Shown here: in pieces, positions 1-64,000 of the stretch | Position numbering within the stretch: the first letter of the stretch is position 1 | How the letters are laid out: every line of letters starts with the position of its first letter | Assembly: GCA_947176895.1 (NCBI GenBank) | Contig: CAMWSK010000001.1 | Span: 1-64,000 of the forward strand | Length of the DNA: 64,000 bases | Source: an uncultured Prevotellaceae bacterium | GTDB lineage: Bacteria > Bacteroidota > Bacteroidia > Bacteroidales > Bacteroidaceae | Direction: 5' to 3' | Notes under the pieces: generated by a model | What the model was told of the DNA's origin: nothing | Databases searched by the model: none | What the model saw: only the letters and a program-made list of their open reading frames with translations | Program-made: the position numbers and the translations under genes

Positions 1-17
1 CCCGAAAACAACAGAAA

Positions 18-98
18 AAACATCCTCATGTTTCCCCAAAAACATCCTCATGTTTCCCCAAAAACATCCTCATGTTTTCAAAAAACATGAACATGAAT
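18..98. repeat. Palindromic repeat array A (AAACAT-CCTC-ATGTTT)
   Basis: Three perfect copies of a 16-bp palindrome with 6-bp arms AAACAT/ATGTTT and central tetramer CCTC lie at 18-33, 40-55 and 62-77, spaced exactly 22 bp. A degenerate fourth copy with centre GAAC is at 83-98. The array may extend beyond the left edge of the window. It lies about 250 bp upstream of sppA. It belongs to the same family as arrays B to G in this window. Confidence 0.85.
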
Positions 99-344
99 CT
101 CCAAACACCTCAAAACACCAACACAACCACGGCAAATTCAATCGCAACACATAAAAAGAAACGCCGCAGAGAACAGGGAAAAGCGCCGCGATGTTTCAGC
201 CTAAAATGTCCGAAAGCATCGTTCCAAGCGCTCTATCACCACAAATTAACGCTTAAATTGAGTGTTACGAAGCACAAAATTTGCTCATCTCGCAAAAAAT
301 GTCGATAATTGTAGGCAATAACTATAAATATTGAACGCGCGTAC
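99..344. other. Non-coding region upstream of sppA
   Basis: No convincing gene is seen here. The stretch is A-rich and includes GCATCGTTCC at 216-225, a 10-mer that recurs beside array B at 5269-5278. A reading frame from 72 to 308 runs through the repeat array and has low-complexity composition, so it is not called. No clear TAnnTTTG box is visible before sppA; a weak TTG at 309-311 followed by TAAATATTG at 325-333 is the best candidate. Confidence 0.5.
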
Positions 345-2120
345 ATGAAAAAGTTTTTTAAGACCGCCTTGGCGGTGTTTGTCGGAGCCTTGCTCTCCGT
401 TGTAGTACTCTTCTTTCTGGGTATCTCTCTCATTGCCGGCCTGGCCGCAGGAAAGAGCGGTTCCGAACCGATAAAAGACAACAGCGTATTGGTGATTTCC
501 CTGAATGGAAATATCGAAGAACGCAGTGATGCGGCAGGCGATGCCCTGAGCATGCTCTCGGGAAAGAAGAACGTCAGCCTGGACGTTTTGGTGCAATCCA
601 TCAAAGAAGCAAAGACGAATAAAAACATCAAAGGCATTTATCTGGAAGGAGGATGCCCCACGACGGAACCGGCCTCCCTGCAAGAGTTACGCATGGCTTT
701 GTTGGACTTTAAGGAGAGCGGCAAATGGATATACAGCCACGCCGACAATTACACCGGTGGAGGCTACTATGTATGTAGCGTGGCCGACGAGCTGACACTC
801 AACCCCATCGGAGCCGTTGACTGGCATGGTCTGGCCTCGGAACCTATCTTCTTTAAAGACGCATTGGACAAGATTGGCGTAAAGGTGCAGGTATTCAAGG
901 TGGGTACCTACAAGAGTGCCGTGGAACCTTTCATAGGTACGGAGATGAGCGAAGCCAACCGCGAGCAGGTGACCGCCTATCTGGGCAGCATCTGGGGTAC
1001 CATGTTGAGCGAAGTGGCTCTTTCGCGCGAGATGAACGAGGAAAAATTGAATGCCCTGGCCGACAGCTTCCCCGCCATGCACCCCACCGAAAAGGCTTTG
1101 GAATGGGGATTGGTGGACGAACTGGCCTACACCGACCAAGCCAAAGAGAAGTTGAAGAAGAGACTGAAACTCGCTCCCAACGACAAATTGAACACGGTAA
1201 CACCCAAACAAGTGGTGGACAACATCGTCACGAAAGAAAAGAGTGAGAAGAAAGTGGCCGTGTACTATGCCTGGGGAGACATCGTGGACTCGCCCTCAGA
1301 CAACCTGCTGATGGGCGGAGGCCACAGCATCGTGGGCCATGTGGTGGCCAACGACCTGAGGAAACTGCGTGAAGACTCGGACGTGAAGGCCGTGGTGCTT
1401 CGTGTGAACTCCGGCGGTGGCAGTGTGTTTGCCAGCGAAGAAATATGGCGCGAAATGGAACTGCTGAAGAAAGAGAAGAGTGTGGTGGTAAGTATGGGTG
1501 GCATGGCGGCATCAGGCGGCTACTATATCTCCTGCCCGGCCAACAAAATCTATGCACAACCCACCACGCTGACCGGAAGTATCGGTGTGTTTGGCATGAT
1601 TCCCGACGCGAGCGACCTGGTGACCAACAAACTGGGACTGAAATTCGATGTGGTGAAAACCAACGAACTGAGCGACTTCGGTACGAAGAGCCGTCCCTTC
1701 AACGAACAAGAATGCCGGTTGATTCAGGCCAACGTGGAAAACACCTACGACCAATTTATCAAGCGTGTGAGCGACGGTCGCGGCCTTCCGGCCGACAGTG
1801 TCCGTCAAATAGCCGAAGGACGCGTATGGACGGGCGAACAGGCACTCCGCCTGGGCCTTGTGGATGAGTTGGGAAGCCTGGACGATGCCATTGCCGAGGC
1901 CGCCCAACTGGCCAAGCTCGACAAATATAATGTTAAGAACTACCCCGAATCCAAGAGCATGATAGAACAACTGCTTGAGGGAGATGTCACGGACAACTAC
2001 CTCAACAACAAGTTCCGCGAGACCATGGGCGACGCTTACGAGGTGGTGAGTCTGGCCAACAGCCTGGGAAGACAAGATCGCGTGCAAGCCCGTATCCCCT
2101 TCATGCCCAACATCCGATAA
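345..2120 (+). CDS. sppA: Signal peptide peptidase SppA, 67 kDa type
   Basis: This is a membrane-anchored serine protease of family S49 that degrades cleaved signal peptides. The 591-residue protein has the double-domain length of the E. coli 67K form. An N-terminal membrane helix spans about residues 7-30. The general-base lysine is in GTYKSAVEPF (Lys190) and the nucleophile in GGMAASGGYY (Ser390), the expected Lys/Ser dyad split between the two tandem domains. Residues 309-420 carry the conserved C-terminal S49 core. The next gene, lpxK, starts 18 bases downstream on the same strand, so the two are probably co-transcribed. Confidence 0.96.
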   Translation: MKKFFKTALAVFVGALLSVVVLFFLGISLIAGLAAGKSGSEPIKDNSVLVISLNGNIEERSDAAGDALSMLSGKKNVSLDVLVQSIKEAKTNKNIKGIYLEGGCPTTEPASLQELRMALLDFKESGKWIYSHADNYTGGGYYVCSVADELTLNPIGAVDWHGLASEPIFFKDALDKIGVKVQVFKVGTYKSAVEPFIGTEMSEANREQVTAYLGSIWGTMLSEVALSREMNEEKLNALADSFPAMHPTEKALEWGLVDELAYTDQAKEKLKKRLKLAPNDKLNTVTPKQVVDNIVTKEKSEKKVAVYYAWGDIVDSPSDNLLMGGGHSIVGHVVANDLRKLREDSDVKAVVLRVNSGGGSVFASEEIWREMELLKKEKSVVVSMGGMAASGGYYISCPANKIYAQPTTLTGSIGVFGMIPDASDLVTNKLGLKFDVVKTNELSDFGTKSRPFNEQECRLIQANVENTYDQFIKRVSDGRGLPADSVRQIAEGRVWTGEQALRLGLVDELGSLDDAIAEAAQLAKLDKYNVKNYPESKSMIEQLLEGDVTDNYLNNKFRETMGDAYEVVSLANSLGRQDRVQARIPFMPNIR

Positions 2121-2138
2121 AAGAGACCTTGCCCTGCC

Positions 2139-3308
2139 ATGAAGAATGACACGACGGACCTGAAGATAAGAAGATGGCTGCTACCGCTGAGCTGGCTCTA
2201 CGGGCTGGGAGTGACATTGCGCAACAAGCTGTTCGACATGGATGTGCTTCACACCCAGCGTTTCCCTATCCCCGTCATCTCCGTGGGTAACCTCACCGTG
2301 GGAGGAACAGGCAAGACGCCACACGTGGAGTATCTCGTCCGCCTGCTCAGCCCGCACTACAAGGTGGCCGTGCTGAGCAGGGGCTACAAGCGTAAATCAA
2401 AGGGTTATGTGCTGGCAACGTCCGACACTCCCATGCATGAGATTGGCGACGAGCCATGGCAGATTAAACAGAAATTTCCGGACATTTACGTGGCCGTGGA
2501 CAAGGTGCGCACACACGGCATCACACGCTTGATGAACGATGAAGAGACCAAAGACGTGGAGGTGGTGTTGCTGGATGACGCCTATCAGCACCGCTACGTG
2601 ACCCCGACGGCCAACATCCTGCTGGTGGACTGCCACCGCATGATTCCCTACGACAAGCTGTTGCCGGCCGGTTCACTGCGCGAACCGAAAGAGAGCATGG
2701 GACGCGCCAATATCGTCATCGTGACGAAATGCCCCCAAGACATCAAGCCCTTGGACTTCCGCGTGGCACAGAAACTGCTGAGGTTGCGCCCCTATCAAAA
2801 GCTATATTTCAGCACGATGCGCTACAAGACCATGCATCAACTCTTTGGCGAAGAGGAGAAAGCCATCGGTGATTTGCGTGAAAACGTCAACGTGATGTTG
2901 CTCACCGGCATCGCCTCGCCGGGACAAATGCAGGAAGACCTGGAGCAATACACAAAGCACATCACGCCCCTTTCCTTTCCCGACCATCACTACTTCACGG
3001 CAGATGATGCGGAACTTATCAACCGAACCTTCTCCCAACAGCCTCACCCGAGGCTGATTATCACCACGGAGAAAGATGCCACACGCCTGAGCGAATTAGG
3101 CAATCTGAGCGAAGAGGTAAGGCAAAGTCTCTTCGTCCTGCCCATAGAAATAAACATTCTGAGAGACGAACAAGAAAACTTTAACGAAAAAATCAAAGGT
3201 TATGTACTCAAAAATTCAAGAAACAGCGTCTTGGCTGCAAACCAAAATGAGCGCAAAGCCCACCACGGCCATCATCTTAGGAACCGGTCTGGGCAAATTG
3301 GCCGATGA
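2139..3308 (+). CDS. lpxK: Tetraacyldisaccharide 4'-kinase LpxK
   Basis: LpxK phosphorylates the 4' position of the lipid A disaccharide precursor at the inner membrane. The P-loop GGTGKT is at residues 55-60, preceded by the family segment VISVGNL. DDAYQHR and LLPAGSLREP are further conserved LpxK motifs. The 389-residue length is slightly long for the family because the last 35 codons overlap punA in another frame (3202-3308). Homology appears to fade near KNSRNS, so the final residues may be an unselected tail. The gene follows sppA closely. Confidence 0.95.
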   Translation: MKNDTTDLKIRRWLLPLSWLYGLGVTLRNKLFDMDVLHTQRFPIPVISVGNLTVGGTGKTPHVEYLVRLLSPHYKVAVLSRGYKRKSKGYVLATSDTPMHEIGDEPWQIKQKFPDIYVAVDKVRTHGITRLMNDEETKDVEVVLLDDAYQHRYVTPTANILLVDCHRMIPYDKLLPAGSLREPKESMGRANIVIVTKCPQDIKPLDFRVAQKLLRLRPYQKLYFSTMRYKTMHQLFGEEEKAIGDLRENVNVMLLTGIASPGQMQEDLEQYTKHITPLSFPDHHYFTADDAELINRTFSQQPHPRLIITTEKDATRLSELGNLSEEVRQSLFVLPIEINILRDEQENFNEKIKGYVLKNSRNSVLAANQNERKAHHGHHLRNRSGQIGR

Positions 3309-4014
3309 GATAGAGGTAACACAAGCCATACCTTATAGTGAAATCCCCAACTTCCCTGTGAGCACCGTAGAGGGCCACTCGGGCCGCCTCATCCTGGGAA
3401 AGCTGGGCGGGAAGGACATCATGGCCATGCAGGGCCGCTTCCATTACTATGAAGGCTACTCGATGAAGGAGGTCACCTTCCCCGTACGCGTGATGTATGA
3501 ACTGGGCATCCGCACACTCTTCGTAAGCAATGCGGCGGGTGGCACCAACCCCGATTTCCACATCGGCACGCTGATGATCATCACCGACCACATCAACTTC
3601 TTCCCCGAGAACCCTTTGCGCGGCAAGAACCTACCCACGGGGCCCCGCTTCCCCGACATGCACGAGCCTTATGACCTGCAGCTGGTGGCTCTGGCCGACC
3701 GGATTGCCGCAGAAAAGGGCATAGAGGTGGCCCATGGCGTGTACCTCGGCACCCAAGGCCCCACATTCGAGACTCCCGCCGAATATCGCATGTTCCACCG
3801 CATGGGAGCCGATGCAGTGGGCATGTCCACCGTACCCGAAGTGATTGTTGCCCGTCATTGCGGCATCCGCGTGTTCGGAGTGAGCATCATCACCGACCTG
3901 GGCATCGAGGGTCAGGTAGAGGAGGTGAGCCATGAGGAGGTGCAGAAGGCGGCCAATGCCGTGCAGCCCCTGATGGCCGACATCATGCGCGAGATGATCA
4001 AACGCAGCGAATAA
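3202..4014 (+). CDS. punA: Purine nucleoside phosphorylase
   Basis: This trimeric-type purine nucleoside phosphorylase cleaves guanosine, inosine or deoxy forms with phosphate to release the base for salvage. The 270-residue protein shows GTGLGKL near the N terminus, GRFHYYEGYSMKEVTFPVRVM, SNAAGGTNP, TQGPTFETPAEYRM and VGMSTVPEVIVARH, which form the phosphate, purine and ribose sites of the family. The start at 3202 lies inside lpxK, giving a 107-base out-of-frame overlap. A later ATG at 3247 would still overlap by 62 bases. A stem-loop terminator follows the stop. Confidence 0.95.
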   Translation: MYSKIQETASWLQTKMSAKPTTAIILGTGLGKLADEIEVTQAIPYSEIPNFPVSTVEGHSGRLILGKLGGKDIMAMQGRFHYYEGYSMKEVTFPVRVMYELGIRTLFVSNAAGGTNPDFHIGTLMIITDHINFFPENPLRGKNLPTGPRFPDMHEPYDLQLVALADRIAAEKGIEVAHGVYLGTQGPTFETPAEYRMFHRMGADAVGMSTVPEVIVARHCGIRVFGVSIITDLGIEGQVEEVSHEEVQKAANAVQPLMADIMREMIKRSE

Positions 4015-4033
4015 CATAACGCATATATTATAT

Positions 4034-4060
4034 GGAACGCGCGTGTACGCGCGTTCCTCT
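4034..4060 (+). terminator. Rho-independent terminator after punA
   Basis: A perfect 10-bp GC-rich stem (4034-4043 paired with 4048-4057) with loop TGTA is followed by TCTTTTATT. It sits 20 bases after the punA stop and before thiL. Confidence 0.8.
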
Positions 4061-4099
4061 TTTATTGAAGCACCACAACTTTTTCAACGAGACAGCACA

Positions 4100-5158
4100 A
4101 TGGAAATAGCATCCTTGGGTGAGTTCGGGCTGATAGACCATCTCACCTCCGGCATCACGCCCCAAAACGCAAGCACCCGGAAAGGCGTGGGCGATGATTG
4201 CGCAGTGATAGAATATGAGGCAGGAAAGCAAACCCTCGTCACCACCGACCTGCTGATGGAGGGCGTCCACTTCGACCTGATCTACACGCCCCTCAAGCAT
4301 TTGGGCTACAAGGCCGTGATGGTGAACCTGAGCGACGTGTACGCCATGGGCGGCACACCCCGGCAGATTACCGTGAGCCTGGCCATCAGCAAACGCTTCA
4401 GCGTGGAAGACATCGAAGTGCTGTACGGCGGCATGCGACTGGCCTGCGAGCAACACGGCGTGGACCTGGTGGGAGGCGACACCACCAGTTCGCTGACCGG
4501 ACTGTCCATCAGCATCACCGCCCTGGGCGAAGCACTGCCCGAGGACATCATCTACCGCAACGGAGCCAAGAAGACCGACCTCATCTGTGTGTCGGGCAAC
4601 CTGGGAGCGGCCTACATGGGGCTGCAACTGCTGGAGCGCGAGAAGGCCGTGTATTATCAGCAACGACGCGATGCCGGCGACAAAGCCAACGAGCTGCACT
4701 TCGAGCCCGACTTCACGGGGCACGAATATCTGCTGGAGCGGCAACTGAAGCCCGAAGCCCGCAAGGATATCATCGGGGAGCTTCACCGGACTGGCATCCG
4801 CCCCACAGCCATGATGGACATCAGCGACGGCCTGAGCAGCGAACTGGCGCACATCTGCACGCAAAGCCATACGGGCTGCCGCATCTACGAAGACCGCATC
4901 CCTCTCGACTATCAGACGGCATCCATGGCCGAAGAACTGAACATGAACGTCACCACCTGTGCCCTGAACGGCGGCGAGGACTACGAGTTGCTGTTCACCA
5001 TCCCCCTGAGCGACAGCGACCGCGTGCAGCAAATAAAGGACGTGCACGTCATCGGTTACATCACCGAAGAGAGTCAGGGACGCATGCTCATTGCCCGCGA
5101 CGGCGGTGAGTTTGAGCTGAAGGCACAGGGATGGAACCACATGAAGAAGGGGGAATAG
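4100..5158 (+). CDS. thiL: Thiamine-monophosphate kinase
   Basis: ThiL phosphorylates thiamine monophosphate to thiamine diphosphate with ATP. Motifs of the PurM-like fold are clear: GVGDDCAV near residue 30 and NLSDVYAMGG near 77 bind metal and nucleotide, GGDTTSS lies near 126, then MDISDGLS and NGGEDYELLFT. The frame stays open upstream to a GTG at 4043, but that segment runs through the punA terminator. The ATG at 4100, giving MEIASLGEFG and 352 residues, fits the family. No TPP riboswitch is evident upstream. Confidence 0.94.
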   Translation: MEIASLGEFGLIDHLTSGITPQNASTRKGVGDDCAVIEYEAGKQTLVTTDLLMEGVHFDLIYTPLKHLGYKAVMVNLSDVYAMGGTPRQITVSLAISKRFSVEDIEVLYGGMRLACEQHGVDLVGGDTTSSLTGLSISITALGEALPEDIIYRNGAKKTDLICVSGNLGAAYMGLQLLEREKAVYYQQRRDAGDKANELHFEPDFTGHEYLLERQLKPEARKDIIGELHRTGIRPTAMMDISDGLSSELAHICTQSHTGCRIYEDRIPLDYQTASMAEELNMNVTTCALNGGEDYELLFTIPLSDSDRVQQIKDVHVIGYITEESQGRMLIARDGGEFELKAQGWNHMKKGE

Positions 5159-5201
5159 GGCACCTTCCACCCACCCTTTTTCTCAACACTCCGAACACAA
5201 G

Positions 5202-5268
5202 AAAAAAAACATCGCGATGAATAAAAAAAACATCGCGATGAATAAAAAAAACATCGCGATGTTTTTTT
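5202..5268. repeat. Palindromic repeat array B (centre CGCG), also a likely bidirectional terminator
   Basis: Three units spaced 21 bp carry AAACATCGCGATG at 5207, 5228 and 5249. The last is part of a perfect 24-bp palindrome (5245-5268) with seven A and seven T at its ends. The first two units end in AAT instead of TTT. The array lies between the convergent genes thiL and the HhH gene. Its A-tract/stem/T-tract shape could stop transcription from both sides. Confidence 0.85.
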
Positions 5269-5313
5269 GCATCGTTCCGGAGTCTCCGGGATAACCTCAA
5301 GAAGAGAGACGGA

Positions 5314-6237
5314 CTACTCGCTGAAATCGAGGTAAGGAAGCAGACGCTCCACATCGGAAGGACGGAAGCCGGGAAGGAGAAGCAGGTCGGACTCGCCATG
5401 AAGTGACCCTTCATTGCACCGATACTCCCACACGGACCGGGCCTGTTCCACGCTCATATAGGGATGTGACAGGAGGGCACGCCTGCTGATTTTATTGATG
5501 GAAAACTTGCGAAGAGGAAGTTGCGAGGCAGTCAGAAAGTCGAGAGCCTCGGCAGGGAAGCCCTTCACCTCGGCCACTTGTTCCACACCGGCGAAACCGC
5601 CCAGACGCTCACGATAACGCACAACCTGGGCGGCATAATATGAACCGATGCCGGGCACCTGCTTCAGCAGGGTGGTGTCTGCCGTATTAACGTCGATGGT
5701 CTGCCCCACACGCAACTTGGGCCGGCAAACGGCCACGGGCTGTGCGGCGGGCGGTGTTTCAACGGTGTTAAGCGGAGCGGCAGTCGTTCCGGATGATTTG
5801 GAAGGGTGCGGGCGTTCTATCGGCTCCATGGGCTGGAACTCAGGAGCAATGGTAATCATGGGAGCGAGACGATTCCACATGCCCCGGGTCATACCGGGCA
5901 CACGGCTGAAATCTTCGGGAAAACTGTAGACATAACCCATGGCACGATACTTGTATATGCCCCTGACCATGGCAGGCGTGAGTCCCAGACGCAGAAGTGT
6001 GGTGCTGTCGGCAGTGTTGGGATCAAAAGAAAAGGTTTCTACCCTACGTTCGGGCACGGCAAAAGGCTTCGCCGGCTTGCGGCCATAGGAGGTCTGCACA
6101 GGCATCGGCGCAACAGCCACGACTTGTTCCTCGGGATGATACCACAGCCATACAGCCACGGACGCCACCAACACCAGAGCCACGCCGACGGCAAGCATAC
6201 CGCGTTTTTCCGACTGGGAGAGGTAAATGCGTGACAT
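5314..6237 (-). CDS. Helix-hairpin-helix (ComEA-like) membrane-anchored protein
   Basis: The 307-residue protein has an N-terminal membrane helix at about residues 14-32 and then a proline-rich linker. Helix-hairpin-helix repeats of the ComEA type follow: FDPNTADSTTLLRLGL near residue 70, IDVNTADTTLLKQVPGIG near 180, and a third, weaker unit at the C terminus. Such domains bind double-stranded DNA without sequence specificity. In competent bacteria ComEA is a DNA receptor in the envelope. No other competence gene is adjacent, so a role in uptake is only inferred. It lies 11 bases downstream of the transporter pair on the same strand and may belong to that operon. Confidence 0.85.
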   Translation of the reverse strand: MSRIYLSQSEKRGMLAVGVALVLVASVAVWLWYHPEEQVVAVAPMPVQTSYGRKPAKPFAVPERRVETFSFDPNTADSTTLLRLGLTPAMVRGIYKYRAMGYVYSFPEDFSRVPGMTRGMWNRLAPMITIAPEFQPMEPIERPHPSKSSGTTAAPLNTVETPPAAQPVAVCRPKLRVGQTIDVNTADTTLLKQVPGIGSYYAAQVVRYRERLGGFAGVEQVAEVKGFPAEALDFLTASQLPLRKFSINKISRRALLSHPYMSVEQARSVWEYRCNEGSLHGESDLLLLPGFRPSDVERLLPYLDFSE

Positions 6238-6248
6238 TGAAAATCGTG

Positions 6249-7598
6249 TTAACCGAAAAGTTCGTTAATAAACACCAGCACAATGGCGGCGGGGCTGACC
6301 CAGCGCACCAGCAGAAGCCAGACACGAAGCAAAGGAACACGCAACCGACCTTGGTTGCTCAGTTCCTGCTCCACCAAACGGCGGTCCATCACACGCCCCA
6401 CGAATACGGTTATCAACACGCCTCCCAAGGGAAGGATAAGTTTGGCGGTGACAAAATCAAACAGGTCGAACAGGCTCATTCCCCCAATCAAAAGCCCCTT
6501 AAGCGGGCCGAAACTAAGCGCACACCCCACACTGACCAGTCCGGCCACCGACGTCACCACCCAGGCGGCACGCCGTCGAGACAGGCCATACTCCTCGCTG
6601 AGGTAAGCCGTGACGGGCTCGTGCAGCGAGATGCAACTGGTGAGGGCTGCCAAAAACAACAGCAGATAGAACAAACCGGAGAAGATATAGGACAGCAAAG
6701 GCACTTGGGAAAAGGCCATATTGAACACATTGGGAAGGGTGATGAACACCAAAGAGGGTCCGGCATCGGGGCTGACACCCGCAGTGAAGACCGCCGGAAA
6801 GATGACAAACCCCGAGAGAATGGCCACAGAGGTATCGACTCCGGCAATGCTGAAAGAGGTTTTCATGAGGTTGGTGTCCCCGGTGAAATAGGAACTGTAT
6901 GTGACCAAGCCGCCCATAGCCAGCGAAAGACTGTAGAAGCTCTGCCCCATGGCGCTCAACACGGCATCGACGTTCACCTTCGAGAAATCCGGCTTCAACA
7001 GGAAATCGAACCCCTGCGGGAAACCGCTCATCGAGAACGAGCAGATAACCAACAGGCCGATGATGAGCAGCAGCATGGGCATCATCACCTTGGAGGCCCG
7101 CTCAATGCCCTCCTTCACTCCGCGCACCACCACCCAATGCACCACCAGCATAAACACCAGCGCGGCCACGACGGGCATCCACCAGCTGCCCACGAAGTCA
7201 TGGAAAAAGGCTTCATAATCCCTTGCGCCCTGCAACTGACCGGCCAATGAACTGACCCCATAGAACAAGGTCCAGCCGCTCACCACCACATAGTAGCACA
7301 AAATCAGAAAGGCCACACCCACTCCCTGCACGCCGATATTACGCCAAAAGCAATTGTCCGACAACTGGCGGAAAGCCCCGATAGCATTCTTCCGTGTGCT
7401 ACGGCCGATAACAAACTCGCTGACCATCACAGGCATGCCCACAAACACCACACACGCCAGATAGATAAGGATGAAAGCCGCACCGCCATGCGTGCCTACC
7501 TCAGTGGGAAAACGCCAGATATTGCCCAACCCCACAGCCGCTCCCGCCGCAGTGAGCACAGCACCCAACTTACTGCCAAAACTGCCTCTTTTCTCCAT
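6249..7598 (-). CDS. Sodium-dependent transporter, NSS/SNF family (second copy)
   Basis: This is a neurotransmitter:sodium symporter family protein of 449 residues with about eleven membrane helices. The first helix carries the unwound Na+/substrate segment AAGAAVGLGNIWRFPTEVG. GMPVMVSEFVIGR and the later SPDAGPSLVFITLP region are also typical of bacterial members. The frame is open 24 codons upstream, but the ATG at 7598 begins MEKRGSFGSKLG, aligning with its neighbour. It lies 17 bases after the first copy, so they are co-transcribed. The substrate, probably an amino acid, cannot be read from the sequence. Confidence 0.93.
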   Translation of the reverse strand: MEKRGSFGSKLGAVLTAAGAAVGLGNIWRFPTEVGTHGGAAFILIYLACVVFVGMPVMVSEFVIGRSTRKNAIGAFRQLSDNCFWRNIGVQGVGVAFLILCYYVVVSGWTLFYGVSSLAGQLQGARDYEAFFHDFVGSWWMPVVAALVFMLVVHWVVVRGVKEGIERASKVMMPMLLLIIGLLVICSFSMSGFPQGFDFLLKPDFSKVNVDAVLSAMGQSFYSLSLAMGGLVTYSSYFTGDTNLMKTSFSIAGVDTSVAILSGFVIFPAVFTAGVSPDAGPSLVFITLPNVFNMAFSQVPLLSYIFSGLFYLLLFLAALTSCISLHEPVTAYLSEEYGLSRRRAAWVVTSVAGLVSVGCALSFGPLKGLLIGGMSLFDLFDFVTAKLILPLGGVLITVFVGRVMDRRLVEQELSNQGRLRVPLLRVWLLLVRWVSPAAIVLVFINELFG

Positions 7599-7615
7599 GA
7601 ACCCGATGATTTTTA

Positions 7616-8974
7616 TTAACTGGCCAACTCGTTGAAGAACACCACACCCACACCGATGGGGGCCACCCAACGGATGAGAAACAAAAGGATGTTCAACCCG
7701 CGCACATGCAACGTGCCATCATTGGTGAGCTGGGCCACCACTAATTTACGATTGAGATACCACTCCACGAACATCGTGATAAGGATTCCCCCCAAAGGCA
7801 TAAGGAATTTGGCCACGAGAAAGTCGAAAAGGTCGAAGAAGCCGCGGCCCCATACCTTCACCTCTGCCCAAGGACCGAAACTCAGGCAACAGGCCATGCC
7901 CAGCACCAGACACACCATGGTCACCACCCATGCGGCCCGGAGTCGGGCGAGGTGCCATTTCTCTATCACAAAGGCTGTGGCTATCTCGTGCATGGAGATG
8001 CTGCTGGTGAGGGCCGCAAGCAACAGAAGCACATAAAACATCAGCGAGAAGATATAGCCAAGCACGGGCACCGAGGCAAAAGCCGTGTTGAAAACGTGGG
8101 GCAAAGTAATGAAAACCAAACCGGGACCGGCATCAGGTGATACTCCCGAAACCGAGAACACAGCGGGGAAAATCACAAAGCCCGAAAGGATGGCCACAAC
8201 GCTGTCGATGCAACAGACGCTGAAAGCCGAACTGACCAGACGGGTCTGTTTGTCGAAATAGCTGGCATAAGTGGCCAGACAGCCGATGCCCACGCTCAAC
8301 GAGAAGAAGGCCTGGCCCATAGCCGAAAGCACGGCATCAGTGGTGAGCTTGGAAAAATCGGGCTTCAGCAGGAAATTAAGGCCCGCCCCTGCTCCGGGCA
8401 TCGTGAGCGAGAAACCCATCAACACCACCAAAAGAACCAGCAGAAGGGGCATCATCAGCTTGCTGAAACGCTCGATACCCGACTCGATGCCCCGAGAAAC
8501 GATGTAATGCGTGATGCCCAAGAAAATGAATTGATAGAGAACAGGCTTCCAGGGATTGGACACGAAGTTCTGAAACAAAGCGGAGAAATCCCGGCCAGCC
8601 CAAAGACGGTTGGTAAGGGACTCCTGAGTGTAGAAAATGGTCCAACCGGCCACCACACTATAAAAAGACAAAACCAGAATGCCGCCCAGGATACCCATAA
8701 AACCGGCCACAATCCAAGGTTTGCCCGGAGCCAGCGTGCGATAGGCATCCACCGTGTTGGTGCGCGAACTGCGACCGATGACAAACTCACTAACCATCAC
8801 AGGCATGGCCAAAAAGAAAACAAAACAAAGATACACCAAAATAAAGGCGGCACCGCCATTACGCCCCACCTCGGTGGGAAAGCGCCAGATGTTGCCCAAG
8901 CCAACGGCACTGCCTGCCGAGGCCAAGATTACCCCCAATTTGCTTGCGAAGGTTCCGCGGTCGGTTGTTGACAT
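7616..8974 (-). CDS. Sodium-dependent transporter, NSS/SNF family (first copy)
   Basis: This 452-residue symporter is a close paralogue of the gene that follows it. It has the same helix-1 motif (ASAGSAVGLGNIWRFPTEVG), AMPVMVSEFVIGR and SPDAGPGLVFITLPHVF. About eleven membrane spans are expected, as in bacterial TyrT/MhsT-type proteins. It starts 32 bases downstream of a TAACTTTG box on the minus strand. Two adjacent paralogues suggest either two related substrates or a heteromeric arrangement. Neither can be decided here. Confidence 0.93.
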   Translation of the reverse strand: MSTTDRGTFASKLGVILASAGSAVGLGNIWRFPTEVGRNGGAAFILVYLCFVFFLAMPVMVSEFVIGRSSRTNTVDAYRTLAPGKPWIVAGFMGILGGILVLSFYSVVAGWTIFYTQESLTNRLWAGRDFSALFQNFVSNPWKPVLYQFIFLGITHYIVSRGIESGIERFSKLMMPLLLVLLVVLMGFSLTMPGAGAGLNFLLKPDFSKLTTDAVLSAMGQAFFSLSVGIGCLATYASYFDKQTRLVSSAFSVCCIDSVVAILSGFVIFPAVFSVSGVSPDAGPGLVFITLPHVFNTAFASVPVLGYIFSLMFYVLLLLAALTSSISMHEIATAFVIEKWHLARLRAAWVVTMVCLVLGMACCLSFGPWAEVKVWGRGFFDLFDFLVAKFLMPLGGILITMFVEWYLNRKLVVAQLTNDGTLHVRGLNILLFLIRWVAPIGVGVVFFNELAS

Positions 8975-9006
8975 CGTAATGAAAGTATTTTATATGGATG
9001 CAGTTA

Positions 9007-9014
9007 CAAAGTTA
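9007..9014 (-). promoter_or_regulatory. Promoter -7 box for the NSS transporter operon
   Basis: TAACTTTG on the minus strand matches the Bacteroidota -7 consensus TAnnTTTG. It lies 32 bases before the start codon at 8974. No clear TTG is seen at the usual -33 distance. Confidence 0.65.
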
Positions 9015-9026
9015 ATGTATTTTCCT

Positions 9027-9034
9027 TAACTTTG
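9027..9034 (+). promoter_or_regulatory. Promoter -7 box for the VanZ-like gene
   Basis: TAACTTTG on the plus strand lies 32 bases before the ATG at 9067. It is 12 bases from the divergent minus-strand box at 9007-9014, so the two promoters must compete for or share the same DNA. Confidence 0.65.
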
Positions 9035-9066
9035 CATCATTAAAGCACATACATTCACGAATCAGC

Positions 9067-9450
9067 ATGATAAAACGTCACCTCCCCACCCTTTTCCTCT
9101 GCGCCATCATCATTGTATTAAGCCTCATCCCCACCAGCGAGATGCCCTCCGTGGATTCGAAATTTGCGGACAAATGGGCACATCTCATCATGTACGGCAC
9201 GCTGTCAATGGTGGCCTGGTGGTGTCAACTGCATAAAAAAGACAAGCCATCCTTGTCGGAAGACCTGTCATGGGCCGTGGTGATGCCCGTATGTCTGGGC
9301 GGATTGATGGAGCTGGCACAAGGCCAACTTACCACCTGGCGCAGCGGTGACTGGATGGATTTTGTGGCCAACAGCATAGGTGTGGTGCTGGCCTTTCTTT
9401 TCGTAATGACGGGGTATGCCTTGATAAAAAGATATGGAAAGAGAGGTTAA
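9067..9450 (+). CDS. VanZ-like membrane protein
   Basis: A 127-residue protein of the VanZ-like type with about four hydrophobic segments. Residues 7-22 form the first helix, SKFADKWAHLIMYGTLSM is the conserved DKxxHxxxY-like stretch, and a GGLMELAQGQLT segment and a final helix follow at about 104-122. VanZ-like proteins are widespread; teicoplanin resistance is known only for VanZ itself and should not be inferred here. The last four bases overlap the stop of the convergent CYTH gene. Confidence 0.82.
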   Translation: MIKRHLPTLFLCAIIIVLSLIPTSEMPSVDSKFADKWAHLIMYGTLSMVAWWCQLHKKDKPSLSEDLSWAVVMPVCLGGLMELAQGQLTTWRSGDWMDFVANSIGVVLAFLFVMTGYALIKRYGKRG

Positions 9451-9935
9451 AGGACCTCATCTTTCCATAATTTATAGGGATTCTTCCGCATGTGGCTGTT
9501 GTAGAAACGTCGGTCGCCCGTCACCTCTTTGCCGATGAAATCGGGTTTTTCGTAGGGGTCATCCTCGCTTTCCAATTCCACTTCTGCCATCACAAGTCCC
9601 TCATTGTCGCCGTAAAACTCGTCAATCTCCCACACATGCCGGCCATCGGGACCGTGCACCAGGTAACGCGTCTTGTCGATAACACCGGGCTCACATATAA
9701 GAAGCAGTTCACGAGCCTCCTGCAACGGAATCTCCCGTTCCCACTCGTATCGGCTCAAGCCTGCAAGCCCCGAAGGGCCTTTGATAGTGAGGCAGCCGCG
9801 CTCGCCCCGGATGCGTACCCTCACCGTACGGCCCTTGCCCGAAGCGATGTAGCCCTGCACGATGCGGTCGCTTTGGAAGGCACGACTCTTAAATTCACCC
9901 GTTACCAGGAATTTCCGCTCAATCTCGAAGTGCAT
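9447..9935 (-). CDS. CYTH domain protein (class IV adenylate cyclase/triphosphatase fold)
   Basis: The protein begins HFEIERKFLV, the ExExK signature of the triphosphate tunnel metalloenzymes. Alternating charged strands follow (RTVRVRIRGERGCLTIKG, SRYEWEREIP, WEIDEFYGDNEGLVMAEVELE) that line the tunnel. At 162 residues it is a stand-alone CYTH domain, close to bacterial inorganic tripolyphosphatases. Which triphosphate it hydrolyses is unknown. Its ATG shares the final A of the prfB stop codon (TAATG), so translation is probably coupled to prfB. Confidence 0.88.
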   Translation of the reverse strand: MHFEIERKFLVTGEFKSRAFQSDRIVQGYIASGKGRTVRVRIRGERGCLTIKGPSGLAGLSRYEWEREIPLQEARELLLICEPGVIDKTRYLVHGPDGRHVWEIDEFYGDNEGLVMAEVELESEDDPYEKPDFIGKEVTGDRRFYNSHMRKNPYKLWKDEVL

Positions 9936-11053
9936 TATTCCTCTGTCTCTGCGCCGAATTCCATGAGGTAGGCCTTGATGAATGCGTCAATCTTTCCATC
10001 CATCACGCCACCCACATCGCTGGTCTGATAGTTGGTGCGGTGGTCTTTCACACGGCGATCGTCGAACACATAACTGCGGATCTGACTTCCCCATTCAATC
10101 TTTTTCTTGCCCGCCTCCACTTTGGCCTGCTCCTGCATACGGTGTTGCAGCTCCTTGTCATAAAGCATCGAGCGCAGAAGTCGCAAGGCATTCTCCTTGT
10201 TCTTGGGTTGGTCACGCGTCTCCGTATTCTCAATCAGGATTTCCTCTTCCTCTCCCGTATAGGGGTCTTTGTATTGATAGCGAAGGCGAACACCGGACTC
10301 CACCTTGTTCACGTTCTGACCTCCGGCTCCACTCGACCGGAAGGTATCCCAAGAGATACGTGCCTGCTCGATGTTCACCTCAATCGTATCGTCCACCAAG
10401 GGTGTCACAAAGACCGAGGCGAAAGAGGTCATACGCTTGCCTTGGGCATTATAAGGCGACACACGCACCAAACGGTGCACACCGTTCTCGCTTTTCAGGT
10501 AGCCGTAGGCAAACTCACCCGTAATCTCGAGCGTGCAGGTCTTGATACCCGCATCATCGCCCTCCTGCAGGTTGGCCACCACGCATTTATATCCATTCTG
10601 CTCGGCCCAGCGCATATACATACGCATCAACATCTGTGCCCAGTCCTGAGCCTCCGTGCCCCCCGCACCGGCGTTTATCTTCAACACGGCATCCATGGGG
10701 TCTTCCTCGCGGCGCAACATGTTCTTAAGCTCCAAATCCTCGATGGCGGAAACCGCCTTGGCATAAAGCTCGTCTATCTCCTGCTCGGTCACCAGCTCTT
10801 CTTTATAATACTCCATGGCCAGTTCCAGCTCATCACTCAGGCCCTTCACGCTCCGGTAGCCCTTAATCCACTTCTCCAGGCCCTTCACCAGTTTCATCTG
10901 CGCTTCCGCTCTCTTCTGGTCGTCCCAAAAGCCGGGAGCCTGGGTACGCAACTGCTCCTCCTCCCATTGCATTTGCTTTTGAGGGATGTTGAGGTAGCGG
11001 TTCAATTGGTCGACACGGTCTTTTACTTCTTTCTGTTGTTCTGTTGTTATCAT
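9935..11053 (-). CDS. prfB: Peptide chain release factor 2
   Basis: RF2 recognises UGA and UAA stop codons and triggers peptide release. The catalytic GGQ is in SSGAGGQNVNKVE, and WGSQIRSYVFDDRRVKDHRT is the class-I RF C-terminal signature. The tripeptide that reads the stop codon appears as SPY (VRVSPYNAQG) where E. coli RF2 has SPF. The 372-residue frame is continuous from MITTEQQ: the autoregulatory +1 frameshift site found after codon 25 in many bacteria is absent, with CTCAAC at the equivalent place. The start overlaps the end of the acyl-CoA synthetase gene by ATGA. Confidence 0.96.
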   Translation of the reverse strand: MITTEQQKEVKDRVDQLNRYLNIPQKQMQWEEEQLRTQAPGFWDDQKRAEAQMKLVKGLEKWIKGYRSVKGLSDELELAMEYYKEELVTEQEIDELYAKAVSAIEDLELKNMLRREEDPMDAVLKINAGAGGTEAQDWAQMLMRMYMRWAEQNGYKCVVANLQEGDDAGIKTCTLEITGEFAYGYLKSENGVHRLVRVSPYNAQGKRMTSFASVFVTPLVDDTIEVNIEQARISWDTFRSSGAGGQNVNKVESGVRLRYQYKDPYTGEEEEILIENTETRDQPKNKENALRLLRSMLYDKELQHRMQEQAKVEAGKKKIEWGSQIRSYVFDDRRVKDHRTNYQTSDVGGVMDGKIDAFIKAYLMEFGAETEE

Positions 11054-12858
11054 TCTTCGTACATCTTGTCTATCTGTTTCTTATATCTCTTATAAAGCAC
11101 GGGGCGGCACACTTTCAGCGTATTCGTAAGTTCGCCCTTCTCCAAACTAAGGGGTTCGGGCAAGAGCGTGATGCGCTTCACCTGCTCATAGTGCGAAAAT
11201 TCCTGTTGCAGGGTATCGATTCTGTACATCATCAGCTTCACGATTTCGGGCGAGGCACACAGGCCGGCATGGTCGCAATAAGGTATGTTATGGTCTTGGG
11301 CGACCTGTTCCAGCAAGTCATAGTTAGGCACCACAAGAGCCGAAACAAACTTCTTTTCATCCGCCACGATGACTATCTGGTCCACAAATCTGTCTACGGA
11401 AAGCTTACTCTCCAGCATCTGCGGAGCAATGTATTTGCCGTTGCTGGTCTTGAACATGTCCTTGATTCTGTCTTTCAAGAAGAGTTCCCCGTCTTTCATA
11501 TAGCCCGCATCGCCCGTATGGAACCATCCATCCTCGTCAAAGCTCAGTTCGGTCACCTCCGCCTTTCTGAAATACCCCTGCGTGATGGTAGGGCCTTTGA
11601 GCAGAATCTCGTCCCGCTCGCCAAACTTCAGCTGAATGCCGGGCATCAACCGTCCCACGCTCCCGATACTGACCGGTTTGTCCAACCTGTCACACGTCAC
11701 GGTGGCCGTGGTCTCCGTCATGCCGTACCCCGCCACCATCTTCACACCGACGCTATGCACAAACTCCTCAACCAAAGGAGAGATGGCCGCACCTGCCGTG
11801 GGGAAGAAGTGATGATTCTCCAAACCCAATGTGCGCAGAAAGACAGGCAGAACGGTACGTTCATAGAATTTCCACTTCATCTTCAGGCCCATAGGAGCCT
11901 TCTTGCCCTGCATCTTGTAGTGCACGTTATACTGATTGCCCACGGAGATGGCATCACGCAACAACTTTCGTTGGACGGGATTGCACTGCTCCATCACCTG
12001 CAACACCCCATTATACACTTTCTCCCAAAAGCGGGGCACGGCACACATACACGTGGGATGTATCTCCTTCAGACTCTGCAACACATCGCGAGGGCGCAGG
12101 TTGATGGCCATCGTGCAACCGGTGGCCAGGCACAGATAGGCCCATCCGCGCTCGAAAACATGAGCAAAAGGCAGGAAGTTCAACACCACGTCCCTTTCGG
12201 TCAAGGGCAGTTCTCCGTCATGAGCCTTGATGGCCGCCCGATACATGCCATGCGTCAGCATCACGCCCTTGGACAATCCGGTGGTTCCGCTCGTGTAGAG
12301 CACATTGGCCAGGTCCTCGGGGTGCACTTCTGCCATGCGGCCGGCAATGGGGAGGTCGTTGTCCGCCTCCCGGCCCAATTGCAGGAACTCATCGAAATAC
12401 AGGCTGGTCTGATCCTGCGGTTTCCTCACCACATCGCGACTGAAAATAATGAGCCTTTTCACCACGGGGGTGAACTGCAACACGCGAAAAGCCACGTCAT
12501 ATTGAGTCTGCTCTCCCACGAAGATGTAGCGGACAGCCGCATCGCTCGTCATATACTTCACCTGAGCCTCACTTGAAGTGGCAAAGAAAGGGATGGTCAC
12601 CGCACGCAGACCATAAGCGCCAAAGTCGACATACAGACACTCCGGCATATTTTCGGAGAAGACAGCAACTTTCTCCTGCACCTCAACGCCCAATTGCAGG
12701 AGAGCACTGCTCACGTCGTGCACCTTTTGGGCAAAGTCCTTCCACGAAACGCTGACCCACGTCTGCGCAGTATAATCGCGGTAGCGCAGAGCCACACGAT
12801 TGCCATAACGATCGGCCTGGCTCTGAATCAAAGAGGAAAGGAAACTGTCGTTCTGCAT
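11050..12858 (-). CDS. Long-chain acyl-CoA synthetase (AMP-forming)
   Basis: An adenylate-forming enzyme of the FadD/ACSL type that activates fatty acids to acyl-CoA. The P-loop-like LYTSGTTGLSKGVMLTH lies near residues 187-203. YGMTETTATVT and GWFHTGDAGYMKDGELFLKDRIKDMFKTSNGKYIAP form the A5 to A8 core motifs. The 602-residue length suits the ACSL branch. A GTG five codons upstream (12873) is also possible, but the ATG at 12858 gives MQNDSFLSS and sits 23 bases after a TAACTTTG box. It heads an operon with prfB and the CYTH gene through 1-4 base overlaps. Confidence 0.92.
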   Translation of the reverse strand: MQNDSFLSSLIQSQADRYGNRVALRYRDYTAQTWVSVSWKDFAQKVHDVSSALLQLGVEVQEKVAVFSENMPECLYVDFGAYGLRAVTIPFFATSSEAQVKYMTSDAAVRYIFVGEQTQYDVAFRVLQFTPVVKRLIIFSRDVVRKPQDQTSLYFDEFLQLGREADNDLPIAGRMAEVHPEDLANVLYTSGTTGLSKGVMLTHGMYRAAIKAHDGELPLTERDVVLNFLPFAHVFERGWAYLCLATGCTMAINLRPRDVLQSLKEIHPTCMCAVPRFWEKVYNGVLQVMEQCNPVQRKLLRDAISVGNQYNVHYKMQGKKAPMGLKMKWKFYERTVLPVFLRTLGLENHHFFPTAGAAISPLVEEFVHSVGVKMVAGYGMTETTATVTCDRLDKPVSIGSVGRLMPGIQLKFGERDEILLKGPTITQGYFRKAEVTELSFDEDGWFHTGDAGYMKDGELFLKDRIKDMFKTSNGKYIAPQMLESKLSVDRFVDQIVIVADEKKFVSALVVPNYDLLEQVAQDHNIPYCDHAGLCASPEIVKLMMYRIDTLQQEFSHYEQVKRITLLPEPLSLEKGELTNTLKVCRPVLYKRYKKQIDKMYEE

Positions 12859-12881
12859 GGAGATACTTCTCACTTGTTATG

Positions 12882-12889
12882 CAAAGTTA
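12882..12889 (-). promoter_or_regulatory. Promoter -7 box for the acyl-CoA synthetase/prfB/CYTH operon
   Basis: TAACTTTG on the minus strand lies 23 bases before the ATG at 12858. No clear -33 TTG is seen at the usual spacing. Confidence 0.6.
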
Positions 12890-12977
12890 ACAAATTTCCA
12901 TACATTACGCGAAGAATAAACCGTATTTTTGCTGTCATCGTCCACCAAACCATCCGGTGCAACCGGAAGCCTTTCCA

Positions 12978-13056
12978 AAACATGTTCATCTTTTTCAGAA
13001 ACATGTTCATGTTTTTAAAAAACATGTTGATGTTTTTTCGGAAACATGCAGTGATT
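12978..13056. repeat. Palindromic repeat array C (centres GTTC, GTTC, GTTG)
   Basis: Sites at 12978-12993 (one arm mismatch), 12999-13014 and 13020-13035 repeat every 21 bp. A degenerate copy begins at 13042. This is the only array of the family in a divergent intergenic region, about 90 bases upstream of the -7 box of each flanking operon. The rest of this 340-bp gap holds the two promoters and no gene. Confidence 0.82.
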
Positions 13057-13129
13057 GTTTACTGACAATTAGAAGTCATCGGCCTCACGTTAATTTAAAC
13101 TTTTAAGTGAACCCTAATTTATTTTTACC

Positions 13130-13137
13130 TATCTTTG
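13130..13137 (+). promoter_or_regulatory. Promoter -7 box for the M20 deacylase gene
   Basis: TATCTTTG matches TAnnTTTG and lies 61 bases before the chosen start at 13199, giving a leader of about 55 bases that begins with a hairpin. Confidence 0.65.
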
Positions 13138-13140
13138 TTC

Positions 13141-13164
13141 GGCATGGAGAAACAGAACCATGCC
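13141..13164 (+). promoter_or_regulatory. Inverted repeat at the predicted 5' end of the deacylase mRNA
   Basis: GGCATGG (13141-13147) pairs perfectly with CCATGCC (13158-13164) around a 10-base loop. The repeat begins four bases after the -7 box, so it would form a hairpin at the extreme 5' end of the transcript or act as a DNA operator over the start site. Confidence 0.5.
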
Positions 13165-13198
13165 GCAAACGAACCGTTATATATTTATAAGGAGAAAT

Positions 13199-14287
13199 AT
13201 GAACTATGACGAACTGACCCAAGAGGCAGTAGACCTGCTCTGCCGCCTGATAGAGACCCCCCGCATAAGCCGCGAGGAGAATGATGCCGTCACCCTGTTG
13301 GCGGGGTGGATGAAGCAACGTGGCATAGAAGCCGAGCGTCACGGCAACAACCTCGTCGTTCGCAGCCGGAACAACCAAGCCGGACGCCCCACTCTACTGC
13401 TTAACGCACACATCGACACCGTCCGTCCCACCAATGCCTGGAGCTGCGATCCGCACAAAGCGACAATCGAGGGCGACAGGTTGACCGGATTGGGCAGCAA
13501 CGACGACGGGGCATCGCTGGTCTGTCTCACCCAAGTGTTCCGTCTGCTGGCCCGAAACACAGACCTTCCCTATAACCTGATTCTGGCCATTTCATCAGAG
13601 GAGGAGGTGAGCGGGAAAGGGGGTATGGAAAGTCTTGTGCCCCTGTTGGGTGACGTGGATGTGGCTTTGGTGGGTGAACCCACGGGTATGCAGCCCGCCA
13701 TTGCCGAGAAGGGATTGATGGTGGTGGACGTTGTGGCACACGGAAAGGCAGGACACGCGGCACGCGACGAGGGCGACAATGCCATCTATCATGCGCTGGA
13801 CGACATACAATGGGTGCGGAACCATCAATTTGAACGTGTCAGCCCTTTGCTGGGACCCGTGAAGACTACGGTGACCATCGTCAACGCCGGCACACAACAC
13901 AACGTGGTACCCGCCGAGTGCACTTTCACCATCGACGTGCGTTCCAACGAACTTTATACCAACCAAGAATTATTTCAAACGCTTCAGGCCGGCCTCAAAG
14001 GCGAGGCCACAGCCCGAAGTTTCCGGCTGGGCAGCAGCCGTATTGCAGAAAACCATCCGTTGGTACAGGCTGCCGTGGCCCTCGGACGTACGCCCTTCGG
14101 CAGCCCCACACTCAGCGACCAGGCTCTGATGCCCTGGCCAAGCATGAAGATGGGGCCCGGCGACAGCCAACGAAGTCACACGGCCAACGAATACATTTTT
14201 GTATCGGAAATTCGCGATTCCATCGAGACTTATCACCGGATGCTCTGCAATCTGCAGCTCATCGGCCCAACCACTTCTCGGGATTGA
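13199..14287 (+). CDS. M20 family deacylase, probable N-acetyl/N-succinyl-ornithine-pathway deacylase (ArgE-like)
   Basis: A 362-residue zinc metallopeptidase-fold amidohydrolase. Metal and catalytic residues appear in LLLNAHIDTV (His), GSNDDGASLV (Asp) and SSEEEVSGKGG (Glu-Glu). GEPTGMQPAIAEKGL and GKAGHAA mark the dimerisation domain. In Bacteroidetes, arginine synthesis is known to run through N-succinylated intermediates, and an ArgE-like enzyme removes the blocking group; that role is inferred. The ATG at 13199 follows AAGGAG, so it is preferred over an upstream frame start at 13160. The 3' end overlaps the convergent EnvC-like gene by 29 bases. Confidence 0.82.
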   Translation: MNYDELTQEAVDLLCRLIETPRISREENDAVTLLAGWMKQRGIEAERHGNNLVVRSRNNQAGRPTLLLNAHIDTVRPTNAWSCDPHKATIEGDRLTGLGSNDDGASLVCLTQVFRLLARNTDLPYNLILAISSEEEVSGKGGMESLVPLLGDVDVALVGEPTGMQPAIAEKGLMVVDVVAHGKAGHAARDEGDNAIYHALDDIQWVRNHQFERVSPLLGPVKTTVTIVNAGTQHNVVPAECTFTIDVRSNELYTNQELFQTLQAGLKGEATARSFRLGSSRIAENHPLVQAAVALGRTPFGSPTLSDQALMPWPSMKMGPGDSQRSHTANEYIFVSEIRDSIETYHRMLCNLQLIGPTTSRD

Positions 14288-15572
14288 GCAGGGTGGTCTC
14301 CTTACGTAATTGGAACTGCAGCACGAAACCTCCGCTACCATCACCGGCCACCGTACCCAAGACATCGCGTGTCTTCACCTGTTGCCCCTTACGCACACAG
14401 ACAGAACTCAGGTTGCAATAAACCGAGATATAGCTTCCGTGGCGCACCAGCACATTTTTCTTGCCGGCCAACGAGAACACGGCGCTCACCTCTCCGTTAA
14501 ATACCGTACGTGCCTTGGCGCCGCTTTGCCCGCGATAGCTTACGCCCTTGCTCAGCAACATGACGTTCCTTTTCCCTGACGTGTTGGCACCATAACGCGA
14601 ACAGATCTGATACTTACCGGTGATGGGAACGGGCAATTTTCCCCGGTTCTGCTCAAATCCTCCATTTAACTTCTTGTCCTCGGAGGTCACCCACTTGCCG
14701 CCCCGGGCGTCAGCCGAAGGCTTGGAGGGCTTGACAGGAAGAGGCTTTTGACCTTTCGCCTTACGCTTCTTGTTGGCCTCCTCTATCCTTTTTCGCTCCG
14801 CTTCCGCTTTTCTGCGGGCCTCAGCCTCGGCACGCTTACGGGCCTGTTCTATCTCGTAGGCCACCAGCCTGTCGATCTCCTTCTGCAGGTCGTTCACCTC
14901 TTGGGTTTTCTTTTTCACCTGCTGCTGCAAGAGAGCCTCCTTCTTTTCCAGGTCCTTAACCGCACGCTCCTCCTCGGCCTTCTTCTTGTCCAGCCGCGCA
15001 CGTTCGTCCATCAGGCTCTGCATCTTTTTGTTCACCTCACTTTTCAACTTCAGCAGGAGATTCTGATATTCGGTCACTTTCACCTGCTGTTGCTGCACCT
15101 CCACGCCTTTCGCCCGCTGATAAGCGGCAAACTCATGGGTGGACCGCAGGCGACGATACATCTGCGTGACGTTGTCGGCAGCCAAGGCAAACAACATGGT
15201 GCTGTTCACCTTGCGATAGGCCTGAGCCATGTGCAGAGAACGTACATAGCGTTCTTTCTTCACTCGGAGCAGGCTGTCCAACAAACGCAATTCCTCTTTC
15301 ACCGAATCGGCCTTAAGCGTCAGACTGTCCAATTCATGCGACGTGCGGGTGATATGGCACTGCATGGAATCAATCTCCACCCCCAGCCTGGCCACCAACT
15401 TGCGTCCCACCTCCACATCCTTACGGGTTTTGTTTAAATCGACCTTACTTTTCTTCAGATCCTTCTGTACCTTCTCCTTCTTGGCTTTCAAGTCACGCAC
15501 CCGTTTGCTGTTTTGGGCATTCGTGCCCAATACGGCAAGCGCCAGCAGCAACAAAAGCAAATATCTTTTCAT
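14259..15572 (-). CDS. EnvC-like murein hydrolase activator with degenerate LytM domain
   Basis: The signal peptide (MKRYLLLLLLALAVLGTNAQ) is followed by a long charged coiled coil over about residues 22-270 and a C-terminal LytM/M23 domain. In catalytic M23 enzymes the metal-binding histidines lie in an HxxxD motif and an HxH motif. Here the last strand reads VLQFQLRKE and the first region NVMLLSKGVSY, so the metal ligands appear lost, as in EnvC and NlpD. Such proteins activate cell-wall amidases at the division site. It lies 26 bases downstream of the DUF4292 gene. Confidence 0.87.
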   Translation of the reverse strand: MKRYLLLLLLALAVLGTNAQNSKRVRDLKAKKEKVQKDLKKSKVDLNKTRKDVEVGRKLVARLGVEIDSMQCHITRTSHELDSLTLKADSVKEELRLLDSLLRVKKERYVRSLHMAQAYRKVNSTMLFALAADNVTQMYRRLRSTHEFAAYQRAKGVEVQQQQVKVTEYQNLLLKLKSEVNKKMQSLMDERARLDKKKAEEERAVKDLEKKEALLQQQVKKKTQEVNDLQKEIDRLVAYEIEQARKRAEAEARRKAEAERKRIEEANKKRKAKGQKPLPVKPSKPSADARGGKWVTSEDKKLNGGFEQNRGKLPVPITGKYQICSRYGANTSGKRNVMLLSKGVSYRGQSGAKARTVFNGEVSAVFSLAGKKNVLVRHGSYISVYCNLSSVCVRKGQQVKTRDVLGTVAGDGSGGFVLQFQLRKETTLLNPEKWLGR

Positions 15573-15598
15573 TCCCCTACGGCTTTTCTTGTTTTTCG

Positions 15599-16306
15599 TC
15601 AGCGGGCAACACTCGTGATGGCATTCATCACCACATCAAGCCCCACCTGCTGATACTTCTTGCTCACATCCGTAAACACAGACTGAGCATCCCCCTCCTT
15701 AATATTATTAAGAGCGATGGAGGCTTTTACATCCTTTCCGCTACGCCTCAACGTCAGACTTATCTTGTCGGGGAACCGGCCTTCGGCAAGATCAGCCCAC
15801 TCGTCAAAGGTACAACTCACGGCACTTCCTTTCACATCACCCTTGTCCCCCCAGAACAAGGGTTCGATGTCGGCGTACGTGAGTCCGTGGCGACTCAACT
15901 GGGGCACCTCGTCATACCCCACACGACAATAGCGTTTCCCCACACGATCCACCAACAGGATATAGTCGGGCGTAAGCTCCAGTGTGCCCACATTCACAGA
16001 AACGAACAAAACGGAGTAGACCAGATTCAACTGCACCATCTCCCCCCGCTTCACGCGGTAGGTCCCCGTGCAATGAACACTCTTGCTTCCCCGGCTGAGT
16101 GTGATGTCCATCTTGGCCTGTAGCGAGCCGACAGAGGTGTTTCGCTTCACGACTTCCACTTTCTCCACCCGACCGTTCTCGTTCCATTCCATCATGATGG
16201 TCTCCTCCGGTGTAACACCTTTCTTCTTTTGGGCATGGCGCGAAGAGCGGCAACCTGCCAAAGAGACAGCCACAGCGGCCACAAGCATGATTCCTATCCG
16301 TTTCAT
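15599..16306 (-). CDS. DUF4292 lipoprotein
   Basis: A 235-residue protein whose lipobox (VAVSLAGC) places the lipidated cysteine at residue 19. The rest is a beta-rich domain with TSVGSLQAKMDITLSRGSKSVHCTGTYRV and LELTPDYILLVDRVGKRY, which I recognise as the DUF4292 family of Bacteroidota envelope lipoproteins. The fold resembles LolA/LolB-like lipoprotein carriers, so a part in outer-membrane traffic is possible but unproven. The ATG overlaps the TPR gene stop by four bases, and the EnvC-like gene follows; this trio is often conserved. Confidence 0.82.
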   Translation of the reverse strand: MKRIGIMLVAAVAVSLAGCRSSRHAQKKKGVTPEETIMMEWNENGRVEKVEVVKRNTSVGSLQAKMDITLSRGSKSVHCTGTYRVKRGEMVQLNLVYSVLFVSVNVGTLELTPDYILLVDRVGKRYCRVGYDEVPQLSRHGLTYADIEPLFWGDKGDVKGSAVSCTFDEWADLAEGRFPDKISLTLRRSGKDVKASIALNNIKEGDAQSVFTDVSKKYQQVGLDVVMNAITSVAR

Positions 16307-18072
16307 TCCTTCGTTTCTTCGTTCTGGTTATTATCGGTTTCCTGTGCGTCCTTTCCCTCCTCCTTTTTCAGGGCCAACTGCCTCAGATGCCCGGCCCTCT
16401 CCTCTTGGCCATTGGCCTCGTAGATGGCGGCGGCATGACGAATGACATCGGGACTGAGTGTTGGGTCGGCCAAAAGTTCCTCGTCAGAGGACAAAGGCGA
16501 CACCACACGGTCGATGTAGAACTTGGCCATGGAGTAATTCTCTTCCAAATAGAGCACCCAGGCATACGTGTCAAGATAAGTCTTGTTCAGCGGCTCCTGT
16601 TTGATGGCGATATAGGACATCTGCTCCGCTTTCTCCAACCGTTCTCCCCTGAGGCTCAGGAAATAGGCATAGTTGTTGAGGCAAAGCACATTGTTGGGAT
16701 TGTACACCAGGCTGCTGTCGTAGGCAGCAAAAGCCTCGACATGCTGTTCCATCTGATAGTAGCAGTCACCCATCAGGGCATAAGCATCGCTCAGCATCTC
16801 GGGCCGTGTCTCTCCGGCGGCACGACCGATGCCCGCCTTCAACACATCTACGGCCTCGCCCGAATGCCCCCGCTGGGAATGGATGGCTCCCATATAAAAG
16901 CTGAAACGCAGATCTGCGGGCAAGGCGTTGATACCTTTCAGACAAATTTCCTCGGCCGCCGCCAGGCTATCCTTACTCATATAATAGCTCAAAAGGGTGC
17001 CAAGAGCCATCTCGTTCGTGGGGTCAAGGTTCACCAAATGGTGCAATTCCACCAGCAAAGAGTCCGACGAGCCACCATGCTGCACCAGGAACCGGGCACT
17101 CAACGCATAAAGATTCGGATCAGGAAACCGCTCTGCCACGCGGCGTTGATAACGCATGGCATCGGTCAGAGAGTCGGATTTAGCCGCCAACTCATTCATA
17201 CGCATCTGCACCAGGCTCAAGCGCATCTGTCCGTCCACGTCAGGCGAAAACACCATACTGTCACACAAGGCACTCACCATAGAGTTCTGTCCCTTGCGCT
17301 CGTAATACTTCATCCGCGTCATCTGAAGCTGGGGATAGCGGGGACTTTCCCGCTCCACGCGGTCCATCAACTGCAGGGCCTTCTCCTCCTGTCCCTCGTC
17401 AAGGTACAAATCAGCCATCACCAAAGGAATATTCAGGTCATGAGGATTCTCCCGGCTCAGTTCCTCCATCTCGGCAAAGGCCTGCTTCACCTTTTTCATA
17501 CTTTTTAGGAGTACGAACTTGCCCAGACTCAGTTCCAGGCTTTTTCCCTCAATGAGTTCCTGCCGCTCCAGTGAAGCCAACGCCCGCTTGCTGTCGCCCG
17601 CCTGGGCGTAAAGCCTGCTCAACGCCGAAAACAGGTCACTGCGCTTAGGTTGAAGCAACACAATTTGCTCCAGACACTTCACCGCCTCTTCCGGGCGCTC
17701 CTGTTCCAGATACTGCCGGGCCAGCATCTCCAGCATGTCCGGGTTCTTCGGTTCCAAAGAGGCCGCATAACGCAACTGCTCGAAGCCCAAGCTGTCCCTA
17801 CCCAGGACATAAAGGTTATAGACAGCCATTTCATACAGGGCGTCTGCGGAATATGGGTCAATCTCCAGACAATGCTGAAGGCAATAATAGGCACGGGAAT
17901 AGTCCTCGGCCAAACGCAGACGCACCCCCTCGTGGAAAAAATAATTGAAACGGCGCTGCCGGTCCGCACTCAAAGTCGGGCGGGCGGGATGTGCCTCACG
18001 CTTCTCGGCCTGCGCCCCAAGAGTGCAGGCCACGCAAGCCATCGACAGAAAAAAACGAATCACCCCCCTCAT
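16303..18072 (-). CDS. Secreted TPR repeat protein
   Basis: A 589-residue protein with a signal peptide (residues 1-22, ending GAQA) and tetratricopeptide repeats across almost the whole length, for example [26 protein letters not shown] and [26 protein letters not shown]. The C-terminal 30 residues are very acidic and rich in Glu, Asp and Asn. TPR proteins of this kind act as periplasmic scaffolds; the partner is not evident. It sits between dut (4-base overlap) and the DUF4292 lipoprotein (4-base overlap), implying coupled translation. Confidence 0.88.
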
Positions 18073-18503
18073 GCCTTTCCTGTGTGTCCAAAGCCACCCT
18101 CACCGCGCTCCGTGACATCCAACTCGTCAACCTCCACGAGCAACGGCTGTTCGTGGCGTGCAACCACCAGCTGGGCAATACGCTCGCCATCGTTCACCAC
18201 GAAAGGCTCTGCGCCGAAGTTTACCAAAATGACGCCCACCTCGCCACGATAATCGGCATCGATGGTACCGGGAGAGTTGAGCACGGTGACACCATGCTTC
18301 AAAGCCAGACCACTGCGGGGACGCACCTGCGCCTCGTAACCGGCAGGCAGGGCGAGGCGAAGTCCCGTAGGTATCAGCCTGCGCTCCAAGGGGCGAAGCG
18401 TGACGGGCGCGTCCAAGTTGGCACGAAGGTCCATGCCGGCCGACAATGGCGTGGCATAGCCGGGCAGCGGATGATGGCTGCCGTTGACGATTTTTATCTC
18501 CAT
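18069..18503 (-). CDS. dut: dUTP diphosphatase (dUTPase)
   Basis: This trimeric dUTPase hydrolyses dUTP to dUMP, keeping uracil out of DNA. All five motifs are present: [37 protein letters not shown] and the C-terminal [12 protein letters not shown], where His replaces the more usual Ser. The 144-residue length is standard. The ATG at 18503 (MEIKIVNGS) is chosen; 18515 would add four residues. The promoter has TTG 20 bases before TAATTTTG. The gene is divergent from the dNTP triphosphohydrolase and overlaps the TPR gene. Confidence 0.96.
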
Positions 18504-18533
18504 AGAATCACACATCTTGTATGTAAACGCATA

Positions 18534-18564
18534 CAAAATTACTATTTTTCGGTCACATTATCAA
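18534..18564 (-). promoter_or_regulatory. Promoter of the dut operon
   Basis: On the minus strand TTG (18562-18564) is followed after 20 bases by TAATTTTG (18534-18541), a good match to the Bacteroidota -33/-7 pair. It is divergent from and overlaps the dNTPase promoter region. Confidence 0.75.
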
Positions 18565-18574
18565 TAAAAAAAAC

Positions 18575-18582
18575 TACTTTTG
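18575..18582 (+). promoter_or_regulatory. Promoter -7 box for the dNTPase gene
   Basis: TACTTTTG matches TAnnTTTG and ends only 9 to 12 bases before the candidate ATGs at 18592 and 18595, predicting a 5' leader of about 4-8 bases. Confidence 0.65.
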
Positions 18583-18594
18583 CACCTAATCATG

Positions 18595-19947
18595 ATGAAT
18601 TGGGAACAACTGCTTAGCAACAAACGCTTCGGTCAGGAGGAGGGAGCCGGCCGACGCGATGACCGGAGTGAGTTTCAGCGCGACTTCGACCGACTGATTT
18701 TTTCGGCTCCCTTCCGCCGACTTCAAAACAAGACCCAGGTGTTTCCCCTGCCGGGAACCATCTTCGTACACAACCGACTGACCCATAGCCTGGAGGTAAG
18801 CTCCGTAGGGCGCTCGCTGGGCAACGATGTCAGCCGTGAGCTGCTCAAACGCCATCCGCTGCTCCATGCCACCAATGTGGCCGAGATGGGAAGCATCGTC
18901 AGCGCCGCCTGCCTGGCCCACGACATGGGCAACCCGCCCTTCGGCCACAGCGGAGAACGCGCCATCGGCACCTTCTTCAGCGAAGGCGAAGGGCGCAAAT
19001 ACCGCGACATGATATGCGAGGAAACCGGTGACGGACTGAGCGAACAGCAATGGAACGACCTGATTCATTTCGAGGGAAACGCCAACGCCTTCCGTCTGCT
19101 CACCCATCAGTTCCGCGGCCGTCGCAAGGGGGGCTTTGTCATGACCTATGCCACACTGGCCAGCATCGTGAAATATCCCTTCTGCAGTCTGTTGGCCGGA
19201 GAGAAGGGGAAATTCGGTTTCTTCCGGAGCGAGCAGGCCGATTACGAGAAAATCGCCGCCGAACTGGGCATCATAAAGAAGAAAAATCCCGATGGAACCG
19301 ACCGATTCGCACGCTTTCCTTTGGCATATCTGGTAGAGGCCGCCGACGACATCTGCTATGAAATCATGGACATCGAGGACGCCCACAAGCTGAAAATACT
19401 GACCACGGAGGAAACACAACAACTGCTTCTGGCCTATTTCCCGCCCGAACGGCAAGCCGACATACGGGAACACATGAACCAACTGGAAGACACCAACGAA
19501 CAAATCGTCTACCTGCGCTCCCTGGCCATCGGTGTGTTGGAGAGCGACTGCGTGCGCGTGTTCGTGGAAAACGAAGAGAAGATTCTGGCAGGCGAGTTCA
19601 AAGGAAGCCTCATAGACCACGTGTCGCCCATCCTGCGTGACGCTTATAAAAATTGCGTGAAAACGGCCTACCGCAGAATCTACCACGCACAAATCGTGGT
19701 GGACATAGAAATTTCGGGCTACAAAGTGATGACGCAGTTGCTGGAACTCATGTGCGAAGCCGTGACCCACAGCCAAAACACATACAGCAAGATTTTGCTG
19801 AACCGTGTGTCACCACAATATGACGTGCTGGCTCCCACACTCTATGAACGACTGCTGGCCGTGCTCGACTATATCAGCGGGATGACCGATGTGTTTGCCC
19901 TTGACCTTTACAGGAAAATCAACGGCATCAGCATTGCCACCGTCTGA
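18595..19947 (+). CDS. dgt: Deoxyguanosinetriphosphate triphosphohydrolase-like dNTPase
   Basis: An HD-domain enzyme that splits dNTPs into deoxynucleoside and tripolyphosphate. The metal-binding set is visible as RLTHSLEV (His64) and CLAHDMGNPPFGHSGE (His109-Asp110), with a further Asp in VEAADDICYE. At 450 residues it fits the Dgt family. Two adjacent ATGs (18592, 18595) are possible; MNWEQLLS is chosen. The divergent neighbour dut also removes a nucleotide triphosphate, so the pair shapes the dNTP pool. A long hairpin and array D follow. Confidence 0.93.
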   Translation: MNWEQLLSNKRFGQEEGAGRRDDRSEFQRDFDRLIFSAPFRRLQNKTQVFPLPGTIFVHNRLTHSLEVSSVGRSLGNDVSRELLKRHPLLHATNVAEMGSIVSAACLAHDMGNPPFGHSGERAIGTFFSEGEGRKYRDMICEETGDGLSEQQWNDLIHFEGNANAFRLLTHQFRGRRKGGFVMTYATLASIVKYPFCSLLAGEKGKFGFFRSEQADYEKIAAELGIIKKKNPDGTDRFARFPLAYLVEAADDICYEIMDIEDAHKLKILTTEETQQLLLAYFPPERQADIREHMNQLEDTNEQIVYLRSLAIGVLESDCVRVFVENEEKILAGEFKGSLIDHVSPILRDAYKNCVKTAYRRIYHAQIVVDIEISGYKVMTQLLELMCEAVTHSQNTYSKILLNRVSPQYDVLAPTLYERLLAVLDYISGMTDVFALDLYRKINGISIATV

Positions 19948-19969
19948 ATACCCCAATATAATTGCCGTG

Positions 19970-20009
19970 ATGTTTTGAGCAAGACATGTTGAGGTCTTGC
20001 TCAAAACAT
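19970..20009. terminator. Long hairpin after the dNTPase gene
   Basis: A perfect 16-bp inverted repeat (19970-19985 with 19994-20009) surrounds an 8-base loop. Its right arm merges into the first AAACAT of array D. It lies 22 bases after the stop codon and could end transcription, although no long T run follows directly. Confidence 0.55.
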
Positions 20010-20084
20010 GTTCATGTTTTTGAAAAACATGAACATGTTTTGATTGCTTCATCGCAATGTTTTTGTTGAAACATGCGGATGTTT
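20004..20084. repeat. Palindromic repeat array D (centres GTTC, GAAC, CGCA, GCGG)
   Basis: Full sites are at 20004-20019 (GTTC), 20025-20040 (GAAC) and 20069-20084 (GCGG). A degenerate unit CTTCAT-CGCA-ATGTTT is at 20047-20062. Spacing is 21, 22 and 22 bp. The stretch 20035-20063 matches 46964-46992 beside array F at 26 of 29 positions. The array lies between the convergent genes dgt and glsB. Confidence 0.83.
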
Positions 20085-20112
20085 TTTCACTTTCCCTTAA
20101 AACGGCTCGAAA

Positions 20113-21108
20113 TCAAGCTTCGGAGTTATCCTTCCGGAAAAAGGATTTTTGCATGCGGAACTCCACCAAATCGGGATGTTCGCGCACAAAGCTGTCCATG
20201 TGGCGGATACGTTTTTCCTCCAAAATTTCATCAAAAGCTATCAGGATTCCCGTCTCCTCCACATCACCGAAGCCATCGTTGATGGCCGTGCCGAACAGGC
20301 GCATGGTGGGGCTGAGGTTCATATAGGCATTCACCAAGGGAGGGATGGAAAGCCCGCGCTCCCGCACACGGGCATTGAGAATCCTATAGTCTGCCCGGAA
20401 CTCCTCTTCGGTAAAGATCTTGGACAGTTCCTCTTCGGGATGGTCCAACTGCAGGGGAGCCATGGGAAGAATCAGATGGTCGGGGTCGGCAAAATGCTTG
20501 CGCAAGAAATAAAGTATCATGTCGCGCGACAAGCGGTCATAGCTGGGATACATGGTAAACTTGCCGAAAAAATAGCGGCACCTCGGTTCGATAACGGCCA
20601 AGGCTCCCAACCCGTCCCACAGATTGTCCAAAGCAAACAACCCTTTCGCCCCCATACGGGTGCTCTGATACTCAAGTGCCACGAAACTTCTGCCCAATTC
20701 AACGGTATAAGGCAGATAGTCCCGAATGAAGCGTTCCGAGAAATGAAACATGTGGCTGGTGGCCAAGACGGGTTGTCCGTTGGCGTCAAACTCCACCTCA
20801 CTCCCCAATTTATAGCGATAGCTACCCAGAACCTCACGATTCTCGGGGTCCCAGACCACCAACTGCTTATAGGGATTAGGACAAGTGTCAAACTCATCGA
20901 GGTCAAGAGGCTGACCGGTTCCGCCACCCGCGGCCCGAAAGGCAATCTCACGCAAACGACCGATCTCGCGCACCACATTGGGCGAGTCCTGCCACGTGAC
21001 TATATAAACTTCGTTTTTGCTGCGGTTGGTCATTCGCAGTCGTTTCTCAGGAGTAAGCTCGGCAAGCAGGTCGGCAAGGGGAACCGGTGGGATAATATTA
21101 GAGTTCAT
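20113..21108 (-). CDS. glsB: GlsB-like N-acyltransferase for glycine lipid synthesis
   Basis: A 331-residue GNAT/hemolysin-like acyltransferase. Conserved segments are REIAFRAAGGGTG, DEFDTCPNPYKQLVVWDPENREVLGSYRY and VELGRSFVALEYQ, the pattern of the OlsB/GlsB family. In Bacteroides thetaiotaomicron GlsB joins a 3-hydroxy fatty acid to glycine, and GlsA adds the second acyl chain. Here the start overlaps glsA by 11 bases, the same partnership. The product would be a glycine (or related amino acid) lipid of the membrane. Specificity is inferred from family and context. Confidence 0.85.
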   Translation of the reverse strand: MNSNIIPPVPLADLLAELTPEKRLRMTNRSKNEVYIVTWQDSPNVVREIGRLREIAFRAAGGGTGQPLDLDEFDTCPNPYKQLVVWDPENREVLGSYRYKLGSEVEFDANGQPVLATSHMFHFSERFIRDYLPYTVELGRSFVALEYQSTRMGAKGLFALDNLWDGLGALAVIEPRCRYFFGKFTMYPSYDRLSRDMILYFLRKHFADPDHLILPMAPLQLDHPEEELSKIFTEEEFRADYRILNARVRERGLSIPPLVNAYMNLSPTMRLFGTAINDGFGDVEETGILIAFDEILEEKRIRHMDSFVREHPDLVEFRMQKSFFRKDNSEA

Positions 21109-21910
21109 ATACTAAATTTTTCACTTTTTGTGCCCATTCATCGGGCTTTTTCGTGTTGTCGAAAGTCTGCCAGGGAATAGGTTTTCCGATGCGAACCGTG
21201 TAGACGCCACCCCGCGAGCGATACATCTCATCGGGCAGGTAGGCCATGGCGAAGTTGGGCAAATGCAGGCGTTTGCACCATTGTGCCACGCGATAGAAAC
21301 GGTTGCTGTTCTGCCCGATAAAGTGGATGGGTACCACATCACGCCGGTGCTCCACACTCAGTTTCACGAAGCTGCGACGCCAAGGCAGGTCGCGAATCTC
21401 GCCGTTCTGGCGACGGCTGCACAATCCGGCAGGGAAAAGGATGGCATGACGCCGGCTGCGAAATGCTTCGGCTACCTGCATGCTGCTGTTCCGGCTTTGG
21501 CGGCCCACCTTGTTGACAGGCACACACAAGGGCGCCAACCCCTTGAGGTTCATCAGCAGATCATTGACCAGATACACCACCTGTCCGTCATACTCCTGGC
21601 CAAGAACGGAGCCGAGCGTGACACCGTCTATGGCCCCAAGCGGGTGGTTGCTGACGAATATCAGGAGACGGCCATCATGCGGAAGGTTCTCGCGCCCCTC
21701 CACATTCACCGTCACTCCCAGGTATTGCAGTCCCCCCGTACAAAAATCCACACCGGTTCTGCCCTGACGAAGATATGCGTTAATAAAATCCTGATGAATA
21801 AAACGTTTGAGCCAACGAAACAAAAAACCGGGCACATAGCGCGAACGCTTGCCCAAACGGTTCCTGACGATAGCCTCTATGTCTATCTCTTGTGTGTCTG
21901 ACGTTTCCAT
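21098..21910 (-). CDS. glsA: GlsA-like lysolipid O-acyltransferase
   Basis: A 270-residue acyltransferase of the PlsC-like fold. The catalytic block is SNHPLGAIDG, in which the acid residue is one position further from the histidine than in the classical HX4D motif, as in the hemolysin-related branch. FPAGLCSRR and VPIHFIGQNSNRFYRVA are further conserved blocks. It precedes and overlaps glsB, so it probably adds the second acyl chain to make glycine lipids. The ATG at 21910 lies only five bases after a promoter box, suggesting a leaderless transcript. Confidence 0.85.
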   Translation of the reverse strand: METSDTQEIDIEAIVRNRLGKRSRYVPGFLFRWLKRFIHQDFINAYLRQGRTGVDFCTGGLQYLGVTVNVEGRENLPHDGRLLIFVSNHPLGAIDGVTLGSVLGQEYDGQVVYLVNDLLMNLKGLAPLCVPVNKVGRQSRNSSMQVAEAFRSRRHAILFPAGLCSRRQNGEIRDLPWRRSFVKLSVEHRRDVVPIHFIGQNSNRFYRVAQWCKRLHLPNFAMAYLPDEMYRSRGGVYTVRIGKPIPWQTFDNTKKPDEWAQKVKNLVYEL

Positions 21911-21915
21911 TTACG

Positions 21916-21946
21916 CAAATGTATGAAACTCCGATGGTTTTGCCAA
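21916..21946 (-). promoter_or_regulatory. Promoter of glsA-glsB
   Basis: On the minus strand TTG (21944-21946) is followed after 20 bases by TACATTTG (21916-21923). The start codon of glsA follows five bases after the box. Confidence 0.75.
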
Positions 21947-22017
21947 GCTTTTTGCGAAGAAAACGTCAAGAGTAACGAAATTATGCCCCTTTGACGGTTC
22001 TTTTACCGGATTTTCGC

Positions 22018-22719
22018 TCACTTCCGCGATGCCGCCTTGGAACGTTGCTCCACCACGGCACACTCTATGCGAACATCTTCAAGGGGACGGTCGAGCGAAT
22101 CGGTGGCCACCTGCTGCATGCGGCGCACCACATCCATACCCTCCAGCACCTCGCCAAAGACGGTGTATTGTCCGTCCAGATGAGGCGAACCGCCATATTG
22201 CTCGTAAGCATCACGCATTTCGACGGTCATCTCAATGCCCTTTTCCGCCAACGCATTACGCTGGTCCTTGATGCTCTTCGGCGCCCAGGAACGCCCCCAA
22301 ACGATGTAAAACTGCGAACCGCTGGAACGCATCTCGGGATTCACATCATCACCCTCACGGGCAGCGGCCACGGCACCCCGCAAATGATAGTAATAGGGCA
22401 AGAGGATTTCTGCCGGCAACGTGTAGCCCACATCACCCTCGCCCAGCGGCTGACCGGGCCGGGCGTTGCGGCTGGAGGAATCGCCCGTCTGGACCATAAA
22501 ATCGCGAATCACACGGTGAAACAGCAGGCCGTCATAGAAGCCCTCCTCGGTAAGTTTCAGAAAATTGTCGCGATGCACGGGCGCATCGTCGAGCAAGGCA
22601 ATGCGAATTGGCCCCATAGACGTTTCCAAGCGTACCACACTACGCTTCTCTTTCTTTCGGGACGAAGAAGGGACAACTGCCAGGAAGGCCAAGGACAAGA
22701 GCAGAAGAATTCTTTTCAT
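22018..22719 (-). CDS. Cyclophilin-type peptidyl-prolyl isomerase, exported
   Basis: A 233-residue cyclophilin with an N-terminal signal sequence (MKRILLLLSLAFLAVVPSSS). Family blocks are VHRDNFLKLTEEGFYDGLLFHRVIRDFMVQTGD, GSQFYIVWG and LDGQYTVFGEVLEGMDVVRRMQ. It would assist folding of envelope proteins by isomerising prolyl bonds. A charged KKEKR stretch follows the signal; no lipobox is seen. A TATCTTTG box lies seven bases upstream of the ATG, so the transcript would have almost no leader. Confidence 0.93.
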   Translation of the reverse strand: MKRILLLLSLAFLAVVPSSSRKKEKRSVVRLETSMGPIRIALLDDAPVHRDNFLKLTEEGFYDGLLFHRVIRDFMVQTGDSSSRNARPGQPLGEGDVGYTLPAEILLPYYYHLRGAVAAAREGDDVNPEMRSSGSQFYIVWGRSWAPKSIKDQRNALAEKGIEMTVEMRDAYEQYGGSPHLDGQYTVFGEVLEGMDVVRRMQQVATDSLDRPLEDVRIECAVVEQRSKAASRK

Positions 22720-22726
22720 AATGACA

Positions 22727-22734
22727 CAAAGATA
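22727..22734 (-). promoter_or_regulatory. Promoter -7 box for the cyclophilin gene
   Basis: TATCTTTG on the minus strand ends seven bases before the ATG at 22719. A TTTG lies 17 bases further upstream, shorter than the usual 19-21 spacing. Confidence 0.6.
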
Positions 22735-22806
22735 GGCAGAAAATGGCGAAACAAAGAAACAAAAAAAATATTTCCCCTTTTTAAATATTGTGTCGGTGCT
22801 TTTTTG

Positions 22807-22814
22807 TACCTTTG
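22807..22814 (+). promoter_or_regulatory. Promoter -7 box for the division/cell-wall cluster
   Basis: TACCTTTG lies 26 bases before rsmH and is the only strong box at the head of the cluster. It is divergent from the cyclophilin promoter. Confidence 0.65.
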
Positions 22815-22840
22815 AAAGTCAAATGCGAACTTAACGGACA

Positions 22841-23749
22841 ATGGCCGAAAACACCTATCACATTCCTGTTCTTCTCTCCCCCGCCGTGGACGGGCTTACC
22901 GTGCGTTCCGGGGGAGTCTATGCCGATCTCACCTTCGGAGGAGGAGGCCATAGCAAAGAGATTCTGCGCCGGCTGGGGCCGGAAGGTCACCTGTATGGCT
23001 TCGACCAAGATCTCGATGCCATGTCCGGTGCCTTGAACGACCCGCGATTCACTTTCGTGCGCAGTAACTTCAGGTTCGTGGAGAATTGGATGCTCTATTA
23101 CGGCCACACCGAGGGCATCGACGGAATATTGGCCGACCTGGGTGTGAGCAGCCACCATTTTGACGACGCCGAACGAGGTTTCAGCTTCCGGTTCGACGCT
23201 CCTTTGGACATGCGCATGAACCGAAAAGCACGACTCAGCGCACAAGACATCGTCAACGACTACAATGAAGAGCACATAGCCAACCTGCTCTACCTCTACG
23301 GCGAACTGAAAAACAGCCGTGCCCTGGCACGAGCCATCGTCAAGGCACGTACACAAGAAGCCATTCGCACCACCGGCCAACTGGCAGAAGCCGTACGCCC
23401 CGTGGTGGGAGCACAACGCGAGAAGAAAGACCTGGCCAAGGTGTTCCAGGCTCTGCGCATCGAGGTCAACGGCGAGATGAAAGCTTTGGAACAAATGCTG
23501 GAGGCGGCCATACGCATACTGAAACCGGGAGGAAGACTGAGTGTAATCACCTACCACTCGCTGGAGGACCGTATGGTAAAGAACATCATGCGCACCGGAA
23601 ACATAAGAGGAGAGATGAAGCAAGACCTTTTCGGGCGCATCGAAGCGCCCCTGCACACCGTCGGCAAGATGATGGTGCCCGACAAGGAAGAACAGGCACA
23701 AAACCCACGAAGCCGAAGCGCCAAACTGAGAGTGGCCGAAAAACTTTAG
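22841..23749 (+). CDS. rsmH: 16S rRNA (cytosine1402-N4)-methyltransferase
   Basis: RsmH (MraW) methylates C1402 in the decoding centre of 16S rRNA using S-adenosylmethionine. The 302-residue protein opens with YHIPVLLSPAVDGL and YADLTFGGGGHS, the family's SAM-binding start, and contains ILADLGVSSHHFDDAERGFSFRFDAPLDMRMN and VITYHSLEDRMVKN, all diagnostic. It is the first gene of the dcw cluster. The usual mraZ regulator gene is not upstream, where a divergent cyclophilin gene lies instead. Confidence 0.97.
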   Translation: MAENTYHIPVLLSPAVDGLTVRSGGVYADLTFGGGGHSKEILRRLGPEGHLYGFDQDLDAMSGALNDPRFTFVRSNFRFVENWMLYYGHTEGIDGILADLGVSSHHFDDAERGFSFRFDAPLDMRMNRKARLSAQDIVNDYNEEHIANLLYLYGELKNSRALARAIVKARTQEAIRTTGQLAEAVRPVVGAQREKKDLAKVFQALRIEVNGEMKALEQMLEAAIRILKPGGRLSVITYHSLEDRMVKNIMRTGNIRGEMKQDLFGRIEAPLHTVGKMMVPDKEEQAQNPRSRSAKLRVAEKL

Positions 23750-23756
23750 AAAGAAG

Positions 23757-24164
23757 ATGAGCCGGAATAACGACAACAAGAAAAAGAAACGGATAACAAT
23801 AATCGGACGCTTCAAGCAGTTCATCCTCAGAGGAGAAAACGAACGCGAAGATTCCGAAGAACTGAAGTTGCGCGAACTGATTTCGCAACTCAGCTGGCAA
23901 TGGCTACTGCGCCAACTCCCCCTGATGACCAGTCTGTTCCTGTTCGCATTCCTAAGCATCACGGCCCGCTATGCGGCGCAAACCAAAGACGTGCGCATCA
24001 ACGAACTGGAAAGTGACATCGACGACTATCGCAACCGGGTGCTGACGCGCAGCAGCGAACTGACAGAACGTAAACGGCAAAGCAAGATAGAAGAAGCCCT
24101 GAAAGCCATGGGCGACAGCACACTGACGGCCACCAGCGAAGCTCCTTTCCTAATCCCCAAATAA
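23757..24164 (+). CDS. ftsL: FtsL-like cell division protein
   Basis: A 135-residue bitopic protein in the ftsL position between rsmH and ftsI. A basic cytoplasmic N-terminal region of about 55 residues is followed by one membrane helix (LPLMTSLFLFAFLSITARYA, about 55-75) and a short periplasmic helix with heptad character (VRINELESDIDDYRNRVLTRSSELTERKRQ). Sequence similarity to FtsL is low in this phylum, so the call rests on topology and position. FtsL links FtsQ to FtsW/FtsI at the septum. Confidence 0.82.
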   Translation: MSRNNDNKKKKRITIIGRFKQFILRGENEREDSEELKLRELISQLSWQWLLRQLPLMTSLFLFAFLSITARYAAQTKDVRINELESDIDDYRNRVLTRSSELTERKRQSKIEEALKAMGDSTLTATSEAPFLIPK

Positions 24165-24176
24165 GGAAGACGAATC

Positions 24177-26366
24177 ATGCAAGACAACACAAACAGCACA
24201 AAAAAGAAGAAAAAAAAGGAAAGGCGCATCCTCGGCCTGCCTCTGGAGATGCTTCTTGTCATGACCATCTTTGTGGGCATAGGCTTGTATATCCAGCGTA
24301 AAGCCGCCACACTGATGTTTGTGCAACAGGATTATTGGAAAACCGTGCAAGGCAAATTCCGAAGCGACAGCATCCGTGTGCCCGCAACCCGAGGCAAGCT
24401 GCTTTCATGTGACGGCCGGGTGATGGTGGCCTCGCTGCCCGAGTTTCGCCTGGCCATGGATTTCGTGGTGGTGGACAAAGACACCTTTGCACGAAACAGA
24501 TTGATAGCCTGGCGCGACTCCGCACTGGCAGCCGACATGGACAGCCTCACCGAGGGGCTGGCAGCCATCTTCCCCGAGCGAAGTGCCAAATGGTTCCGGG
24601 AAAGAATCGAAGAAGGGAAAAGGAAAAAATCACGTTCTTGGGACATTCTTAAAGGAAAAAGAGCCAACTATCTGCAGAAAGTGGCATGTAAACAACTACC
24701 TTACCTGAGAGAGAAAAGACTCAAGAGCGGCTTCATCGCCGAGCCAAACCAACACCGTGTGAAAGTATATGGGTCACTGGCCAGCCGAACGTTGGGAGGA
24801 GTGTATCGAGACTCCAACGCAGGAAAGACAGGACTGGAGAAATGCTACGACAGCATCCTGCGCGGAGTGGACGGCTACAGCCACCGGGAAAAGGTGAGAG
24901 ACAGATATCTCACCACCATCGACGTGAAACCCAAAAACGGCCACGACCTGCTGACCACCATCGACATCCGGATGCAAGACATCGTGGAAAAAGCCTTGCG
25001 CGACAAGCTGACCAGCCTGGAACTGGACAACACTCTCCGGGGAGCCAAGATTTCGGATGGCGTAGCCATTCTCATGGAAGTGGCTACGGGAGACGTCAAG
25101 GCCATCGTCAGCCTCAGCAAGGTTCCCTCCGCCACCAGCAAGAATGGTTTCATCTTCCGGGAGGAAACCAACAACGCCCTCAATGCCTTGTGGGAACCCG
25201 GGTCAACCTTTAAGGTGGGAAGCATGATGGTGGCCATGGAACACGGCTATGTGACTCCCGACACCTACGTGGACTGTGAGGGCGGCCCTGACAAACCGGG
25301 GAAAGGTGTGAAAATCATGCACGGCAGCCGCATGACCGACCACAAGCGTGGCGGCTATGGCGACCTGACGGTGTCGCAGGTGCTGGAACAGAGTTCGAAC
25401 ATCGGTGTCAGCAAAATCATCGACCAATACTATTACGACAACCCCGAACGATATGTACAGGCTTTGTACGACATGGGGGTGGGCATACCATTAGGCATGC
25501 CCATGGGTACAGACCCTATTGTGCGCATGCCGAAAAAGAACGCCAACGGACGGGGCTACAGCAACTGGAGCAAGACCACCCTGCCCTGGATGAGCATCGG
25601 ATATGAATGCCAGCTGCCACCCATCAGCACCTTGGCCTTCTACAACGCCATTGCCAACAACGGGAAATTTGTACGCCCGCGCTTCGTGAAAGCGGAGCTG
25701 GAAAACGGCAAAGTGGTCAGAGAGTTCCCCGTGGAAGTGATAAAAGAGAAAATCTGTAGCGACAAAACCATAAAGGATGCCCAAATGATGCTGGAAAGAG
25801 TGGTGAGCCGGGGACTGGGAAGCAAGGCCGGCAACCCCAACTTCAAGGTAAGTGGCAAGACAGGTACGGCACAACGGGTTATCAACGGCAGCTATGCCGG
25901 TCGCAATTATATGGTCACCTTCTGCGGCTATTTCCCCAGCGATGCACCCAAATACAGTTGTATCGTGTGCATCACCGAGCAGACACCCTTCCCCTCGGGA
26001 GGAGGTCATTGCGGCCCAGTGTTCAGCACCATCAGCCGACTGGTGATGAACGATGGTAGCGGACGCGATGTCCACCTGGCAGGCGACAGCCTGAGCATGT
26101 TCACCCCCATTGTGGCAGCCGGCAACGTGAAAGAGACCAACGAGCTGATGAAGTTGATGAAAATAGACTCCACACCGGAACCTGCCCCGGAAGAGACGCC
26201 GGGAGTGGTGCCGGATGTTACAGGAATGGGAGCCAGAGATGCCGTGGAACGGTTGCAAGCCTTGGGGCTGAAAGTGAAACTCCACGGACAAGGGCATGTG
26301 GCGGAACAGACCATAAAGCCCGGTACAAAAACAAACGGACAAACCATCACACTGAATTTAAAATAG
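24177..26366 (+). CDS. ftsI: Septal penicillin-binding protein 3 (FtsI) with PASTA domain
   Basis: The class B PBP transpeptidase cross-links septal peptidoglycan. A membrane helix at about residues 20-40 follows a lysine-rich start. The transpeptidase active site shows STFK (Ser343-Lys346), SSN (406-408) and KTG (561-563). At 729 residues it carries a C-terminal PASTA domain ([22 protein letters not shown]), common in Bacteroidota and Gram-positive homologues but absent from E. coli FtsI. It follows ftsL by 12 bases and precedes murE by 25. Confidence 0.96.
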
Positions 26367-26391
26367 ACAAATCCACATATATAATAAGGAC

Positions 26392-27843
26392 ATGGAATTG
26401 AAACATTGGATAACCGACACCGCTCCTTTGGAGGTGGTGGGCAACGCCGAAATAAAAGTGACCGGTATTGAAATCGACTCACGCAAGGTGGCAAAAGGTA
26501 ATGCCTTCGTAGCCCTGCGAGGCACACAAACCGACGGACACGATTACATCAACAAGGCACTGGAACTGGGGGCCTCCGCTATCGTCTGCGAGCGGATGCC
26601 CGAAAAGTTAATCCCCGGCGTGGCATACGTCAGATATGCCGACACCACTGATGTCGTGGGTCTGCTGGCCACACGACTCTATGGCAATCCCACCCAACGG
26701 CTAAGACTGGTGGGCGTAACAGGCACCAATGGCAAGACAACCATCGCCACACTGCTCTACCACGTGTTCCGACGCTTGGGATATAAGGTAGGACTATGCA
26801 GCACCGTATGCAACTACATCGATGGCGAACCCATACCCACCGAAGTAACCACCCCCGACCCCATTACCCTCAATCGCCTGCTCGGCCGCATGGCCGACGA
26901 AGGGTGTGAGTATGCCTTCATGGAAGTAAGCAGCCACAGCATAGCACAGAAACGCATCGGAGGGTTGCACTTCGCCGGAGGCGTGTTCACCAACCTTACA
27001 CGTGACCATCTGGACTACCATGGCACTTTTGAGAACTATCGCGATGCCAAAAAGAGCTTCTTCGACATGCTCCCCAAGGAATCGTTTGCCGTGACCAATG
27101 CTGATGACCGCAACGGGATGTTCATGTCTCAGAACACCCGGGCACGCGTCATCACCTACTCCACCTGCCAGGCCGCCGACCTGAAAGCGAAAATCCTGGA
27201 GGAAGGCTTTGAAGGCATGCAACTGGAGATGGACGGCCGCGAACTGTTCGTGCAGTTTGTGGGACGCTTCAACGTGAGCAATCTGCTGGCCGTGTATGGT
27301 GCTGCCACCGCTTTAGGCAGAAAGCCCGAAGAGGTGCTGGTGGCGCTGAGCGCCATGAAACCCGTGAACGGACGCTTCGAGACCATACGATCAAAGGAAG
27401 GGGTGACGGCCGTGGTGGACTATGCCCACACACCCGACGCCCTGGCCAACGTGTTGCAAACCATCAACGAGGTGCTGCAACACCGCGGGCAATGCTGGAC
27501 CGTTTGCGGCGCCGGAGGCAACCGCGACAAAGGCAAACGCCCCCTGATGGCACAGGAAGCCGTGCACCACAGCGACCGAGTGATCATCACCAGCGACAAC
27601 CCTCGCTTTGAAGACCCCCAAGAAATCATCAACGACATGCTTGCCGGCCTCAACGACGACGAACGGCGAAAGGTGCTGAGCATCGTGGACCGCCGCGAAG
27701 CCATACGCACAGCATGCTTGATGGCTCAGCCGGGAGACGTGGTGCTGGTGGCCGGAAAAGGACATGAGGATTATCAGATTGTGAACGGGGTAAAACATCA
27801 CTTCGATGACCATGAGGTAATCCGCGAATGCTTCGGATTATAA
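26392..27843 (+). CDS. murE: UDP-N-acetylmuramoyl-tripeptide synthetase, meso-diaminopimelate type
   Basis: MurE adds the third residue of the peptidoglycan stem peptide. The ATP-binding motif [10 protein letters not shown] is near residue 108. The [11 protein letters not shown] and [11 protein letters not shown] blocks and [10 protein letters not shown] are typical. The C-terminal DNPR sequence in [10 protein letters not shown] is the motif associated with meso-diaminopimelate specificity. The 483-residue length is normal. murF, which normally follows murE in many phyla, is absent; mraY comes next after a 64-base gap. Confidence 0.96.
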
Positions 27844-27907
27844 CCCAGACACCAACAACCGCAACGTTTTCCCACAAGGACGAAACCCCGACATACATCA
27901 TCACGCC

Positions 27908-29164
27908 ATGTTATATTATCTGTTCCGCTATCTCAATAATTTCGGCATCCCCGGAGCCAGCCTCTGGAGCTATATTTCGTTCCGTGCCATTCTCACTCTG
28001 GTGCTCTCCCTCATCATATCCATCTGGTTCGGCGAGTGGTTCATCAAATGGATGAAGAGGCACAACGCCAGCGAAGCCCAGCGTGACCTCTCCATTGACC
28101 CCTACGGCGAAAGCAAGAAAGGTGTGCCCACGATGGGAGGCCTCATCATCATCCTGGCTACCGTGATACCCGTGTTGTTGTTGGGGCGCCTGAGAAACGT
28201 CTATCTCCTGCTTATGCTTCTCACCACCATGTGGCTGGGTGCATTAGGCTTCATCGATGACTACATCAAGATGAAAGTGTCGAAAGACGGTCTCCGCCCC
28301 CTCTACAAACTGATCGGACAGGCCGTTCTGGGACTCACCATCGGCTTGGTCCTGTGGCAAAGTCCCGATGCCGTGATTCACGAAAACGTACAGGAAAGTC
28401 CTACCCAAGAGGTCACATTCAAGAGTAAACCCGAGAAGAGCACACTGACCACCATCCCCTTTGTCAAGAGCCACAACCTGAGCTATTCCGACTTGTTCGG
28501 TTTTTTAGGTGATTACAAGCGCCTGGCCGGATGGATCTTTTTCGTGTTCTGGGTTACTTTCCTGGTGATGGCCGTGAGCAACGGATCGAACCTGAACGAC
28601 GGCATGGACGGCATGTGTGCGGGCAATTCCGCCATCATGGTGCTGCCGCTGGCCATCTTGGCCTACGTAAGCAGTCACGTGGGAATGGCCTCCTACCTTA
28701 ATATAATGTATGTTCCGGGCACTGAAGAGCTGGTGGTCTTTCTGATGGCTTTCACCGGAGCACTCATCGGTTTTCTTTGGTATAACGCCTACCCCGCCCA
28801 AGTGTTCATGGGTGACACGGGGTCACTCGCTATCGGAGGCATCATCGCCGTGACGGCAGTCATCACTCACAAAGAACTGCTGCTACCTCTCATCTGTTTC
28901 GTGTTTTTAGCGGAAAGCGTGAGCGTGATGCTGCAGACCCGTGTGGCCAAGATGGGAAACAAACGCGGACAGAAGTGGCGCTTCTTCAAGCGTGCTCCCA
29001 TTCACGACACCTTCCGCGTGAAACCCGGCCAGATTCCCGAGAATTTTCGTATTCTGGTCAACTGGCCCAAGCACTGCTGGCTGGAAAGCAAGATCACCAC
29101 ACGCTTTTGGATTGTCACAATCCTGACAAGCGCGTTGGCCATCGTAACACTCAAAATACGCTAA
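27908..29164 (+). CDS. mraY: Phospho-N-acetylmuramoyl-pentapeptide transferase
   Basis: MraY makes lipid I from UDP-MurNAc-pentapeptide and undecaprenyl phosphate at the inner membrane. The 418-residue protein has about ten membrane helices. KKGVPTMGG and LGFIDDYIK are substrate motifs. NLNDGMDGM corresponds to the catalytic NxxDGxDG segment, and the HDTFR region (PIHDTFRVKPGQ) matches the HHHxE area in degenerate form. An insert of about 45 residues (HENVQESPTQEV and following) explains the length over the usual 360 and is common in this phylum. Confidence 0.95.
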   Translation: MLYYLFRYLNNFGIPGASLWSYISFRAILTLVLSLIISIWFGEWFIKWMKRHNASEAQRDLSIDPYGESKKGVPTMGGLIIILATVIPVLLLGRLRNVYLLLMLLTTMWLGALGFIDDYIKMKVSKDGLRPLYKLIGQAVLGLTIGLVLWQSPDAVIHENVQESPTQEVTFKSKPEKSTLTTIPFVKSHNLSYSDLFGFLGDYKRLAGWIFFVFWVTFLVMAVSNGSNLNDGMDGMCAGNSAIMVLPLAILAYVSSHVGMASYLNIMYVPGTEELVVFLMAFTGALIGFLWYNAYPAQVFMGDTGSLAIGGIIAVTAVITHKELLLPLICFVFLAESVSVMLQTRVAKMGNKRGQKWRFFKRAPIHDTFRVKPGQIPENFRILVNWPKHCWLESKITTRFWIVTILTSALAIVTLKIR

Positions 29165-29197
29165 TCAGGCAATAAACACAAGTATCAGACCCAAAGA

Positions 29198-30529
29198 ATG
29201 AAAAGAACAGCAATACTCGGAGGAGGCGAAAGCGGAGTAGGAACAGCCATCCTGGCACAGAAGCAAGGGATGGACGTCTGGCTCAGCGACATGGGACAGA
29301 TACGCCCCAAATACCAAGAGATGCTGAACAGGCATCAGATAAGCTGGGAACAAGGCGGCCACAGCGAGGACAAAATCCTGGCGGCCGACGTGGTGGTGAA
29401 AAGCCCGGGCATACCTGACAAAGCACCCATCATACAGAAACTCATCGCACAAGGAACACCCATCCTGAGCGAATTGGAGTTTGCAAAGCCCTACAGCAAG
29501 GGCAAGACCATCTGCATCACGGGAAGCAATGGCAAGACCACTACCACCAGCCTCATCTACCATATCATGAAACAGAGCGGAGCCGATGTAGGTCTGGCCG
29601 GCAACATCGGACGCAGCTACGCTCTGCAGGTGGCTCAGGAGGATCACGAATGGTACGTCCTTGAAATCAGTTCCTTCCAACTGGACAACATGTTCAGTTT
29701 CCGCGCCGACATAGCCGTGCTGATGAACATCACGCCCGACCACCTTGACCGCTATGACTTCAAGATGCAGAACTACACCGACAGCAAGATGCGCATCCTG
29801 CAGAACCAGACCCCGAAGGACAGTTTGGTGTATTGGAAAGAAGATTTGCTTATCCCTGAAGAACTGGAGAAACGAGTCCAAGGATACGCCCCACAACCCA
29901 CTCCAAGCAGTCGGCCTGCCAGACCGGGCAGCCCCACCCTGTGCCCTTTTGGGGATGACGATTTCGAGCGCCTCGGCCTGAAATTCTCGCAGATGGGACA
30001 ACATAACAAGCGCAACGCCATGGCCGCTTTCCTCGCCACGAAGTTAGCCGGCGTAGACGAACAGCTCATACGCCGCTGTCTGATTACATTCCCCGGTGTG
30101 GAGCACCGGTTGGAGCGCGTGGAAGAAGTGGATGACGTTCTCTACATCAACGATTCAAAAGCCACCAACGTGGACGCCTGCCACGTAGCGCTGCAAGCGA
30201 TGGACCGACCCACGGTGCTTATTGTGGGCGGACTGGACAAAGGTAATGACTACAGCACCATTGCTCCTGTCATAAAGGAGAAATGCCGTGCCATCGTGCT
30301 CTTGGGCGCCGACAACACCGTGCCACGAACCGCATTGGAAGGCATCGGACTACCCATGGCCGACACTCACAGCATGAGCGACTGCGTGTCCGCCTGCCGC
30401 CGGATGGCACATAAGTGCGATATCGTACTGCTCAGCCCCTGCTGTGCCAGCTTCGACCTCTTCAAAAACATGGAGGACCGCGGTGAACAATTCAAGACAT
30501 TGGTAAGACAGATGCGAAGCAACGAATAA
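29198..30529 (+). CDS. murD: UDP-N-acetylmuramoyl-L-alanine:D-glutamate ligase
   Basis: MurD adds D-glutamate to UDP-MurNAc-L-alanine in the cytoplasm. The N-terminal Rossmann start AILGGGESGVGTAILA, the ATP loop ITGSNGKTTTTSL near residue 110, NITPDHLDRY and INDSKATN are the family motifs. The 443-residue length is normal. The D-glutamate supplier murI is encoded at 47.0-47.9 kb in this window. murD starts 33 bases after mraY and ends three bases before ftsW. Confidence 0.96.
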   Translation: MKRTAILGGGESGVGTAILAQKQGMDVWLSDMGQIRPKYQEMLNRHQISWEQGGHSEDKILAADVVVKSPGIPDKAPIIQKLIAQGTPILSELEFAKPYSKGKTICITGSNGKTTTTSLIYHIMKQSGADVGLAGNIGRSYALQVAQEDHEWYVLEISSFQLDNMFSFRADIAVLMNITPDHLDRYDFKMQNYTDSKMRILQNQTPKDSLVYWKEDLLIPEELEKRVQGYAPQPTPSSRPARPGSPTLCPFGDDDFERLGLKFSQMGQHNKRNAMAAFLATKLAGVDEQLIRRCLITFPGVEHRLERVEEVDDVLYINDSKATNVDACHVALQAMDRPTVLIVGGLDKGNDYSTIAPVIKEKCRAIVLLGADNTVPRTALEGIGLPMADTHSMSDCVSACRRMAHKCDIVLLSPCCASFDLFKNMEDRGEQFKTLVRQMRSNE

Positions 30530-30532
30530 CGA

Positions 30533-31753
30533 ATGAAGCTCAAACAAAACGACTGGTCGCTGAAAGGCAAGAAAACCATTTGGTTCGTGCTCATTGTGTT
30601 GAGCGCGTTAAGCGTCCTCGAGGTGTATAGTGCCTCGAGCAACATGACATATACAACAGGAAAGTATTGGATGCCAATGGCCACCCACAGCACCTATGTG
30701 GTGTTGGGCTTGCTGGCAGCATACGCCATCCACAGGCTGGAAATCGTACACATCAAGCTCGGCCTGTTCGGACTCTATCTCCTCAGCCTTATCCTGCTTC
30801 CCATAGCAACGCTGGGACCCAAGGTGAACGATGCCGGGCGTTGGCTTCACATCGGCACAATCACCATCCAACCCAGCGAATTTGCCAAGATGGCCACCGT
30901 GGGTGTCGTTTCTTTCCTCTTTGCCGTGGGTTACCGAAAGAAATTAAAGAGCGTAGGAAAAGGATGGTTCTTCAGCGCCATGCTGGTAACATTGTTGCCC
31001 GCAATCTTCATTTTCACCGAGAACTTCTCCACTGCGTTGATTCTGTGCTTTGTAATGCTTCTGCTGGCAGGCACGGCCCATCCGCCCAAGAAACTCTATT
31101 GGGGATTGTGCCTCACCATCTTCACCGTTTGTCTGAGTGGCTTTATGGTAATGAAAAACGTGTCGGATGATACTGCTACTTATATCAGCAAAAACACTCC
31201 CCTCCACAGATTCAGTGCTTGGAGCAACCGCATAAAGCAAGGAAACGACTTGCCCGAAGACCCCAAGAAATACGATGTCCATGAAAATGTGCAGGTGGCA
31301 CACTCGCGCATAGCCATCTCTACCAGCGGGCTGACGGGGCTGGGATTTGGCAACAGCGTGGAGCGTGACTTCCTGCCCCAGGCCTACAGCGACTTCATCT
31401 ACGCCATCATCATTGAGGAAGGCGGACTGCTGGTCGGCATCGCCGTGATGGTACTTTATCTGGTACTACTTTACAGCAGTCTGAAGATAGCCAGTGACTG
31501 CAAAACGCGCTATGCCCGTTATCTGGTGACGGGACTGGCACTGATGCTTGTGACACAAGCCATGATGAACATGGCTGTGGCCGTGGGAGCCATGCCTGTG
31601 ACCGGACAACCTCTGCCACTGATGAGCAAAGGAGGTACCAGCATGATTGTCACCGGCACTTACATAGGCATCATCCTGTGTGTGAGCAAGACCGTAGAAA
31701 GAAGAAAGGAAAAAGAAAAACTGGAACAAATACATACCGAAAACAAGCAATGA
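30533..31753 (+). CDS. ftsW: Lipid II glycosyltransferase FtsW (SEDS family)
   Basis: A 406-residue SEDS protein with about ten membrane helices that polymerises septal glycan together with FtsI. KVNDAGRWLHIGTITIQPSEFAKMA is the conserved loop-helix block (the R and the QPSE). VAHSRIAISTSGLTGLGFGNSVERDFLPQAYSDFIYAIIIEE contains the catalytic loop with the expected Asp, and GQPLPLMSKGGTS is the C-terminal signature. Its stop overlaps the murG start by ATGA. Confidence 0.96.
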   Translation: MKLKQNDWSLKGKKTIWFVLIVLSALSVLEVYSASSNMTYTTGKYWMPMATHSTYVVLGLLAAYAIHRLEIVHIKLGLFGLYLLSLILLPIATLGPKVNDAGRWLHIGTITIQPSEFAKMATVGVVSFLFAVGYRKKLKSVGKGWFFSAMLVTLLPAIFIFTENFSTALILCFVMLLLAGTAHPPKKLYWGLCLTIFTVCLSGFMVMKNVSDDTATYISKNTPLHRFSAWSNRIKQGNDLPEDPKKYDVHENVQVAHSRIAISTSGLTGLGFGNSVERDFLPQAYSDFIYAIIIEEGGLLVGIAVMVLYLVLLYSSLKIASDCKTRYARYLVTGLALMLVTQAMMNMAVAVGAMPVTGQPLPLMSKGGTSMIVTGTYIGIILCVSKTVERRKEKEKLEQIHTENKQ

Positions 31754-32868
31754 GCCAACTCAGAGTAATCATCAGCGGAGGCGGAACGGGCGGACATATC
31801 TTTCCTGCCATAAGCATAGCCAACGCCATAAAAGAGATAAACCCCAAGGCAGAAATCCTGTTCGTGGGAGCGGAAGGACGTATGGAGATGCAGCGAGTAC
31901 CAGCTGCCGGATATAAAATCGTGGGACTCCCCATCCGAGGACTTATCCGTCCCCTGTGGAAGTTGGGCAACCTCGGCGTGATGATAGACTACCTGAAAAG
32001 CAAGAAGCTGGCCAAAAAGACCATACGCGAATTCAAACCCGATGTGGCTGTGGGCGTAGGAGGATACGCCAGTTCTGCCACACTGAACGCAGCTCACAGC
32101 CTGGGCATCCCCTGTCTGATACAAGAACAAAACAGTTTTGCCGGACTGACCAACAAAAGTCTGGCACAAAAAGCACAAAAGATCTGTGTGGCCTATGAAG
32201 GCATGGAACGCTTCTTCCCCAAGAAAAACATCCTCTTGACGGGCAATCCCGTGCGGCAGGCACTGCTCGACCCCAACCTCACGAAAACCGAATCGGCGGC
32301 CATCTTCGGCATGGACCCGGACGTGCCCACCATACTGCTCATCGGTGGAAGCCTGGGAGCCCGCACATTGAACGAAAGTGTTCTCTCCCACCTCGAACTG
32401 ATAGCCAAATCCCCCATCCAGTTCATTTGGCAGACAGGCGGCTACTATAACAAGCGCATCATGGATGAGCTGGAACAAAAAGGAAAGCCCGCCAACCTGT
32501 TTGTCACCGATTTCATCTCGCGCATGGAGCGGGCCTACAAGGCGGCCGACCTGGTTATCTCCCGTGCTGGAGCCAGCAGCATCAGCGAACTCTGTCTGCT
32601 GGGCAAGCCAAGCATCCTGGTACCCTCGCCCAACGTGGCCGAAGATCATCAGACACACAATGCCATGGCTCTTGTGAAGAAGGAGGCGGCACTGATGGTA
32701 AAAGACGCTGACGCGAAAAAAGACCTGATACAGTTGGCCGTCAAAACGGTGACCAACCCCGAAAAATTAAAGGAACTGGGCAAGAATGCCTTGTCAATGG
32801 CCTTACGCAACTCGGCCACCATCATTGCCAAAGAAGTGATAAAGTTAGCAAACAAAGAAGAGAAATGA
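31750..32868 (+). CDS. murG: Lipid II synthase (N-acetylglucosaminyltransferase)
   Basis: MurG transfers N-acetylglucosamine from UDP-GlcNAc to lipid I on the inner face of the membrane. The first glycine loop is ISGGGTGGHIFPA at the N terminus, the second is IGGSLGARTLNES, and a C-terminal donor-site block is LVISRAGASSISELCLLGKPSILVPSP. The open frame extends 24 codons upstream into ftsW, but the ATG at 31750 (MSQLRVIISGGG) overlaps the ftsW stop in the usual way and gives 372 residues. Confidence 0.96.
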   Translation: MSQLRVIISGGGTGGHIFPAISIANAIKEINPKAEILFVGAEGRMEMQRVPAAGYKIVGLPIRGLIRPLWKLGNLGVMIDYLKSKKLAKKTIREFKPDVAVGVGGYASSATLNAAHSLGIPCLIQEQNSFAGLTNKSLAQKAQKICVAYEGMERFFPKKNILLTGNPVRQALLDPNLTKTESAAIFGMDPDVPTILLIGGSLGARTLNESVLSHLELIAKSPIQFIWQTGGYYNKRIMDELEQKGKPANLFVTDFISRMERAYKAADLVISRAGASSISELCLLGKPSILVPSPNVAEDHQTHNAMALVKKEAALMVKDADAKKDLIQLAVKTVTNPEKLKELGKNALSMALRNSATIIAKEVIKLANKEEK

Positions 32869-34244
32869 AGATAGAAGAGATAAAGAGCGTATATTTCATC
32901 GGTATCGGAGGTATTGGCATGAGCGCCATCGCCCGCTACTTCCTGCACCAAGGCATCACCATCGGCGGTTACGACCGCACACCCAGCGAACTCACCCGCC
33001 GGCTGACCGAAGAAGGTGCACTCATCCACTACGAGGACAATGTGGAACTGATACCACAGGCCTGCAAAGATGCCTCCACCACATTGGTAATCTTCACACC
33101 AGCCATCCCCCAAGACCACAGCGAGCTGTGCTTTTTCCGCCGGAACGGTTTTGAGATAGAGAAGCGTGCCCAGGTGCTTGGTACCCTTACACGAAGCTTG
33201 AAGGGACTATGCGTGGCCGGCACCCACGGCAAGACAACCACCAGCAGCATGGCCGCCCACATGCTGCACCAAAGCGACGTGGACTGCAACGCCTTCCTGG
33301 GTGGCATCACAAAAAACTATGGCACAAACTATATTCTTAGCAAGAACAGCCCCTACGTGGTGATCGAGGCTGACGAGTTCGACCGTTCGTTCCATTGGCT
33401 CCACCCCTTCGCCACCGTAATCACCAGTACAGATGCCGACCATCTGGACATCTACGGCACGGAAGAAGCCTATCTGGAAAGCTTCCGCCACTACACAACC
33501 CTCATACAACCCGGAGGCTTTCTGGTGATTCACACCGGCCTGAAGATGCAACCTGCCACTCCGGAGGGTGTCACCACCTACACCTACAGCCGCAACGAAG
33601 GTGACTTCCACGCAGAAAACGTGACGATCGGCAACGGAGAAATCCGCTTCGACCTGGTATCGCCCTTAGGCAATATCAGCGACATCTCGCTGGGCGTGCC
33701 CCTGAGCGTGAACATCGAGAACGGCATCGCGGCCATCGCCCTGGCACAAATCGCCGGTGTTCCTGCCGATGACATCCGCAAAGCCATGGCGTCATTCAGC
33801 GGGGTCGACCGTCGCTTCGACTTCCATGTGCGTACTCCCAAGGTGGCCTATCTCAGCGACTATGCCCATCATCCGGCAGAACTTCGCCAAAGCATTCTCA
33901 GCGTGAAACAACTCTACGAGGGGAAGCACATCAAAGCCATCTTCCAACCTCACCTCTATACCCGCACCCGAGACTTCTATAGCGATTTCGCCGATGCGCT
34001 CAGCCTGCTGGATGATGTGGTCATCACAGACATTTACCCTGCACGCGAACAGCCCATCCCCGGCGTCACCGCCAAACTCATCTTCGACAACCTGCGCCCC
34101 GGTATCAAGAAGCAAATGTGCAAAAAAGAAGACATCCCCGCCATCGTCCGCGAAGGTGGCTTCGATGTACTGGTTACCCTGGGAGCCGGCGACATAGACA
34201 ACTATGCCGCAGAGATTACGAACATACTGAGCAACCGCAAGTGA
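32865..34244 (+). CDS. murC: UDP-N-acetylmuramate:L-alanine ligase
   Basis: MurC attaches L-alanine to UDP-MurNAc, the first stem-peptide step. The NAD-like N-terminal fold reads FIGIGGIGMSAIARYF, the ATP loop VAGTHGKTTTSSMAAHML near residue 115, and EADEFDRSFHWLHP, SDYAHHPAE and FQPHLYTRT are diagnostic. The 459-residue length is normal. It overlaps murG by four bases and ends one base before ftsQ, so murG-murC-ftsQ are tightly coupled. Confidence 0.97.
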   Translation: MKIEEIKSVYFIGIGGIGMSAIARYFLHQGITIGGYDRTPSELTRRLTEEGALIHYEDNVELIPQACKDASTTLVIFTPAIPQDHSELCFFRRNGFEIEKRAQVLGTLTRSLKGLCVAGTHGKTTTSSMAAHMLHQSDVDCNAFLGGITKNYGTNYILSKNSPYVVIEADEFDRSFHWLHPFATVITSTDADHLDIYGTEEAYLESFRHYTTLIQPGGFLVIHTGLKMQPATPEGVTTYTYSRNEGDFHAENVTIGNGEIRFDLVSPLGNISDISLGVPLSVNIENGIAAIALAQIAGVPADDIRKAMASFSGVDRRFDFHVRTPKVAYLSDYAHHPAELRQSILSVKQLYEGKHIKAIFQPHLYTRTRDFYSDFADALSLLDDVVITDIYPAREQPIPGVTAKLIFDNLRPGIKKQMCKKEDIPAIVREGGFDVLVTLGAGDIDNYAAEITNILSNRK

Positions 34245-34245
34245 A

Positions 34246-35010
34246 ATGAAAACAAGCACAGTACTCATAGGACTGCTGAAATACATCATCCTGCTGGCAA
34301 TTGTGGGCTATCTGGGATTTGTCCTCATAGAAATAGCCCGCCCCACGAAGGAGATGGTGTGCAAGGATGTGGTGGTGGAACTGGAGAACGGCGACACGGA
34401 CATTCTGGTCACCGAGGCCGATGTGTTAGCCCTCCTGGCCAAGAATCACATCATGCCCAAAGGAAAGAAATTCTCAAGCATCAATCCGGAACAGATTAAC
34501 CGGATACTAAACAATAGTCCGCTGCTCGACACGGCCTACTGCTACCGCAACTCTTCGTCCCAACTGATTATCTGTGCCCAGGCCCCCGTACCCGTAATGC
34601 ACGTACTGCCCGACGAAGGGAAGGAGTTTTATTTGTCCATGAACGGCAAACCCATTCCTCCCACCCGGAAAGGAAGGAATCTGGTGGTGGCCAGCGGCAA
34701 TATCACCCCCCCGTGGGCCAAAGAAAACCTGCTGGAACTGGCCAAAGAAATAAAGCGAAACGACTATTGGCGGCTGCAGGCTCAGCAGGTGTACGTGGAC
34801 AAAGACCATATAATCTGGCTGACCACACGCATAGCCGGTCACAAAATAAAGCTGGGCGACGGCACGATGGCGGCAAACAAGTTGGAACGCATACGTCTGT
34901 TCTACGAAAAAGGACTGCCACAGGCGGGATGGAACCGGTACTCAATCATCGACGCCAGCTACCGAGGGCAACTGGTATGTACCAAGCAGACAAACAAAAA
35001 GAACAAATAA
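34246..35010 (+). CDS. ftsQ: Cell division protein FtsQ-like
   Basis: A 254-residue bitopic protein in the ftsQ position between murC and ftsA. One membrane helix spans about residues 8-27 and is followed by a periplasmic region. LLDTAYCYRNSSSQLIICAQAPVPVMHVLP resembles the POTRA/beta region of FtsQ. Similarity to proteobacterial FtsQ is weak, as usual in this phylum. In the divisome it would join FtsL and recruit the FtsW/FtsI synthase. ftsA starts 28 bases later. Confidence 0.85.
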   Translation: MKTSTVLIGLLKYIILLAIVGYLGFVLIEIARPTKEMVCKDVVVELENGDTDILVTEADVLALLAKNHIMPKGKKFSSINPEQINRILNNSPLLDTAYCYRNSSSQLIICAQAPVPVMHVLPDEGKEFYLSMNGKPIPPTRKGRNLVVASGNITPPWAKENLLELAKEIKRNDYWRLQAQQVYVDKDHIIWLTTRIAGHKIKLGDGTMAANKLERIRLFYEKGLPQAGWNRYSIIDASYRGQLVCTKQTNKKNK

Positions 35011-35038
35011 TCCCCAAAACACAATAAACACTTTATAT

Positions 35039-36406
35039 ATGGAAGCAAAGAACGACATCATCGTAGCGCTGGAATTCGGCACCTCCTCCATCCGGGGAAT
35101 CGCCGGGCGTAAACGTCCGGATGGCAGTGTACAAATATTGGGTCTTGAAAAAGAAGAAGCCTTGGACAGCATACAAAAAGGCGTCATCTATAATATCGAC
35201 CGCACCACCTTGGCAATCCACAACATCGTGGCTCACTTGAGCGACAAGCTGGGCGTAAGAATCACCCGCGCCTATGTGGGACTGGCCGGTCAAAGCCTGC
35301 ACACCGAGCCCAACACCAACAAGCGCAATATGGAAACCACCGTGAAAATCACGCCTGAGCTGATTGACAATATGCTGGACATCAACCGCCAGACACAATA
35401 CATCGGGGCAGACATCCTTGACGTGGTGGTTCAGGAATACCTGGTGGGACAAAAACCTACAACCGACCCCGTAGGCATACAGTGCGACAGCATCGAGGCA
35501 CGCTTTCTTAACGTTGTGGCAAAGACCTCCATGCGAGAGAACATCGAAAAGTGTATGCGCAACGCCAACATGGGCATTGCCGATTTCATCATCTCGCCCC
35601 TGGCCTTGGCCGATGCCCTGCTCACCCCCACAGAGAAACGTTCGGGGTGTGCGCTGGTCGACTTCGGAGCCGGCACCACCACCATCTCTTACTATAAGGA
35701 GAACACCCTGCGCAAACTTGTCGTACTGCCCCTGGGTGGCGACACGATCACGGGAGACATCATGAACATCCTGCAGGTAGATCAGGAAGAAGCCGAGCGC
35801 ATGAAGCGGAAATACGGCCTGGCCTATGCACCCACCATGGTGGAACAACCCAAACAAATCCCCATCAGCAACGAGCGGGTCGCCGATGAAAACCAGTTGC
35901 TCGGCATCATCGCCGCACGGCAGGAAGAAATCGTGCTCAACGTGGGGAACCAGCTTAAAGATTTCATTCCCAACATGCTCTCGGGAATCATCACCACCGG
36001 AGGAGCCGCACAAATAGGAGACATGGCCACCGCCATCACCCAGCTCACGAAAATCACCCGCGTGAAGAATGCCCGCTCGCTTATCGTGAGCGCAGATGTG
36101 GCCGAAGGCGTTGTCGCTCCCCAAGGCACCAGCCTCGACACACTCATCGCCCTGCTGATGAAAGGAGAGGTGAGCTGCACGGAAGAGTTTGCCGTTGAAG
36201 GGGGAGAGACCACCACCGACACGGAAAAAGAGGAGGAGGTGGTGACCGGCGAACAGCAAACCGCCGACACACCGACCGAAGAGAAAGAAAAGCAGGAGGT
36301 CACCAAGAAGAAGAAGGAAAAGAAGACCAGCTTCTGGGGACGGGTGAAAAAAAGCGCGCAGAAAGCCATCGACGCCGTGACAAGCGGCGAGGAAGAAGAG
36401 GATTGA
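35039..36406 (+). CDS. ftsA: Cell division protein FtsA
   Basis: An actin-fold ATPase that tethers FtsZ to the membrane. VALEFGTSSIRGIAG is the phosphate-1 loop, ALVDFGAGTTTISYY the second, and ITTGGAAQIGDMA the adenosine region. At 455 residues it is longer than the usual 420. Residues about 383-435 form an acidic-then-basic low-complexity linker rich in Glu, Thr and Lys, ending in SFWGRVKKSAQKAIDAVTSG, which fits an amphipathic membrane-targeting helix. ftsZ follows after 41 bases. Confidence 0.95.
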   Translation: MEAKNDIIVALEFGTSSIRGIAGRKRPDGSVQILGLEKEEALDSIQKGVIYNIDRTTLAIHNIVAHLSDKLGVRITRAYVGLAGQSLHTEPNTNKRNMETTVKITPELIDNMLDINRQTQYIGADILDVVVQEYLVGQKPTTDPVGIQCDSIEARFLNVVAKTSMRENIEKCMRNANMGIADFIISPLALADALLTPTEKRSGCALVDFGAGTTTISYYKENTLRKLVVLPLGGDTITGDIMNILQVDQEEAERMKRKYGLAYAPTMVEQPKQIPISNERVADENQLLGIIAARQEEIVLNVGNQLKDFIPNMLSGIITTGGAAQIGDMATAITQLTKITRVKNARSLIVSADVAEGVVAPQGTSLDTLIALLMKGEVSCTEEFAVEGGETTTDTEKEEEVVTGEQQTADTPTEEKEKQEVTKKKKEKKTSFWGRVKKSAQKAIDAVTSGEEEED

Positions 36407-36447
36407 GAACGGCAACAAAAGGTAAAACATCAGTCAAACAACAGCAT

Positions 36448-37755
36448 ATGGCAGAACAAGATAAGAACAGCAACATGGGTTTTACCCCTCAGGAGGGAAT
36501 CGCCTTCACCGGGTTCCCCACCAGCAACCCCAGCATCATCAAGGTGATAGGCGTGGGAGGTGGTGGAGACAACGCCGTGAACCACATGTACAACGAGGGC
36601 ATTCATGATGTCACCTACGTGGTGGTGAACACCGACCGCAAAGCACTGCAAGACAGCCCCGTGCCCAACAAACTGCAACTGGGTCCCGGCTTGGGAGCAG
36701 GCAATATGCCCGAGAAAGGGCGCCAGCTGGCGCTGGAAAACGTGGACCAGATCAAGGAAATGCTCAACGACGGCACCCAAATGGTGTTCATCACCGCCGG
36801 CATGGGCGGAGGCACCGGCACCGGAGCATCCCCCGTGATTGCCCAATGCGCCCAAGAGATGGGGCTGCTCACCGTGGGCATCGTCACCATACCCTTCCTC
36901 TTCGAGTTGTCGAACAAAATAGACAAGGCTCTGGACGGCGTGGACGCACTCTCGCAACACGTGGATGCGTTGCTGGTGATCAACAACGAACGTCTGCGCA
37001 AGATCTATCCCGAACTCACCATCACCAACGCCTTTAAGAAGGCCGACGAGACGCTCACGGTGGCCGCCCGCAGCATCGCCGACATCATCAACATGCACGG
37101 AATCATCAACCTCGACTTCCAGGACGTGACCACCATCCTGAAAGACGGTGGCGTGGCCGTGATGAGCTCGGGCTATGGCGAGGGCGAAAACCGCGTGACC
37201 AAAGCCATCGAGGAAGCGCTGAAATCCCCCCTGTTGGGCAAGACCGACGTGTACAACAGCAAGAAGCTCCTGCTGAACATCTGCATCGGAGGAGGCGAAG
37301 GCGTGAACGAGCTGACCATCGAAGAGATGGGAGAGGTGAACGCATTCACAGAAAAATTCAACAACGTCATCGACCAGTTCAAATGGGGACTGAGCGTTGA
37401 CCCCGAATTGGGCGACAAGGTGAAGATCACCATTCTGGCCACAGGTTTCGGACTGGACAACGTAGACGACAGATACAAAGAGAAGAAAGCCCAGTCCACC
37501 AAGGAAGAGATTGACAACCTGCGCGACAAGGAAGACCGCCGCAACCGCATCTACGGCGACTCGGAGAACAACCACCAGCGCCCCCGCCCCCAGGTCTACC
37601 TGCTCCAACCGCAGGACATGAACAACGACGACCTCATCTCCAGCCTGGAGGCAAGCACCACCTACAACCGCAGCAAGAACGGGCTGGATCTGCTGCAAAA
37701 GAAATCGGAACAATCACAGGCTGAACCCGCAGAACACGAACAAGTTCCCGATTAA
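36448..37755 (+). CDS. ftsZ: Cell division protein FtsZ
   Basis: The tubulin-like GTPase that forms the Z ring. IGVGGGGDNAVNHM near the N terminus, the tubulin signature FITAGMGGGTGTGASPVIA near residue 112 and NIDKALDGVD-type T7-loop residues are present. The 435-residue length includes an acidic and Gln-rich C-terminal linker. The frame is open 15 codons further upstream, from a TTG inside the ftsA end, but the ATG at 36448 (MAEQDKNSN) is the natural start. A strong terminator follows 40 bases after the stop and closes the cluster. Confidence 0.97.
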   Translation: MAEQDKNSNMGFTPQEGIAFTGFPTSNPSIIKVIGVGGGGDNAVNHMYNEGIHDVTYVVVNTDRKALQDSPVPNKLQLGPGLGAGNMPEKGRQLALENVDQIKEMLNDGTQMVFITAGMGGGTGTGASPVIAQCAQEMGLLTVGIVTIPFLFELSNKIDKALDGVDALSQHVDALLVINNERLRKIYPELTITNAFKKADETLTVAARSIADIINMHGIINLDFQDVTTILKDGGVAVMSSGYGEGENRVTKAIEEALKSPLLGKTDVYNSKKLLLNICIGGGEGVNELTIEEMGEVNAFTEKFNNVIDQFKWGLSVDPELGDKVKITILATGFGLDNVDDRYKEKKAQSTKEEIDNLRDKEDRRNRIYGDSENNHQRPRPQVYLLQPQDMNNDDLISSLEASTTYNRSKNGLDLLQKKSEQSQAEPAEHEQVPD

Positions 37756-37795
37756 CCTATTCTGATTTTCTCCCAAGCCATCCGCTTGTTTCCAT

Positions 37796-37843
37796 AAAAG
37801 CACTGCAGCGAACCCAGGCCGGTTTGCCGCAGTGCTTTTTTTC
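37796..37843 (+). terminator. Rho-independent terminator after ftsZ
   Basis: AAGCACTGC and GCAGTGCTT (outer arms) plus an inner, nearly complete pairing of CGAACC with GGTTTG make a long stem, followed by seven T and more pyrimidines. It ends the 15-kb cluster. Confidence 0.88.
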
Positions 37844-37861
37844 TTCTTGATGTCTTCAAAA

Positions 37862-37942
37862 AAACATGCTCATGTTTTTGGAAAACATGTAACACGTTTT
37901 AAAAAAACATCCGCATGTATTTCCCGAAACATCCACATGTAT
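37862..37942. repeat. Palindromic repeat array E (centres GCTC, GTAAC, CCGC, CCAC)
   Basis: Sites are at 37862-37877, 37883-37899 (centre lengthened to five bases and one arm ACGTTT), 37905-37920 and 37927-37942, spaced 21-22 bp. The right arms of the last two read ATGTAT. The array lies between the convergent genes ftsZ and recO, after the ftsZ terminator. Confidence 0.82.
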
Positions 37943-37976
37943 TCTTTGAAATGCCCAAAGCCCGGAGAAGACATCC

Positions 37977-38035
37977 GCAAACAGCATGAAACACACTGCT
38001 TGCCCTATTCCGATTTCACCGAAACCCACTTAAAG
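37977..38035. repeat. Conserved flank of array E, homologous to the flank of array G
   Basis: This 59-bp stretch aligns without gaps to 57907-57965 beside array G, with about 46 identical positions by eye. The best part is GCAAAC-GCATGAAACACAC-GCTTG. Both copies lie on the same side of their arrays. It ends 10 bases before the recO stop codon. Confidence 0.75.
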
Positions 38036-38045
38036 AAAAGCCCGG

Positions 38046-38711
38046 TCAACTAAGCACTTCACGCAGGATGGCCATCGACCGAAGGTCGGGAAAACCGGCC
38101 ACATGACGGCGATAATAGGCATTAAGAGCATCCAACAGACGGGTCTTCTGGTCGCGCGTGAAACGAAAACGGTGCATGTTGTTGAAATCCATCCGCAGCA
38201 ACAACGGCACGAAAGGCTGCTCCTCAGGCGTCAGCATCGCACGGGCTTCCTCCTCCGTGGGCCAGATACCCAGGAAGCGGCTCAGATGCAACAACAGAGC
38301 CACGGGGAAGTTGACAAAACCCTGCGACGCCGCGTCCAGCCACAACAGGCTATGGTGAAGAAAGGCATACAGCGAAGCATTCGGACCCTCGTCACGCAAC
38401 GTATGAAAAAGGAACTCACCCAAAAACAGCGCGATTGTCTGCTTCAGCGGGTGATAGGGCAACGACGCATAAGGCTCGCACACATGCACCTCGGTAAGTT
38501 TCTGAAGCCTCACCCGCTCGCGATAGTCAAAATCAATCTCCAGGAGTGTCAGAGGCGAGAGCAAGACGTTCTTCATCACACTCTTGCGCTGGTTGGGCAC
38601 CCTGACCACAAAACTCAGTGCCCCGTATTGCTCTGTGAACACCTCCGAAATCAGACTCTTGTCGCTATATCGAATCGTATGCAGCACAACGCCGCGCGTT
38701 TTTACCATCAT
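38046..38711 (-). CDS. recO: DNA repair protein RecO
   Basis: RecO loads RecA on SSB-coated DNA in the RecFOR pathway. The protein starts MMVKTRGVVLHTIRYSDKSLISEVFTEQYG, the OB-fold start of the family, followed by RVPNQRKS and a helical C-terminal domain with AFLHHSLLWLD and FPVALLLHLSRFLGI. The frame is open 64 codons further upstream across the tRNA promoter region, but those residues are unlike RecO, so 38711 (or 38708) is chosen, giving 221 residues. The zinc-binding cysteines of some RecO proteins are absent. Confidence 0.9.
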   Translation of the reverse strand: MMVKTRGVVLHTIRYSDKSLISEVFTEQYGALSFVVRVPNQRKSVMKNVLLSPLTLLEIDFDYRERVRLQKLTEVHVCEPYASLPYHPLKQTIALFLGEFLFHTLRDEGPNASLYAFLHHSLLWLDAASQGFVNFPVALLLHLSRFLGIWPTEEEARAMLTPEEQPFVPLLLRMDFNNMHRFRFTRDQKTRLLDALNAYYRRHVAGFPDLRSMAILREVLS

Positions 38712-38799
38712 AACAGGCACTAAGGTAAAAAAAAGAGGCCAACCGCACAGCACATGGCCACTATTTCGCACTGAAAAATAAACTTTTTTACGAAAAGAC

Positions 38800-38830
38800 T
38801 TTGCCAAATGAAAGAAATAATCTAACTTTG
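38800..38830 (+). promoter_or_regulatory. Promoter for tRNA-Glu and rpsT
   Basis: TTTG (38800-38803) is followed after exactly 19 bases by TAACTTTG (38823-38830), a textbook Bacteroidota promoter. It is divergent from recO. Confidence 0.85.
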
Positions 38831-38908
38831 CACCCACAAATCGGCAGGCTGCACAATCCAACGATTTGGGATGGCAGTGCGCATTGTCCGCACAATCATC
38901 CATCGGCC

Positions 38909-38980
38909 GGTCCCTTCGTCTATCGGTTAGGACGAGAGATTTTCATTCTCTAAAGAGGAGTTCGACTCTCCTAGGGACTA
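38909..38980 (+). tRNA. tRNA-Glu (anticodon TTC)
   Basis: A full cloverleaf can be drawn: acceptor GGTCCCT/AGGGACT, D arm GTCT/GGAC, anticodon stem AGAGA/TCTCT around loop TTTTCAT (anticodon TTC), and T arm AGGAG/CTCCT around TTCGACT. The discriminator base is A and the CCA end is not encoded. It lies between a strong promoter and rpsT and is probably co-transcribed with it. Confidence 0.93.
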
Positions 38981-39014
38981 CAAAGGAAATAAAAATAAAA
39001 TATAGAATACCAAG

Positions 39015-39269
39015 ATGGCAAACCACAAATCATCTGTAAAGCGTATCCGTCAGGAGCAGAAGAGAAAGCTGCACAACCGCTACTACGCCAAGACTATGCG
39101 CAACGCTGTACGCAAACTGCGTGCCACTACCGACAAGGCCACCGCTGTTGAGCTGTACCCCGGCGTGCAGAAAGCTTTGGACAAGCTGGCCAAGGTTAAC
39201 ATCATCCACAAGAACAAGGCAGCTAACCTCAAGAGCAAGTTGGCTCTCTACATCCAGAAGTTGGCATAA
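39015..39269 (+). CDS. rpsT: 30S ribosomal protein S20
   Basis: The 84-residue, lysine- and arginine-rich protein starts [29 protein letters not shown], the standard S20 opening, and ends with [19 protein letters not shown], both helices that bind 16S rRNA. It follows tRNA-Glu by 34 bases under the same promoter and is closed by a terminator 26 bases after its stop. Confidence 0.97.
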
Positions 39270-39295
39270 GACACCACGGATAAGAAAAAAAACAC

Positions 39296-39330
39296 AAAGC
39301 GACAATCCTCATCGGATTGCCGCTTTTTTG
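39296..39330 (+). terminator. Rho-independent terminator after rpsT
   Basis: AAGCGACAATCC pairs with GGATTGCCGCTT with one mismatch around loop TCATC, followed by six T. Confidence 0.85.
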
Positions 39331-39353
39331 CTGTTTATTTTCCACCTCTTTTA

Positions 39354-39385
39354 TTGCCATTTCCGCCAAAAATTCACTATCTTTG
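39354..39385 (+). promoter_or_regulatory. Promoter for gyrB
   Basis: TTG (39354-39356) is followed after 21 bases by TATCTTTG (39378-39385), 36 bases before the gyrB ATG. Confidence 0.72.
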
Positions 39386-39388
39386 TAG

Positions 39389-41404
<2,016 letters not shown>

Positions 41405-41423
41405 GCATCGGTTCCGCAACAGG

Positions 41424-41472
41424 AAAAGAGCCGGCTTCGTGAGACATCACGTCACGAAGCCGGCTCTTTTCC
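41424..41472. terminator. Bidirectional terminator between gyrB and the SLOG-like gene
   Basis: A perfect 19-bp stem (41424-41442 with 41452-41470) encloses a 9-base loop. It begins with AAAA and ends with TTTT, so it can stop gyrB from the left and the convergent gene from the right. Confidence 0.92.
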
Positions 41473-41498
41473 TTACATACATGTGATGGTGCCGACGA

Positions 41499-42014
41499 CT
41501 ATTTCAACACCACCACATTTCTCCGCCCGCACAGCTGACGAAACAACTTCCCGTTGGGACGCAAATAGCCCACGACCACCCGTGACGCCTTATCCAGCAT
41601 CCAGAGGTTGCGCCTGCGGGCATTCACACTTGTGGCCACACAGTCCTCACCATCGTCATTTACAGACACCACAAGAAGCCTGTCGGCCTCAAGGGCCTCC
41701 CTTACAGGAAAATCATGAAGCATCATGGCCAACTCGTCCATATCCGCAGGCAAGGCTTCGGCAAGAACTATGGCCACAGGAATCTCATGCTCCAGCAACA
41801 GCCGCATCACAAAGCGCTCCATACCGGCAAGGCATCCCACCAACACGCAGCCGGAGTGCTTGTCAAGCGACTTCACCCATCTGCGCACAGAGGCGAACGC
41901 ATCATCCGACGACCGAGCGCCGGAGCAAAGAAAAGCCGTCAGCCGTTTGTCCAGAAGCGTCGGATTACCCACCATCCGGGGATGAAAAGACAAGAAGGAG
42001 CAGTCGTCTTTCAT
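41499..42014 (-). CDS. Small DprA/SLOG-like Rossmann protein
   Basis: The 171-residue protein resembles the nucleotide-binding half of DprA/Smf-type proteins: GNPTLLDKRLTAFLCS at the start, a central HSGCVLVGCLAGMERFVMRLLLEHEIPVAIVLAEALP that looks like the SGxxxGxD...LL..PVIxVLA block in altered form, and LEADRLLVVS. The DNA-binding parts of full DprA are missing. The function is unknown; a ligand-binding role is possible. It stands alone, convergent with gyrB and divergent from the kinase gene. Confidence 0.55.
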   Translation of the reverse strand: MKDDCSFLSFHPRMVGNPTLLDKRLTAFLCSGARSSDDAFASVRRWVKSLDKHSGCVLVGCLAGMERFVMRLLLEHEIPVAIVLAEALPADMDELAMMLHDFPVREALEADRLLVVSVNDDGEDCVATSVNARRRNLWMLDKASRVVVGYLRPNGKLFRQLCGRRNVVVLK

Positions 42015-42117
42015 ACTTTTTTCACTTTGGTTCGGCTAAGATACAACATTTCTTTGGTAATAAAGTTCATCATTATCCAAAAACTCTTAAAGATGTGGTT
42101 TTTGCAGAAAAAAACAT

Positions 42118-42125
42118 TAACTTTG
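42118..42125 (+). promoter_or_regulatory. Promoter -7 box for the kinase-nhaA operon
   Basis: TAACTTTG lies 69 bases before the ATG at 42195; the leader is about 65 bases long. No perfect -33 TTG is seen. Confidence 0.6.
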
Positions 42126-42194
42126 CACTCATACGAACAACACGAAACACGAAAACCAATCCGAAAAATCCTATTACAAACCCCTATCAATATC

Positions 42195-43301
42195 ATGAAA
42201 CAAGAAGAACTTAACCACATCGTGTCACTCTTCAACATCCGTGGCACCGTAGCAACCATCAAGCCTTTGGGCGAAGGTCTCATCAACGACACACTCAAGG
42301 TGAACACCGCCGAAGACGACGCACCCGACTATGTGCTGCAGCGCGTGAACACCAACGTGTTCCCCGATGTTGACATGGTGATGCGCAACATCCATGCCGT
42401 CACCACACACATACGCAAGAAACTGGAGGCTGCCGGCGAAGAGGATATCGACCGCAAGGTGTTGCAGTTCGTTCCCTCTAAGGAAGACAGTGCCAAACTC
42501 TACGTCATCGTGGACGGCCAATATTGGCGTATGATGGTCTTCGTGCCCGATGCCATCACCAAACAGGCGGTGAACGCCGAAAGCAGCCGTGCTGCGGGCA
42601 AGGCCTTCGGCAACTTCCAGGCCATGCTGGCAGACATCCCCGTGCAACTGGGTGAGACCATCAAGGATTTCCACAACATGGAGTTCCGCCTGCAACAGTT
42701 ACGCGAAGTGATTGAGAAAGACCCTGCCGGTCGCGTGAAAGAGCCTCAGGTACAGCAGATGCTGGCCGAAATCAACAAACACGTCGACGAGATGTGCAAG
42801 GCCGAGCGTCTGGGACGCGAAGGCAAGTTGCCCAAACGCGTGTGCCACTGCGACACCAAAGTAAACAACATGATGTTCGATGACAAGGACAATGTGCTCT
42901 GCGTTATCGACCTTGATACCGTGATGCCCAACTTCATCTTCTCGGACTATGGCGACTTCCTGCGCACGGGCGCCAACTTCGTGGCCGAGGACGACCCCGA
43001 TATGAAGTCCGTAGGTTTCAACATGGACATCTTCAAGGCTTTCACCGAGGGATATCTGGCAAGCGCCAAAGGCTTCCTTACTCCCATCGAGACAGAAAAC
43101 CTTCCCTATGCCGCCGCCCTCTTCCCCTACATGCAGTGTGTACGCTTCCTGTGGGACTATCTCAACGGCGACAAATACTGGAAATGCCAATATCCCGAGC
43201 ACAACTTCGTTCGTGCCAACAACCAACTGCACCTGTTCCTCAGCATCGAGAACCACCTGCCCGAGATGACAGACTTTGTGCAGTCTTGTCTTAACAAATA
43301 A
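42195..43301 (+). CDS. APH-fold sugar kinase, N-acetylhexosamine 1-kinase (NahK)-like
   Basis: A 368-residue kinase of the aminoglycoside phosphotransferase fold. GEGLINDTLKV is the nucleotide loop, HCDTKVNNMMFD the HxDxxxxN catalytic loop (His-Cys-Asp) and VIDLDTVMP the metal-binding Asp. Family relatives in Bifidobacterium (NahK) phosphorylate GlcNAc/GalNAc, and Bacteroides homologues have been labelled mucin desulfatase. The specific sugar is inferred. The frame is open 160 codons upstream through antisense of the SLOG-like gene; ATG 42195 (MKQEELNHIV) is the real start. nhaA follows after 9 bases. Confidence 0.82.
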   Translation: MKQEELNHIVSLFNIRGTVATIKPLGEGLINDTLKVNTAEDDAPDYVLQRVNTNVFPDVDMVMRNIHAVTTHIRKKLEAAGEEDIDRKVLQFVPSKEDSAKLYVIVDGQYWRMMVFVPDAITKQAVNAESSRAAGKAFGNFQAMLADIPVQLGETIKDFHNMEFRLQQLREVIEKDPAGRVKEPQVQQMLAEINKHVDEMCKAERLGREGKLPKRVCHCDTKVNNMMFDDKDNVLCVIDLDTVMPNFIFSDYGDFLRTGANFVAEDDPDMKSVGFNMDIFKAFTEGYLASAKGFLTPIETENLPYAAALFPYMQCVRFLWDYLNGDKYWKCQYPEHNFVRANNQLHLFLSIENHLPEMTDFVQSCLNK

Positions 43302-43310
43302 AATACAACC

Positions 43311-44693
43311 ATGAGGACGTCCTACGCTTTCGCGATTTTCCTGAAGAAGCACATCACCTCCAGTGTATTGCTGCTGATTGCAACCATAGCAGCACTGGTC
43401 CTGGCCAACACCTGCGCAAGAGACTTTTACCAAAATCTATGGTTAGCTCCTGTAAACATTGGCATTGGGGGATTCAATCTTTTGAGCCATGGAGGTCGTC
43501 CTCTCACACTGGGGGGCTTCATTAACGACGCCCTCATGGCGGTCTTCTTCCTCAGCGTAGGACTGGAGATAAAACGCGAGATGCTTTGCGGCGAATTGTC
43601 AAGTCCCAAGAAAGCCTTGGCACCGGTGATCGGAGCCTGCGGCGGCATGCTCATGCCCGTCGTGGTCTTCGGGCTGCTATGCCCGGACAATCCCGATATG
43701 CAACGAGGAATAGCCATACCTATGGCTACGGATATCGCTTTCTCATTGGGATGTCTCAGCATTTTCTACAAACGATGCCCCGTAGCCCTCAAGATGTTTC
43801 TGGCGGCCTTGGCTGTAGCTGACGACCTTGGCGGCATCATCGTCATCGCCATCCGTTATACCGAGCACCTCAGCTTTCTGCACCTGGGTATCGCCGCAGC
43901 CATTGTCGCCGTACTGCTCATGGGCAACAAATACAACATCCGAGCCAAGAGTTTCTATCTCTCGATGGGTATTGTGCTATGGTACTTCACGCTCAACAGC
44001 GGCATCCATTCCACCATCGCAGGCGTGGTGCTCGCCTTCTGCATCCCGGCCAACCTGCCCGACGGCACGAAGAAATACATCAAACGCATCACCGATGACA
44101 TGAAGAAATTCCCGGTGCTGGAGGCAACAGACAAACCCGTGGTGCTCAGTCACGAGGAACTCTCAACGCTGAAACATGTGGAAACAGCCAGCGACCACCT
44201 CATCAGTCCCTTGCAGGATATTGAGGATAACCTGGGCAATATGGTCAACTTCTTCATCATCCCTCTCTTTGCCTTTGCCTCGGCAGGTGTCGACTTCACG
44301 GGAATGACGCCGATGAACCTTTTCAGCGGCGTGGGAATATCCGTATTCCTCGGCCTGCTGTTGGGTAAATTCACCGGAGTGTTTACGATTTCGTGGATAT
44401 GTATCAAGCTCGGCATCATACAGATGCCCCGCCATGCCACTTGGGCTTCCTTTGCCAGCATCTGCATGATTTGCGGCATCGGGTTCACCGTGAGCATGTT
44501 CATGGCCAACCTGAGCTATCCCGCCCACATGGGAGCGCAGTTCGTTCCTCTGCTGAACGATGCCAAGCTGGGTATCCTGGGAGGCAGCGTGGCCAGTGCT
44601 ATCGTGGGCTGCATCATGCTCCACTTCACATTGCCGTCGGAGAAAGAACTGGCCCGGCTGAAAGCTGAAGACGAAGCGGCCGAACACTGCTAA
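43311..44693 (+). CDS. nhaA: Na+/H+ antiporter NhaA
   Basis: A 460-residue antiporter with about twelve membrane helices that exports Na+ in exchange for H+. Diagnostic blocks are NDALMAVFFLSVGLEIKREML, GIAIPMATDIAFSLGCLS (the helix-4 unwound TDIAF) and LAVADDLGGIIVIA (the paired aspartates of helix 5). It also has FALASAGVDF-like FAFASAGVDF and ASICMICGIGFTVSMFMANL. It is co-transcribed with the sugar kinase and is followed by a perfect hairpin terminator. Confidence 0.96.
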   Translation: MRTSYAFAIFLKKHITSSVLLLIATIAALVLANTCARDFYQNLWLAPVNIGIGGFNLLSHGGRPLTLGGFINDALMAVFFLSVGLEIKREMLCGELSSPKKALAPVIGACGGMLMPVVVFGLLCPDNPDMQRGIAIPMATDIAFSLGCLSIFYKRCPVALKMFLAALAVADDLGGIIVIAIRYTEHLSFLHLGIAAAIVAVLLMGNKYNIRAKSFYLSMGIVLWYFTLNSGIHSTIAGVVLAFCIPANLPDGTKKYIKRITDDMKKFPVLEATDKPVVLSHEELSTLKHVETASDHLISPLQDIEDNLGNMVNFFIIPLFAFASAGVDFTGMTPMNLFSGVGISVFLGLLLGKFTGVFTISWICIKLGIIQMPRHATWASFASICMICGIGFTVSMFMANLSYPAHMGAQFVPLLNDAKLGILGGSVASAIVGCIMLHFTLPSEKELARLKAEDEAAEHC

Positions 44694-44709
44694 AGCTAAA
44701 GAAAGAACA

Positions 44710-44758
44710 CTAAGAAAGCGGCGAAGCTCCAAGAGGAACTTCGCCGCTTTCTTAGTCT
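44710..44758. terminator. Terminator after nhaA
   Basis: A perfect 17-bp stem (44710-44726 with 44739-44755) with a 12-base loop contains AAGAAAGC/GCTTTCTT arms. It can act for nhaA and perhaps also for the convergent relic genes. Confidence 0.85.
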
Positions 44759-44850
44759 CTATTCATTTGTGCGAAAACTTGTTTTTGGCTGATGCAACCG
44801 GAACCTAAGAGTACGTGAACCGGAGTAAGAACGAATCTATCGCAAGATGG

Positions 44851-45696
44851 TCAGAACTGCACGCAGAACACCGTTTCCCCATCCTTATCCGTGTGGAGCG
44901 AGAAGGCGAAATTATGACGAGTGAGCACCTCATGCACCAGCATGAGCCCCAGACCTTGCCCATCCGGCTTGGTGGAATGGAAGGGAGTGAAAAGGTTCTG
45001 CTCCTCTTCGGGGGAAATGCCTCTGCCATGGTCCACCACTTGCAGCGAGGCGGGCTTGTCGCAGACACGCACCTTGATGCCGCTCCCCCGGGGACTGCTC
45101 TCGCAGGCATTCTTCACCACATTGATGACCACCTGCTCCATCAGCGTGGTGTCCATCATCGCCTCCACGGGCTTCGAGCACAATTCCAACTCCAACCCGA
45201 TACCGAAACCGGAACACATCGACTCCAGAAAACGTTGCATCGAGAGCACGAAATCCTGCACAACCACTCGTTGACGCGTAGGCTCGGGCACTCTCACCAC
45301 ATCGGCCAGACGAGTCACGAAGCGGCTCATCTGCAGATAACGGCGGGTGCATGTCTCCAGCATGTCGCCTTGCTCGGCATCGGAGGCCGTCTGCCGCAGC
45401 AGATCCAGAATGCTTACCGTGCCGGCCAGCGTGTTGTTCACCTCGTGGCTGATCATGCGTATGGCGCGTCCGTAAGCCTCACGCTCGGCCTTGCGCACCT
45501 CGTCGGACAAGCTTTCGATTAAAAGGAAAGGATGGTGGAATCCCCTGTCCAGGAAGGTGAGGTGGCTCACCCGCAATATACGCCGTCCGCTTTGCCGTAT
45601 GACCTGCGCCTGTCCCCGTGGCACACCAGCAGAGGCACGTCCTCGCGGAACGTATGTTCGCGCACCATCAGGGGCAGGTTGGCGTTGGTGGCGCAC
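44851..45696 (-). pseudogene. Histidine kinase relic lacking its sensor half
   Basis: From about 45620 downward the frame encodes a histidine kinase core. LDRGFHHPFLLIESLSDEVRKAEREAYGRAIRMISHEVNN carries the phospho-acceptor His. VINVVKNACESS (N box), QVVDHGRGISPEE (G1) and GQGLGLMLVHEVL (G2) form the ATPase domain, and the C terminus is complete. The N-terminal sensor and membrane parts are missing. The first 25-30 residues of the open frame are out-of-frame DNA of the adjoining regulator fragment. The kinase was therefore fused onto the regulator by deletion, with a frameshift. It lacks a plausible start, so a relic is the best reading. Confidence 0.75.
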
Positions 45697-45845
45697 ACCA
45701 CCCTCACGTCCACCTTGTGCGGGCGGCTGTCACCCAACGGTTCGAAGGTCTGCTCCTGCAGGGTGAGGCGGATCGGCTGGCCGGCGTACACGCTTTGCAG
45801 CGCAGCAAACAACATCAGTACACAGAGTATGTTAATCCGCTTCAT
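45567..45845 (-). pseudogene. TolC signal peptide fused to a fragment of a sigma-54 activator AAA+ domain
   Basis: The first 30 residues (MKRINILCVLMLFAALQSVYAG, then QPIRLTLQ) look like the export signal and first strand of a TolC-family outer-membrane factor. After LQE the sequence becomes the signature stretch of NtrC-type AAA+ domains: LQEQTFEPLGD, KVDVRVVCATNANL and HTFRED. Normal regulators continue with LYYRL, but here the frame runs into kinase DNA in the wrong phase. Both proteins have LQE at the join (45753-45761), so a deletion through a short shared sequence would explain the fusion. Confidence 0.7.
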
Positions 45846-45874
45846 CATAGAATATTATATGGTCATTCAGACAC

Positions 45875-46693
45875 TTATTCGTCACGCAGCGCGTCGCCGG
45901 GCAGAACACGTGTGGCACGGTGCACGGGCACCCAGGTGGCCAACAGGGTGATGAGCAACATCAGCGCGTAGGTGAGCAGCGTCACGACAAGCACGTGCGG
46001 CACAGGGCGGTTGAACCAATAGGACATAAACGTGTCGTTCCAACCGGCATCATCCGCTGTATAGCCCATGTCATAGCCATTCTTGCAGACGTGCCACGCC
46101 ACAAACAGCATGGCCGAAAGGAAGGCTGCCGTCAGCAGAAGGGTTCCCTCCAGCAGCATCTGGCGGTTGACCATCCGGCGCGTGGCACCCAACGAACGCA
46201 TCACTCCGATGTCCTGCCTGCGTTCTCCGCAGCGCACCCAGAAGAGGCCCGACACACCCAGGAACACGCACAGCAACCCGAAGAAGCCCAGGGCCGCCTG
46301 CAGGCGAACCACATTGTTGGCACCTGCCAAGGTGGATGAGATATTCATCTGCTGCTTCAGCGGGGTCACCGTGAACCGCTTGACGGGACCCACGCAACAA
46401 TGCCTGAGCACGTCCTGCTGAATGTCTTTCATGAACCGGTCGCCGTCCACACCTTCCTTCACGCGGACCATCACGCCGAAGCGGTCAACCGGCAGTCCCC
46501 AATCTCTTTGCAAACAGAAGATGGCGGGATACGGTGTCTGATAGTCGAAGTGCCTGATGTCGGCAAACACGGCATCTATCTTGCGCAGGCTGCCATGCTC
46601 CACCTCCGACGGGCCCAGCGCGGCCAGCTCCAGCCATATCCACAGGCTCTGGCGGCGCTGGTTCCATATTTGATGTAAGATAAGTCGTAACAT
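45875..46693 (-). pseudogene. MacB/FtsX-type ABC permease with internal deletion
   Basis: The frame starts MLRLILHQIWNQRRQSLWIW, a typical start for Bacteroidota FtsX-like permeases, then jumps after LELAALG to a periplasmic segment. The rest of the first membrane helix and much of the MacB-like periplasmic domain are missing. The C-terminal half looks whole: three membrane helices with GERRQDIGVMRSLGATRRMVNRQMLLEG and a final WVPVHRATRVLPGDALRDE. At 272 residues it is well below the usual 400 or so. No ATPase gene of the system is nearby. Confidence 0.72.
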
Positions 46694-46707
46694 GATGCAC
46701 GGTTTCT

Positions 46708-46860
46708 TTAGCGTTTGTGATTGATTTCTTCGGTCACCTGCTTGTGCAGAATCCACATCGTGGGCACGAGAGCCGAGATAAGATTGAGCACCAGCGTGGC
46801 GACAAGCACCCATCCGGAAAACAACATATCGGCATGTATCTGCACGGACATGTGCACCAC
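46708..46860 (-). pseudogene. C-terminal remnant of a second ABC permease
   Basis: About 50 codons encode one membrane helix and a typical FtsX-like permease end (FSGWVLVATLVLNLISALVPTMWILHKQVTEEINHKR). Upstream the frame runs straight into repeat array F, so the other seven-eighths of the gene are gone. Its stop lies 14 bases before the start of the truncated second permease, the spacing of an intact permease pair. Confidence 0.68.
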
Positions 46861-46889
46861 ACCTGACGGTTTGCCGAACGCATCAAAAA

Positions 46890-46997
46890 AAACATGCTGA
46901 TGTTTTCCAAAAACATCAACATGTGTGGGGCAAAACATGAACACGTTTCTGAAAAACATCAACATGTTTTAATCGCTTCACCGCAATGTTTTGCGGT
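46890..46997. repeat. Palindromic repeat array F (centres GCTG, CAAC, GAAC, CAAC, CGCA)
   Basis: Sites are at 46890-46905, 46911-46926, 46933-46948 (arm ACGTTT), 46954-46969 and a degenerate unit at 46976-46991, spaced 21-22 bp. The end contains a 7-bp hairpin, ACCGCAA/TTGCGGT (46980-46997), that could terminate murI. The array sits exactly where the upstream part of the relic permease operon is missing. Confidence 0.83.
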
Positions 46998-47041
46998 AGT
47001 GTACTGAACCGATACCGAATATAAAAAAAGAGGGGTACGCG

Positions 47042-47881
47042 CTACTCCAGCGCGATGTGACCGGCCTCTACCTTTTCGCTGAGGAAAAGGGCGGCGGAGG
47101 CAGAGAAGCCCTGAGAATCCTCGGTGGTGAAATAGTCGACCCGACCGCCCTTACTGAGACGTGTTTCCATCTCGGGATGGCGCTGAAGATAATCCTTCAG
47201 GCTATTGGCCACATAATCTCCCTGTGGAATCAACGTGATATGCTTGGGCACATGCCTGCGAATGAGGGGCAACAAAAGGGGATAATGCGTGCAGCCGAGA
47301 ATAATCGTGTCTATCAGCGGGTCGCTATTTAAAAGATTCCGAAGGTCGCGGCCCACGAAATAGTCCGTACCGGGGCTGTCCGTCTCTCCGTTCTCCACCA
47401 ACGCAGCCCAAAGAGGGCACGCCTGCCCCGTGACCGTGAGCCGGGGATGAAGCTTGGCTATCTCCAGCGCATACGTATTGCTGCGGATGGTGCCGGGAGT
47501 GGCCACGATGCCCACATGCCCCGAACGGGTGATGGTGCCCACACATTCGGCTGTAGGACGGATAACGCCCAACACACGGCGGGAAGGGTCAAGGTCGGGC
47601 AGATCGATCTGCTGAATGGTGCGCAAAGCCTTGGCCGAAGCGGTGTTACAGGCAAGGATAACCAGGGGGCAACCCATCCGGAACAAGCGGCGTACGGCCT
47701 GGCGGGTGAACTCGTAGACCACCTGAAAAGAGCGCGTGCCATAGGGGGCACGCGCATTATCACCTAAATAAATAAAGTCGTACTCGGGCATCTGTCGGCG
47801 CAAGCGTTCAAGGATGGTTAGCCCACCATAACCGCTGTCGAACACGCCAATGGGGCCGCCATACGAATAATCACATTCCAT
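47042..47881 (-). CDS. murI: Glutamate racemase
   Basis: MurI converts L- to D-glutamate for peptidoglycan. IGVFDSGYGGLTIL is the N-terminal motif, with the catalytic cysteines in LACNTASAKALR and ILGCTHYPLL. At 279 residues it is standard. The frame is open 33 codons upstream inside the preceding Skp gene, but the ATG at 47881 (MECDYSYGGPIG) is chosen and overlaps that gene by 11 bases. It ends the bamA/Skp gene run. Its product feeds MurD, encoded at 29.2 kb. Confidence 0.96.
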   Translation of the reverse strand: MECDYSYGGPIGVFDSGYGGLTILERLRRQMPEYDFIYLGDNARAPYGTRSFQVVYEFTRQAVRRLFRMGCPLVILACNTASAKALRTIQQIDLPDLDPSRRVLGVIRPTAECVGTITRSGHVGIVATPGTIRSNTYALEIAKLHPRLTVTGQACPLWAALVENGETDSPGTDYFVGRDLRNLLNSDPLIDTIILGCTHYPLLLPLIRRHVPKHITLIPQGDYVANSLKDYLQRHPEMETRLSKGGRVDYFTTEDSQGFSASAALFLSEKVEAGHIALE

Positions 47882-48401
47882 CGGCCTGCTCGGGAACGGG
47901 CGTAAGACCCAGTTTCTGAAGGATAAGTGCCGCCACATCGTTACCCAAGGCCGGGTTGACGAAGGGACACTGACGCCCATCGGTGTTCAGGATGGCAGCA
48001 TAGCCCTGTTCGATGCCCACGGCCTCAATAGCCACACCAAGCTTGTCCTCCACCTCGGCCATCAGATCACGCTCGGCGTTGGCCAGAATCCGATCGGCCT
48101 CATTGCGGAACTTGATGCCTGCATCCATAAGGTTCTGCAACTCGGCCTGACGCTTGAGCAGGATATTTTGGGGAAAATTCTTTTGCCCCTGCAGGAACTC
48201 GGCAAACTTACGCTGAAACTCTTCCTCTCCACGCTTCGCCTCCTGGTCGTACTGTGCCTTGAGGCTCTCGAGTTTCTGCTGTGCCTGAACATACTCGGGC
48301 ATCTGCTTCATCACCTCGGAATAGCTGAAGAAGCCCAACTTCACCTGAGCCGCTGCCGCAAGGGGCAGGGCCAGGAGGAGGGTTAAGAACAGGCGTCTCA
48401 T
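47871..48401 (-). CDS. OmpH/Skp family periplasmic chaperone (third copy)
   Basis: A 176-residue protein with a signal peptide (MRRLFLTLLLALPLAAAAQ) and the Skp plan: a short beta start (VKLGFFSYSEVMKQMPEY), a long coiled coil, and a C-terminal strand (YAAILNTDGRQCPFVNPALGNDVAALILQKLGL). Skp trimers hold outer-membrane proteins between the Sec machinery and BamA. It is the most diverged of three tandem copies and overlaps murI. Confidence 0.9.
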   Translation of the reverse strand: MRRLFLTLLLALPLAAAAQVKLGFFSYSEVMKQMPEYVQAQQKLESLKAQYDQEAKRGEEEFQRKFAEFLQGQKNFPQNILLKRQAELQNLMDAGIKFRNEADRILANAERDLMAEVEDKLGVAIEAVGIEQGYAAILNTDGRQCPFVNPALGNDVAALILQKLGLTPVPEQADGM

Positions 48402-48403
48402 GG

Positions 48404-48928
48404 TTACTGGATGCCCAGGGCGGTCTTCACCTGAGCCGTGATGTCGGTGCTCAGAGCGCTGTTAACAAACACGACGGGACCACCCACGGCAGCATTGGAG
48501 CTGTCCATCACATACACATAGCCTCCCGTCTCGGCAATCTTCTGTATCTGGGCCATGATCTTCACCTGGATGCCCTCCATCTTCTCTGCCTGCTTGGACT
48601 GAAGTTCCTGTTGGCTGGCCTGGTAGAACTGCTGGATGCTCTCCTCCATCTTCTGCAACTCCTGGCTCTTGCTTCGCAGGATAGCCTCGGCCGTCTTGCC
48701 ATCCTGAGCCAGCTTTTGCAACTCCTCGCCCTTGGTCTGGAACTCCGTCTGCAGGCGGGTAAGCTCTTCCTGGAACTGAGCGCTCAGCTTCTGAATATCA
48801 TCGCTGGCGGTCTTGTACTCGGGCAGATTGGTCAACACATCGGCCATATTGAAATGAGCGAACTTGACTTGTGCACTGGCCACTGCCGTGCCGGCTGCCA
48901 TAAGCAGCATTACAAAAAACTTCTTCAT
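48404..48928 (-). CDS. OmpH/Skp family periplasmic chaperone (second copy)
   Basis: A 174-residue Skp-like protein with a signal peptide (MKKFFVMLLMAAGTAVASAQ), VKFAHFNMADVLTNLPEY, a Gln-rich coiled coil of about 90 residues (TRLQTEFQTKGEELQKLAQ) and the closing strand YVMDSSNAAVGGPVVFVNSALSTDITAQVKTALG. It lies two bases before the third copy, suggesting coupled translation. Its partner is BamA, encoded just upstream. Confidence 0.92.
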   Translation of the reverse strand: MKKFFVMLLMAAGTAVASAQVKFAHFNMADVLTNLPEYKTASDDIQKLSAQFQEELTRLQTEFQTKGEELQKLAQDGKTAEAILRSKSQELQKMEESIQQFYQASQQELQSKQAEKMEGIQVKIMAQIQKIAETGGYVYVMDSSNAAVGGPVVFVNSALSTDITAQVKTALGIQ

Positions 48929-48971
48929 CTTACTTTATTTGTTGATTTATTGATTGTTTTTTCGATACAGA

Positions 48972-49487
48972 CTAATTCACACCGAAGCCCAGCTTCTGAA
49001 GCACATCGTTGGAGATGTCCACTTTGGGCGAAGCAAAGATGATGCCGGCATCGCTGGCACGATCAAGCACCAACGAGATGCCTCTCTGCTCGCAAATGTC
49101 TTTCACGGCATTGTAGATTTCATCCTGTATGGGGGTCATCAGGCTCTCGCGCTTCTTGAAAAGTTCGCCGTCAGGACCGAAGTACTGGCGCTTGAGCTCG
49201 CTGGCCTGCTTCTCCTTGGCCACAATCTCCTCCTCTTTCTTGGCCTTCTGCTCATCGGAAAGGAACACAGCCTGGTTGCGATATTCCTTATACAGGTTCT
49301 GAGCCTCGGCGTTCAAGGCTTCCACCTCAGCCTGCCACTTCTTCGATACTTGATTGAGTTGCTCATTGGCACGTTCATAGGCAGGAAGAGCCTTCAAGAT
49401 ATACTCCATATCCACCATCACGAACTTCTGTGCACTGGCCGCAGTGGCTCCGAGAACCATCAGGGCAGCTAACAAAAACTTTCTCAT
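48972..49487 (-). CDS. OmpH/Skp family periplasmic chaperone (first copy)
   Basis: A 171-residue Skp-like protein with signal peptide MRKFLLAALMVLGATAASAQ, FVMVDMEYILKALPAYERANEQLNQVSKKWQ at the start of the coiled coil, a Lys/Glu-rich middle and the end GISLVLDRASDAGIIFASPKVDISNDVLQKLGF. It lies 20 bases after bamA. Many Bacteroidota have two such genes here; this genome has three. Confidence 0.93.
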   Translation of the reverse strand: MRKFLLAALMVLGATAASAQKFVMVDMEYILKALPAYERANEQLNQVSKKWQAEVEALNAEAQNLYKEYRNQAVFLSDEQKAKKEEEIVAKEKQASELKRQYFGPDGELFKKRESLMTPIQDEIYNAVKDICEQRGISLVLDRASDAGIIFASPKVDISNDVLQKLGFGVN

Positions 49488-49507
49488 CTTCTTCTGATTT
49501 TTAATGA

Positions 49508-52147
49508 TTAAAACTCTTGGCCCAGCACGAAGTGGAACTGACTGCCACCATACTTGCTGCTACCATATACCTTGTCGAATCCATATGCCCAGTCTACACC
49601 AAGCAAGCCCACCATAGGCAGGAAGATACGGACACCCACACCGGCCGAACGCTTCATGTCGAAAGGATTGAACTTCTTGATGTTGTTCCACGCATTACCT
49701 GCCTCGGCAAAAGCCAAGCAATAGATGTTGGTGCTGCTGCCCAGCATCAGGGGATAGCGAAGCTCCACGGTCATGCGGTCGTAGGCATAACCCAGATAAC
49801 CGCCGGGCGTGAGCGAACCGTTGTCGTAACCGCGCAGGGCGACGGTCTCCGTGCCATAAGTCGAACTATAGCCGCTGGTGCCGTCACCACCCACCATGAA
49901 GGTCTCGAAGGGAGAACGCTTGTGGCTGTTGTAATGTCCCAAAAGACCAAACTCCAGTCGCGTCATCAGCACAAGGTTCTTCACACCTTTGGTGAGAGGC
50001 ACAAACACACGCCCACGGAACTTCCACTTGTGATACTCGATCCAGCGGTACTTGTCCTGCAGTTCCCTCTGGTAAGTGCTTGACTGCGGATTATTGGCCA
50101 GATTCTTGTAGTCCTTGCCGTCGAACAGGCTGTAAGGAGGTGTGATGCTGGCCGTGAGCGAGAACTCACTACCCTTTCGGGGATAGTAGGGATTGTCGGT
50201 GCTGCCTCGGGAGAATGCGAAATTGAGCGCAAGATTGTTGCACGAGCCGTTACTAACCATGAAATAGCTCCACTCCTTCAACATATAACGCGTGTAACTG
50301 AGATCGGCAGAGAACGTGAAGTAGTCATCGGGCCAACGCAGACGCTTACCCCATCCCAGGCTCGCTCCAAAGATTTTAATGAACTTGTCGGGGTCGTAGA
50401 AGTTTTCATAATAATTACCATAACTTGAGCCGTATCCGGGCAGATAGCTGTTGTAGTAGTTATTATAGTAAGCGGAATTGTAATAGTTTTCGCTAAGGTC
50501 GGTCTGCTTGCTATAGAAAGCGTTCACCGTGAGCGAATTGGGACGCTTTCCGCCGAACCAGGGGTTGTTGTACGACACACTGTAAGCCTGGTAGTATTGG
50601 CCGTTGGTCTGGCCCGATATGCTGAAGCTCTCTCCGTTGCCTTGCGGCATCACACCGCGACGCAGTCCGTTCTTGTTAAACAGGTTGGCGATGCTGAAGT
50701 TGGAGAAACGGAGACCGATCTTACCAATCACACCCGTCTGTCCATAGCCGAGCGAGAACTCTATCTGGTCGCTGCTCTTCGGCGTCAGTCCCCAGTTGAT
50801 GTCCACCGTGCCGTTGGAATAGTCGGGCTTCACTTCAGGATTCAGGCTCTCGGCATCGAAGTTTCCCATCGAGGCGATTTCGCGCACAGAGCGAATCAAT
50901 GCCTCGCGGTCGAAGAGGTCGCCGGGCTTGTTGCGCAACTCGCGGCGCACCACATGCTCATACACACGGTCGTTACCGAAGATGCGCACATGACTGATAT
51001 GTGCAGGCACTCCTTCGCTGATGCGCATCTCCAAATCCACGGAGTCGCCCACCACAGCCGTTTCCACGCGGTCAAGGTCATAGAACACGTAACCGTTATT
51101 ATAATAGAGGTTGCCCACGGCATCCTCATCGTTCGACAAACGGTCGTCGAGTTTCTTCAGGTTATACACATCACCCTTCTTCATGCGCAACTCATAGTTG
51201 AGCTGGTCGGTGGAATAAACGGTGTTGCCCACCCAGTTGATGTTACGGATATAGTAGCGCTGCCCTTCCTCCACATTTATATATACATCCACGCTCTTCT
51301 CGTTGTGGGGCACCACGCTGTCCGAGAGGATGACGGCATCGCGATAACCCAACTCGCCATACTTGGCTATCAGGTTTTCCTTGGCTTCCTTATATTTCGT
51401 GTCCACGAACTTCTTGGAATGGAACCAACTGCCGAGATGCCGCTTCTCATAGAGCTTCATTACATTTTTCTTCAGCAATCCCCCTTTGATTTTCTTCTCG
51501 GACAGGTTCTCGTTGCCGGTGATGTAGATATGGTTTACGGTCACCTTGCTCTTCTTGTCAATAAACACATCCACCAGAGCCTGACCGGGCTGAGCCGGGT
51601 CTTCGGTCTGCCGGATTACAATCTCGGCATTCTTGTATCCCTTTCCGTCAAAATATCTGGCCGCAAGTATCTTTGCCCTGTCGATGGTGTTGGGGGTAAG
51701 CTGGTTGCCCTTCACCAGTCCCAACTTTGACTCCAAATCCTCGCGCTCCCCCTTCTTCACGCCATGATAACGGATATCGCCGATTCGCGGGCGCTGGCTC
51801 AGTTGGATGTGAAGAAATGCCGAATCGTTGACAATGCTGTCCACACGAATCTGGACGCTTGAGAAGAGTCCGTGCTTCCAGTATCGGCGGATGGCTGCGG
51901 TGATTTCATCTCCGGGGATGGTAATCTTCTGCCCTTGCTGCAGGCCGCTGAGTCCCACCAACAGGAAGTCGTCGTAGCTGTTGGCACCGCTCACCGTGAT
52001 GCCGCCCAGGATATAGTCACGGGGAGAACGCGAATAATCGACCACAGGGTCTGTGTCGCGTTGGGTGAATTGCGCCGTGGCCTGTTGCAAGCACGCAACC
52101 AAGGCGGTCAGACAAAATAATATTCTCTTCACGAGGGATGTATTCAT
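49508..52147 (-). CDS. bamA: Outer-membrane protein assembly factor BamA
   Basis: BamA inserts beta-barrel proteins into the outer membrane. The 879-residue protein has a signal peptide (about residues 1-25), POTRA repeats over roughly 40-430 (for example GDIRYHGVKKGEREDLESKLGL and VNHIYITGNENLSEKKI) and a 16-strand barrel. The barrel includes the lid-loop-like stretch VFVPLTKGVKNLVLMTRLEFGLLG and the terminal FHFVLGQEF with an aromatic last residue. A Tyr/Asn-rich extracellular loop (YNSAYYNNYYNSY) is notable. The Skp genes follow. Confidence 0.97.
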   Translation of the reverse strand: MNTSLVKRILFCLTALVACLQQATAQFTQRDTDPVVDYSRSPRDYILGGITVSGANSYDDFLLVGLSGLQQGQKITIPGDEITAAIRRYWKHGLFSSVQIRVDSIVNDSAFLHIQLSQRPRIGDIRYHGVKKGEREDLESKLGLVKGNQLTPNTIDRAKILAARYFDGKGYKNAEIVIRQTEDPAQPGQALVDVFIDKKSKVTVNHIYITGNENLSEKKIKGGLLKKNVMKLYEKRHLGSWFHSKKFVDTKYKEAKENLIAKYGELGYRDAVILSDSVVPHNEKSVDVYINVEEGQRYYIRNINWVGNTVYSTDQLNYELRMKKGDVYNLKKLDDRLSNDEDAVGNLYYNNGYVFYDLDRVETAVVGDSVDLEMRISEGVPAHISHVRIFGNDRVYEHVVRRELRNKPGDLFDREALIRSVREIASMGNFDAESLNPEVKPDYSNGTVDINWGLTPKSSDQIEFSLGYGQTGVIGKIGLRFSNFSIANLFNKNGLRRGVMPQGNGESFSISGQTNGQYYQAYSVSYNNPWFGGKRPNSLTVNAFYSKQTDLSENYYNSAYYNNYYNSYLPGYGSSYGNYYENFYDPDKFIKIFGASLGWGKRLRWPDDYFTFSADLSYTRYMLKEWSYFMVSNGSCNNLALNFAFSRGSTDNPYYPRKGSEFSLTASITPPYSLFDGKDYKNLANNPQSSTYQRELQDKYRWIEYHKWKFRGRVFVPLTKGVKNLVLMTRLEFGLLGHYNSHKRSPFETFMVGGDGTSGYSSTYGTETVALRGYDNGSLTPGGYLGYAYDRMTVELRYPLMLGSSTNIYCLAFAEAGNAWNNIKKFNPFDMKRSAGVGVRIFLPMVGLLGVDWAYGFDKVYGSSKYGGSQFHFVLGQEF

Positions 52148-52170
52148 TGCTTGTGTGTCTGTGTTCGGTG

Positions 52171-52941
52171 TTAGTTCTGCTCAGCCTCTATCTGTTCACC
52201 GGTTTTTCCATATCTCCGCTGACGGTGCTGATAGTCCGCCACGGCCCGGCGCAAACATTCTTCGTTGAAGTCGGGCCAGAAAGTGTCTGAAAAATAGAAC
52301 TCGCTGTAGGCTGATTGCCAAAGCAGATAGTTGCTGATACGTTTCTCTCCACCTGTACGGATAAGCAGGTCGGGGTCAGGCATGAAGTTGGTGGCCAGGT
52401 GCCGGCTCACGGTCTCCTCCGTGATGTCGGCCATATCCAATGTCCCTTCTTTCACCTCCCGGGCTATCTGTCGGGCGGCCTCGGTCAGTTCCCAGCGGGC
52501 ACTGTAGCTCAGAGCCACAATCATGGTCATTTTCCGGTTGCCCCGGGTGCGTTCTTCCGTCTCACGAAGGCGCTGCTGCACACGCTCGGGCAACTTTTCA
52601 CGCTGTCCGATGACGCGGAAGCGCACATCGTTCTTCATGAAAATCTCCTCCTCCAGATGGTCAAGAATCAGCCCCATCAAGGCTTCGATCTCGGCTGCAG
52701 GACGGTTCCAGTTCTCCGTAGAAAAAGTGTAGAGAGTAAGATATTTGATACCCAGGCGGGTGGCTTCCGTGGTGATTTTCTTCACGGTCTCCACTCCTTC
52801 TGCATGCCCGTGCGTGCGGGGCAGCCCTTTGGCTTTGGCCCATCGACCGTTTCCGTCCATGATGATGGCCACATGCCGGGGCACCTTGTTGGGATCTATA
52901 GACATTTGTTCTGACATACTATGGTCTGTTTCTTTAGTCAT
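52171..52941 (-). CDS. uppS: Undecaprenyl diphosphate synthase
   Basis: UppS makes C55-PP, the lipid carrier precursor for peptidoglycan and O-antigen. [27 protein letters not shown] carries the catalytic Asp and the phosphate site. [59 protein letters not shown] are diagnostic of the cis-prenyltransferase family. The ATG at 52941 is chosen; an open frame extends 12 codons further. It overlaps the DUF6089 gene by 8 bases. Confidence 0.96.
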
Positions 52942-53680
52942 TGTTGTGACAGGTCTTGCATTTCGGGCTGATGTCATAGGTGAGCGTCAGCATCAGCAGG
53001 CTGTAGGCATCCTTGTTTTTGAAACCCTTTCCTTTTATGTTATAGGGATGGGCCAGCGTGGCTTGTCCTCCTGCATCCAGCTCGTCGGTGGTGGTCATGC
53101 GGAAAGACCATTCTGCCCCCACGTTCAATCTGGGCTTCAGCTTGTATTTCACTCCCAGTCCCACGGGGATGTTCAGGCCGAAGGCCGCACTTTCGCCGCC
53201 TCCCACGGCCAGCGTAAAACCCACACCTATGGCGACATAAGGCGTGAAGCGCCGCATGTTCATGTATTCCTTTCCCAGGCCGTAGCCGAAGAAGTTCAGT
53301 TCATATTGTGCGCCCAGATCAATGACTCCACGCTTGAAGTCCACGGCCACCGGCACCCCGCCCTCGGCTCCGGGTGTGGACGCATCGGCCGGAATGAACC
53401 GTTTTCCGCTTGCCCCCCGCAAGTGAGCCATCGCCAGATTGGCTTTCAGTCCCATGCGCGGGTTGAAGTTGCGGCGCCACAGCAGGGCAGCCGCCACACC
53501 GGGTTTGCGAAAAGGCGTGCTGCTCACGTCACCCAGATAGAAGTCAGTACCCAACCCGCCGCCTATCTCCATGCGATACTCCTCGTCATCCTGCGCAGCA
53601 AGACTTAAAGGAACAAACGCCAGAAGCATCAACAGCATCCGGCCGACATGGAACTTTCTTATGCGCGACAGGCTTTTCAT
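52934..53680 (-). CDS. DUF6089-type outer-membrane beta-barrel protein
   Basis: A 248-residue protein with a signal peptide (about residues 1-29, ending SLAAQ) and alternating hydrophobic strands rich in Gly and aromatic residues: [34 protein letters not shown] and [14 protein letters not shown]. It ends CKTCHNND, a CxxC close to the terminus. In this phylum the family lies beside uppS and bamA, as here, so an envelope role is likely, but its function is unknown. Confidence 0.82.
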
Positions 53681-53681
53681 C

Positions 53682-55079
53682 CTATCTCAAAAAGCCCAAG
53701 CGGTTGATACGTCCCTTCCACACGAAGTTGTCTACCACCACCCACACGAAGTTGTTGTCGTCCACCGCACACGTGATATAACCCGCTTCGGCGGCAACTT
53801 TCTGTATTTCGGGGTCTATGTTCATATCGCCTCCCGCATAAGGTTTCCATGTCACGCCATGGTCAGGTGACCGGAGAGGCTCGTCCATCGGTTTGTACGT
53901 ACCGTCGGACGAAGCTCCGCCCAAGGCAATGAAAGCGTCATCATAAGCCAGCACGTTCAGGTTTTTCAGAATGGGAAGACTATATTTGTCCGCTCCGTTG
54001 GGCGTATAGAACATCCAGCCCTCGGCAGCCTCCCCGCCCTTGTTCCAGGATTTGGCCCAGGTACGGGTCACCTCTGCGCCCTCTTCCGTGCTCTGCCCGA
54101 TGATCATCAGGCGTTCCTGTCCGTTGGGCAACGTGTAGTAGAGCCCTTGAAGCTCGCGCTGCGGCAGCATGGCGGGTTCGGCATCCAGGCTCTCCTGTTG
54201 CCATCCCTCGCCGGCATTGCTCCACAAGGCACCGTCCATCATGGCATACACCCGCTGTTCGCTGGCCGCCACCAATTGCAGCCCCTCGTGTGCGGGATAG
54301 CCGGTGTCCGACCAATCCACGCCGTTCGTGCTCTGCAGCACCCTACCATCTTCGGTGCTGACATATAACTTTTCGGATGTTTTCTGCAAGGTGGAGGGCA
54401 CAGCCTTTTGCACGCCCGTGGTGTTGAGCATCTGCCAATGCGCCTCCCCGGTCAGGGAGGTCTGCACGTTCACGGCCTCACCCCCGTCATTCAGAGCCAA
54501 CACCATCAGCCTGCCATCCCAACAAACAGCCTTGCGCCGGTTCATGACGCCAAGGTAGGGAACCACTCCCTTGTTGCTCCACTCGGTGGAATCGCCCTTT
54601 TGCCGATGCACGTTCACCTTCACCCGGTAGCGGCGGGAACTCTTCACATCGGGTGCCACCACCATAAACGTCAGCGGATGGGAAAAGTCGATAGAGTCAT
54701 TTTCGCTATAATTTGTCCATGCCGTATCGGCACCCTCCTCCAAATCGGCCCTGCGCCATCCTATCACGCCGGAGGCGGTCACACTGGCCAGCACGGCACC
54801 CACACGGCTGTGTACGGGCAGCGAATCCGGATTTTCGATGGTAAGCGTACGATGGTCGATGGTCATGGGGAAAAGACGTCCGTTGAACGAAGTGTAGTAA
54901 GAACTATCTTTTCCGTCGGCATCCTTCGCAAAACGCTGCTGCCGGACGGTGCCTAAAGAAAACGACGAGATGTAGCACTGATCACTGAGGACAACGCTTT
55001 CCTCGTCACTATTACACGATGAGAACATCAGCGGAAACACCGCCAAAAGAATCATCAGATAGGGGAACGTTTTTTTCAT
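53682..55079 (-). CDS. DUF6242-type lipoprotein with beta-propeller-like repeats
   Basis: A 465-residue lipoprotein with the lipobox FPLMFSSC. An N-terminal domain of about 130 residues (ISSFSLGTVRQQRF, YTSFNGRLFPMTID) is followed by repeats with WSNAGEGWQQE, STNGVDWSDTGYPA and SPDHGVTWKPYAGG, the Asp-box-like pattern of BNR/sialidase propellers. I place it in the DUF6242 family. The active-site residues of sialidases are not seen. It is the first gene of the run down to murI. Confidence 0.75.
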   Translation of the reverse strand: MKKTFPYLMILLAVFPLMFSSCNSDEESVVLSDQCYISSFSLGTVRQQRFAKDADGKDSSYYTSFNGRLFPMTIDHRTLTIENPDSLPVHSRVGAVLASVTASGVIGWRRADLEEGADTAWTNYSENDSIDFSHPLTFMVVAPDVKSSRRYRVKVNVHRQKGDSTEWSNKGVVPYLGVMNRRKAVCWDGRLMVLALNDGGEAVNVQTSLTGEAHWQMLNTTGVQKAVPSTLQKTSEKLYVSTEDGRVLQSTNGVDWSDTGYPAHEGLQLVAASEQRVYAMMDGALWSNAGEGWQQESLDAEPAMLPQRELQGLYYTLPNGQERLMIIGQSTEEGAEVTRTWAKSWNKGGEAAEGWMFYTPNGADKYSLPILKNLNVLAYDDAFIALGGASSDGTYKPMDEPLRSPDHGVTWKPYAGGDMNIDPEIQKVAAEAGYITCAVDDNNFVWVVVDNFVWKGRINRLGFLR

Positions 55080-55096
55080 TCTTGCGTATTTAGGCA

Positions 55097-55104
55097 CAAA
55101 AATA
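55097..55104 (-). promoter_or_regulatory. Promoter -7 box for the DUF6242-to-murI gene run
   Basis: TATTTTTG on the minus strand matches TAnnTTTG and lies 17 bases before the ATG at 55079. Confidence 0.5.
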
Positions 55105-55199
55105 CGTCAAATTGTTGGTTCAGCGAAGACAATTCCCATTTAATTAAAGTATTTTATTATAATTTCATGCACCGACACACCTGTACCGTTGTTTTCCTT

Positions 55200-56282
55200 T
55201 TACCCGCAACCCGGGCGAAGGATTTCCACCACGTGGCCGCCGATGTTTTCCCGGGCCACGACCACCGCCCCAAAAGGCAGCGCCGCTGCCACGCCGCCGC
55301 CCAGCCGGAGAGGGCTGTGTTCCACACGCATCTCATCCCACAACCGCTGCTCCAGAAAAGCCTGATGTATGGCGGGGCCTCCCTCCACCAACAGACTCTG
55401 CACTCCGACCTGCGCCAGATCGCTCAGAATGGTGTGCAGGGGCAGTGTGCCCGAAGTTTCCCGGGCGATGCGGCAGACAGTCGTTCCGGACAACCGCTCA
55501 TAGTCGGGACGGGCATCGGTGGCCGTGAGATAGACACGGGCAGGAAACAGACGCAGGTCGGCGGACAGGTTGCCGTGCGTGTCTATCACCACTCTTTGGG
55601 GCGAGCGTCCGGGCCACCGGCGTGTAGTGAGCGAAGGGTTGTCCAACAGAGCCGTCCGTCCGCCCACAAGAATGGCATCGGCACGGGAACGCAGACGGTG
55701 GACAAGCGCCAGGTTCGTGGCATCGCTAAGCTGCGCGGCAGCTCCATCGGCCAATGTGGAGCGTAAAAAATCAACCATTCCATCGGCGCTTTCTGCCCAT
55801 TTCAGCGTAACATAAGGGCGCTTCTTTTGATGGAAGGTGAAGAACTGTCGGTTGAGTTCCTGACACTCTTTTTCCAGCACGCCCACCGTCACCTCGACAC
55901 CGGCCTGCCGAAGCATGGAGATGCCCTTGCCATCAACCTTTTCAAACGAATCCCGGCAGCCCACCACCACACGCGGAATATGCTTTTCTACAATCAGCTT
56001 GGCACAGGGGGGCGTCTTGCCATAGTGGGCACAGGGCTCAAGGGTGACGTAGAGGGTGCTGCGCTCCAGCAATCCGGGCCGGCGCACCGAGGCAATGGCG
56101 TTTACCTCGGCATGGGGGCCTCCGCATTGGCGGTGGAAGCCTTCGCCCACGATTCGCCCATCGCACACCACCACAGCCCCTACCATGGGGTTGGGAGCCG
56201 CGTGTTCCCGACCGCAGGAGGCCAGCTGCAGGGCACGCCGCATATAGCACTCATCCATTTTTCTCTGTTCTTCTTTTGTCAT
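55200..56282 (-). CDS. ribD: Riboflavin biosynthesis deaminase/reductase
   Basis: A bifunctional enzyme whose N-terminal zinc deaminase domain and C-terminal reductase perform steps two and three of riboflavin synthesis. PNPMVGAVVV, HAEVNAI and EPCAHYGKTPPCAKLI supply the zinc ligands. KWAESADGMVD, ILVGGRTALLDNPSLTTR and LLVEGGPAIHQAFL belong to the reductase. The frame opens 12 codons upstream of the chosen ATG at 56282 (MTKEEQRKMDE). It is divergent from prmC, and their start codons are 28 bases apart. Confidence 0.94.
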   Translation of the reverse strand: MTKEEQRKMDECYMRRALQLASCGREHAAPNPMVGAVVVCDGRIVGEGFHRQCGGPHAEVNAIASVRRPGLLERSTLYVTLEPCAHYGKTPPCAKLIVEKHIPRVVVGCRDSFEKVDGKGISMLRQAGVEVTVGVLEKECQELNRQFFTFHQKKRPYVTLKWAESADGMVDFLRSTLADGAAAQLSDATNLALVHRLRSRADAILVGGRTALLDNPSLTTRRWPGRSPQRVVIDTHGNLSADLRLFPARVYLTATDARPDYERLSGTTVCRIARETSGTLPLHTILSDLAQVGVQSLLVEGGPAIHQAFLEQRLWDEMRVEHSPLRLGGGVAAALPFGAVVVARENIGGHVVEILRPGCG

Positions 56283-56306
56283 CTTTCTGCTTTTTTTGTA
56301 CGTTTG
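56275..56306 (+). promoter_or_regulatory. Promoter for prmC-recX
   Basis: TTTG (56275-56278) is followed after 20 bases by TACGTTTG (56299-56306), a perfect promoter. The prmC ATG follows only four bases later, and the -33 element lies within the 5' end of ribD. Confidence 0.82.
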
Positions 56307-56310
56307 CAGC

Positions 56311-57174
56311 ATGAACATCCTTCAAGACATTGCCCGCCGTCTGCAGGCCGTCTACCCGGCCGGCGAGGCACGGGCCGTAGCCCGCATCCTGATGGAGGAC
56401 GGCTTTCGGTTGTCGCAAACCGACATTCTTATGGGCAAAGATAACGAATTATCGGCAGAGCAACGCCTCTGTGTGGAAAAATGTGTGCGGCGTCTGCTGG
56501 CCGGAGAACCGGTGCAGTACGTCACGGGGCAATGCCTCTTCCTCGGCCGCCCGTTCTCGGTGCGCCCGGGATGCCTGATTCCCCGTCCCGAGACCGAGGA
56601 CCTGGTGGCGGCCATAGTCGAGAACGCCAAACGACGCATAGAGGCCGATGGACAAGAGCATCCGCTCCGCGTGCTGGACATCGGCACCGGTTCGGGCTGC
56701 ATAGCCGTTTCCCTGGCCTTGGAGCTGGGCGAAGCGGCCTGTGTCGAGGCGTGGGACGTCAGCCCCGAAGCACTGGAGATTGCCTGCGAAAACGCAAGAA
56801 AGCTCCATTCCACCGTCAGCTTCCGGCTGGCGGATATCCTAAAGACTCCCGATTCATCGGCATTATTTGATATTATCGTGAGCAATCCGCCCTATGTGCG
56901 TGAACAGGAAAAGGCCGACATGGAGGCCAACGTGCTGCAACACGAGCCACACCTGGCGCTCTTTGTTCCGGACAACGACCCTCTGCTGTTCTATCGAAGT
57001 ATCGGAAACCACGCCCTCCGCCACCTGGTTTCCGGCGGACAACTGTGGCTGGAGACCAACCGCCACCTCATCACCGATACCGCCGATTTACTGGAAAGTA
57101 TGGGTTTCTTACAGGTTGAGCCCCTCACCGACCGCTACGGACATCCGCGTCACCTGAAAGCCATCCGCCCATGA
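56311..57174 (+). CDS. prmC: Release factor glutamine N5-methyltransferase
   Basis: PrmC methylates the GGQ glutamine of RF1 and RF2. The 287-residue protein shows an N-terminal helical domain, PVQYVTGQCLFLGRPFSV, LIPRPETEDLV, the SAM loop VLDIGTGSGCIAVSLAL and the active-site NPPYV. It acts on the product of prfB, encoded at 9.9 kb. The ATG lies four bases after the promoter box, so its mRNA should be leaderless. The next in-frame Met is about 27 residues in. Its stop overlaps recX by four bases. Confidence 0.95.
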   Translation: MNILQDIARRLQAVYPAGEARAVARILMEDGFRLSQTDILMGKDNELSAEQRLCVEKCVRRLLAGEPVQYVTGQCLFLGRPFSVRPGCLIPRPETEDLVAAIVENAKRRIEADGQEHPLRVLDIGTGSGCIAVSLALELGEAACVEAWDVSPEALEIACENARKLHSTVSFRLADILKTPDSSALFDIIVSNPPYVREQEKADMEANVLQHEPHLALFVPDNDPLLFYRSIGNHALRHLVSGGQLWLETNRHLITDTADLLESMGFLQVEPLTDRYGHPRHLKAIRP

Positions 57175-57674
57175 ACTTCCCAAAACCTTCCAATCCATCG
57201 CCCACAGACGAGGCTAAAGCACTGAGCAAGGCCGCCGCCCTCTGCGTCAGACAAGAGATGTGTGTCAGTCAGATCCGGGCCAGGTTGGACCGATGGCTCG
57301 TCACTCCCGAGGCACAGGAACGCATCATCGGCCGCCTGCTGGCCGAACGTTTCATCGATGAAGCCCGCTTTGCCACAGCCTATGCCCGCGACAAGTTCCG
57401 CCACAACGGATGGGGTCCCATGCGCATCGACAGCCAACTGCGCCTGCTGCATATTGCCGACACCCACAGACGGGCGGCACTGGACGAGCTGCCCACAGAG
57501 GAACAGAGCGACACATTGGTCCGTCTGCTCGAAAAAAAAGCACAAAGCGTGAAAGGGAAAAACAACTACGAACGCCGCGGAAAACTGATTCGCTTTGCCC
57601 TCGGCCGGGGCTTTCAAATGGACGAAATCATGAAAAATCTGCCCGACGATATGGGCCAAGACGACGAGTGGTAA
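57171..57674 (+). CDS. recX: Regulatory protein RecX
   Basis: RecX modulates RecA. The 167-residue protein has the three-helix repeats of the family: KAAALCVRQEMCVSQIRARLDRW, RLLAERFIDEARFATAYARDKFRHNGWGPMRIDSQL, and RRGKLIRFALGRGFQMDEIMKNL. It is translationally coupled to prmC through an ATGA overlap. recO, another recombination gene, is at 38 kb. A repeat-rich gap follows. Confidence 0.93.
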   Translation: MNFPKPSNPSPTDEAKALSKAAALCVRQEMCVSQIRARLDRWLVTPEAQERIIGRLLAERFIDEARFATAYARDKFRHNGWGPMRIDSQLRLLHIADTHRRAALDELPTEEQSDTLVRLLEKKAQSVKGKNNYERRGKLIRFALGRGFQMDEIMKNLPDDMGQDDEW

Positions 57675-57705
57675 ACGGTTCTATCCGAGAACGCATTCAT
57701 TTTAC

Positions 57706-57739
57706 CTCGAACTTATTGACATCTCGAACTTATTGACAT
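57706..57739 (+). repeat. Tandem 17-bp direct repeat
   Basis: CTCGAACTTATTGACAT occurs twice back to back (57706-57722 and 57723-57739). It lies between recX and the inverted-repeat element that carries array G. The CGAACT core also occurs in the right arm of that element. Confidence 0.85.
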
Positions 57740-57751
57740 AAAGATTTTAGT

Positions 57752-57964
57752 TATAACGTGAGTTCGATGAATTTTTAAGGCCTGTAAAATTCGCCTCCTT
57801 CCAAGCCCCCGAAAAAACATCTTGATGTTTTATGAAAAACATGAACACGTTTTTCAAAAAGATGAACATGTTTTTTGAAAAAGATGAACATGTTTTTGAA
57901 GGCTCTGCAAACGGCATGAAACACACAGCTTGTCTTATTGGGATTTCATCGAACTCACGTTATA
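57752..57964. mobile_element. MITE-like 213-bp segment with perfect 20-bp inverted ends
   Basis: The 20 bases at 57752-57771 are the exact reverse complement of 57945-57964. The interior holds array G and a flank shared with array E. No gene fits inside. No target-site duplication is evident. It could be a non-autonomous mobile element or a long-range hairpin. The diverged end beside array E (38012-38035) suggests that copies move or spread. The rest of the 450-bp recX-tlpA gap holds the tandem repeat and a promoter. Confidence 0.6.
57815..57895. repeat. Palindromic repeat array G (centres CTTG, GAAC, GAAC, GAAC)
   Basis: Sites are at 57815-57830, 57837-57852 (arm ACGTTT), 57858-57873 and 57880-57895 (both with left arm AAAGAT), spaced 21-22 bp, inside the inverted-repeat segment. 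Confidence 0.82.
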
Positions 57965-57965
57965 G
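57907..57965. repeat. Conserved flank of array G, homologous to 37977-38035
   Basis: This 59-bp stretch matches the flank of array E at about 46 positions and ends in the right inverted-repeat arm of the element. Confidence 0.75.
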
Positions 57966-58085
57966 AATCTATCCGCATGAAAACAACTTTTTCTCCTGAC
58001 CTTTGAATCTTACCGTGCGGGAGGGGTATGCCATAAAAATCTACCGACATACGCAAAATTGTGTGTACAAATACGGATTTTTTCA

Positions 58086-58093
58086 TATCTTTG
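58086..58093 (+). promoter_or_regulatory. Promoter -7 box for the TlpA-like gene
   Basis: TATCTTTG lies 33 bases before the ATG at 58127. A TTG at 58059-58061 is 24 bases upstream, further than usual. Confidence 0.6.
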
Positions 58094-58126
58094 TGTGGCA
58101 CATGACTTAACGACTTCACAATACGT

Positions 58127-59242
58127 ATGAACAAATTTCTCCCTTCCGCCTTGGCCATCGGCCTGCTGGCTCTGGCCTCATGCTCGAAAACGCCCCAAGT
58201 GACCATCACCCTCGACGGGTTCACCGACAGCACGGTTGTTGTCGCCCACACCACCGTGTACGGCTATCTGAACAGTCACGGCGACAATGACCCGCTAATC
58301 CAATGGGACACGCTGACGGCACAAAACTCGGCGATTACCCTCACCCCCGCCGACAGCACATCCATTTACGCGATTGTCCCCATGCAATCGCCCGGTGAAA
58401 ACCTCCGGATATTGGTAAGTCCCGACGACCGCATGAACATCCGCATGAAGTTCAGCGAGGGGGCTGTATCCTACACAACGGAGGGCACCCCCGTTGCCGA
58501 TGCCATCAACGACTATATCACGATGACGAGTGGCATCAAGGCCCGAATCAAAGAGGCACAGACAAACCCCGAAACAACGGAGGAGCTCTTCGACAGCCTC
58601 TTCACCGCCCTGGAGGAAAAGACTTTCGGATGGACGAAAAAGTACACGGGAAACCCCGCCATCGCCCTATACATACAGAACCTGCAACCCGATACGATAG
58701 TAGAACAATACGACCTTATCAGCAAAGGCTTGCAGGACTCTGATGTGGCTCCCCTCCTGAAAGCCGCTTACGACAAGGCCAAGAGGTACGCAGAGGTGCA
58801 GAAAGCCAAAGAGAACATCCGGGAGGGCGTGGATGCCCCCGACTTCACGTTACCAGACAACGAGGGCAAGGCGTTCACCTTCTCGTCGCTGCGCGGCAGG
58901 TGGGCGGTGCTCGACTTCTGGGGCACGTGGTGCGGATGGTGCGTGAAAGGCATCCCCGACATGAAGGAGGCACAGGCCAAACACGCGGACAAGTGCCAAT
59001 TTGTGAGTATCGATTGCGGCGACAGCCACGAGAAATGGATGGAGGCTCTGGAGAAACACCAAATGCCCTGGACACACGTTTATGTGCCCGCCGACTGCCC
59101 CACCGGCGCCAATCCCGGCGTGCTCTATGCCGTGCAGGGCTACCCCACGAAAATCATCGTGGACCCCGACGGAAAGATCGCGAAGATTGTCGTAGGCGAA
59201 AGCCCCGAATTTTATGAGGCGCTCGACCAATTGGTGAAATAA
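58127..59242 (+). CDS. TlpA-family thioredoxin-like lipoprotein with DUF4369-like N-terminal domain
   Basis: A 371-residue lipoprotein (lipobox LLALASC) with an N-terminal beta domain of the DUF4369 type (VTITLDGFTDSTVVVAHTTV), a helical middle and a C-terminal thioredoxin domain. APDFTLPDNEGKAFTFSSLRGRWAVLDFWGTWCGWC gives the redox CxxC as CGWC, and GYPTKIIVDPDGKI supplies the cis-Pro region. It would reduce disulfides in the periplasm. The partner is unknown. It forms its own unit after the array G region. Confidence 0.9.
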   Translation: MNKFLPSALAIGLLALASCSKTPQVTITLDGFTDSTVVVAHTTVYGYLNSHGDNDPLIQWDTLTAQNSAITLTPADSTSIYAIVPMQSPGENLRILVSPDDRMNIRMKFSEGAVSYTTEGTPVADAINDYITMTSGIKARIKEAQTNPETTEELFDSLFTALEEKTFGWTKKYTGNPAIALYIQNLQPDTIVEQYDLISKGLQDSDVAPLLKAAYDKAKRYAEVQKAKENIREGVDAPDFTLPDNEGKAFTFSSLRGRWAVLDFWGTWCGWCVKGIPDMKEAQAKHADKCQFVSIDCGDSHEKWMEALEKHQMPWTHVYVPADCPTGANPGVLYAVQGYPTKIIVDPDGKIAKIVVGESPEFYEALDQLVK

Positions 59243-59275
59243 ACAGGGTTATTTCCCGCATTCGACTTTTTATCT

Positions 59276-59283
59276 TAACTTTG
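59276..59283 (+). promoter_or_regulatory. Promoter -7 box for pyrE
   Basis: TAACTTTG lies 33 bases before the pyrE ATG. No TTG is seen at the -33 distance. Confidence 0.6.
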
Positions 59284-59316
59284 CGCCGAGATATAACCAT
59301 TCAAACATCATAGAAA

Positions 59317-59952
59317 ATGAAAACACTGGAGAAGATTTTTGCAGCCAAACTGCTCAACGTGAAAGCCATCAAGTTGCAACCCGCCAACCCCTTCACCTGG
59401 GCCAGCGGATGGAAGTCTCCCTTTTATTGCGACAACCGCAAAACACTCTCCTACCCCGACCTGCGCTCTTTCGTGAAAACGGAGTTCGCCCGTCTGGTGA
59501 TGGAGCAGTTCCCCCAGGCCGAGGCTGTGGCCGGTGTGGCCACAGGTGCCATCGCACAGGGCGCACTGGTGGCCGACGCGCTGAACCTTCCCTTCGTATA
59601 TGTACGTTCCAAACCCAAAGACCATGGTCTGGAGAACCTCATCGAGGGTGAACTGAAGCCCGGCGCCAAGGTGATTGTGGTGGAGGACCTCATCAGCACA
59701 GGCGGCAGCAGCCTGAAAGCCGTGGAGGCCATCCGCAAGAACGGTTGCGAGGTGGTGGGCATGGTGGCCGCATACACCTATGGTTTCCAAGTGGCAACCG
59801 ACGCCTTCAAGGAGGCCGATGTGAAGCTGGTGACGCTGACCAACTACGAGGCTGTGGTGAGCGAGGCACAGCGCATCGGCTACATCACCTCCGAGGACGT
59901 GGAGATTCTGAACAAATGGCGCGAAAGCCCCGGCACCTGGACGGGCAAATAA
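59317..59952 (+). CDS. pyrE: Orotate phosphoribosyltransferase
   Basis: PyrE joins orotate to PRPP to form OMP in pyrimidine synthesis. The 211-residue protein shows TWASGWKSPFYCDNRKTLSYP (orotate side), VAGVATGAIAQGALVA, YVRSKPKDHG and the PRPP loop VIVVEDLISTGGSSLKA. It heads a short run with the SRPBCC protein and argH. Pyrimidine and arginine synthesis share carbamoyl phosphate, which may explain the pairing. Confidence 0.96.
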   Translation: MKTLEKIFAAKLLNVKAIKLQPANPFTWASGWKSPFYCDNRKTLSYPDLRSFVKTEFARLVMEQFPQAEAVAGVATGAIAQGALVADALNLPFVYVRSKPKDHGLENLIEGELKPGAKVIVVEDLISTGGSSLKAVEAIRKNGCEVVGMVAAYTYGFQVATDAFKEADVKLVTLTNYEAVVSEAQRIGYITSEDVEILNKWRESPGTWTGK

Positions 59953-59981
59953 TCGGACACGACACGGCAAACCGCAGGAAA

Positions 59982-60464
59982 ATGAACAAGTACGAAAGCA
60001 CCGTGAAATATGCCAACGCGCCCATCGAGCGCGTTTACGCCATGCTCAGCGACCTCACAAGTCTGGAAGCCATACGCCGGAACATCAGCAATCCCGCCTA
60101 TCGGCAGATGGTGATGGAGAAGGCGGGAGACAAGGTGAAACCCGAACAGCTGGACCAGATCGAGCAACGCCTGAAGGAGATGGTCATCACACCCGACAGC
60201 ATCACGGCGGATGCCGGCCCCATGGGACAGGTGACACTCAACATCGTGGAGCGGGAAACCAACAGGCTGGTGAAGCTGGAAGCCGTGGGGCTGCCCATGG
60301 CCGCCAACATCTGGATACAGATGCTGGACAACGGAGACGGACGCACAGCCATCAAAGCCACCATCGGAGCCGAGATGAACTTCCTCATCAAGCAGATGCT
60401 GAAAGGCAAGCTGCAGCAGGGGGCCGAGGGGCTGGCCACAACGCTGGCCATGCTTCCTTATTAA
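59982..60464 (+). CDS. SRPBCC-fold protein
   Basis: A 160-residue soluble protein with the START/SRPBCC (Bet v 1-like) pattern: KYESTVKYANAPIERVYAMLSDLTSLEAI at the start, a helical insert of about 35 residues and strands ending with AIKATIGAEMNFLIKQMLKGKLQQGAEGLATTLAML as the long C-terminal helix. Such folds bind hydrophobic ligands. The frame is open far upstream through pyrE, but the ATG at 59982 follows AGGAAA. The function is unknown; its place between pyrE and argH is common in this phylum. Confidence 0.83.
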   Translation: MNKYESTVKYANAPIERVYAMLSDLTSLEAIRRNISNPAYRQMVMEKAGDKVKPEQLDQIEQRLKEMVITPDSITADAGPMGQVTLNIVERETNRLVKLEAVGLPMAANIWIQMLDNGDGRTAIKATIGAEMNFLIKQMLKGKLQQGAEGLATTLAMLPY

Positions 60465-60488
60465 AGAACCACATAAACACAGACCATC

Positions 60489-61826
60489 ATGGCCAAACTT
60501 TGGGACAAAGGATTTGAGATTAACGCCGAGATAGAGCGCTACACCGTGGGGCGAGACCGCGAACTGGACATGCTGCTGGCGCCGCACGACGTGATGGGAA
60601 GCATGGCGCACGTCACCATGCTCGAAAGCATCGGCCTCATCGGGAAGGACGAGCTGCCCGTGCTGCTCGATGCCCTGCGCGACATCTACCGCAGCACACA
60701 GGACGGCACCTTCACCATCGAGCCGGAAAGCGAGGACGTGCACAGCCAGGTGGAGCTGATGCTCACCCGCAAATTAGGCGACCTGGGCAAGAAGATCCAC
60801 AGCGGACGCTCCAGAAACGACCAGGTGCTGGTGGACCTGAAGCTGTTCACACGCACCCAATTGCACCTCATCTGTCAGGACATGCTCGACCTGTTCCACG
60901 AGCTGCAGGCACAGAGCGAACGCTACAAGGCGGTGCTGATGCCGGGCTACACCCACCTGCAGGTGGCCATGCCCAGCAGTTTCGGCCTCTGGTTCGGCGC
61001 CTATGCCGAGAGTCTGGTGGACGACATGATGATGATGCAGGCCGCCTACAGACAGACCAACCGCAACCCCTTGGGCTCTGCGGCCGGTTATGGCAGCTCC
61101 TTCCCCCTCGACCGCGCGCTCACCACACAACTCCTGGGCTTCGACTCCATGGACTATAACGTGGTGTATGCCCAGATGGGACGCGGAAAGATGGAGCGCA
61201 ACGTGGCCTTCGCCATCGCCGGCGTGGCCGGAACCATCGCCAAGCTGGCCTTCGACGCCTGCCTGTTCAACAGCCAGAACTTCGGCTTCGTACGCCTGCC
61301 GAAGGAATGCACCACCGGCTCCAGCATCATGCCCCACAAGAAGAATCCCGATGTGTTCGAGCTGACACGCGCCAAGTGCAACAAGCTGCAGGCACTACCC
61401 CAGCAGATCACACTCATCATGAACAACCTGCCCTGCGGGTACTTCCGCGACTTGCAAATCATCAAAGAGGTATTCCTGCCGGCCTTCGACGAGCTGAGAG
61501 ACATCATCCGCATGACCACCTATATCGTAGGGAAAATGGAGGTGAACGAACACATCCTCGACGACTCGCGCTACGACCTGATGTTCTCTGTGGAGGAAGT
61601 GAACCGGCTGACCGCAGACGGCACACCTTTCCGCGACGCCTACCGCCAAGTGGGACTGGACATCGAGGCCGGCAAGTTCCGCCCCGACAAGCAGGTGACC
61701 CACACCCACGAGGGCAGCATAGGCAACCTTTGTACCCGGGAAATAGCAGACTTGATGCAGCAGGTCATGAGTGAGTTCCACTTCAACCGCGCCATCCGGG
61801 CAGAAGAAAAACTGCTGGGTGAATGA
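60489..61826 (+). CDS. argH: Argininosuccinate lyase
   Basis: ArgH cleaves argininosuccinate into arginine and fumarate. The 445-residue protein carries SGRSRNDQVLVDL, PGYTHLQVAMPSSFG and the superfamily signature GSSIMPHKKNPDVFELTRAKC with its mobile catalytic serine. The N-terminal 25 residues (DKGFEINAEIERYTVGRDRELD) match the family start. The gene adds a second arginine-pathway step to the window besides the ArgE-like deacylase at 13 kb. Confidence 0.96.
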   Translation: MAKLWDKGFEINAEIERYTVGRDRELDMLLAPHDVMGSMAHVTMLESIGLIGKDELPVLLDALRDIYRSTQDGTFTIEPESEDVHSQVELMLTRKLGDLGKKIHSGRSRNDQVLVDLKLFTRTQLHLICQDMLDLFHELQAQSERYKAVLMPGYTHLQVAMPSSFGLWFGAYAESLVDDMMMMQAAYRQTNRNPLGSAAGYGSSFPLDRALTTQLLGFDSMDYNVVYAQMGRGKMERNVAFAIAGVAGTIAKLAFDACLFNSQNFGFVRLPKECTTGSSIMPHKKNPDVFELTRAKCNKLQALPQQITLIMNNLPCGYFRDLQIIKEVFLPAFDELRDIIRMTTYIVGKMEVNEHILDDSRYDLMFSVEEVNRLTADGTPFRDAYRQVGLDIEAGKFRPDKQVTHTHEGSIGNLCTREIADLMQQVMSEFHFNRAIRAEEKLLGE

Positions 61827-61857
61827 AAAAGTCCTGCTAAGAGGACAGAATAGCGCG

Positions 61858-62436
61858 ATGAAAACGCTGAAAAATACAATAAAAGCGGCGACAAGCGTAG
61901 CGAAATTGCTACTGCTTGCCGCCGCTTTGCTGGTTGCAAGCTGCGGCGAAGAGCTTACTCAGAACAAATGGAGCCGAATGCGTGCCTACTATCTTTGCGA
62001 CCATGTGATGGACATCCCCACCCTCTACCACGCCTGTACGGGTCCCGACCAGTGGTGCACGATACGCCTAAGTCTAAACGGGAAACAGCTTCTCTTTGAA
62101 AGTCTCATCGAGAGCGACACGGAAAACCTGACGGCAAACGTGGGCTACACGCGTTTTCACATCGAGCGCGGCCTCATCATCGGCCTACCGTCGTTGGCCG
62201 AACCCTTGGCCGATGCACCCGTAGTCACCTGTTACGACATCGCCTGTCCCAACTGCCTGGACGATGCCATCAGCAAGAATCTCACGATTCAAGAGAACGG
62301 AAAAGCCAAATGCTCGCGGTGCAACCGCACCTACGACCTCAGTAACCAAGGAATCGTTTCGGAAGGAGAACGAGGAAAAACGCTGGAACGCTACCGCGTA
62401 AACTACAACGGCAACACACTGATTGTAGATAACTAA
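61858..62436 (+). CDS. Lipoprotein with CxxC-CxxC zinc-ribbon-like pair
   Basis: A 192-residue lipoprotein (lipobox LLVASC, cysteine about residue 29) with a beta-rich body. Near the C terminus CYDIACPNCLDDAISKN and AKCSRCNRTYDLSNQGIV place two CxxC pairs about 25 residues apart, suggesting a zinc ribbon or a Rieske-like fold without the histidines. The function is unknown. The ATG at 61858 is preferred over an open frame running back into argH. It is the last gene before the tRNA-Leu promoter. Confidence 0.75.
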   Translation: MKTLKNTIKAATSVAKLLLLAAALLVASCGEELTQNKWSRMRAYYLCDHVMDIPTLYHACTGPDQWCTIRLSLNGKQLLFESLIESDTENLTANVGYTRFHIERGLIIGLPSLAEPLADAPVVTCYDIACPNCLDDAISKNLTIQENGKAKCSRCNRTYDLSNQGIVSEGERGKTLERYRVNYNGNTLIVDN

Positions 62437-62455
62437 TGAAAAAAACGCAGAGATT

Positions 62456-62487
62456 TTTGGCAGAAAAGATAAAAACACTTACCTTTG
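62456..62487 (+). promoter_or_regulatory. Promoter for tRNA-Leu
   Basis: TTTG (62456-62459) is followed after 20 bases by TACCTTTG (62480-62487), 13 bases before the tRNA. Confidence 0.83.
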
Positions 62488-62500
62488 CACTCGGTAACAA

Positions 62501-62582
62501 GCCCAGATGGCGGAATCGGTAGACGCGCTGGTCTCAAACACCAGTAGGGAAACCTGTGCCGGTTCGACCCCGGCTCTGGGTA
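62501..62582 (+). tRNA. tRNA-Leu (anticodon CAA)
   Basis: A class II tRNA with acceptor GCCCAGA/TCTGGGT, anticodon stem CTGGT/ACCAG around loop CTCAAAC (anticodon CAA), a long variable arm (TAGGGAAACCTG) and T arm GCCGG/CCGGC around TTCGACC. The discriminator is A and CCA is not encoded. It has its own promoter and terminator. Confidence 0.94.
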
Positions 62583-62589
62583 CGGAAAG

Positions 62590-62630
62590 GACGGTTAAGA
62601 TGCCTGATCAGGGCACTTGACCGTCTTTCT
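62590..62630 (+). terminator. Terminator after tRNA-Leu
   Basis: GACGGTTAAG (62590-62599) pairs with CTTGACCGTC (62616-62625) with one G-T pair, enclosing a smaller TGCCTGATCAGGGCA hairpin. TTTCTTG follows. Confidence 0.82.
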
Positions 62631-62651
62631 TGTTTATAAACATCTATAACC

Positions 62652-64000
62652 ATGAACATCAAAACCTCTCTTCTTTCACTATTGTGCTGCGTTTCCGTTG
62701 CACAAGTTCCGGCTCAGACACAAAATCTTCCGGATGATGCCGTACATCCTGACTGGCAAAGCGAAATCCCACGCGTGGTATATCCCGACCAAGACTTGGT
62801 ACAACTTTACGAAAAGACTTGGGAGATTGCTGCCGGCCGCGTACGCAAAGGACCCGAAGGCATGGCGGCTTCGCCGTATCTTGACGAGAACTGCTACGAA
62901 GACCAGATATGGATATGGGACGGATGCTTCATGGTTCTCTTCTCAAAGTACGCGCCCAAAGCCTACCCGGGCAAGGAGACGCTGATGAACTACTACGTGC
63001 CCATCCATGACCACGTGCGCACGCCGCTGCTCATCCATTGGCGCGACAACCCGCCACTCTTCTCTTGGGTGGAATACGAGAACTACCGCTTTACCGGCGA
63101 CCGAGATCATTTGAACAAAGTGCTCTATGACAAACAATACCTGCAAAAGCACTTTGTCTACTTCGACACGATTCCGCAAGGCGACATCAACACCGATGTC
63201 TCTCCCTACGGCAACCCCATCCACCGAGGCGTGGTACACGACAACGAGGGACGCATCAGCGGTTACACATGGCATGGCTGTTCCAGCGGCATGGACAACA
63301 CGCCGCGAGGCCGTGATGCGGGCGGTTGGAACAAGGTGATGTGGGTGGACGCCATCAGTCAGCAGGCTCTCTCGGCTTTGAAAATATCAGAGTTGTTCCG
63401 CGCCACAGGAGACAAGAAGCAGGCCAAAGAATGGCAGCAAAAGTATGAAGAGCTGAAGCGCACGGTGAACGAACGTTATTGGGACGAGCAGGACGGCTAC
63501 TATTATGACATCAGCGTGGAGGATGGGAAACCCTGCCGCATCATGACCCCGGCCTCGTTCTGGGCCATGCTGGCGGGCATACCTTCCCGTGAGCAGGCCG
63601 ATCGCATGGTTGAATACCTGAAAAACGAGGACTTCCTGGGTGGCGAGCGCCCATGGGTGACGCTCTCACGCAAAGACAAGGACCACAACCATGCCAGCGG
63701 CGACTACTGGCGCGGCGGCATCTGGCTGCCCACCACCTACATGGGCACCAAGGCCTTGGAGAAGTATGGTTATTATGATTTGGCCGACGAGCTGGCCGAG
63801 CGGGTGGTGAGGCTGCAATTGCGCACCTACCAGTCTGTGGAGCCGCACACCATTTGGGAGTGTTACAGCCCCTCGGCCGACAGTCCCTCCACCGAGCACG
63901 GTCACAGGGCGCGTCCCGACTTCTGCGGATGGTCTGCCCTCGGCCCCATCTCGCTGTTCATCGAGAACATCATGGGATTCCGCCGTGCGGATGCCCTCAC
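62652..64000 (+). CDS. Secreted glycoside hydrolase, (alpha/alpha)6-barrel, MGH1/GH63/trehalase-like (runs off the window)
   Basis: The open frame starts at 62652 with a signal peptide (MNIKTSLLSLLCCVSVAQVPAQ) and runs to the right edge without a stop, so at least 449 residues. QIWIWDGCFMVLFSKYAP near the start and RPWVTLSRKDKDHNHASGDYWRGGIWLPTTYMGTKALEKYG, then VEPHTIWECYSP and GHRARPDFCGWSALGPISLF, match the mannosylglycerate-hydrolase/GH63/trehalase-like toroid fold. The conserved acidic residues of the fold appear present. The sugar substrate is unknown; export suggests a dietary or host glycan. Confidence 0.82.
   Translation, partial: MNIKTSLLSLLCCVSVAQVPAQTQNLPDDAVHPDWQSEIPRVVYPDQDLVQLYEKTWEIAAGRVRKGPEGMAASPYLDENCYEDQIWIWDGCFMVLFSKYAPKAYPGKETLMNYYVPIHDHVRTPLLIHWRDNPPLFSWVEYENYRFTGDRDHLNKVLYDKQYLQKHFVYFDTIPQGDINTDVSPYGNPIHRGVVHDNEGRISGYTWHGCSSGMDNTPRGRDAGGWNKVMWVDAISQQALSALKISELFRATGDKKQAKEWQQKYEELKRTVNERYWDEQDGYYYDISVEDGKPCRIMTPASFWAMLAGIPSREQADRMVEYLKNEDFLGGERPWVTLSRKDKDHNHASGDYWRGGIWLPTTYMGTKALEKYGYYDLADELAERVVRLQLRTYQSVEPHTIWECYSPSADSPSTEHGHRARPDFCGWSALGPISLFIENIMGFRRADAL

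Follow-up and report, generated by a model that had tools for sequence, protein, structure and literature searches.

Why should one 16-bp palindrome recur in seven separate intergenic clusters of a single stretch of bacterial DNA? The window analysed here is 64,000 nucleotides from an uncultured Prevotellaceae bacterium of the gut (GCA_947176895.1, contig CAMWSK010000001.1, positions 1 to 64,000). A sequence-only reading had described in it a family of palindromes with constant six-base arms and a variable core almost always bounded by G or C, with none seen inside genes. Three origins had been suggested there: sites for a nucleoid, segregation or division-exclusion protein, a family of terminators, or the trace left by a mobile repeat. 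The family is real. With up to two mismatches allowed, AAACATNNNNATGTTT is matched 26 times in the window (13 of these copies are exact), against an expectation of 2.1; the comparison with shuffled sequence that the reading had called for gave a mean of 2.12 matches and a maximum of 7 in 100 dinucleotide shuffles at the same tolerance. All seven named clusters were recovered, and these intergenic arrays hold 24 of the 26 matches. The other two, at 7679 and 42863, fall within open reading frames with two mismatches each, at the level expected by chance. Across the whole genome, an assembly of 53 contigs, there are 226 exact sites, versus none for the reversed control pattern.

No strand is assigned to any of the seven arrays. 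Array 1 (18..98) comprises four units 21-22 bp apart, with cores CCTC, CCTC, CCTC and GAAC, the last unit bearing two mismatches. Array 2 (5207..5264) has three CGCG-core units 21 bp apart in the convergent gap between thiL and a comEA-like gene, and array 3 (12978..13035) has three units at the same spacing in a divergent gap, flanked on the right by a MITE-like end that has 3 mismatches. Both array 4 (20004..20084; three units can be recognised, at spacings of 21 and 44 bp) and array 5 (37862..37942; three units with at most one mismatch, 43 and 22 bp apart) occupy convergent gaps, that of array 5 lying between ftsZ and recO; the right side of array 5 is partly similar to the MITE. Arrays 6 (46890..46969) and 7 (57815..57895) contain four units each, 21-22 bp apart, the former in a codirectional gap and the latter within a complete 213-bp MITE whose terminal inverted repeats (TIRs) lie at 57752..57771 (left, plus strand, TATAACGTGAGTTCGATGAA) and 57945..57964 (right, minus strand). 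An Rfam scan of the window brought two tRNAs alone to the gathering score.

The architecture was resolved in a 464-kb sample, 19% of the genome, in which sites were counted at no more than one mismatch. The sample contains 113 sites grouped into 38 clusters, from which we extrapolate a total of about 190-200 arrays in the genome. The predicted core boundaries are borne out, with G or C at the left end in 110 of 113 sites and at the right end in 111, and the two ends vary almost independently of each other. Several further properties had escaped the sequence-only reading, among them the near-privacy of the motif and the arrays of other sequence in relatives, both described below, and two regularities of spacing. 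Within clusters, neighbouring units are 21 bp (45 cases) or 22 bp (26 cases) apart and never 20 or 23, and multi-unit arrays usually have three or four units (two in 6 arrays, three in 19, four in 10). The clusters themselves are evenly spaced, with a mean of 12 kb (CV 0.42 vs 0.86; 0/10,000). When a cluster at the contig start, which has no gene to its left, is set aside, 36 clusters are intergenic and one, a singleton, lies within a gene. Their neighbours are unrelated housekeeping genes, and the distance from an array edge to a called gene start is at least 58 bp, with a single exception of 16 bp. Thirty gene starts no more than 150 bp from arrays, inspected by eye with autoregulation in mind, revealed no obvious regulator.

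The gene context raises the idea that arrays end or block transcription. They might do so through weak hairpins in tandem, or by carrying a protein roadblock that shields adjacent operons from each other. In its favour, arrays are found most often in convergent gaps (13/29, vs 15/121 codirectional and 8/37 divergent in the sample), and many open with an A-run and close with a T-run. Additionally, array 6, at 46.9 kb, was flagged terminator-like on the minus strand by a consensus scan that covered two of the window arrays, and of 42 array-facing gene ends judged by a crude criterion, 35 lack a separate hairpin-plus-T-run and 7 have one. Terminators nevertheless fit less well, because divergent genes flank 8 of the 36 intergenic arrays and the RNA hairpins of single units are weak (mean -2.7 kcal/mol). 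Nor would terminators need the uniform stem sequence of array-rich genomes or the helical phasing of the units; the even spacing of arrays likewise counts against a role at transcription boundaries, and in some species (L050 and L067) an ordinary terminator can be seen by eye between thiL and the array. We regard this explanation as unlikely.

Is the array instead the cargo or remnant of a MITE or REP-like element? The MITE is itself real: both TIRs, about 190 bp apart, occur at 5 of the 38 clusters and one end at 4 more, so that 9/38 have at least one; 14 of the sample's 15 TIR matches are no farther than 400 bp from a cluster, and about six MITE copies have inner sequence in common outside the array. 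A minority of arrays sit in a 213-bp element with 20-bp TIRs. However, because 29 of the 38 clusters lack a TIR even with up to 4 mismatches allowed, the arrays as a class fall outside the MITE definition, and the mobile-footprint proposal holds for part of the family only. The arrays of relatives show no TIR, and such TIR-like matches as other species have resemble chance hits, with no array between them. Random insertion, moreover, would predict neither even spacing nor orthologous positions with different sequences. REP/BIME elements resemble the arrays in being intergenic palindromes present in hundreds of copies, some of whose families are species-specific (PMC3733652). Unlike them, the arrays here show no GTAG-type tag and consist of direct tandem units at a fixed 21/22 bp, in places that different species partly share. 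Neither single palindromes with a tag nor head/tail pairs were seen. The RAYT family (PF01797) was detected in 5 of 20 genomes (61-100% complete), and a search of the array-rich genomes, incomplete as they are, found no cognate RAYT gene in G000, G012, G025 or G005. An origin in mobile elements is, in our judgement, very unlikely for the arrays in general.

The sequence-only reading had held that absence from close relatives would count against the feature. The motif itself is nearly absent there, since the best of 138 congeners has 9 copies of the window's 16-mer, but the architecture is present with other sequences, and the feature is therefore not spurious. Twenty congeners have arrays of like architecture and mostly different sequence; a second motif, for example, has 979 sites in one species and at most 13 in any other. 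When 17 congeneric genomes were examined for tandem periods in their intergenic DNA, the sole peak was at 21/22 bp. The commonest intergenic tandem repeats are described as heptamers (PMC6344855). A 9-mer is common to 77% of array pairs within a genome vs 8% of pairs between genomes, and some genomes carry several motifs and share little among their own arrays (G035, 5/28 pairs; G032, 3/10). No clear array was seen in 7 of 26 congeners examined over at least 9 kb, and G023 and G028 are poor in arrays. Spacing in three relatives is 4.6-6.9 kb; even spacing is non-significant in G012 (P 0.13) and is based on four arrays in G027.

Array positions tend to be partly kept between species while the sequences are largely replaced. 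This was seen in one synteny block, where orthologous gaps hold arrays of unrelated sequence in 30 of 132 pairs vs 19.7 under permutation (P 0.004). In the nearest relative, the gap orthologous to that of array 3 has no array. Rows that stay in place while their sequence is swapped suggest that a quickly evolving protein uses them to mark the chromosome or divide it into parts.

Of the proposed explanations, a chromosome-wide protein-binding site fits best, because of the helical phasing, the nearly independent half-sites, the even spacing and the kept positions; the suggestion of a nucleoid or segregation protein was to this extent apt, although no binder was found. We hold with about even confidence that the arrays are binding platforms for three or four dimers of one chromosome-wide, sequence-specific, fast-evolving DNA-binding protein, whose role would probably be structural. 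Each palindrome would offer two AAACATS half-sites, and neighbouring palindromes, two helical turns apart, would place the dimers on one face of the DNA, where binding may be cooperative. Lying mostly between transcription units about 12 kb apart, such platforms would probably serve as fixed anchors or chromosome domain boundaries. The specificity of the protein would shift fast, and the units would then be rewritten genome-wide, keeping their period, their number and partly their position. In G000 the arrays are dispersed, evenly placed and intergenic, as nucleoid-organising sites should be; the pattern is weaker in relatives. A tentative extension, which we hold rather less firmly, is an addressing system of kept addresses and a replaceable code. 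In it, the evolving protein would use the arrays to set domain boundaries at even intervals, or to provide a self mark, and species would rewrite most arrays in place when its specificity shifts.

A self-DNA mark maintained by molecular drive, which would single out the cell's own chromosome when DNA is taken up, packaged or protected, in the manner of uptake-sequence dialects, would account for a near-private sequence in hundreds of evenly spaced copies. In IMG/VR, exact searches with two-unit array patterns from G000 and from G025 returned 0 viral contigs; this speaks for a self mark, and a link to viruses was set aside. We know of no tandem phased uptake sites, and the partial keeping of array positions across species was counted against a self mark. 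DNA uptake sequences are short, genome-wide and species-specific, with even spacing reported, and they are not palindromic (PMC1939737). They are single sites, in contrast to the phased palindrome arrays seen here. A self mark as the whole explanation seems to us improbable.

Known systems of dispersed sites resemble the proposed platforms in part. In Noc/NBS, SlmA, MatP/matS and ParB/parS, a protein acting over the whole chromosome has palindromic sites scattered along it, as proposed for the arrays. Those systems involve tens of sites whose sequence is kept across species, but here there are hundreds of sites in phased arrays, replaced in sequence between species. Mycobacteriophage L5-type stoperators are also dispersed and intergenic, with a consensus that differs between groups; they are, however, single asymmetric sites in phage genomes rather than palindrome arrays in bacterial chromosomes. 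No description of such arrays was found in a literature search of titles and abstract openings, with most subscription papers outside its scope. It has long been asked whether the domains of bacterial chromosomes have boundaries that are set by sequence and regularly placed, a question on which some 190-200 evenly spaced, intergenic, helically phased candidate platforms in one genome bear. Because the site code is replaced within one genus, nature also offers an experiment on the joint change of a DNA-binding protein and its hundreds of sites, and on the pressure behind it.

Several candidate binders were considered. ArgR of E. coli recognises tandem palindromes about 21 bp apart, and one argR copy is present in 20/20 genomes; the recognition helix is QATLSRDL or QTTLSRDL in all 19 recovered proteins, that of G005 being missing from the set, and ArgR was rejected. 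Lrp/AsnC proteins form octamers of four dimers; by eye, in the 30 of 47 matches inspected, their recognition helices are conserved within each paralogue, and they too were set aside. ParB, with one clear copy in 16/16 genomes, is argued against because its helix is conserved (by eye) while the motifs differ. G017 has a second, sub-threshold ParB match, and the HU/HU-HIG family numbers 2-19 matches per genome.

The sequence-only reading had described a 16-bp palindrome recurring in seven intergenic clusters of the window, and this observation is confirmed. The window contains 26 matches to AAACATNNNNATGTTT (up to two mismatches) against 2.1 expected, 24 of them within those clusters, and 226 exact sites are present across the assembly of its genome, G000 (2.42 Mb, 53 contigs, approximately 88% complete), where the reversed pattern, used as a control, has none. 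In a 464-kb sample of G000, comprising the window and a further 400 kb, 113 sites that deviate from the motif at no more than one position form 38 clusters. Neighboring sites are spaced by 21 bp (n = 45) or 22 bp (n = 26), the only other spacings below 120 bp being 42, 43, 44 and 76 bp, once each. Singletons aside, there are 35 clusters, of which 6 contain two units, 19 contain three and 10 contain four. The half-site is AAACATS. Across the 113 sites the core-end pairs are G..C (63), C..G (13), G..G (17), C..C (16) and others (4), such that the two ends are nearly independent of each other, with a slight excess of pairable ends (chi-square about 6, computed by hand with non-independent MITE copies included). 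From this anatomy we infer a mechanism. The exact helical phase points to recognition of double-stranded DNA from one face of the helix, and nearly independent half-sites, together with one dominant sequence in array-rich genomes, favor a specific protein dimer as the putative reader; the three to four units per array would hold a defined complex of this protein.

The clusters are evenly spaced. The 34 inter-cluster distances have a mean of 12.1 kb and a coefficient of variation (CV) of 0.42, and a single distance, that to a singleton within a gene, is shorter than 5 kb. Random choice of intergenic gaps of at least 100 bp predicts a CV of 0.86 and 9.8 such short distances, and none of 10,000 draws was as extreme on either measure; when singletons are left out, the remaining 35 clusters give a CV of 0.36 versus 0.81 (0 of 3,000 draws). 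Among relatives, the CV is 0.41 versus 0.57 in G025 (P 0.045; 14 arrays, one called within a gene) and 0.11 versus 0.51 in G027 (four arrays only), and in G012 the spacing was not significant (0.50 versus 0.64, P 0.13). The main rival explanation, with which the terminator checks on arrays and adjoining gene ends are compatible, is that arrays are transcription termination sites or roadblocks. With the cluster at the contig start excluded, 13 of 37 clusters lie in convergent, 15 in codirectional and 8 in divergent gaps and one in a gene, the gaps of at least 40 bp on offer being 29, 121 and 37, respectively (genes were called by a simple codon score, making start positions approximate). Regular placement away from promoters speaks for a role at the scale of the chromosome, and we propose that the arrays may serve such a role rather than gene regulation.

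Comparison of G000 intergenic DNA after masking of the sites revealed a MITE of approximately 210 bp with the terminal inverted repeat TAACGTGAGTTCGATGAA flanking some arrays. One copy, with an array mid-element, occupies window positions 57752-57964, and similar copies lie near 75.7, 123.7 and 162.6 kb of contig C1 and 60.5 kb of C3. Both MITE ends are found at 5 of 38 clusters and at least one end at 9. The MITE accounts for part of the dispersal in the window's species; it does not account for the other G000 arrays or for those of relatives.

The motif is nearly private to this species. Among 139 genomes of the genus, 20 have at least one AAACATNNNNATGTTT site, with 226 in G000, nine in G023, four in G109, three in G029 and 0-2 in the rest; some AAACAT-type sites with different cores occur in G023, G029 and G036. 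G023 is the nearest relative found, and its possession of only nine exact sites (contigs C1, C13, C21, C28, C34, C64, C65 and C73) indicates either decay of the arrays in G023 or their expansion in the species of the window. Similarly, the G025 motif CGCANCGTGNTGCG has 495 + 484 sites in G025 and, counting both strands, no more than 13 in any other genome, any being present in 79 of 139 genomes.

The same architecture recurs in relatives with other sequences. Eight of 30 compared members were matched through DNA-identical loci, among them G006 (Prevotellaceae bacterium UBA1743), G020 (uncultured Prevotellaceae bacterium SRR12081299_bin.10) and G032 (Bacteroidaceae bacterium RGIG211, dairy cattle caecum); judged by title, many related assemblies come from ruminant gut. 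In 216,761 bp of intergenic DNA from 17 genomes of the genus, tandem self-matches number 30 at 21 bp and 66 at 22 bp, versus 0-5 at each other period from 14 to 40; within genes the counts are 3 at 22 bp and 9 at 21 bp, the latter resembling other multiples of three. Arrays were present in the stretches read of 12 of the 17 genomes (G000 and 11 congeners) and were absent from the 10-20 kb read in each of G003, G004, G007, G010 and G031. Ten further genomes yielded arrays in eight (G005, G013, G014, G017, G024, G027, G062 and G136), a doubtful one in G011 and none in 40 kb of G028; a further 60 kb of G023 had none, and G020 has one array adjoining thiL. Examples of the motifs are GGTTAACC in G012 and G024, CCGCRYGCGG in G027, CCCTATAGGG in G005, AAGACGCGCGTCTT in G001, CACGTG in G036 and AACCAGTGACTGGTT in G017. 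In 48 of 90 arrays the whole-unit consensus is more palindromic than the 95% level of its shuffles; thus, not all arrays are palindromic across the full unit. Among 138 arrays from 21 genomes, a common 9-mer links 628 of 816 within-genome pairs (295 of 465 without G000) and 657 of 8,637 between-genome pairs, many of the latter joining near species (G000/G023, 89 of 108; G012/G024, 92 of 140). Within-genome sharing is weak in G035 (5/28), G032 (3/10), G002 (1/3) and G013 (2/6), and more than one motif occurs in G012, G021, G032, G035 and G136, as in G000, which also has CGCCGCGGCG arrays.

Array positions are partly kept while the sequence is replaced. In a 20-kb synteny block of G012 matched in six relatives, the gap that separates a sulfatase-domain gene from an ABC transporter gene holds an array in five of seven species, with the motifs GGTTAACC (twice), CACGTG, CCCTATAGGG and CCGCACGCGG; G035 and G013 have none in this gap, which there is under 60 bp. 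The 5' side of the arginyl-tRNA synthetase gene bears an array in five of six readable species despite differing far-side neighbors. Orthologous gene-end comparisons, excluding the sister pair G012/G024, numbered 444, of which 249 were dropped for a gap under 60 bp (55 with a one-sided array, none two-sided). Among the 132 gap pairs to which the remaining comparisons reduce, both species have an array in 30, one in 47 and neither in 55; the 30 compare with 19.7 when arrays are permuted within each stretch (P 0.0036), in a single block where related species enter repeatedly and a gap is made longer by the array it holds. An array lies 3' of thiL in 8 of 27 usable genomes (three of 30 dropped). 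Counter to positional conservation, window array 3 (12978..13035) is absent from the orthologous gap of G023, indicating that arrays are gained and lost. Units of G005 and G027 have a common spacer, AATGACCAACGCC, and different palindromic cores, which looks like in-place replacement of the core.

The sequence-only reading had offered a nucleoid, segregation or division-exclusion protein site, a terminator family or the footprint of a mobile repeat; this interpretation is partly supported and extended, in that a binding protein is favored, termination stands as the main rival and a mobile element covers part of the arrays. RAYT, ArgR, Lrp and ParB are poor candidates for the maker or binder of the arrays; HU-family proteins are possible binders. 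No description of such arrays was found in the open-access papers searched, and to our knowledge no nameable kind joins partly conserved positions, a fixed helical period and a site sequence differing between most species. By that combination we rate the array system as one that would be a new kind; should the arrays prove to be bound by an already known nucleoid protein whose specificity shifts, the system would instead be a variant within a known kind.

Several further elements were observed. The second G000 motif, CGCCGCGGCG (C1:128465-128518, C2:62842-62873, C2:77805 and C3:26522), lies partly in 22-bp arrays, and its sites include hybrids of one CGCCGC and one ATGTTT half. A strong hairpin, CACCCCAAAAG...CTTTTGGGGTG, recurs beside three G000 arrays, all in convergent gaps (at about 100.4 and 154.2 kb of C1 and 73.6 kb of C3), and is possibly a shared terminator. 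In G036, an array 3' of thiL (L068 2578-2714) alternates the palindromes CACGTGG and CCCCCTAACCCCCTTTAGGGGG with a 44-bp period, two codes interleaved within one array. Relatives also contain a different intergenic array type, with CTAG-/CTATAG-type hexamers every 9-10 bp (L037 1981-2071, L029 16910-16992 and L036 2468-2566).
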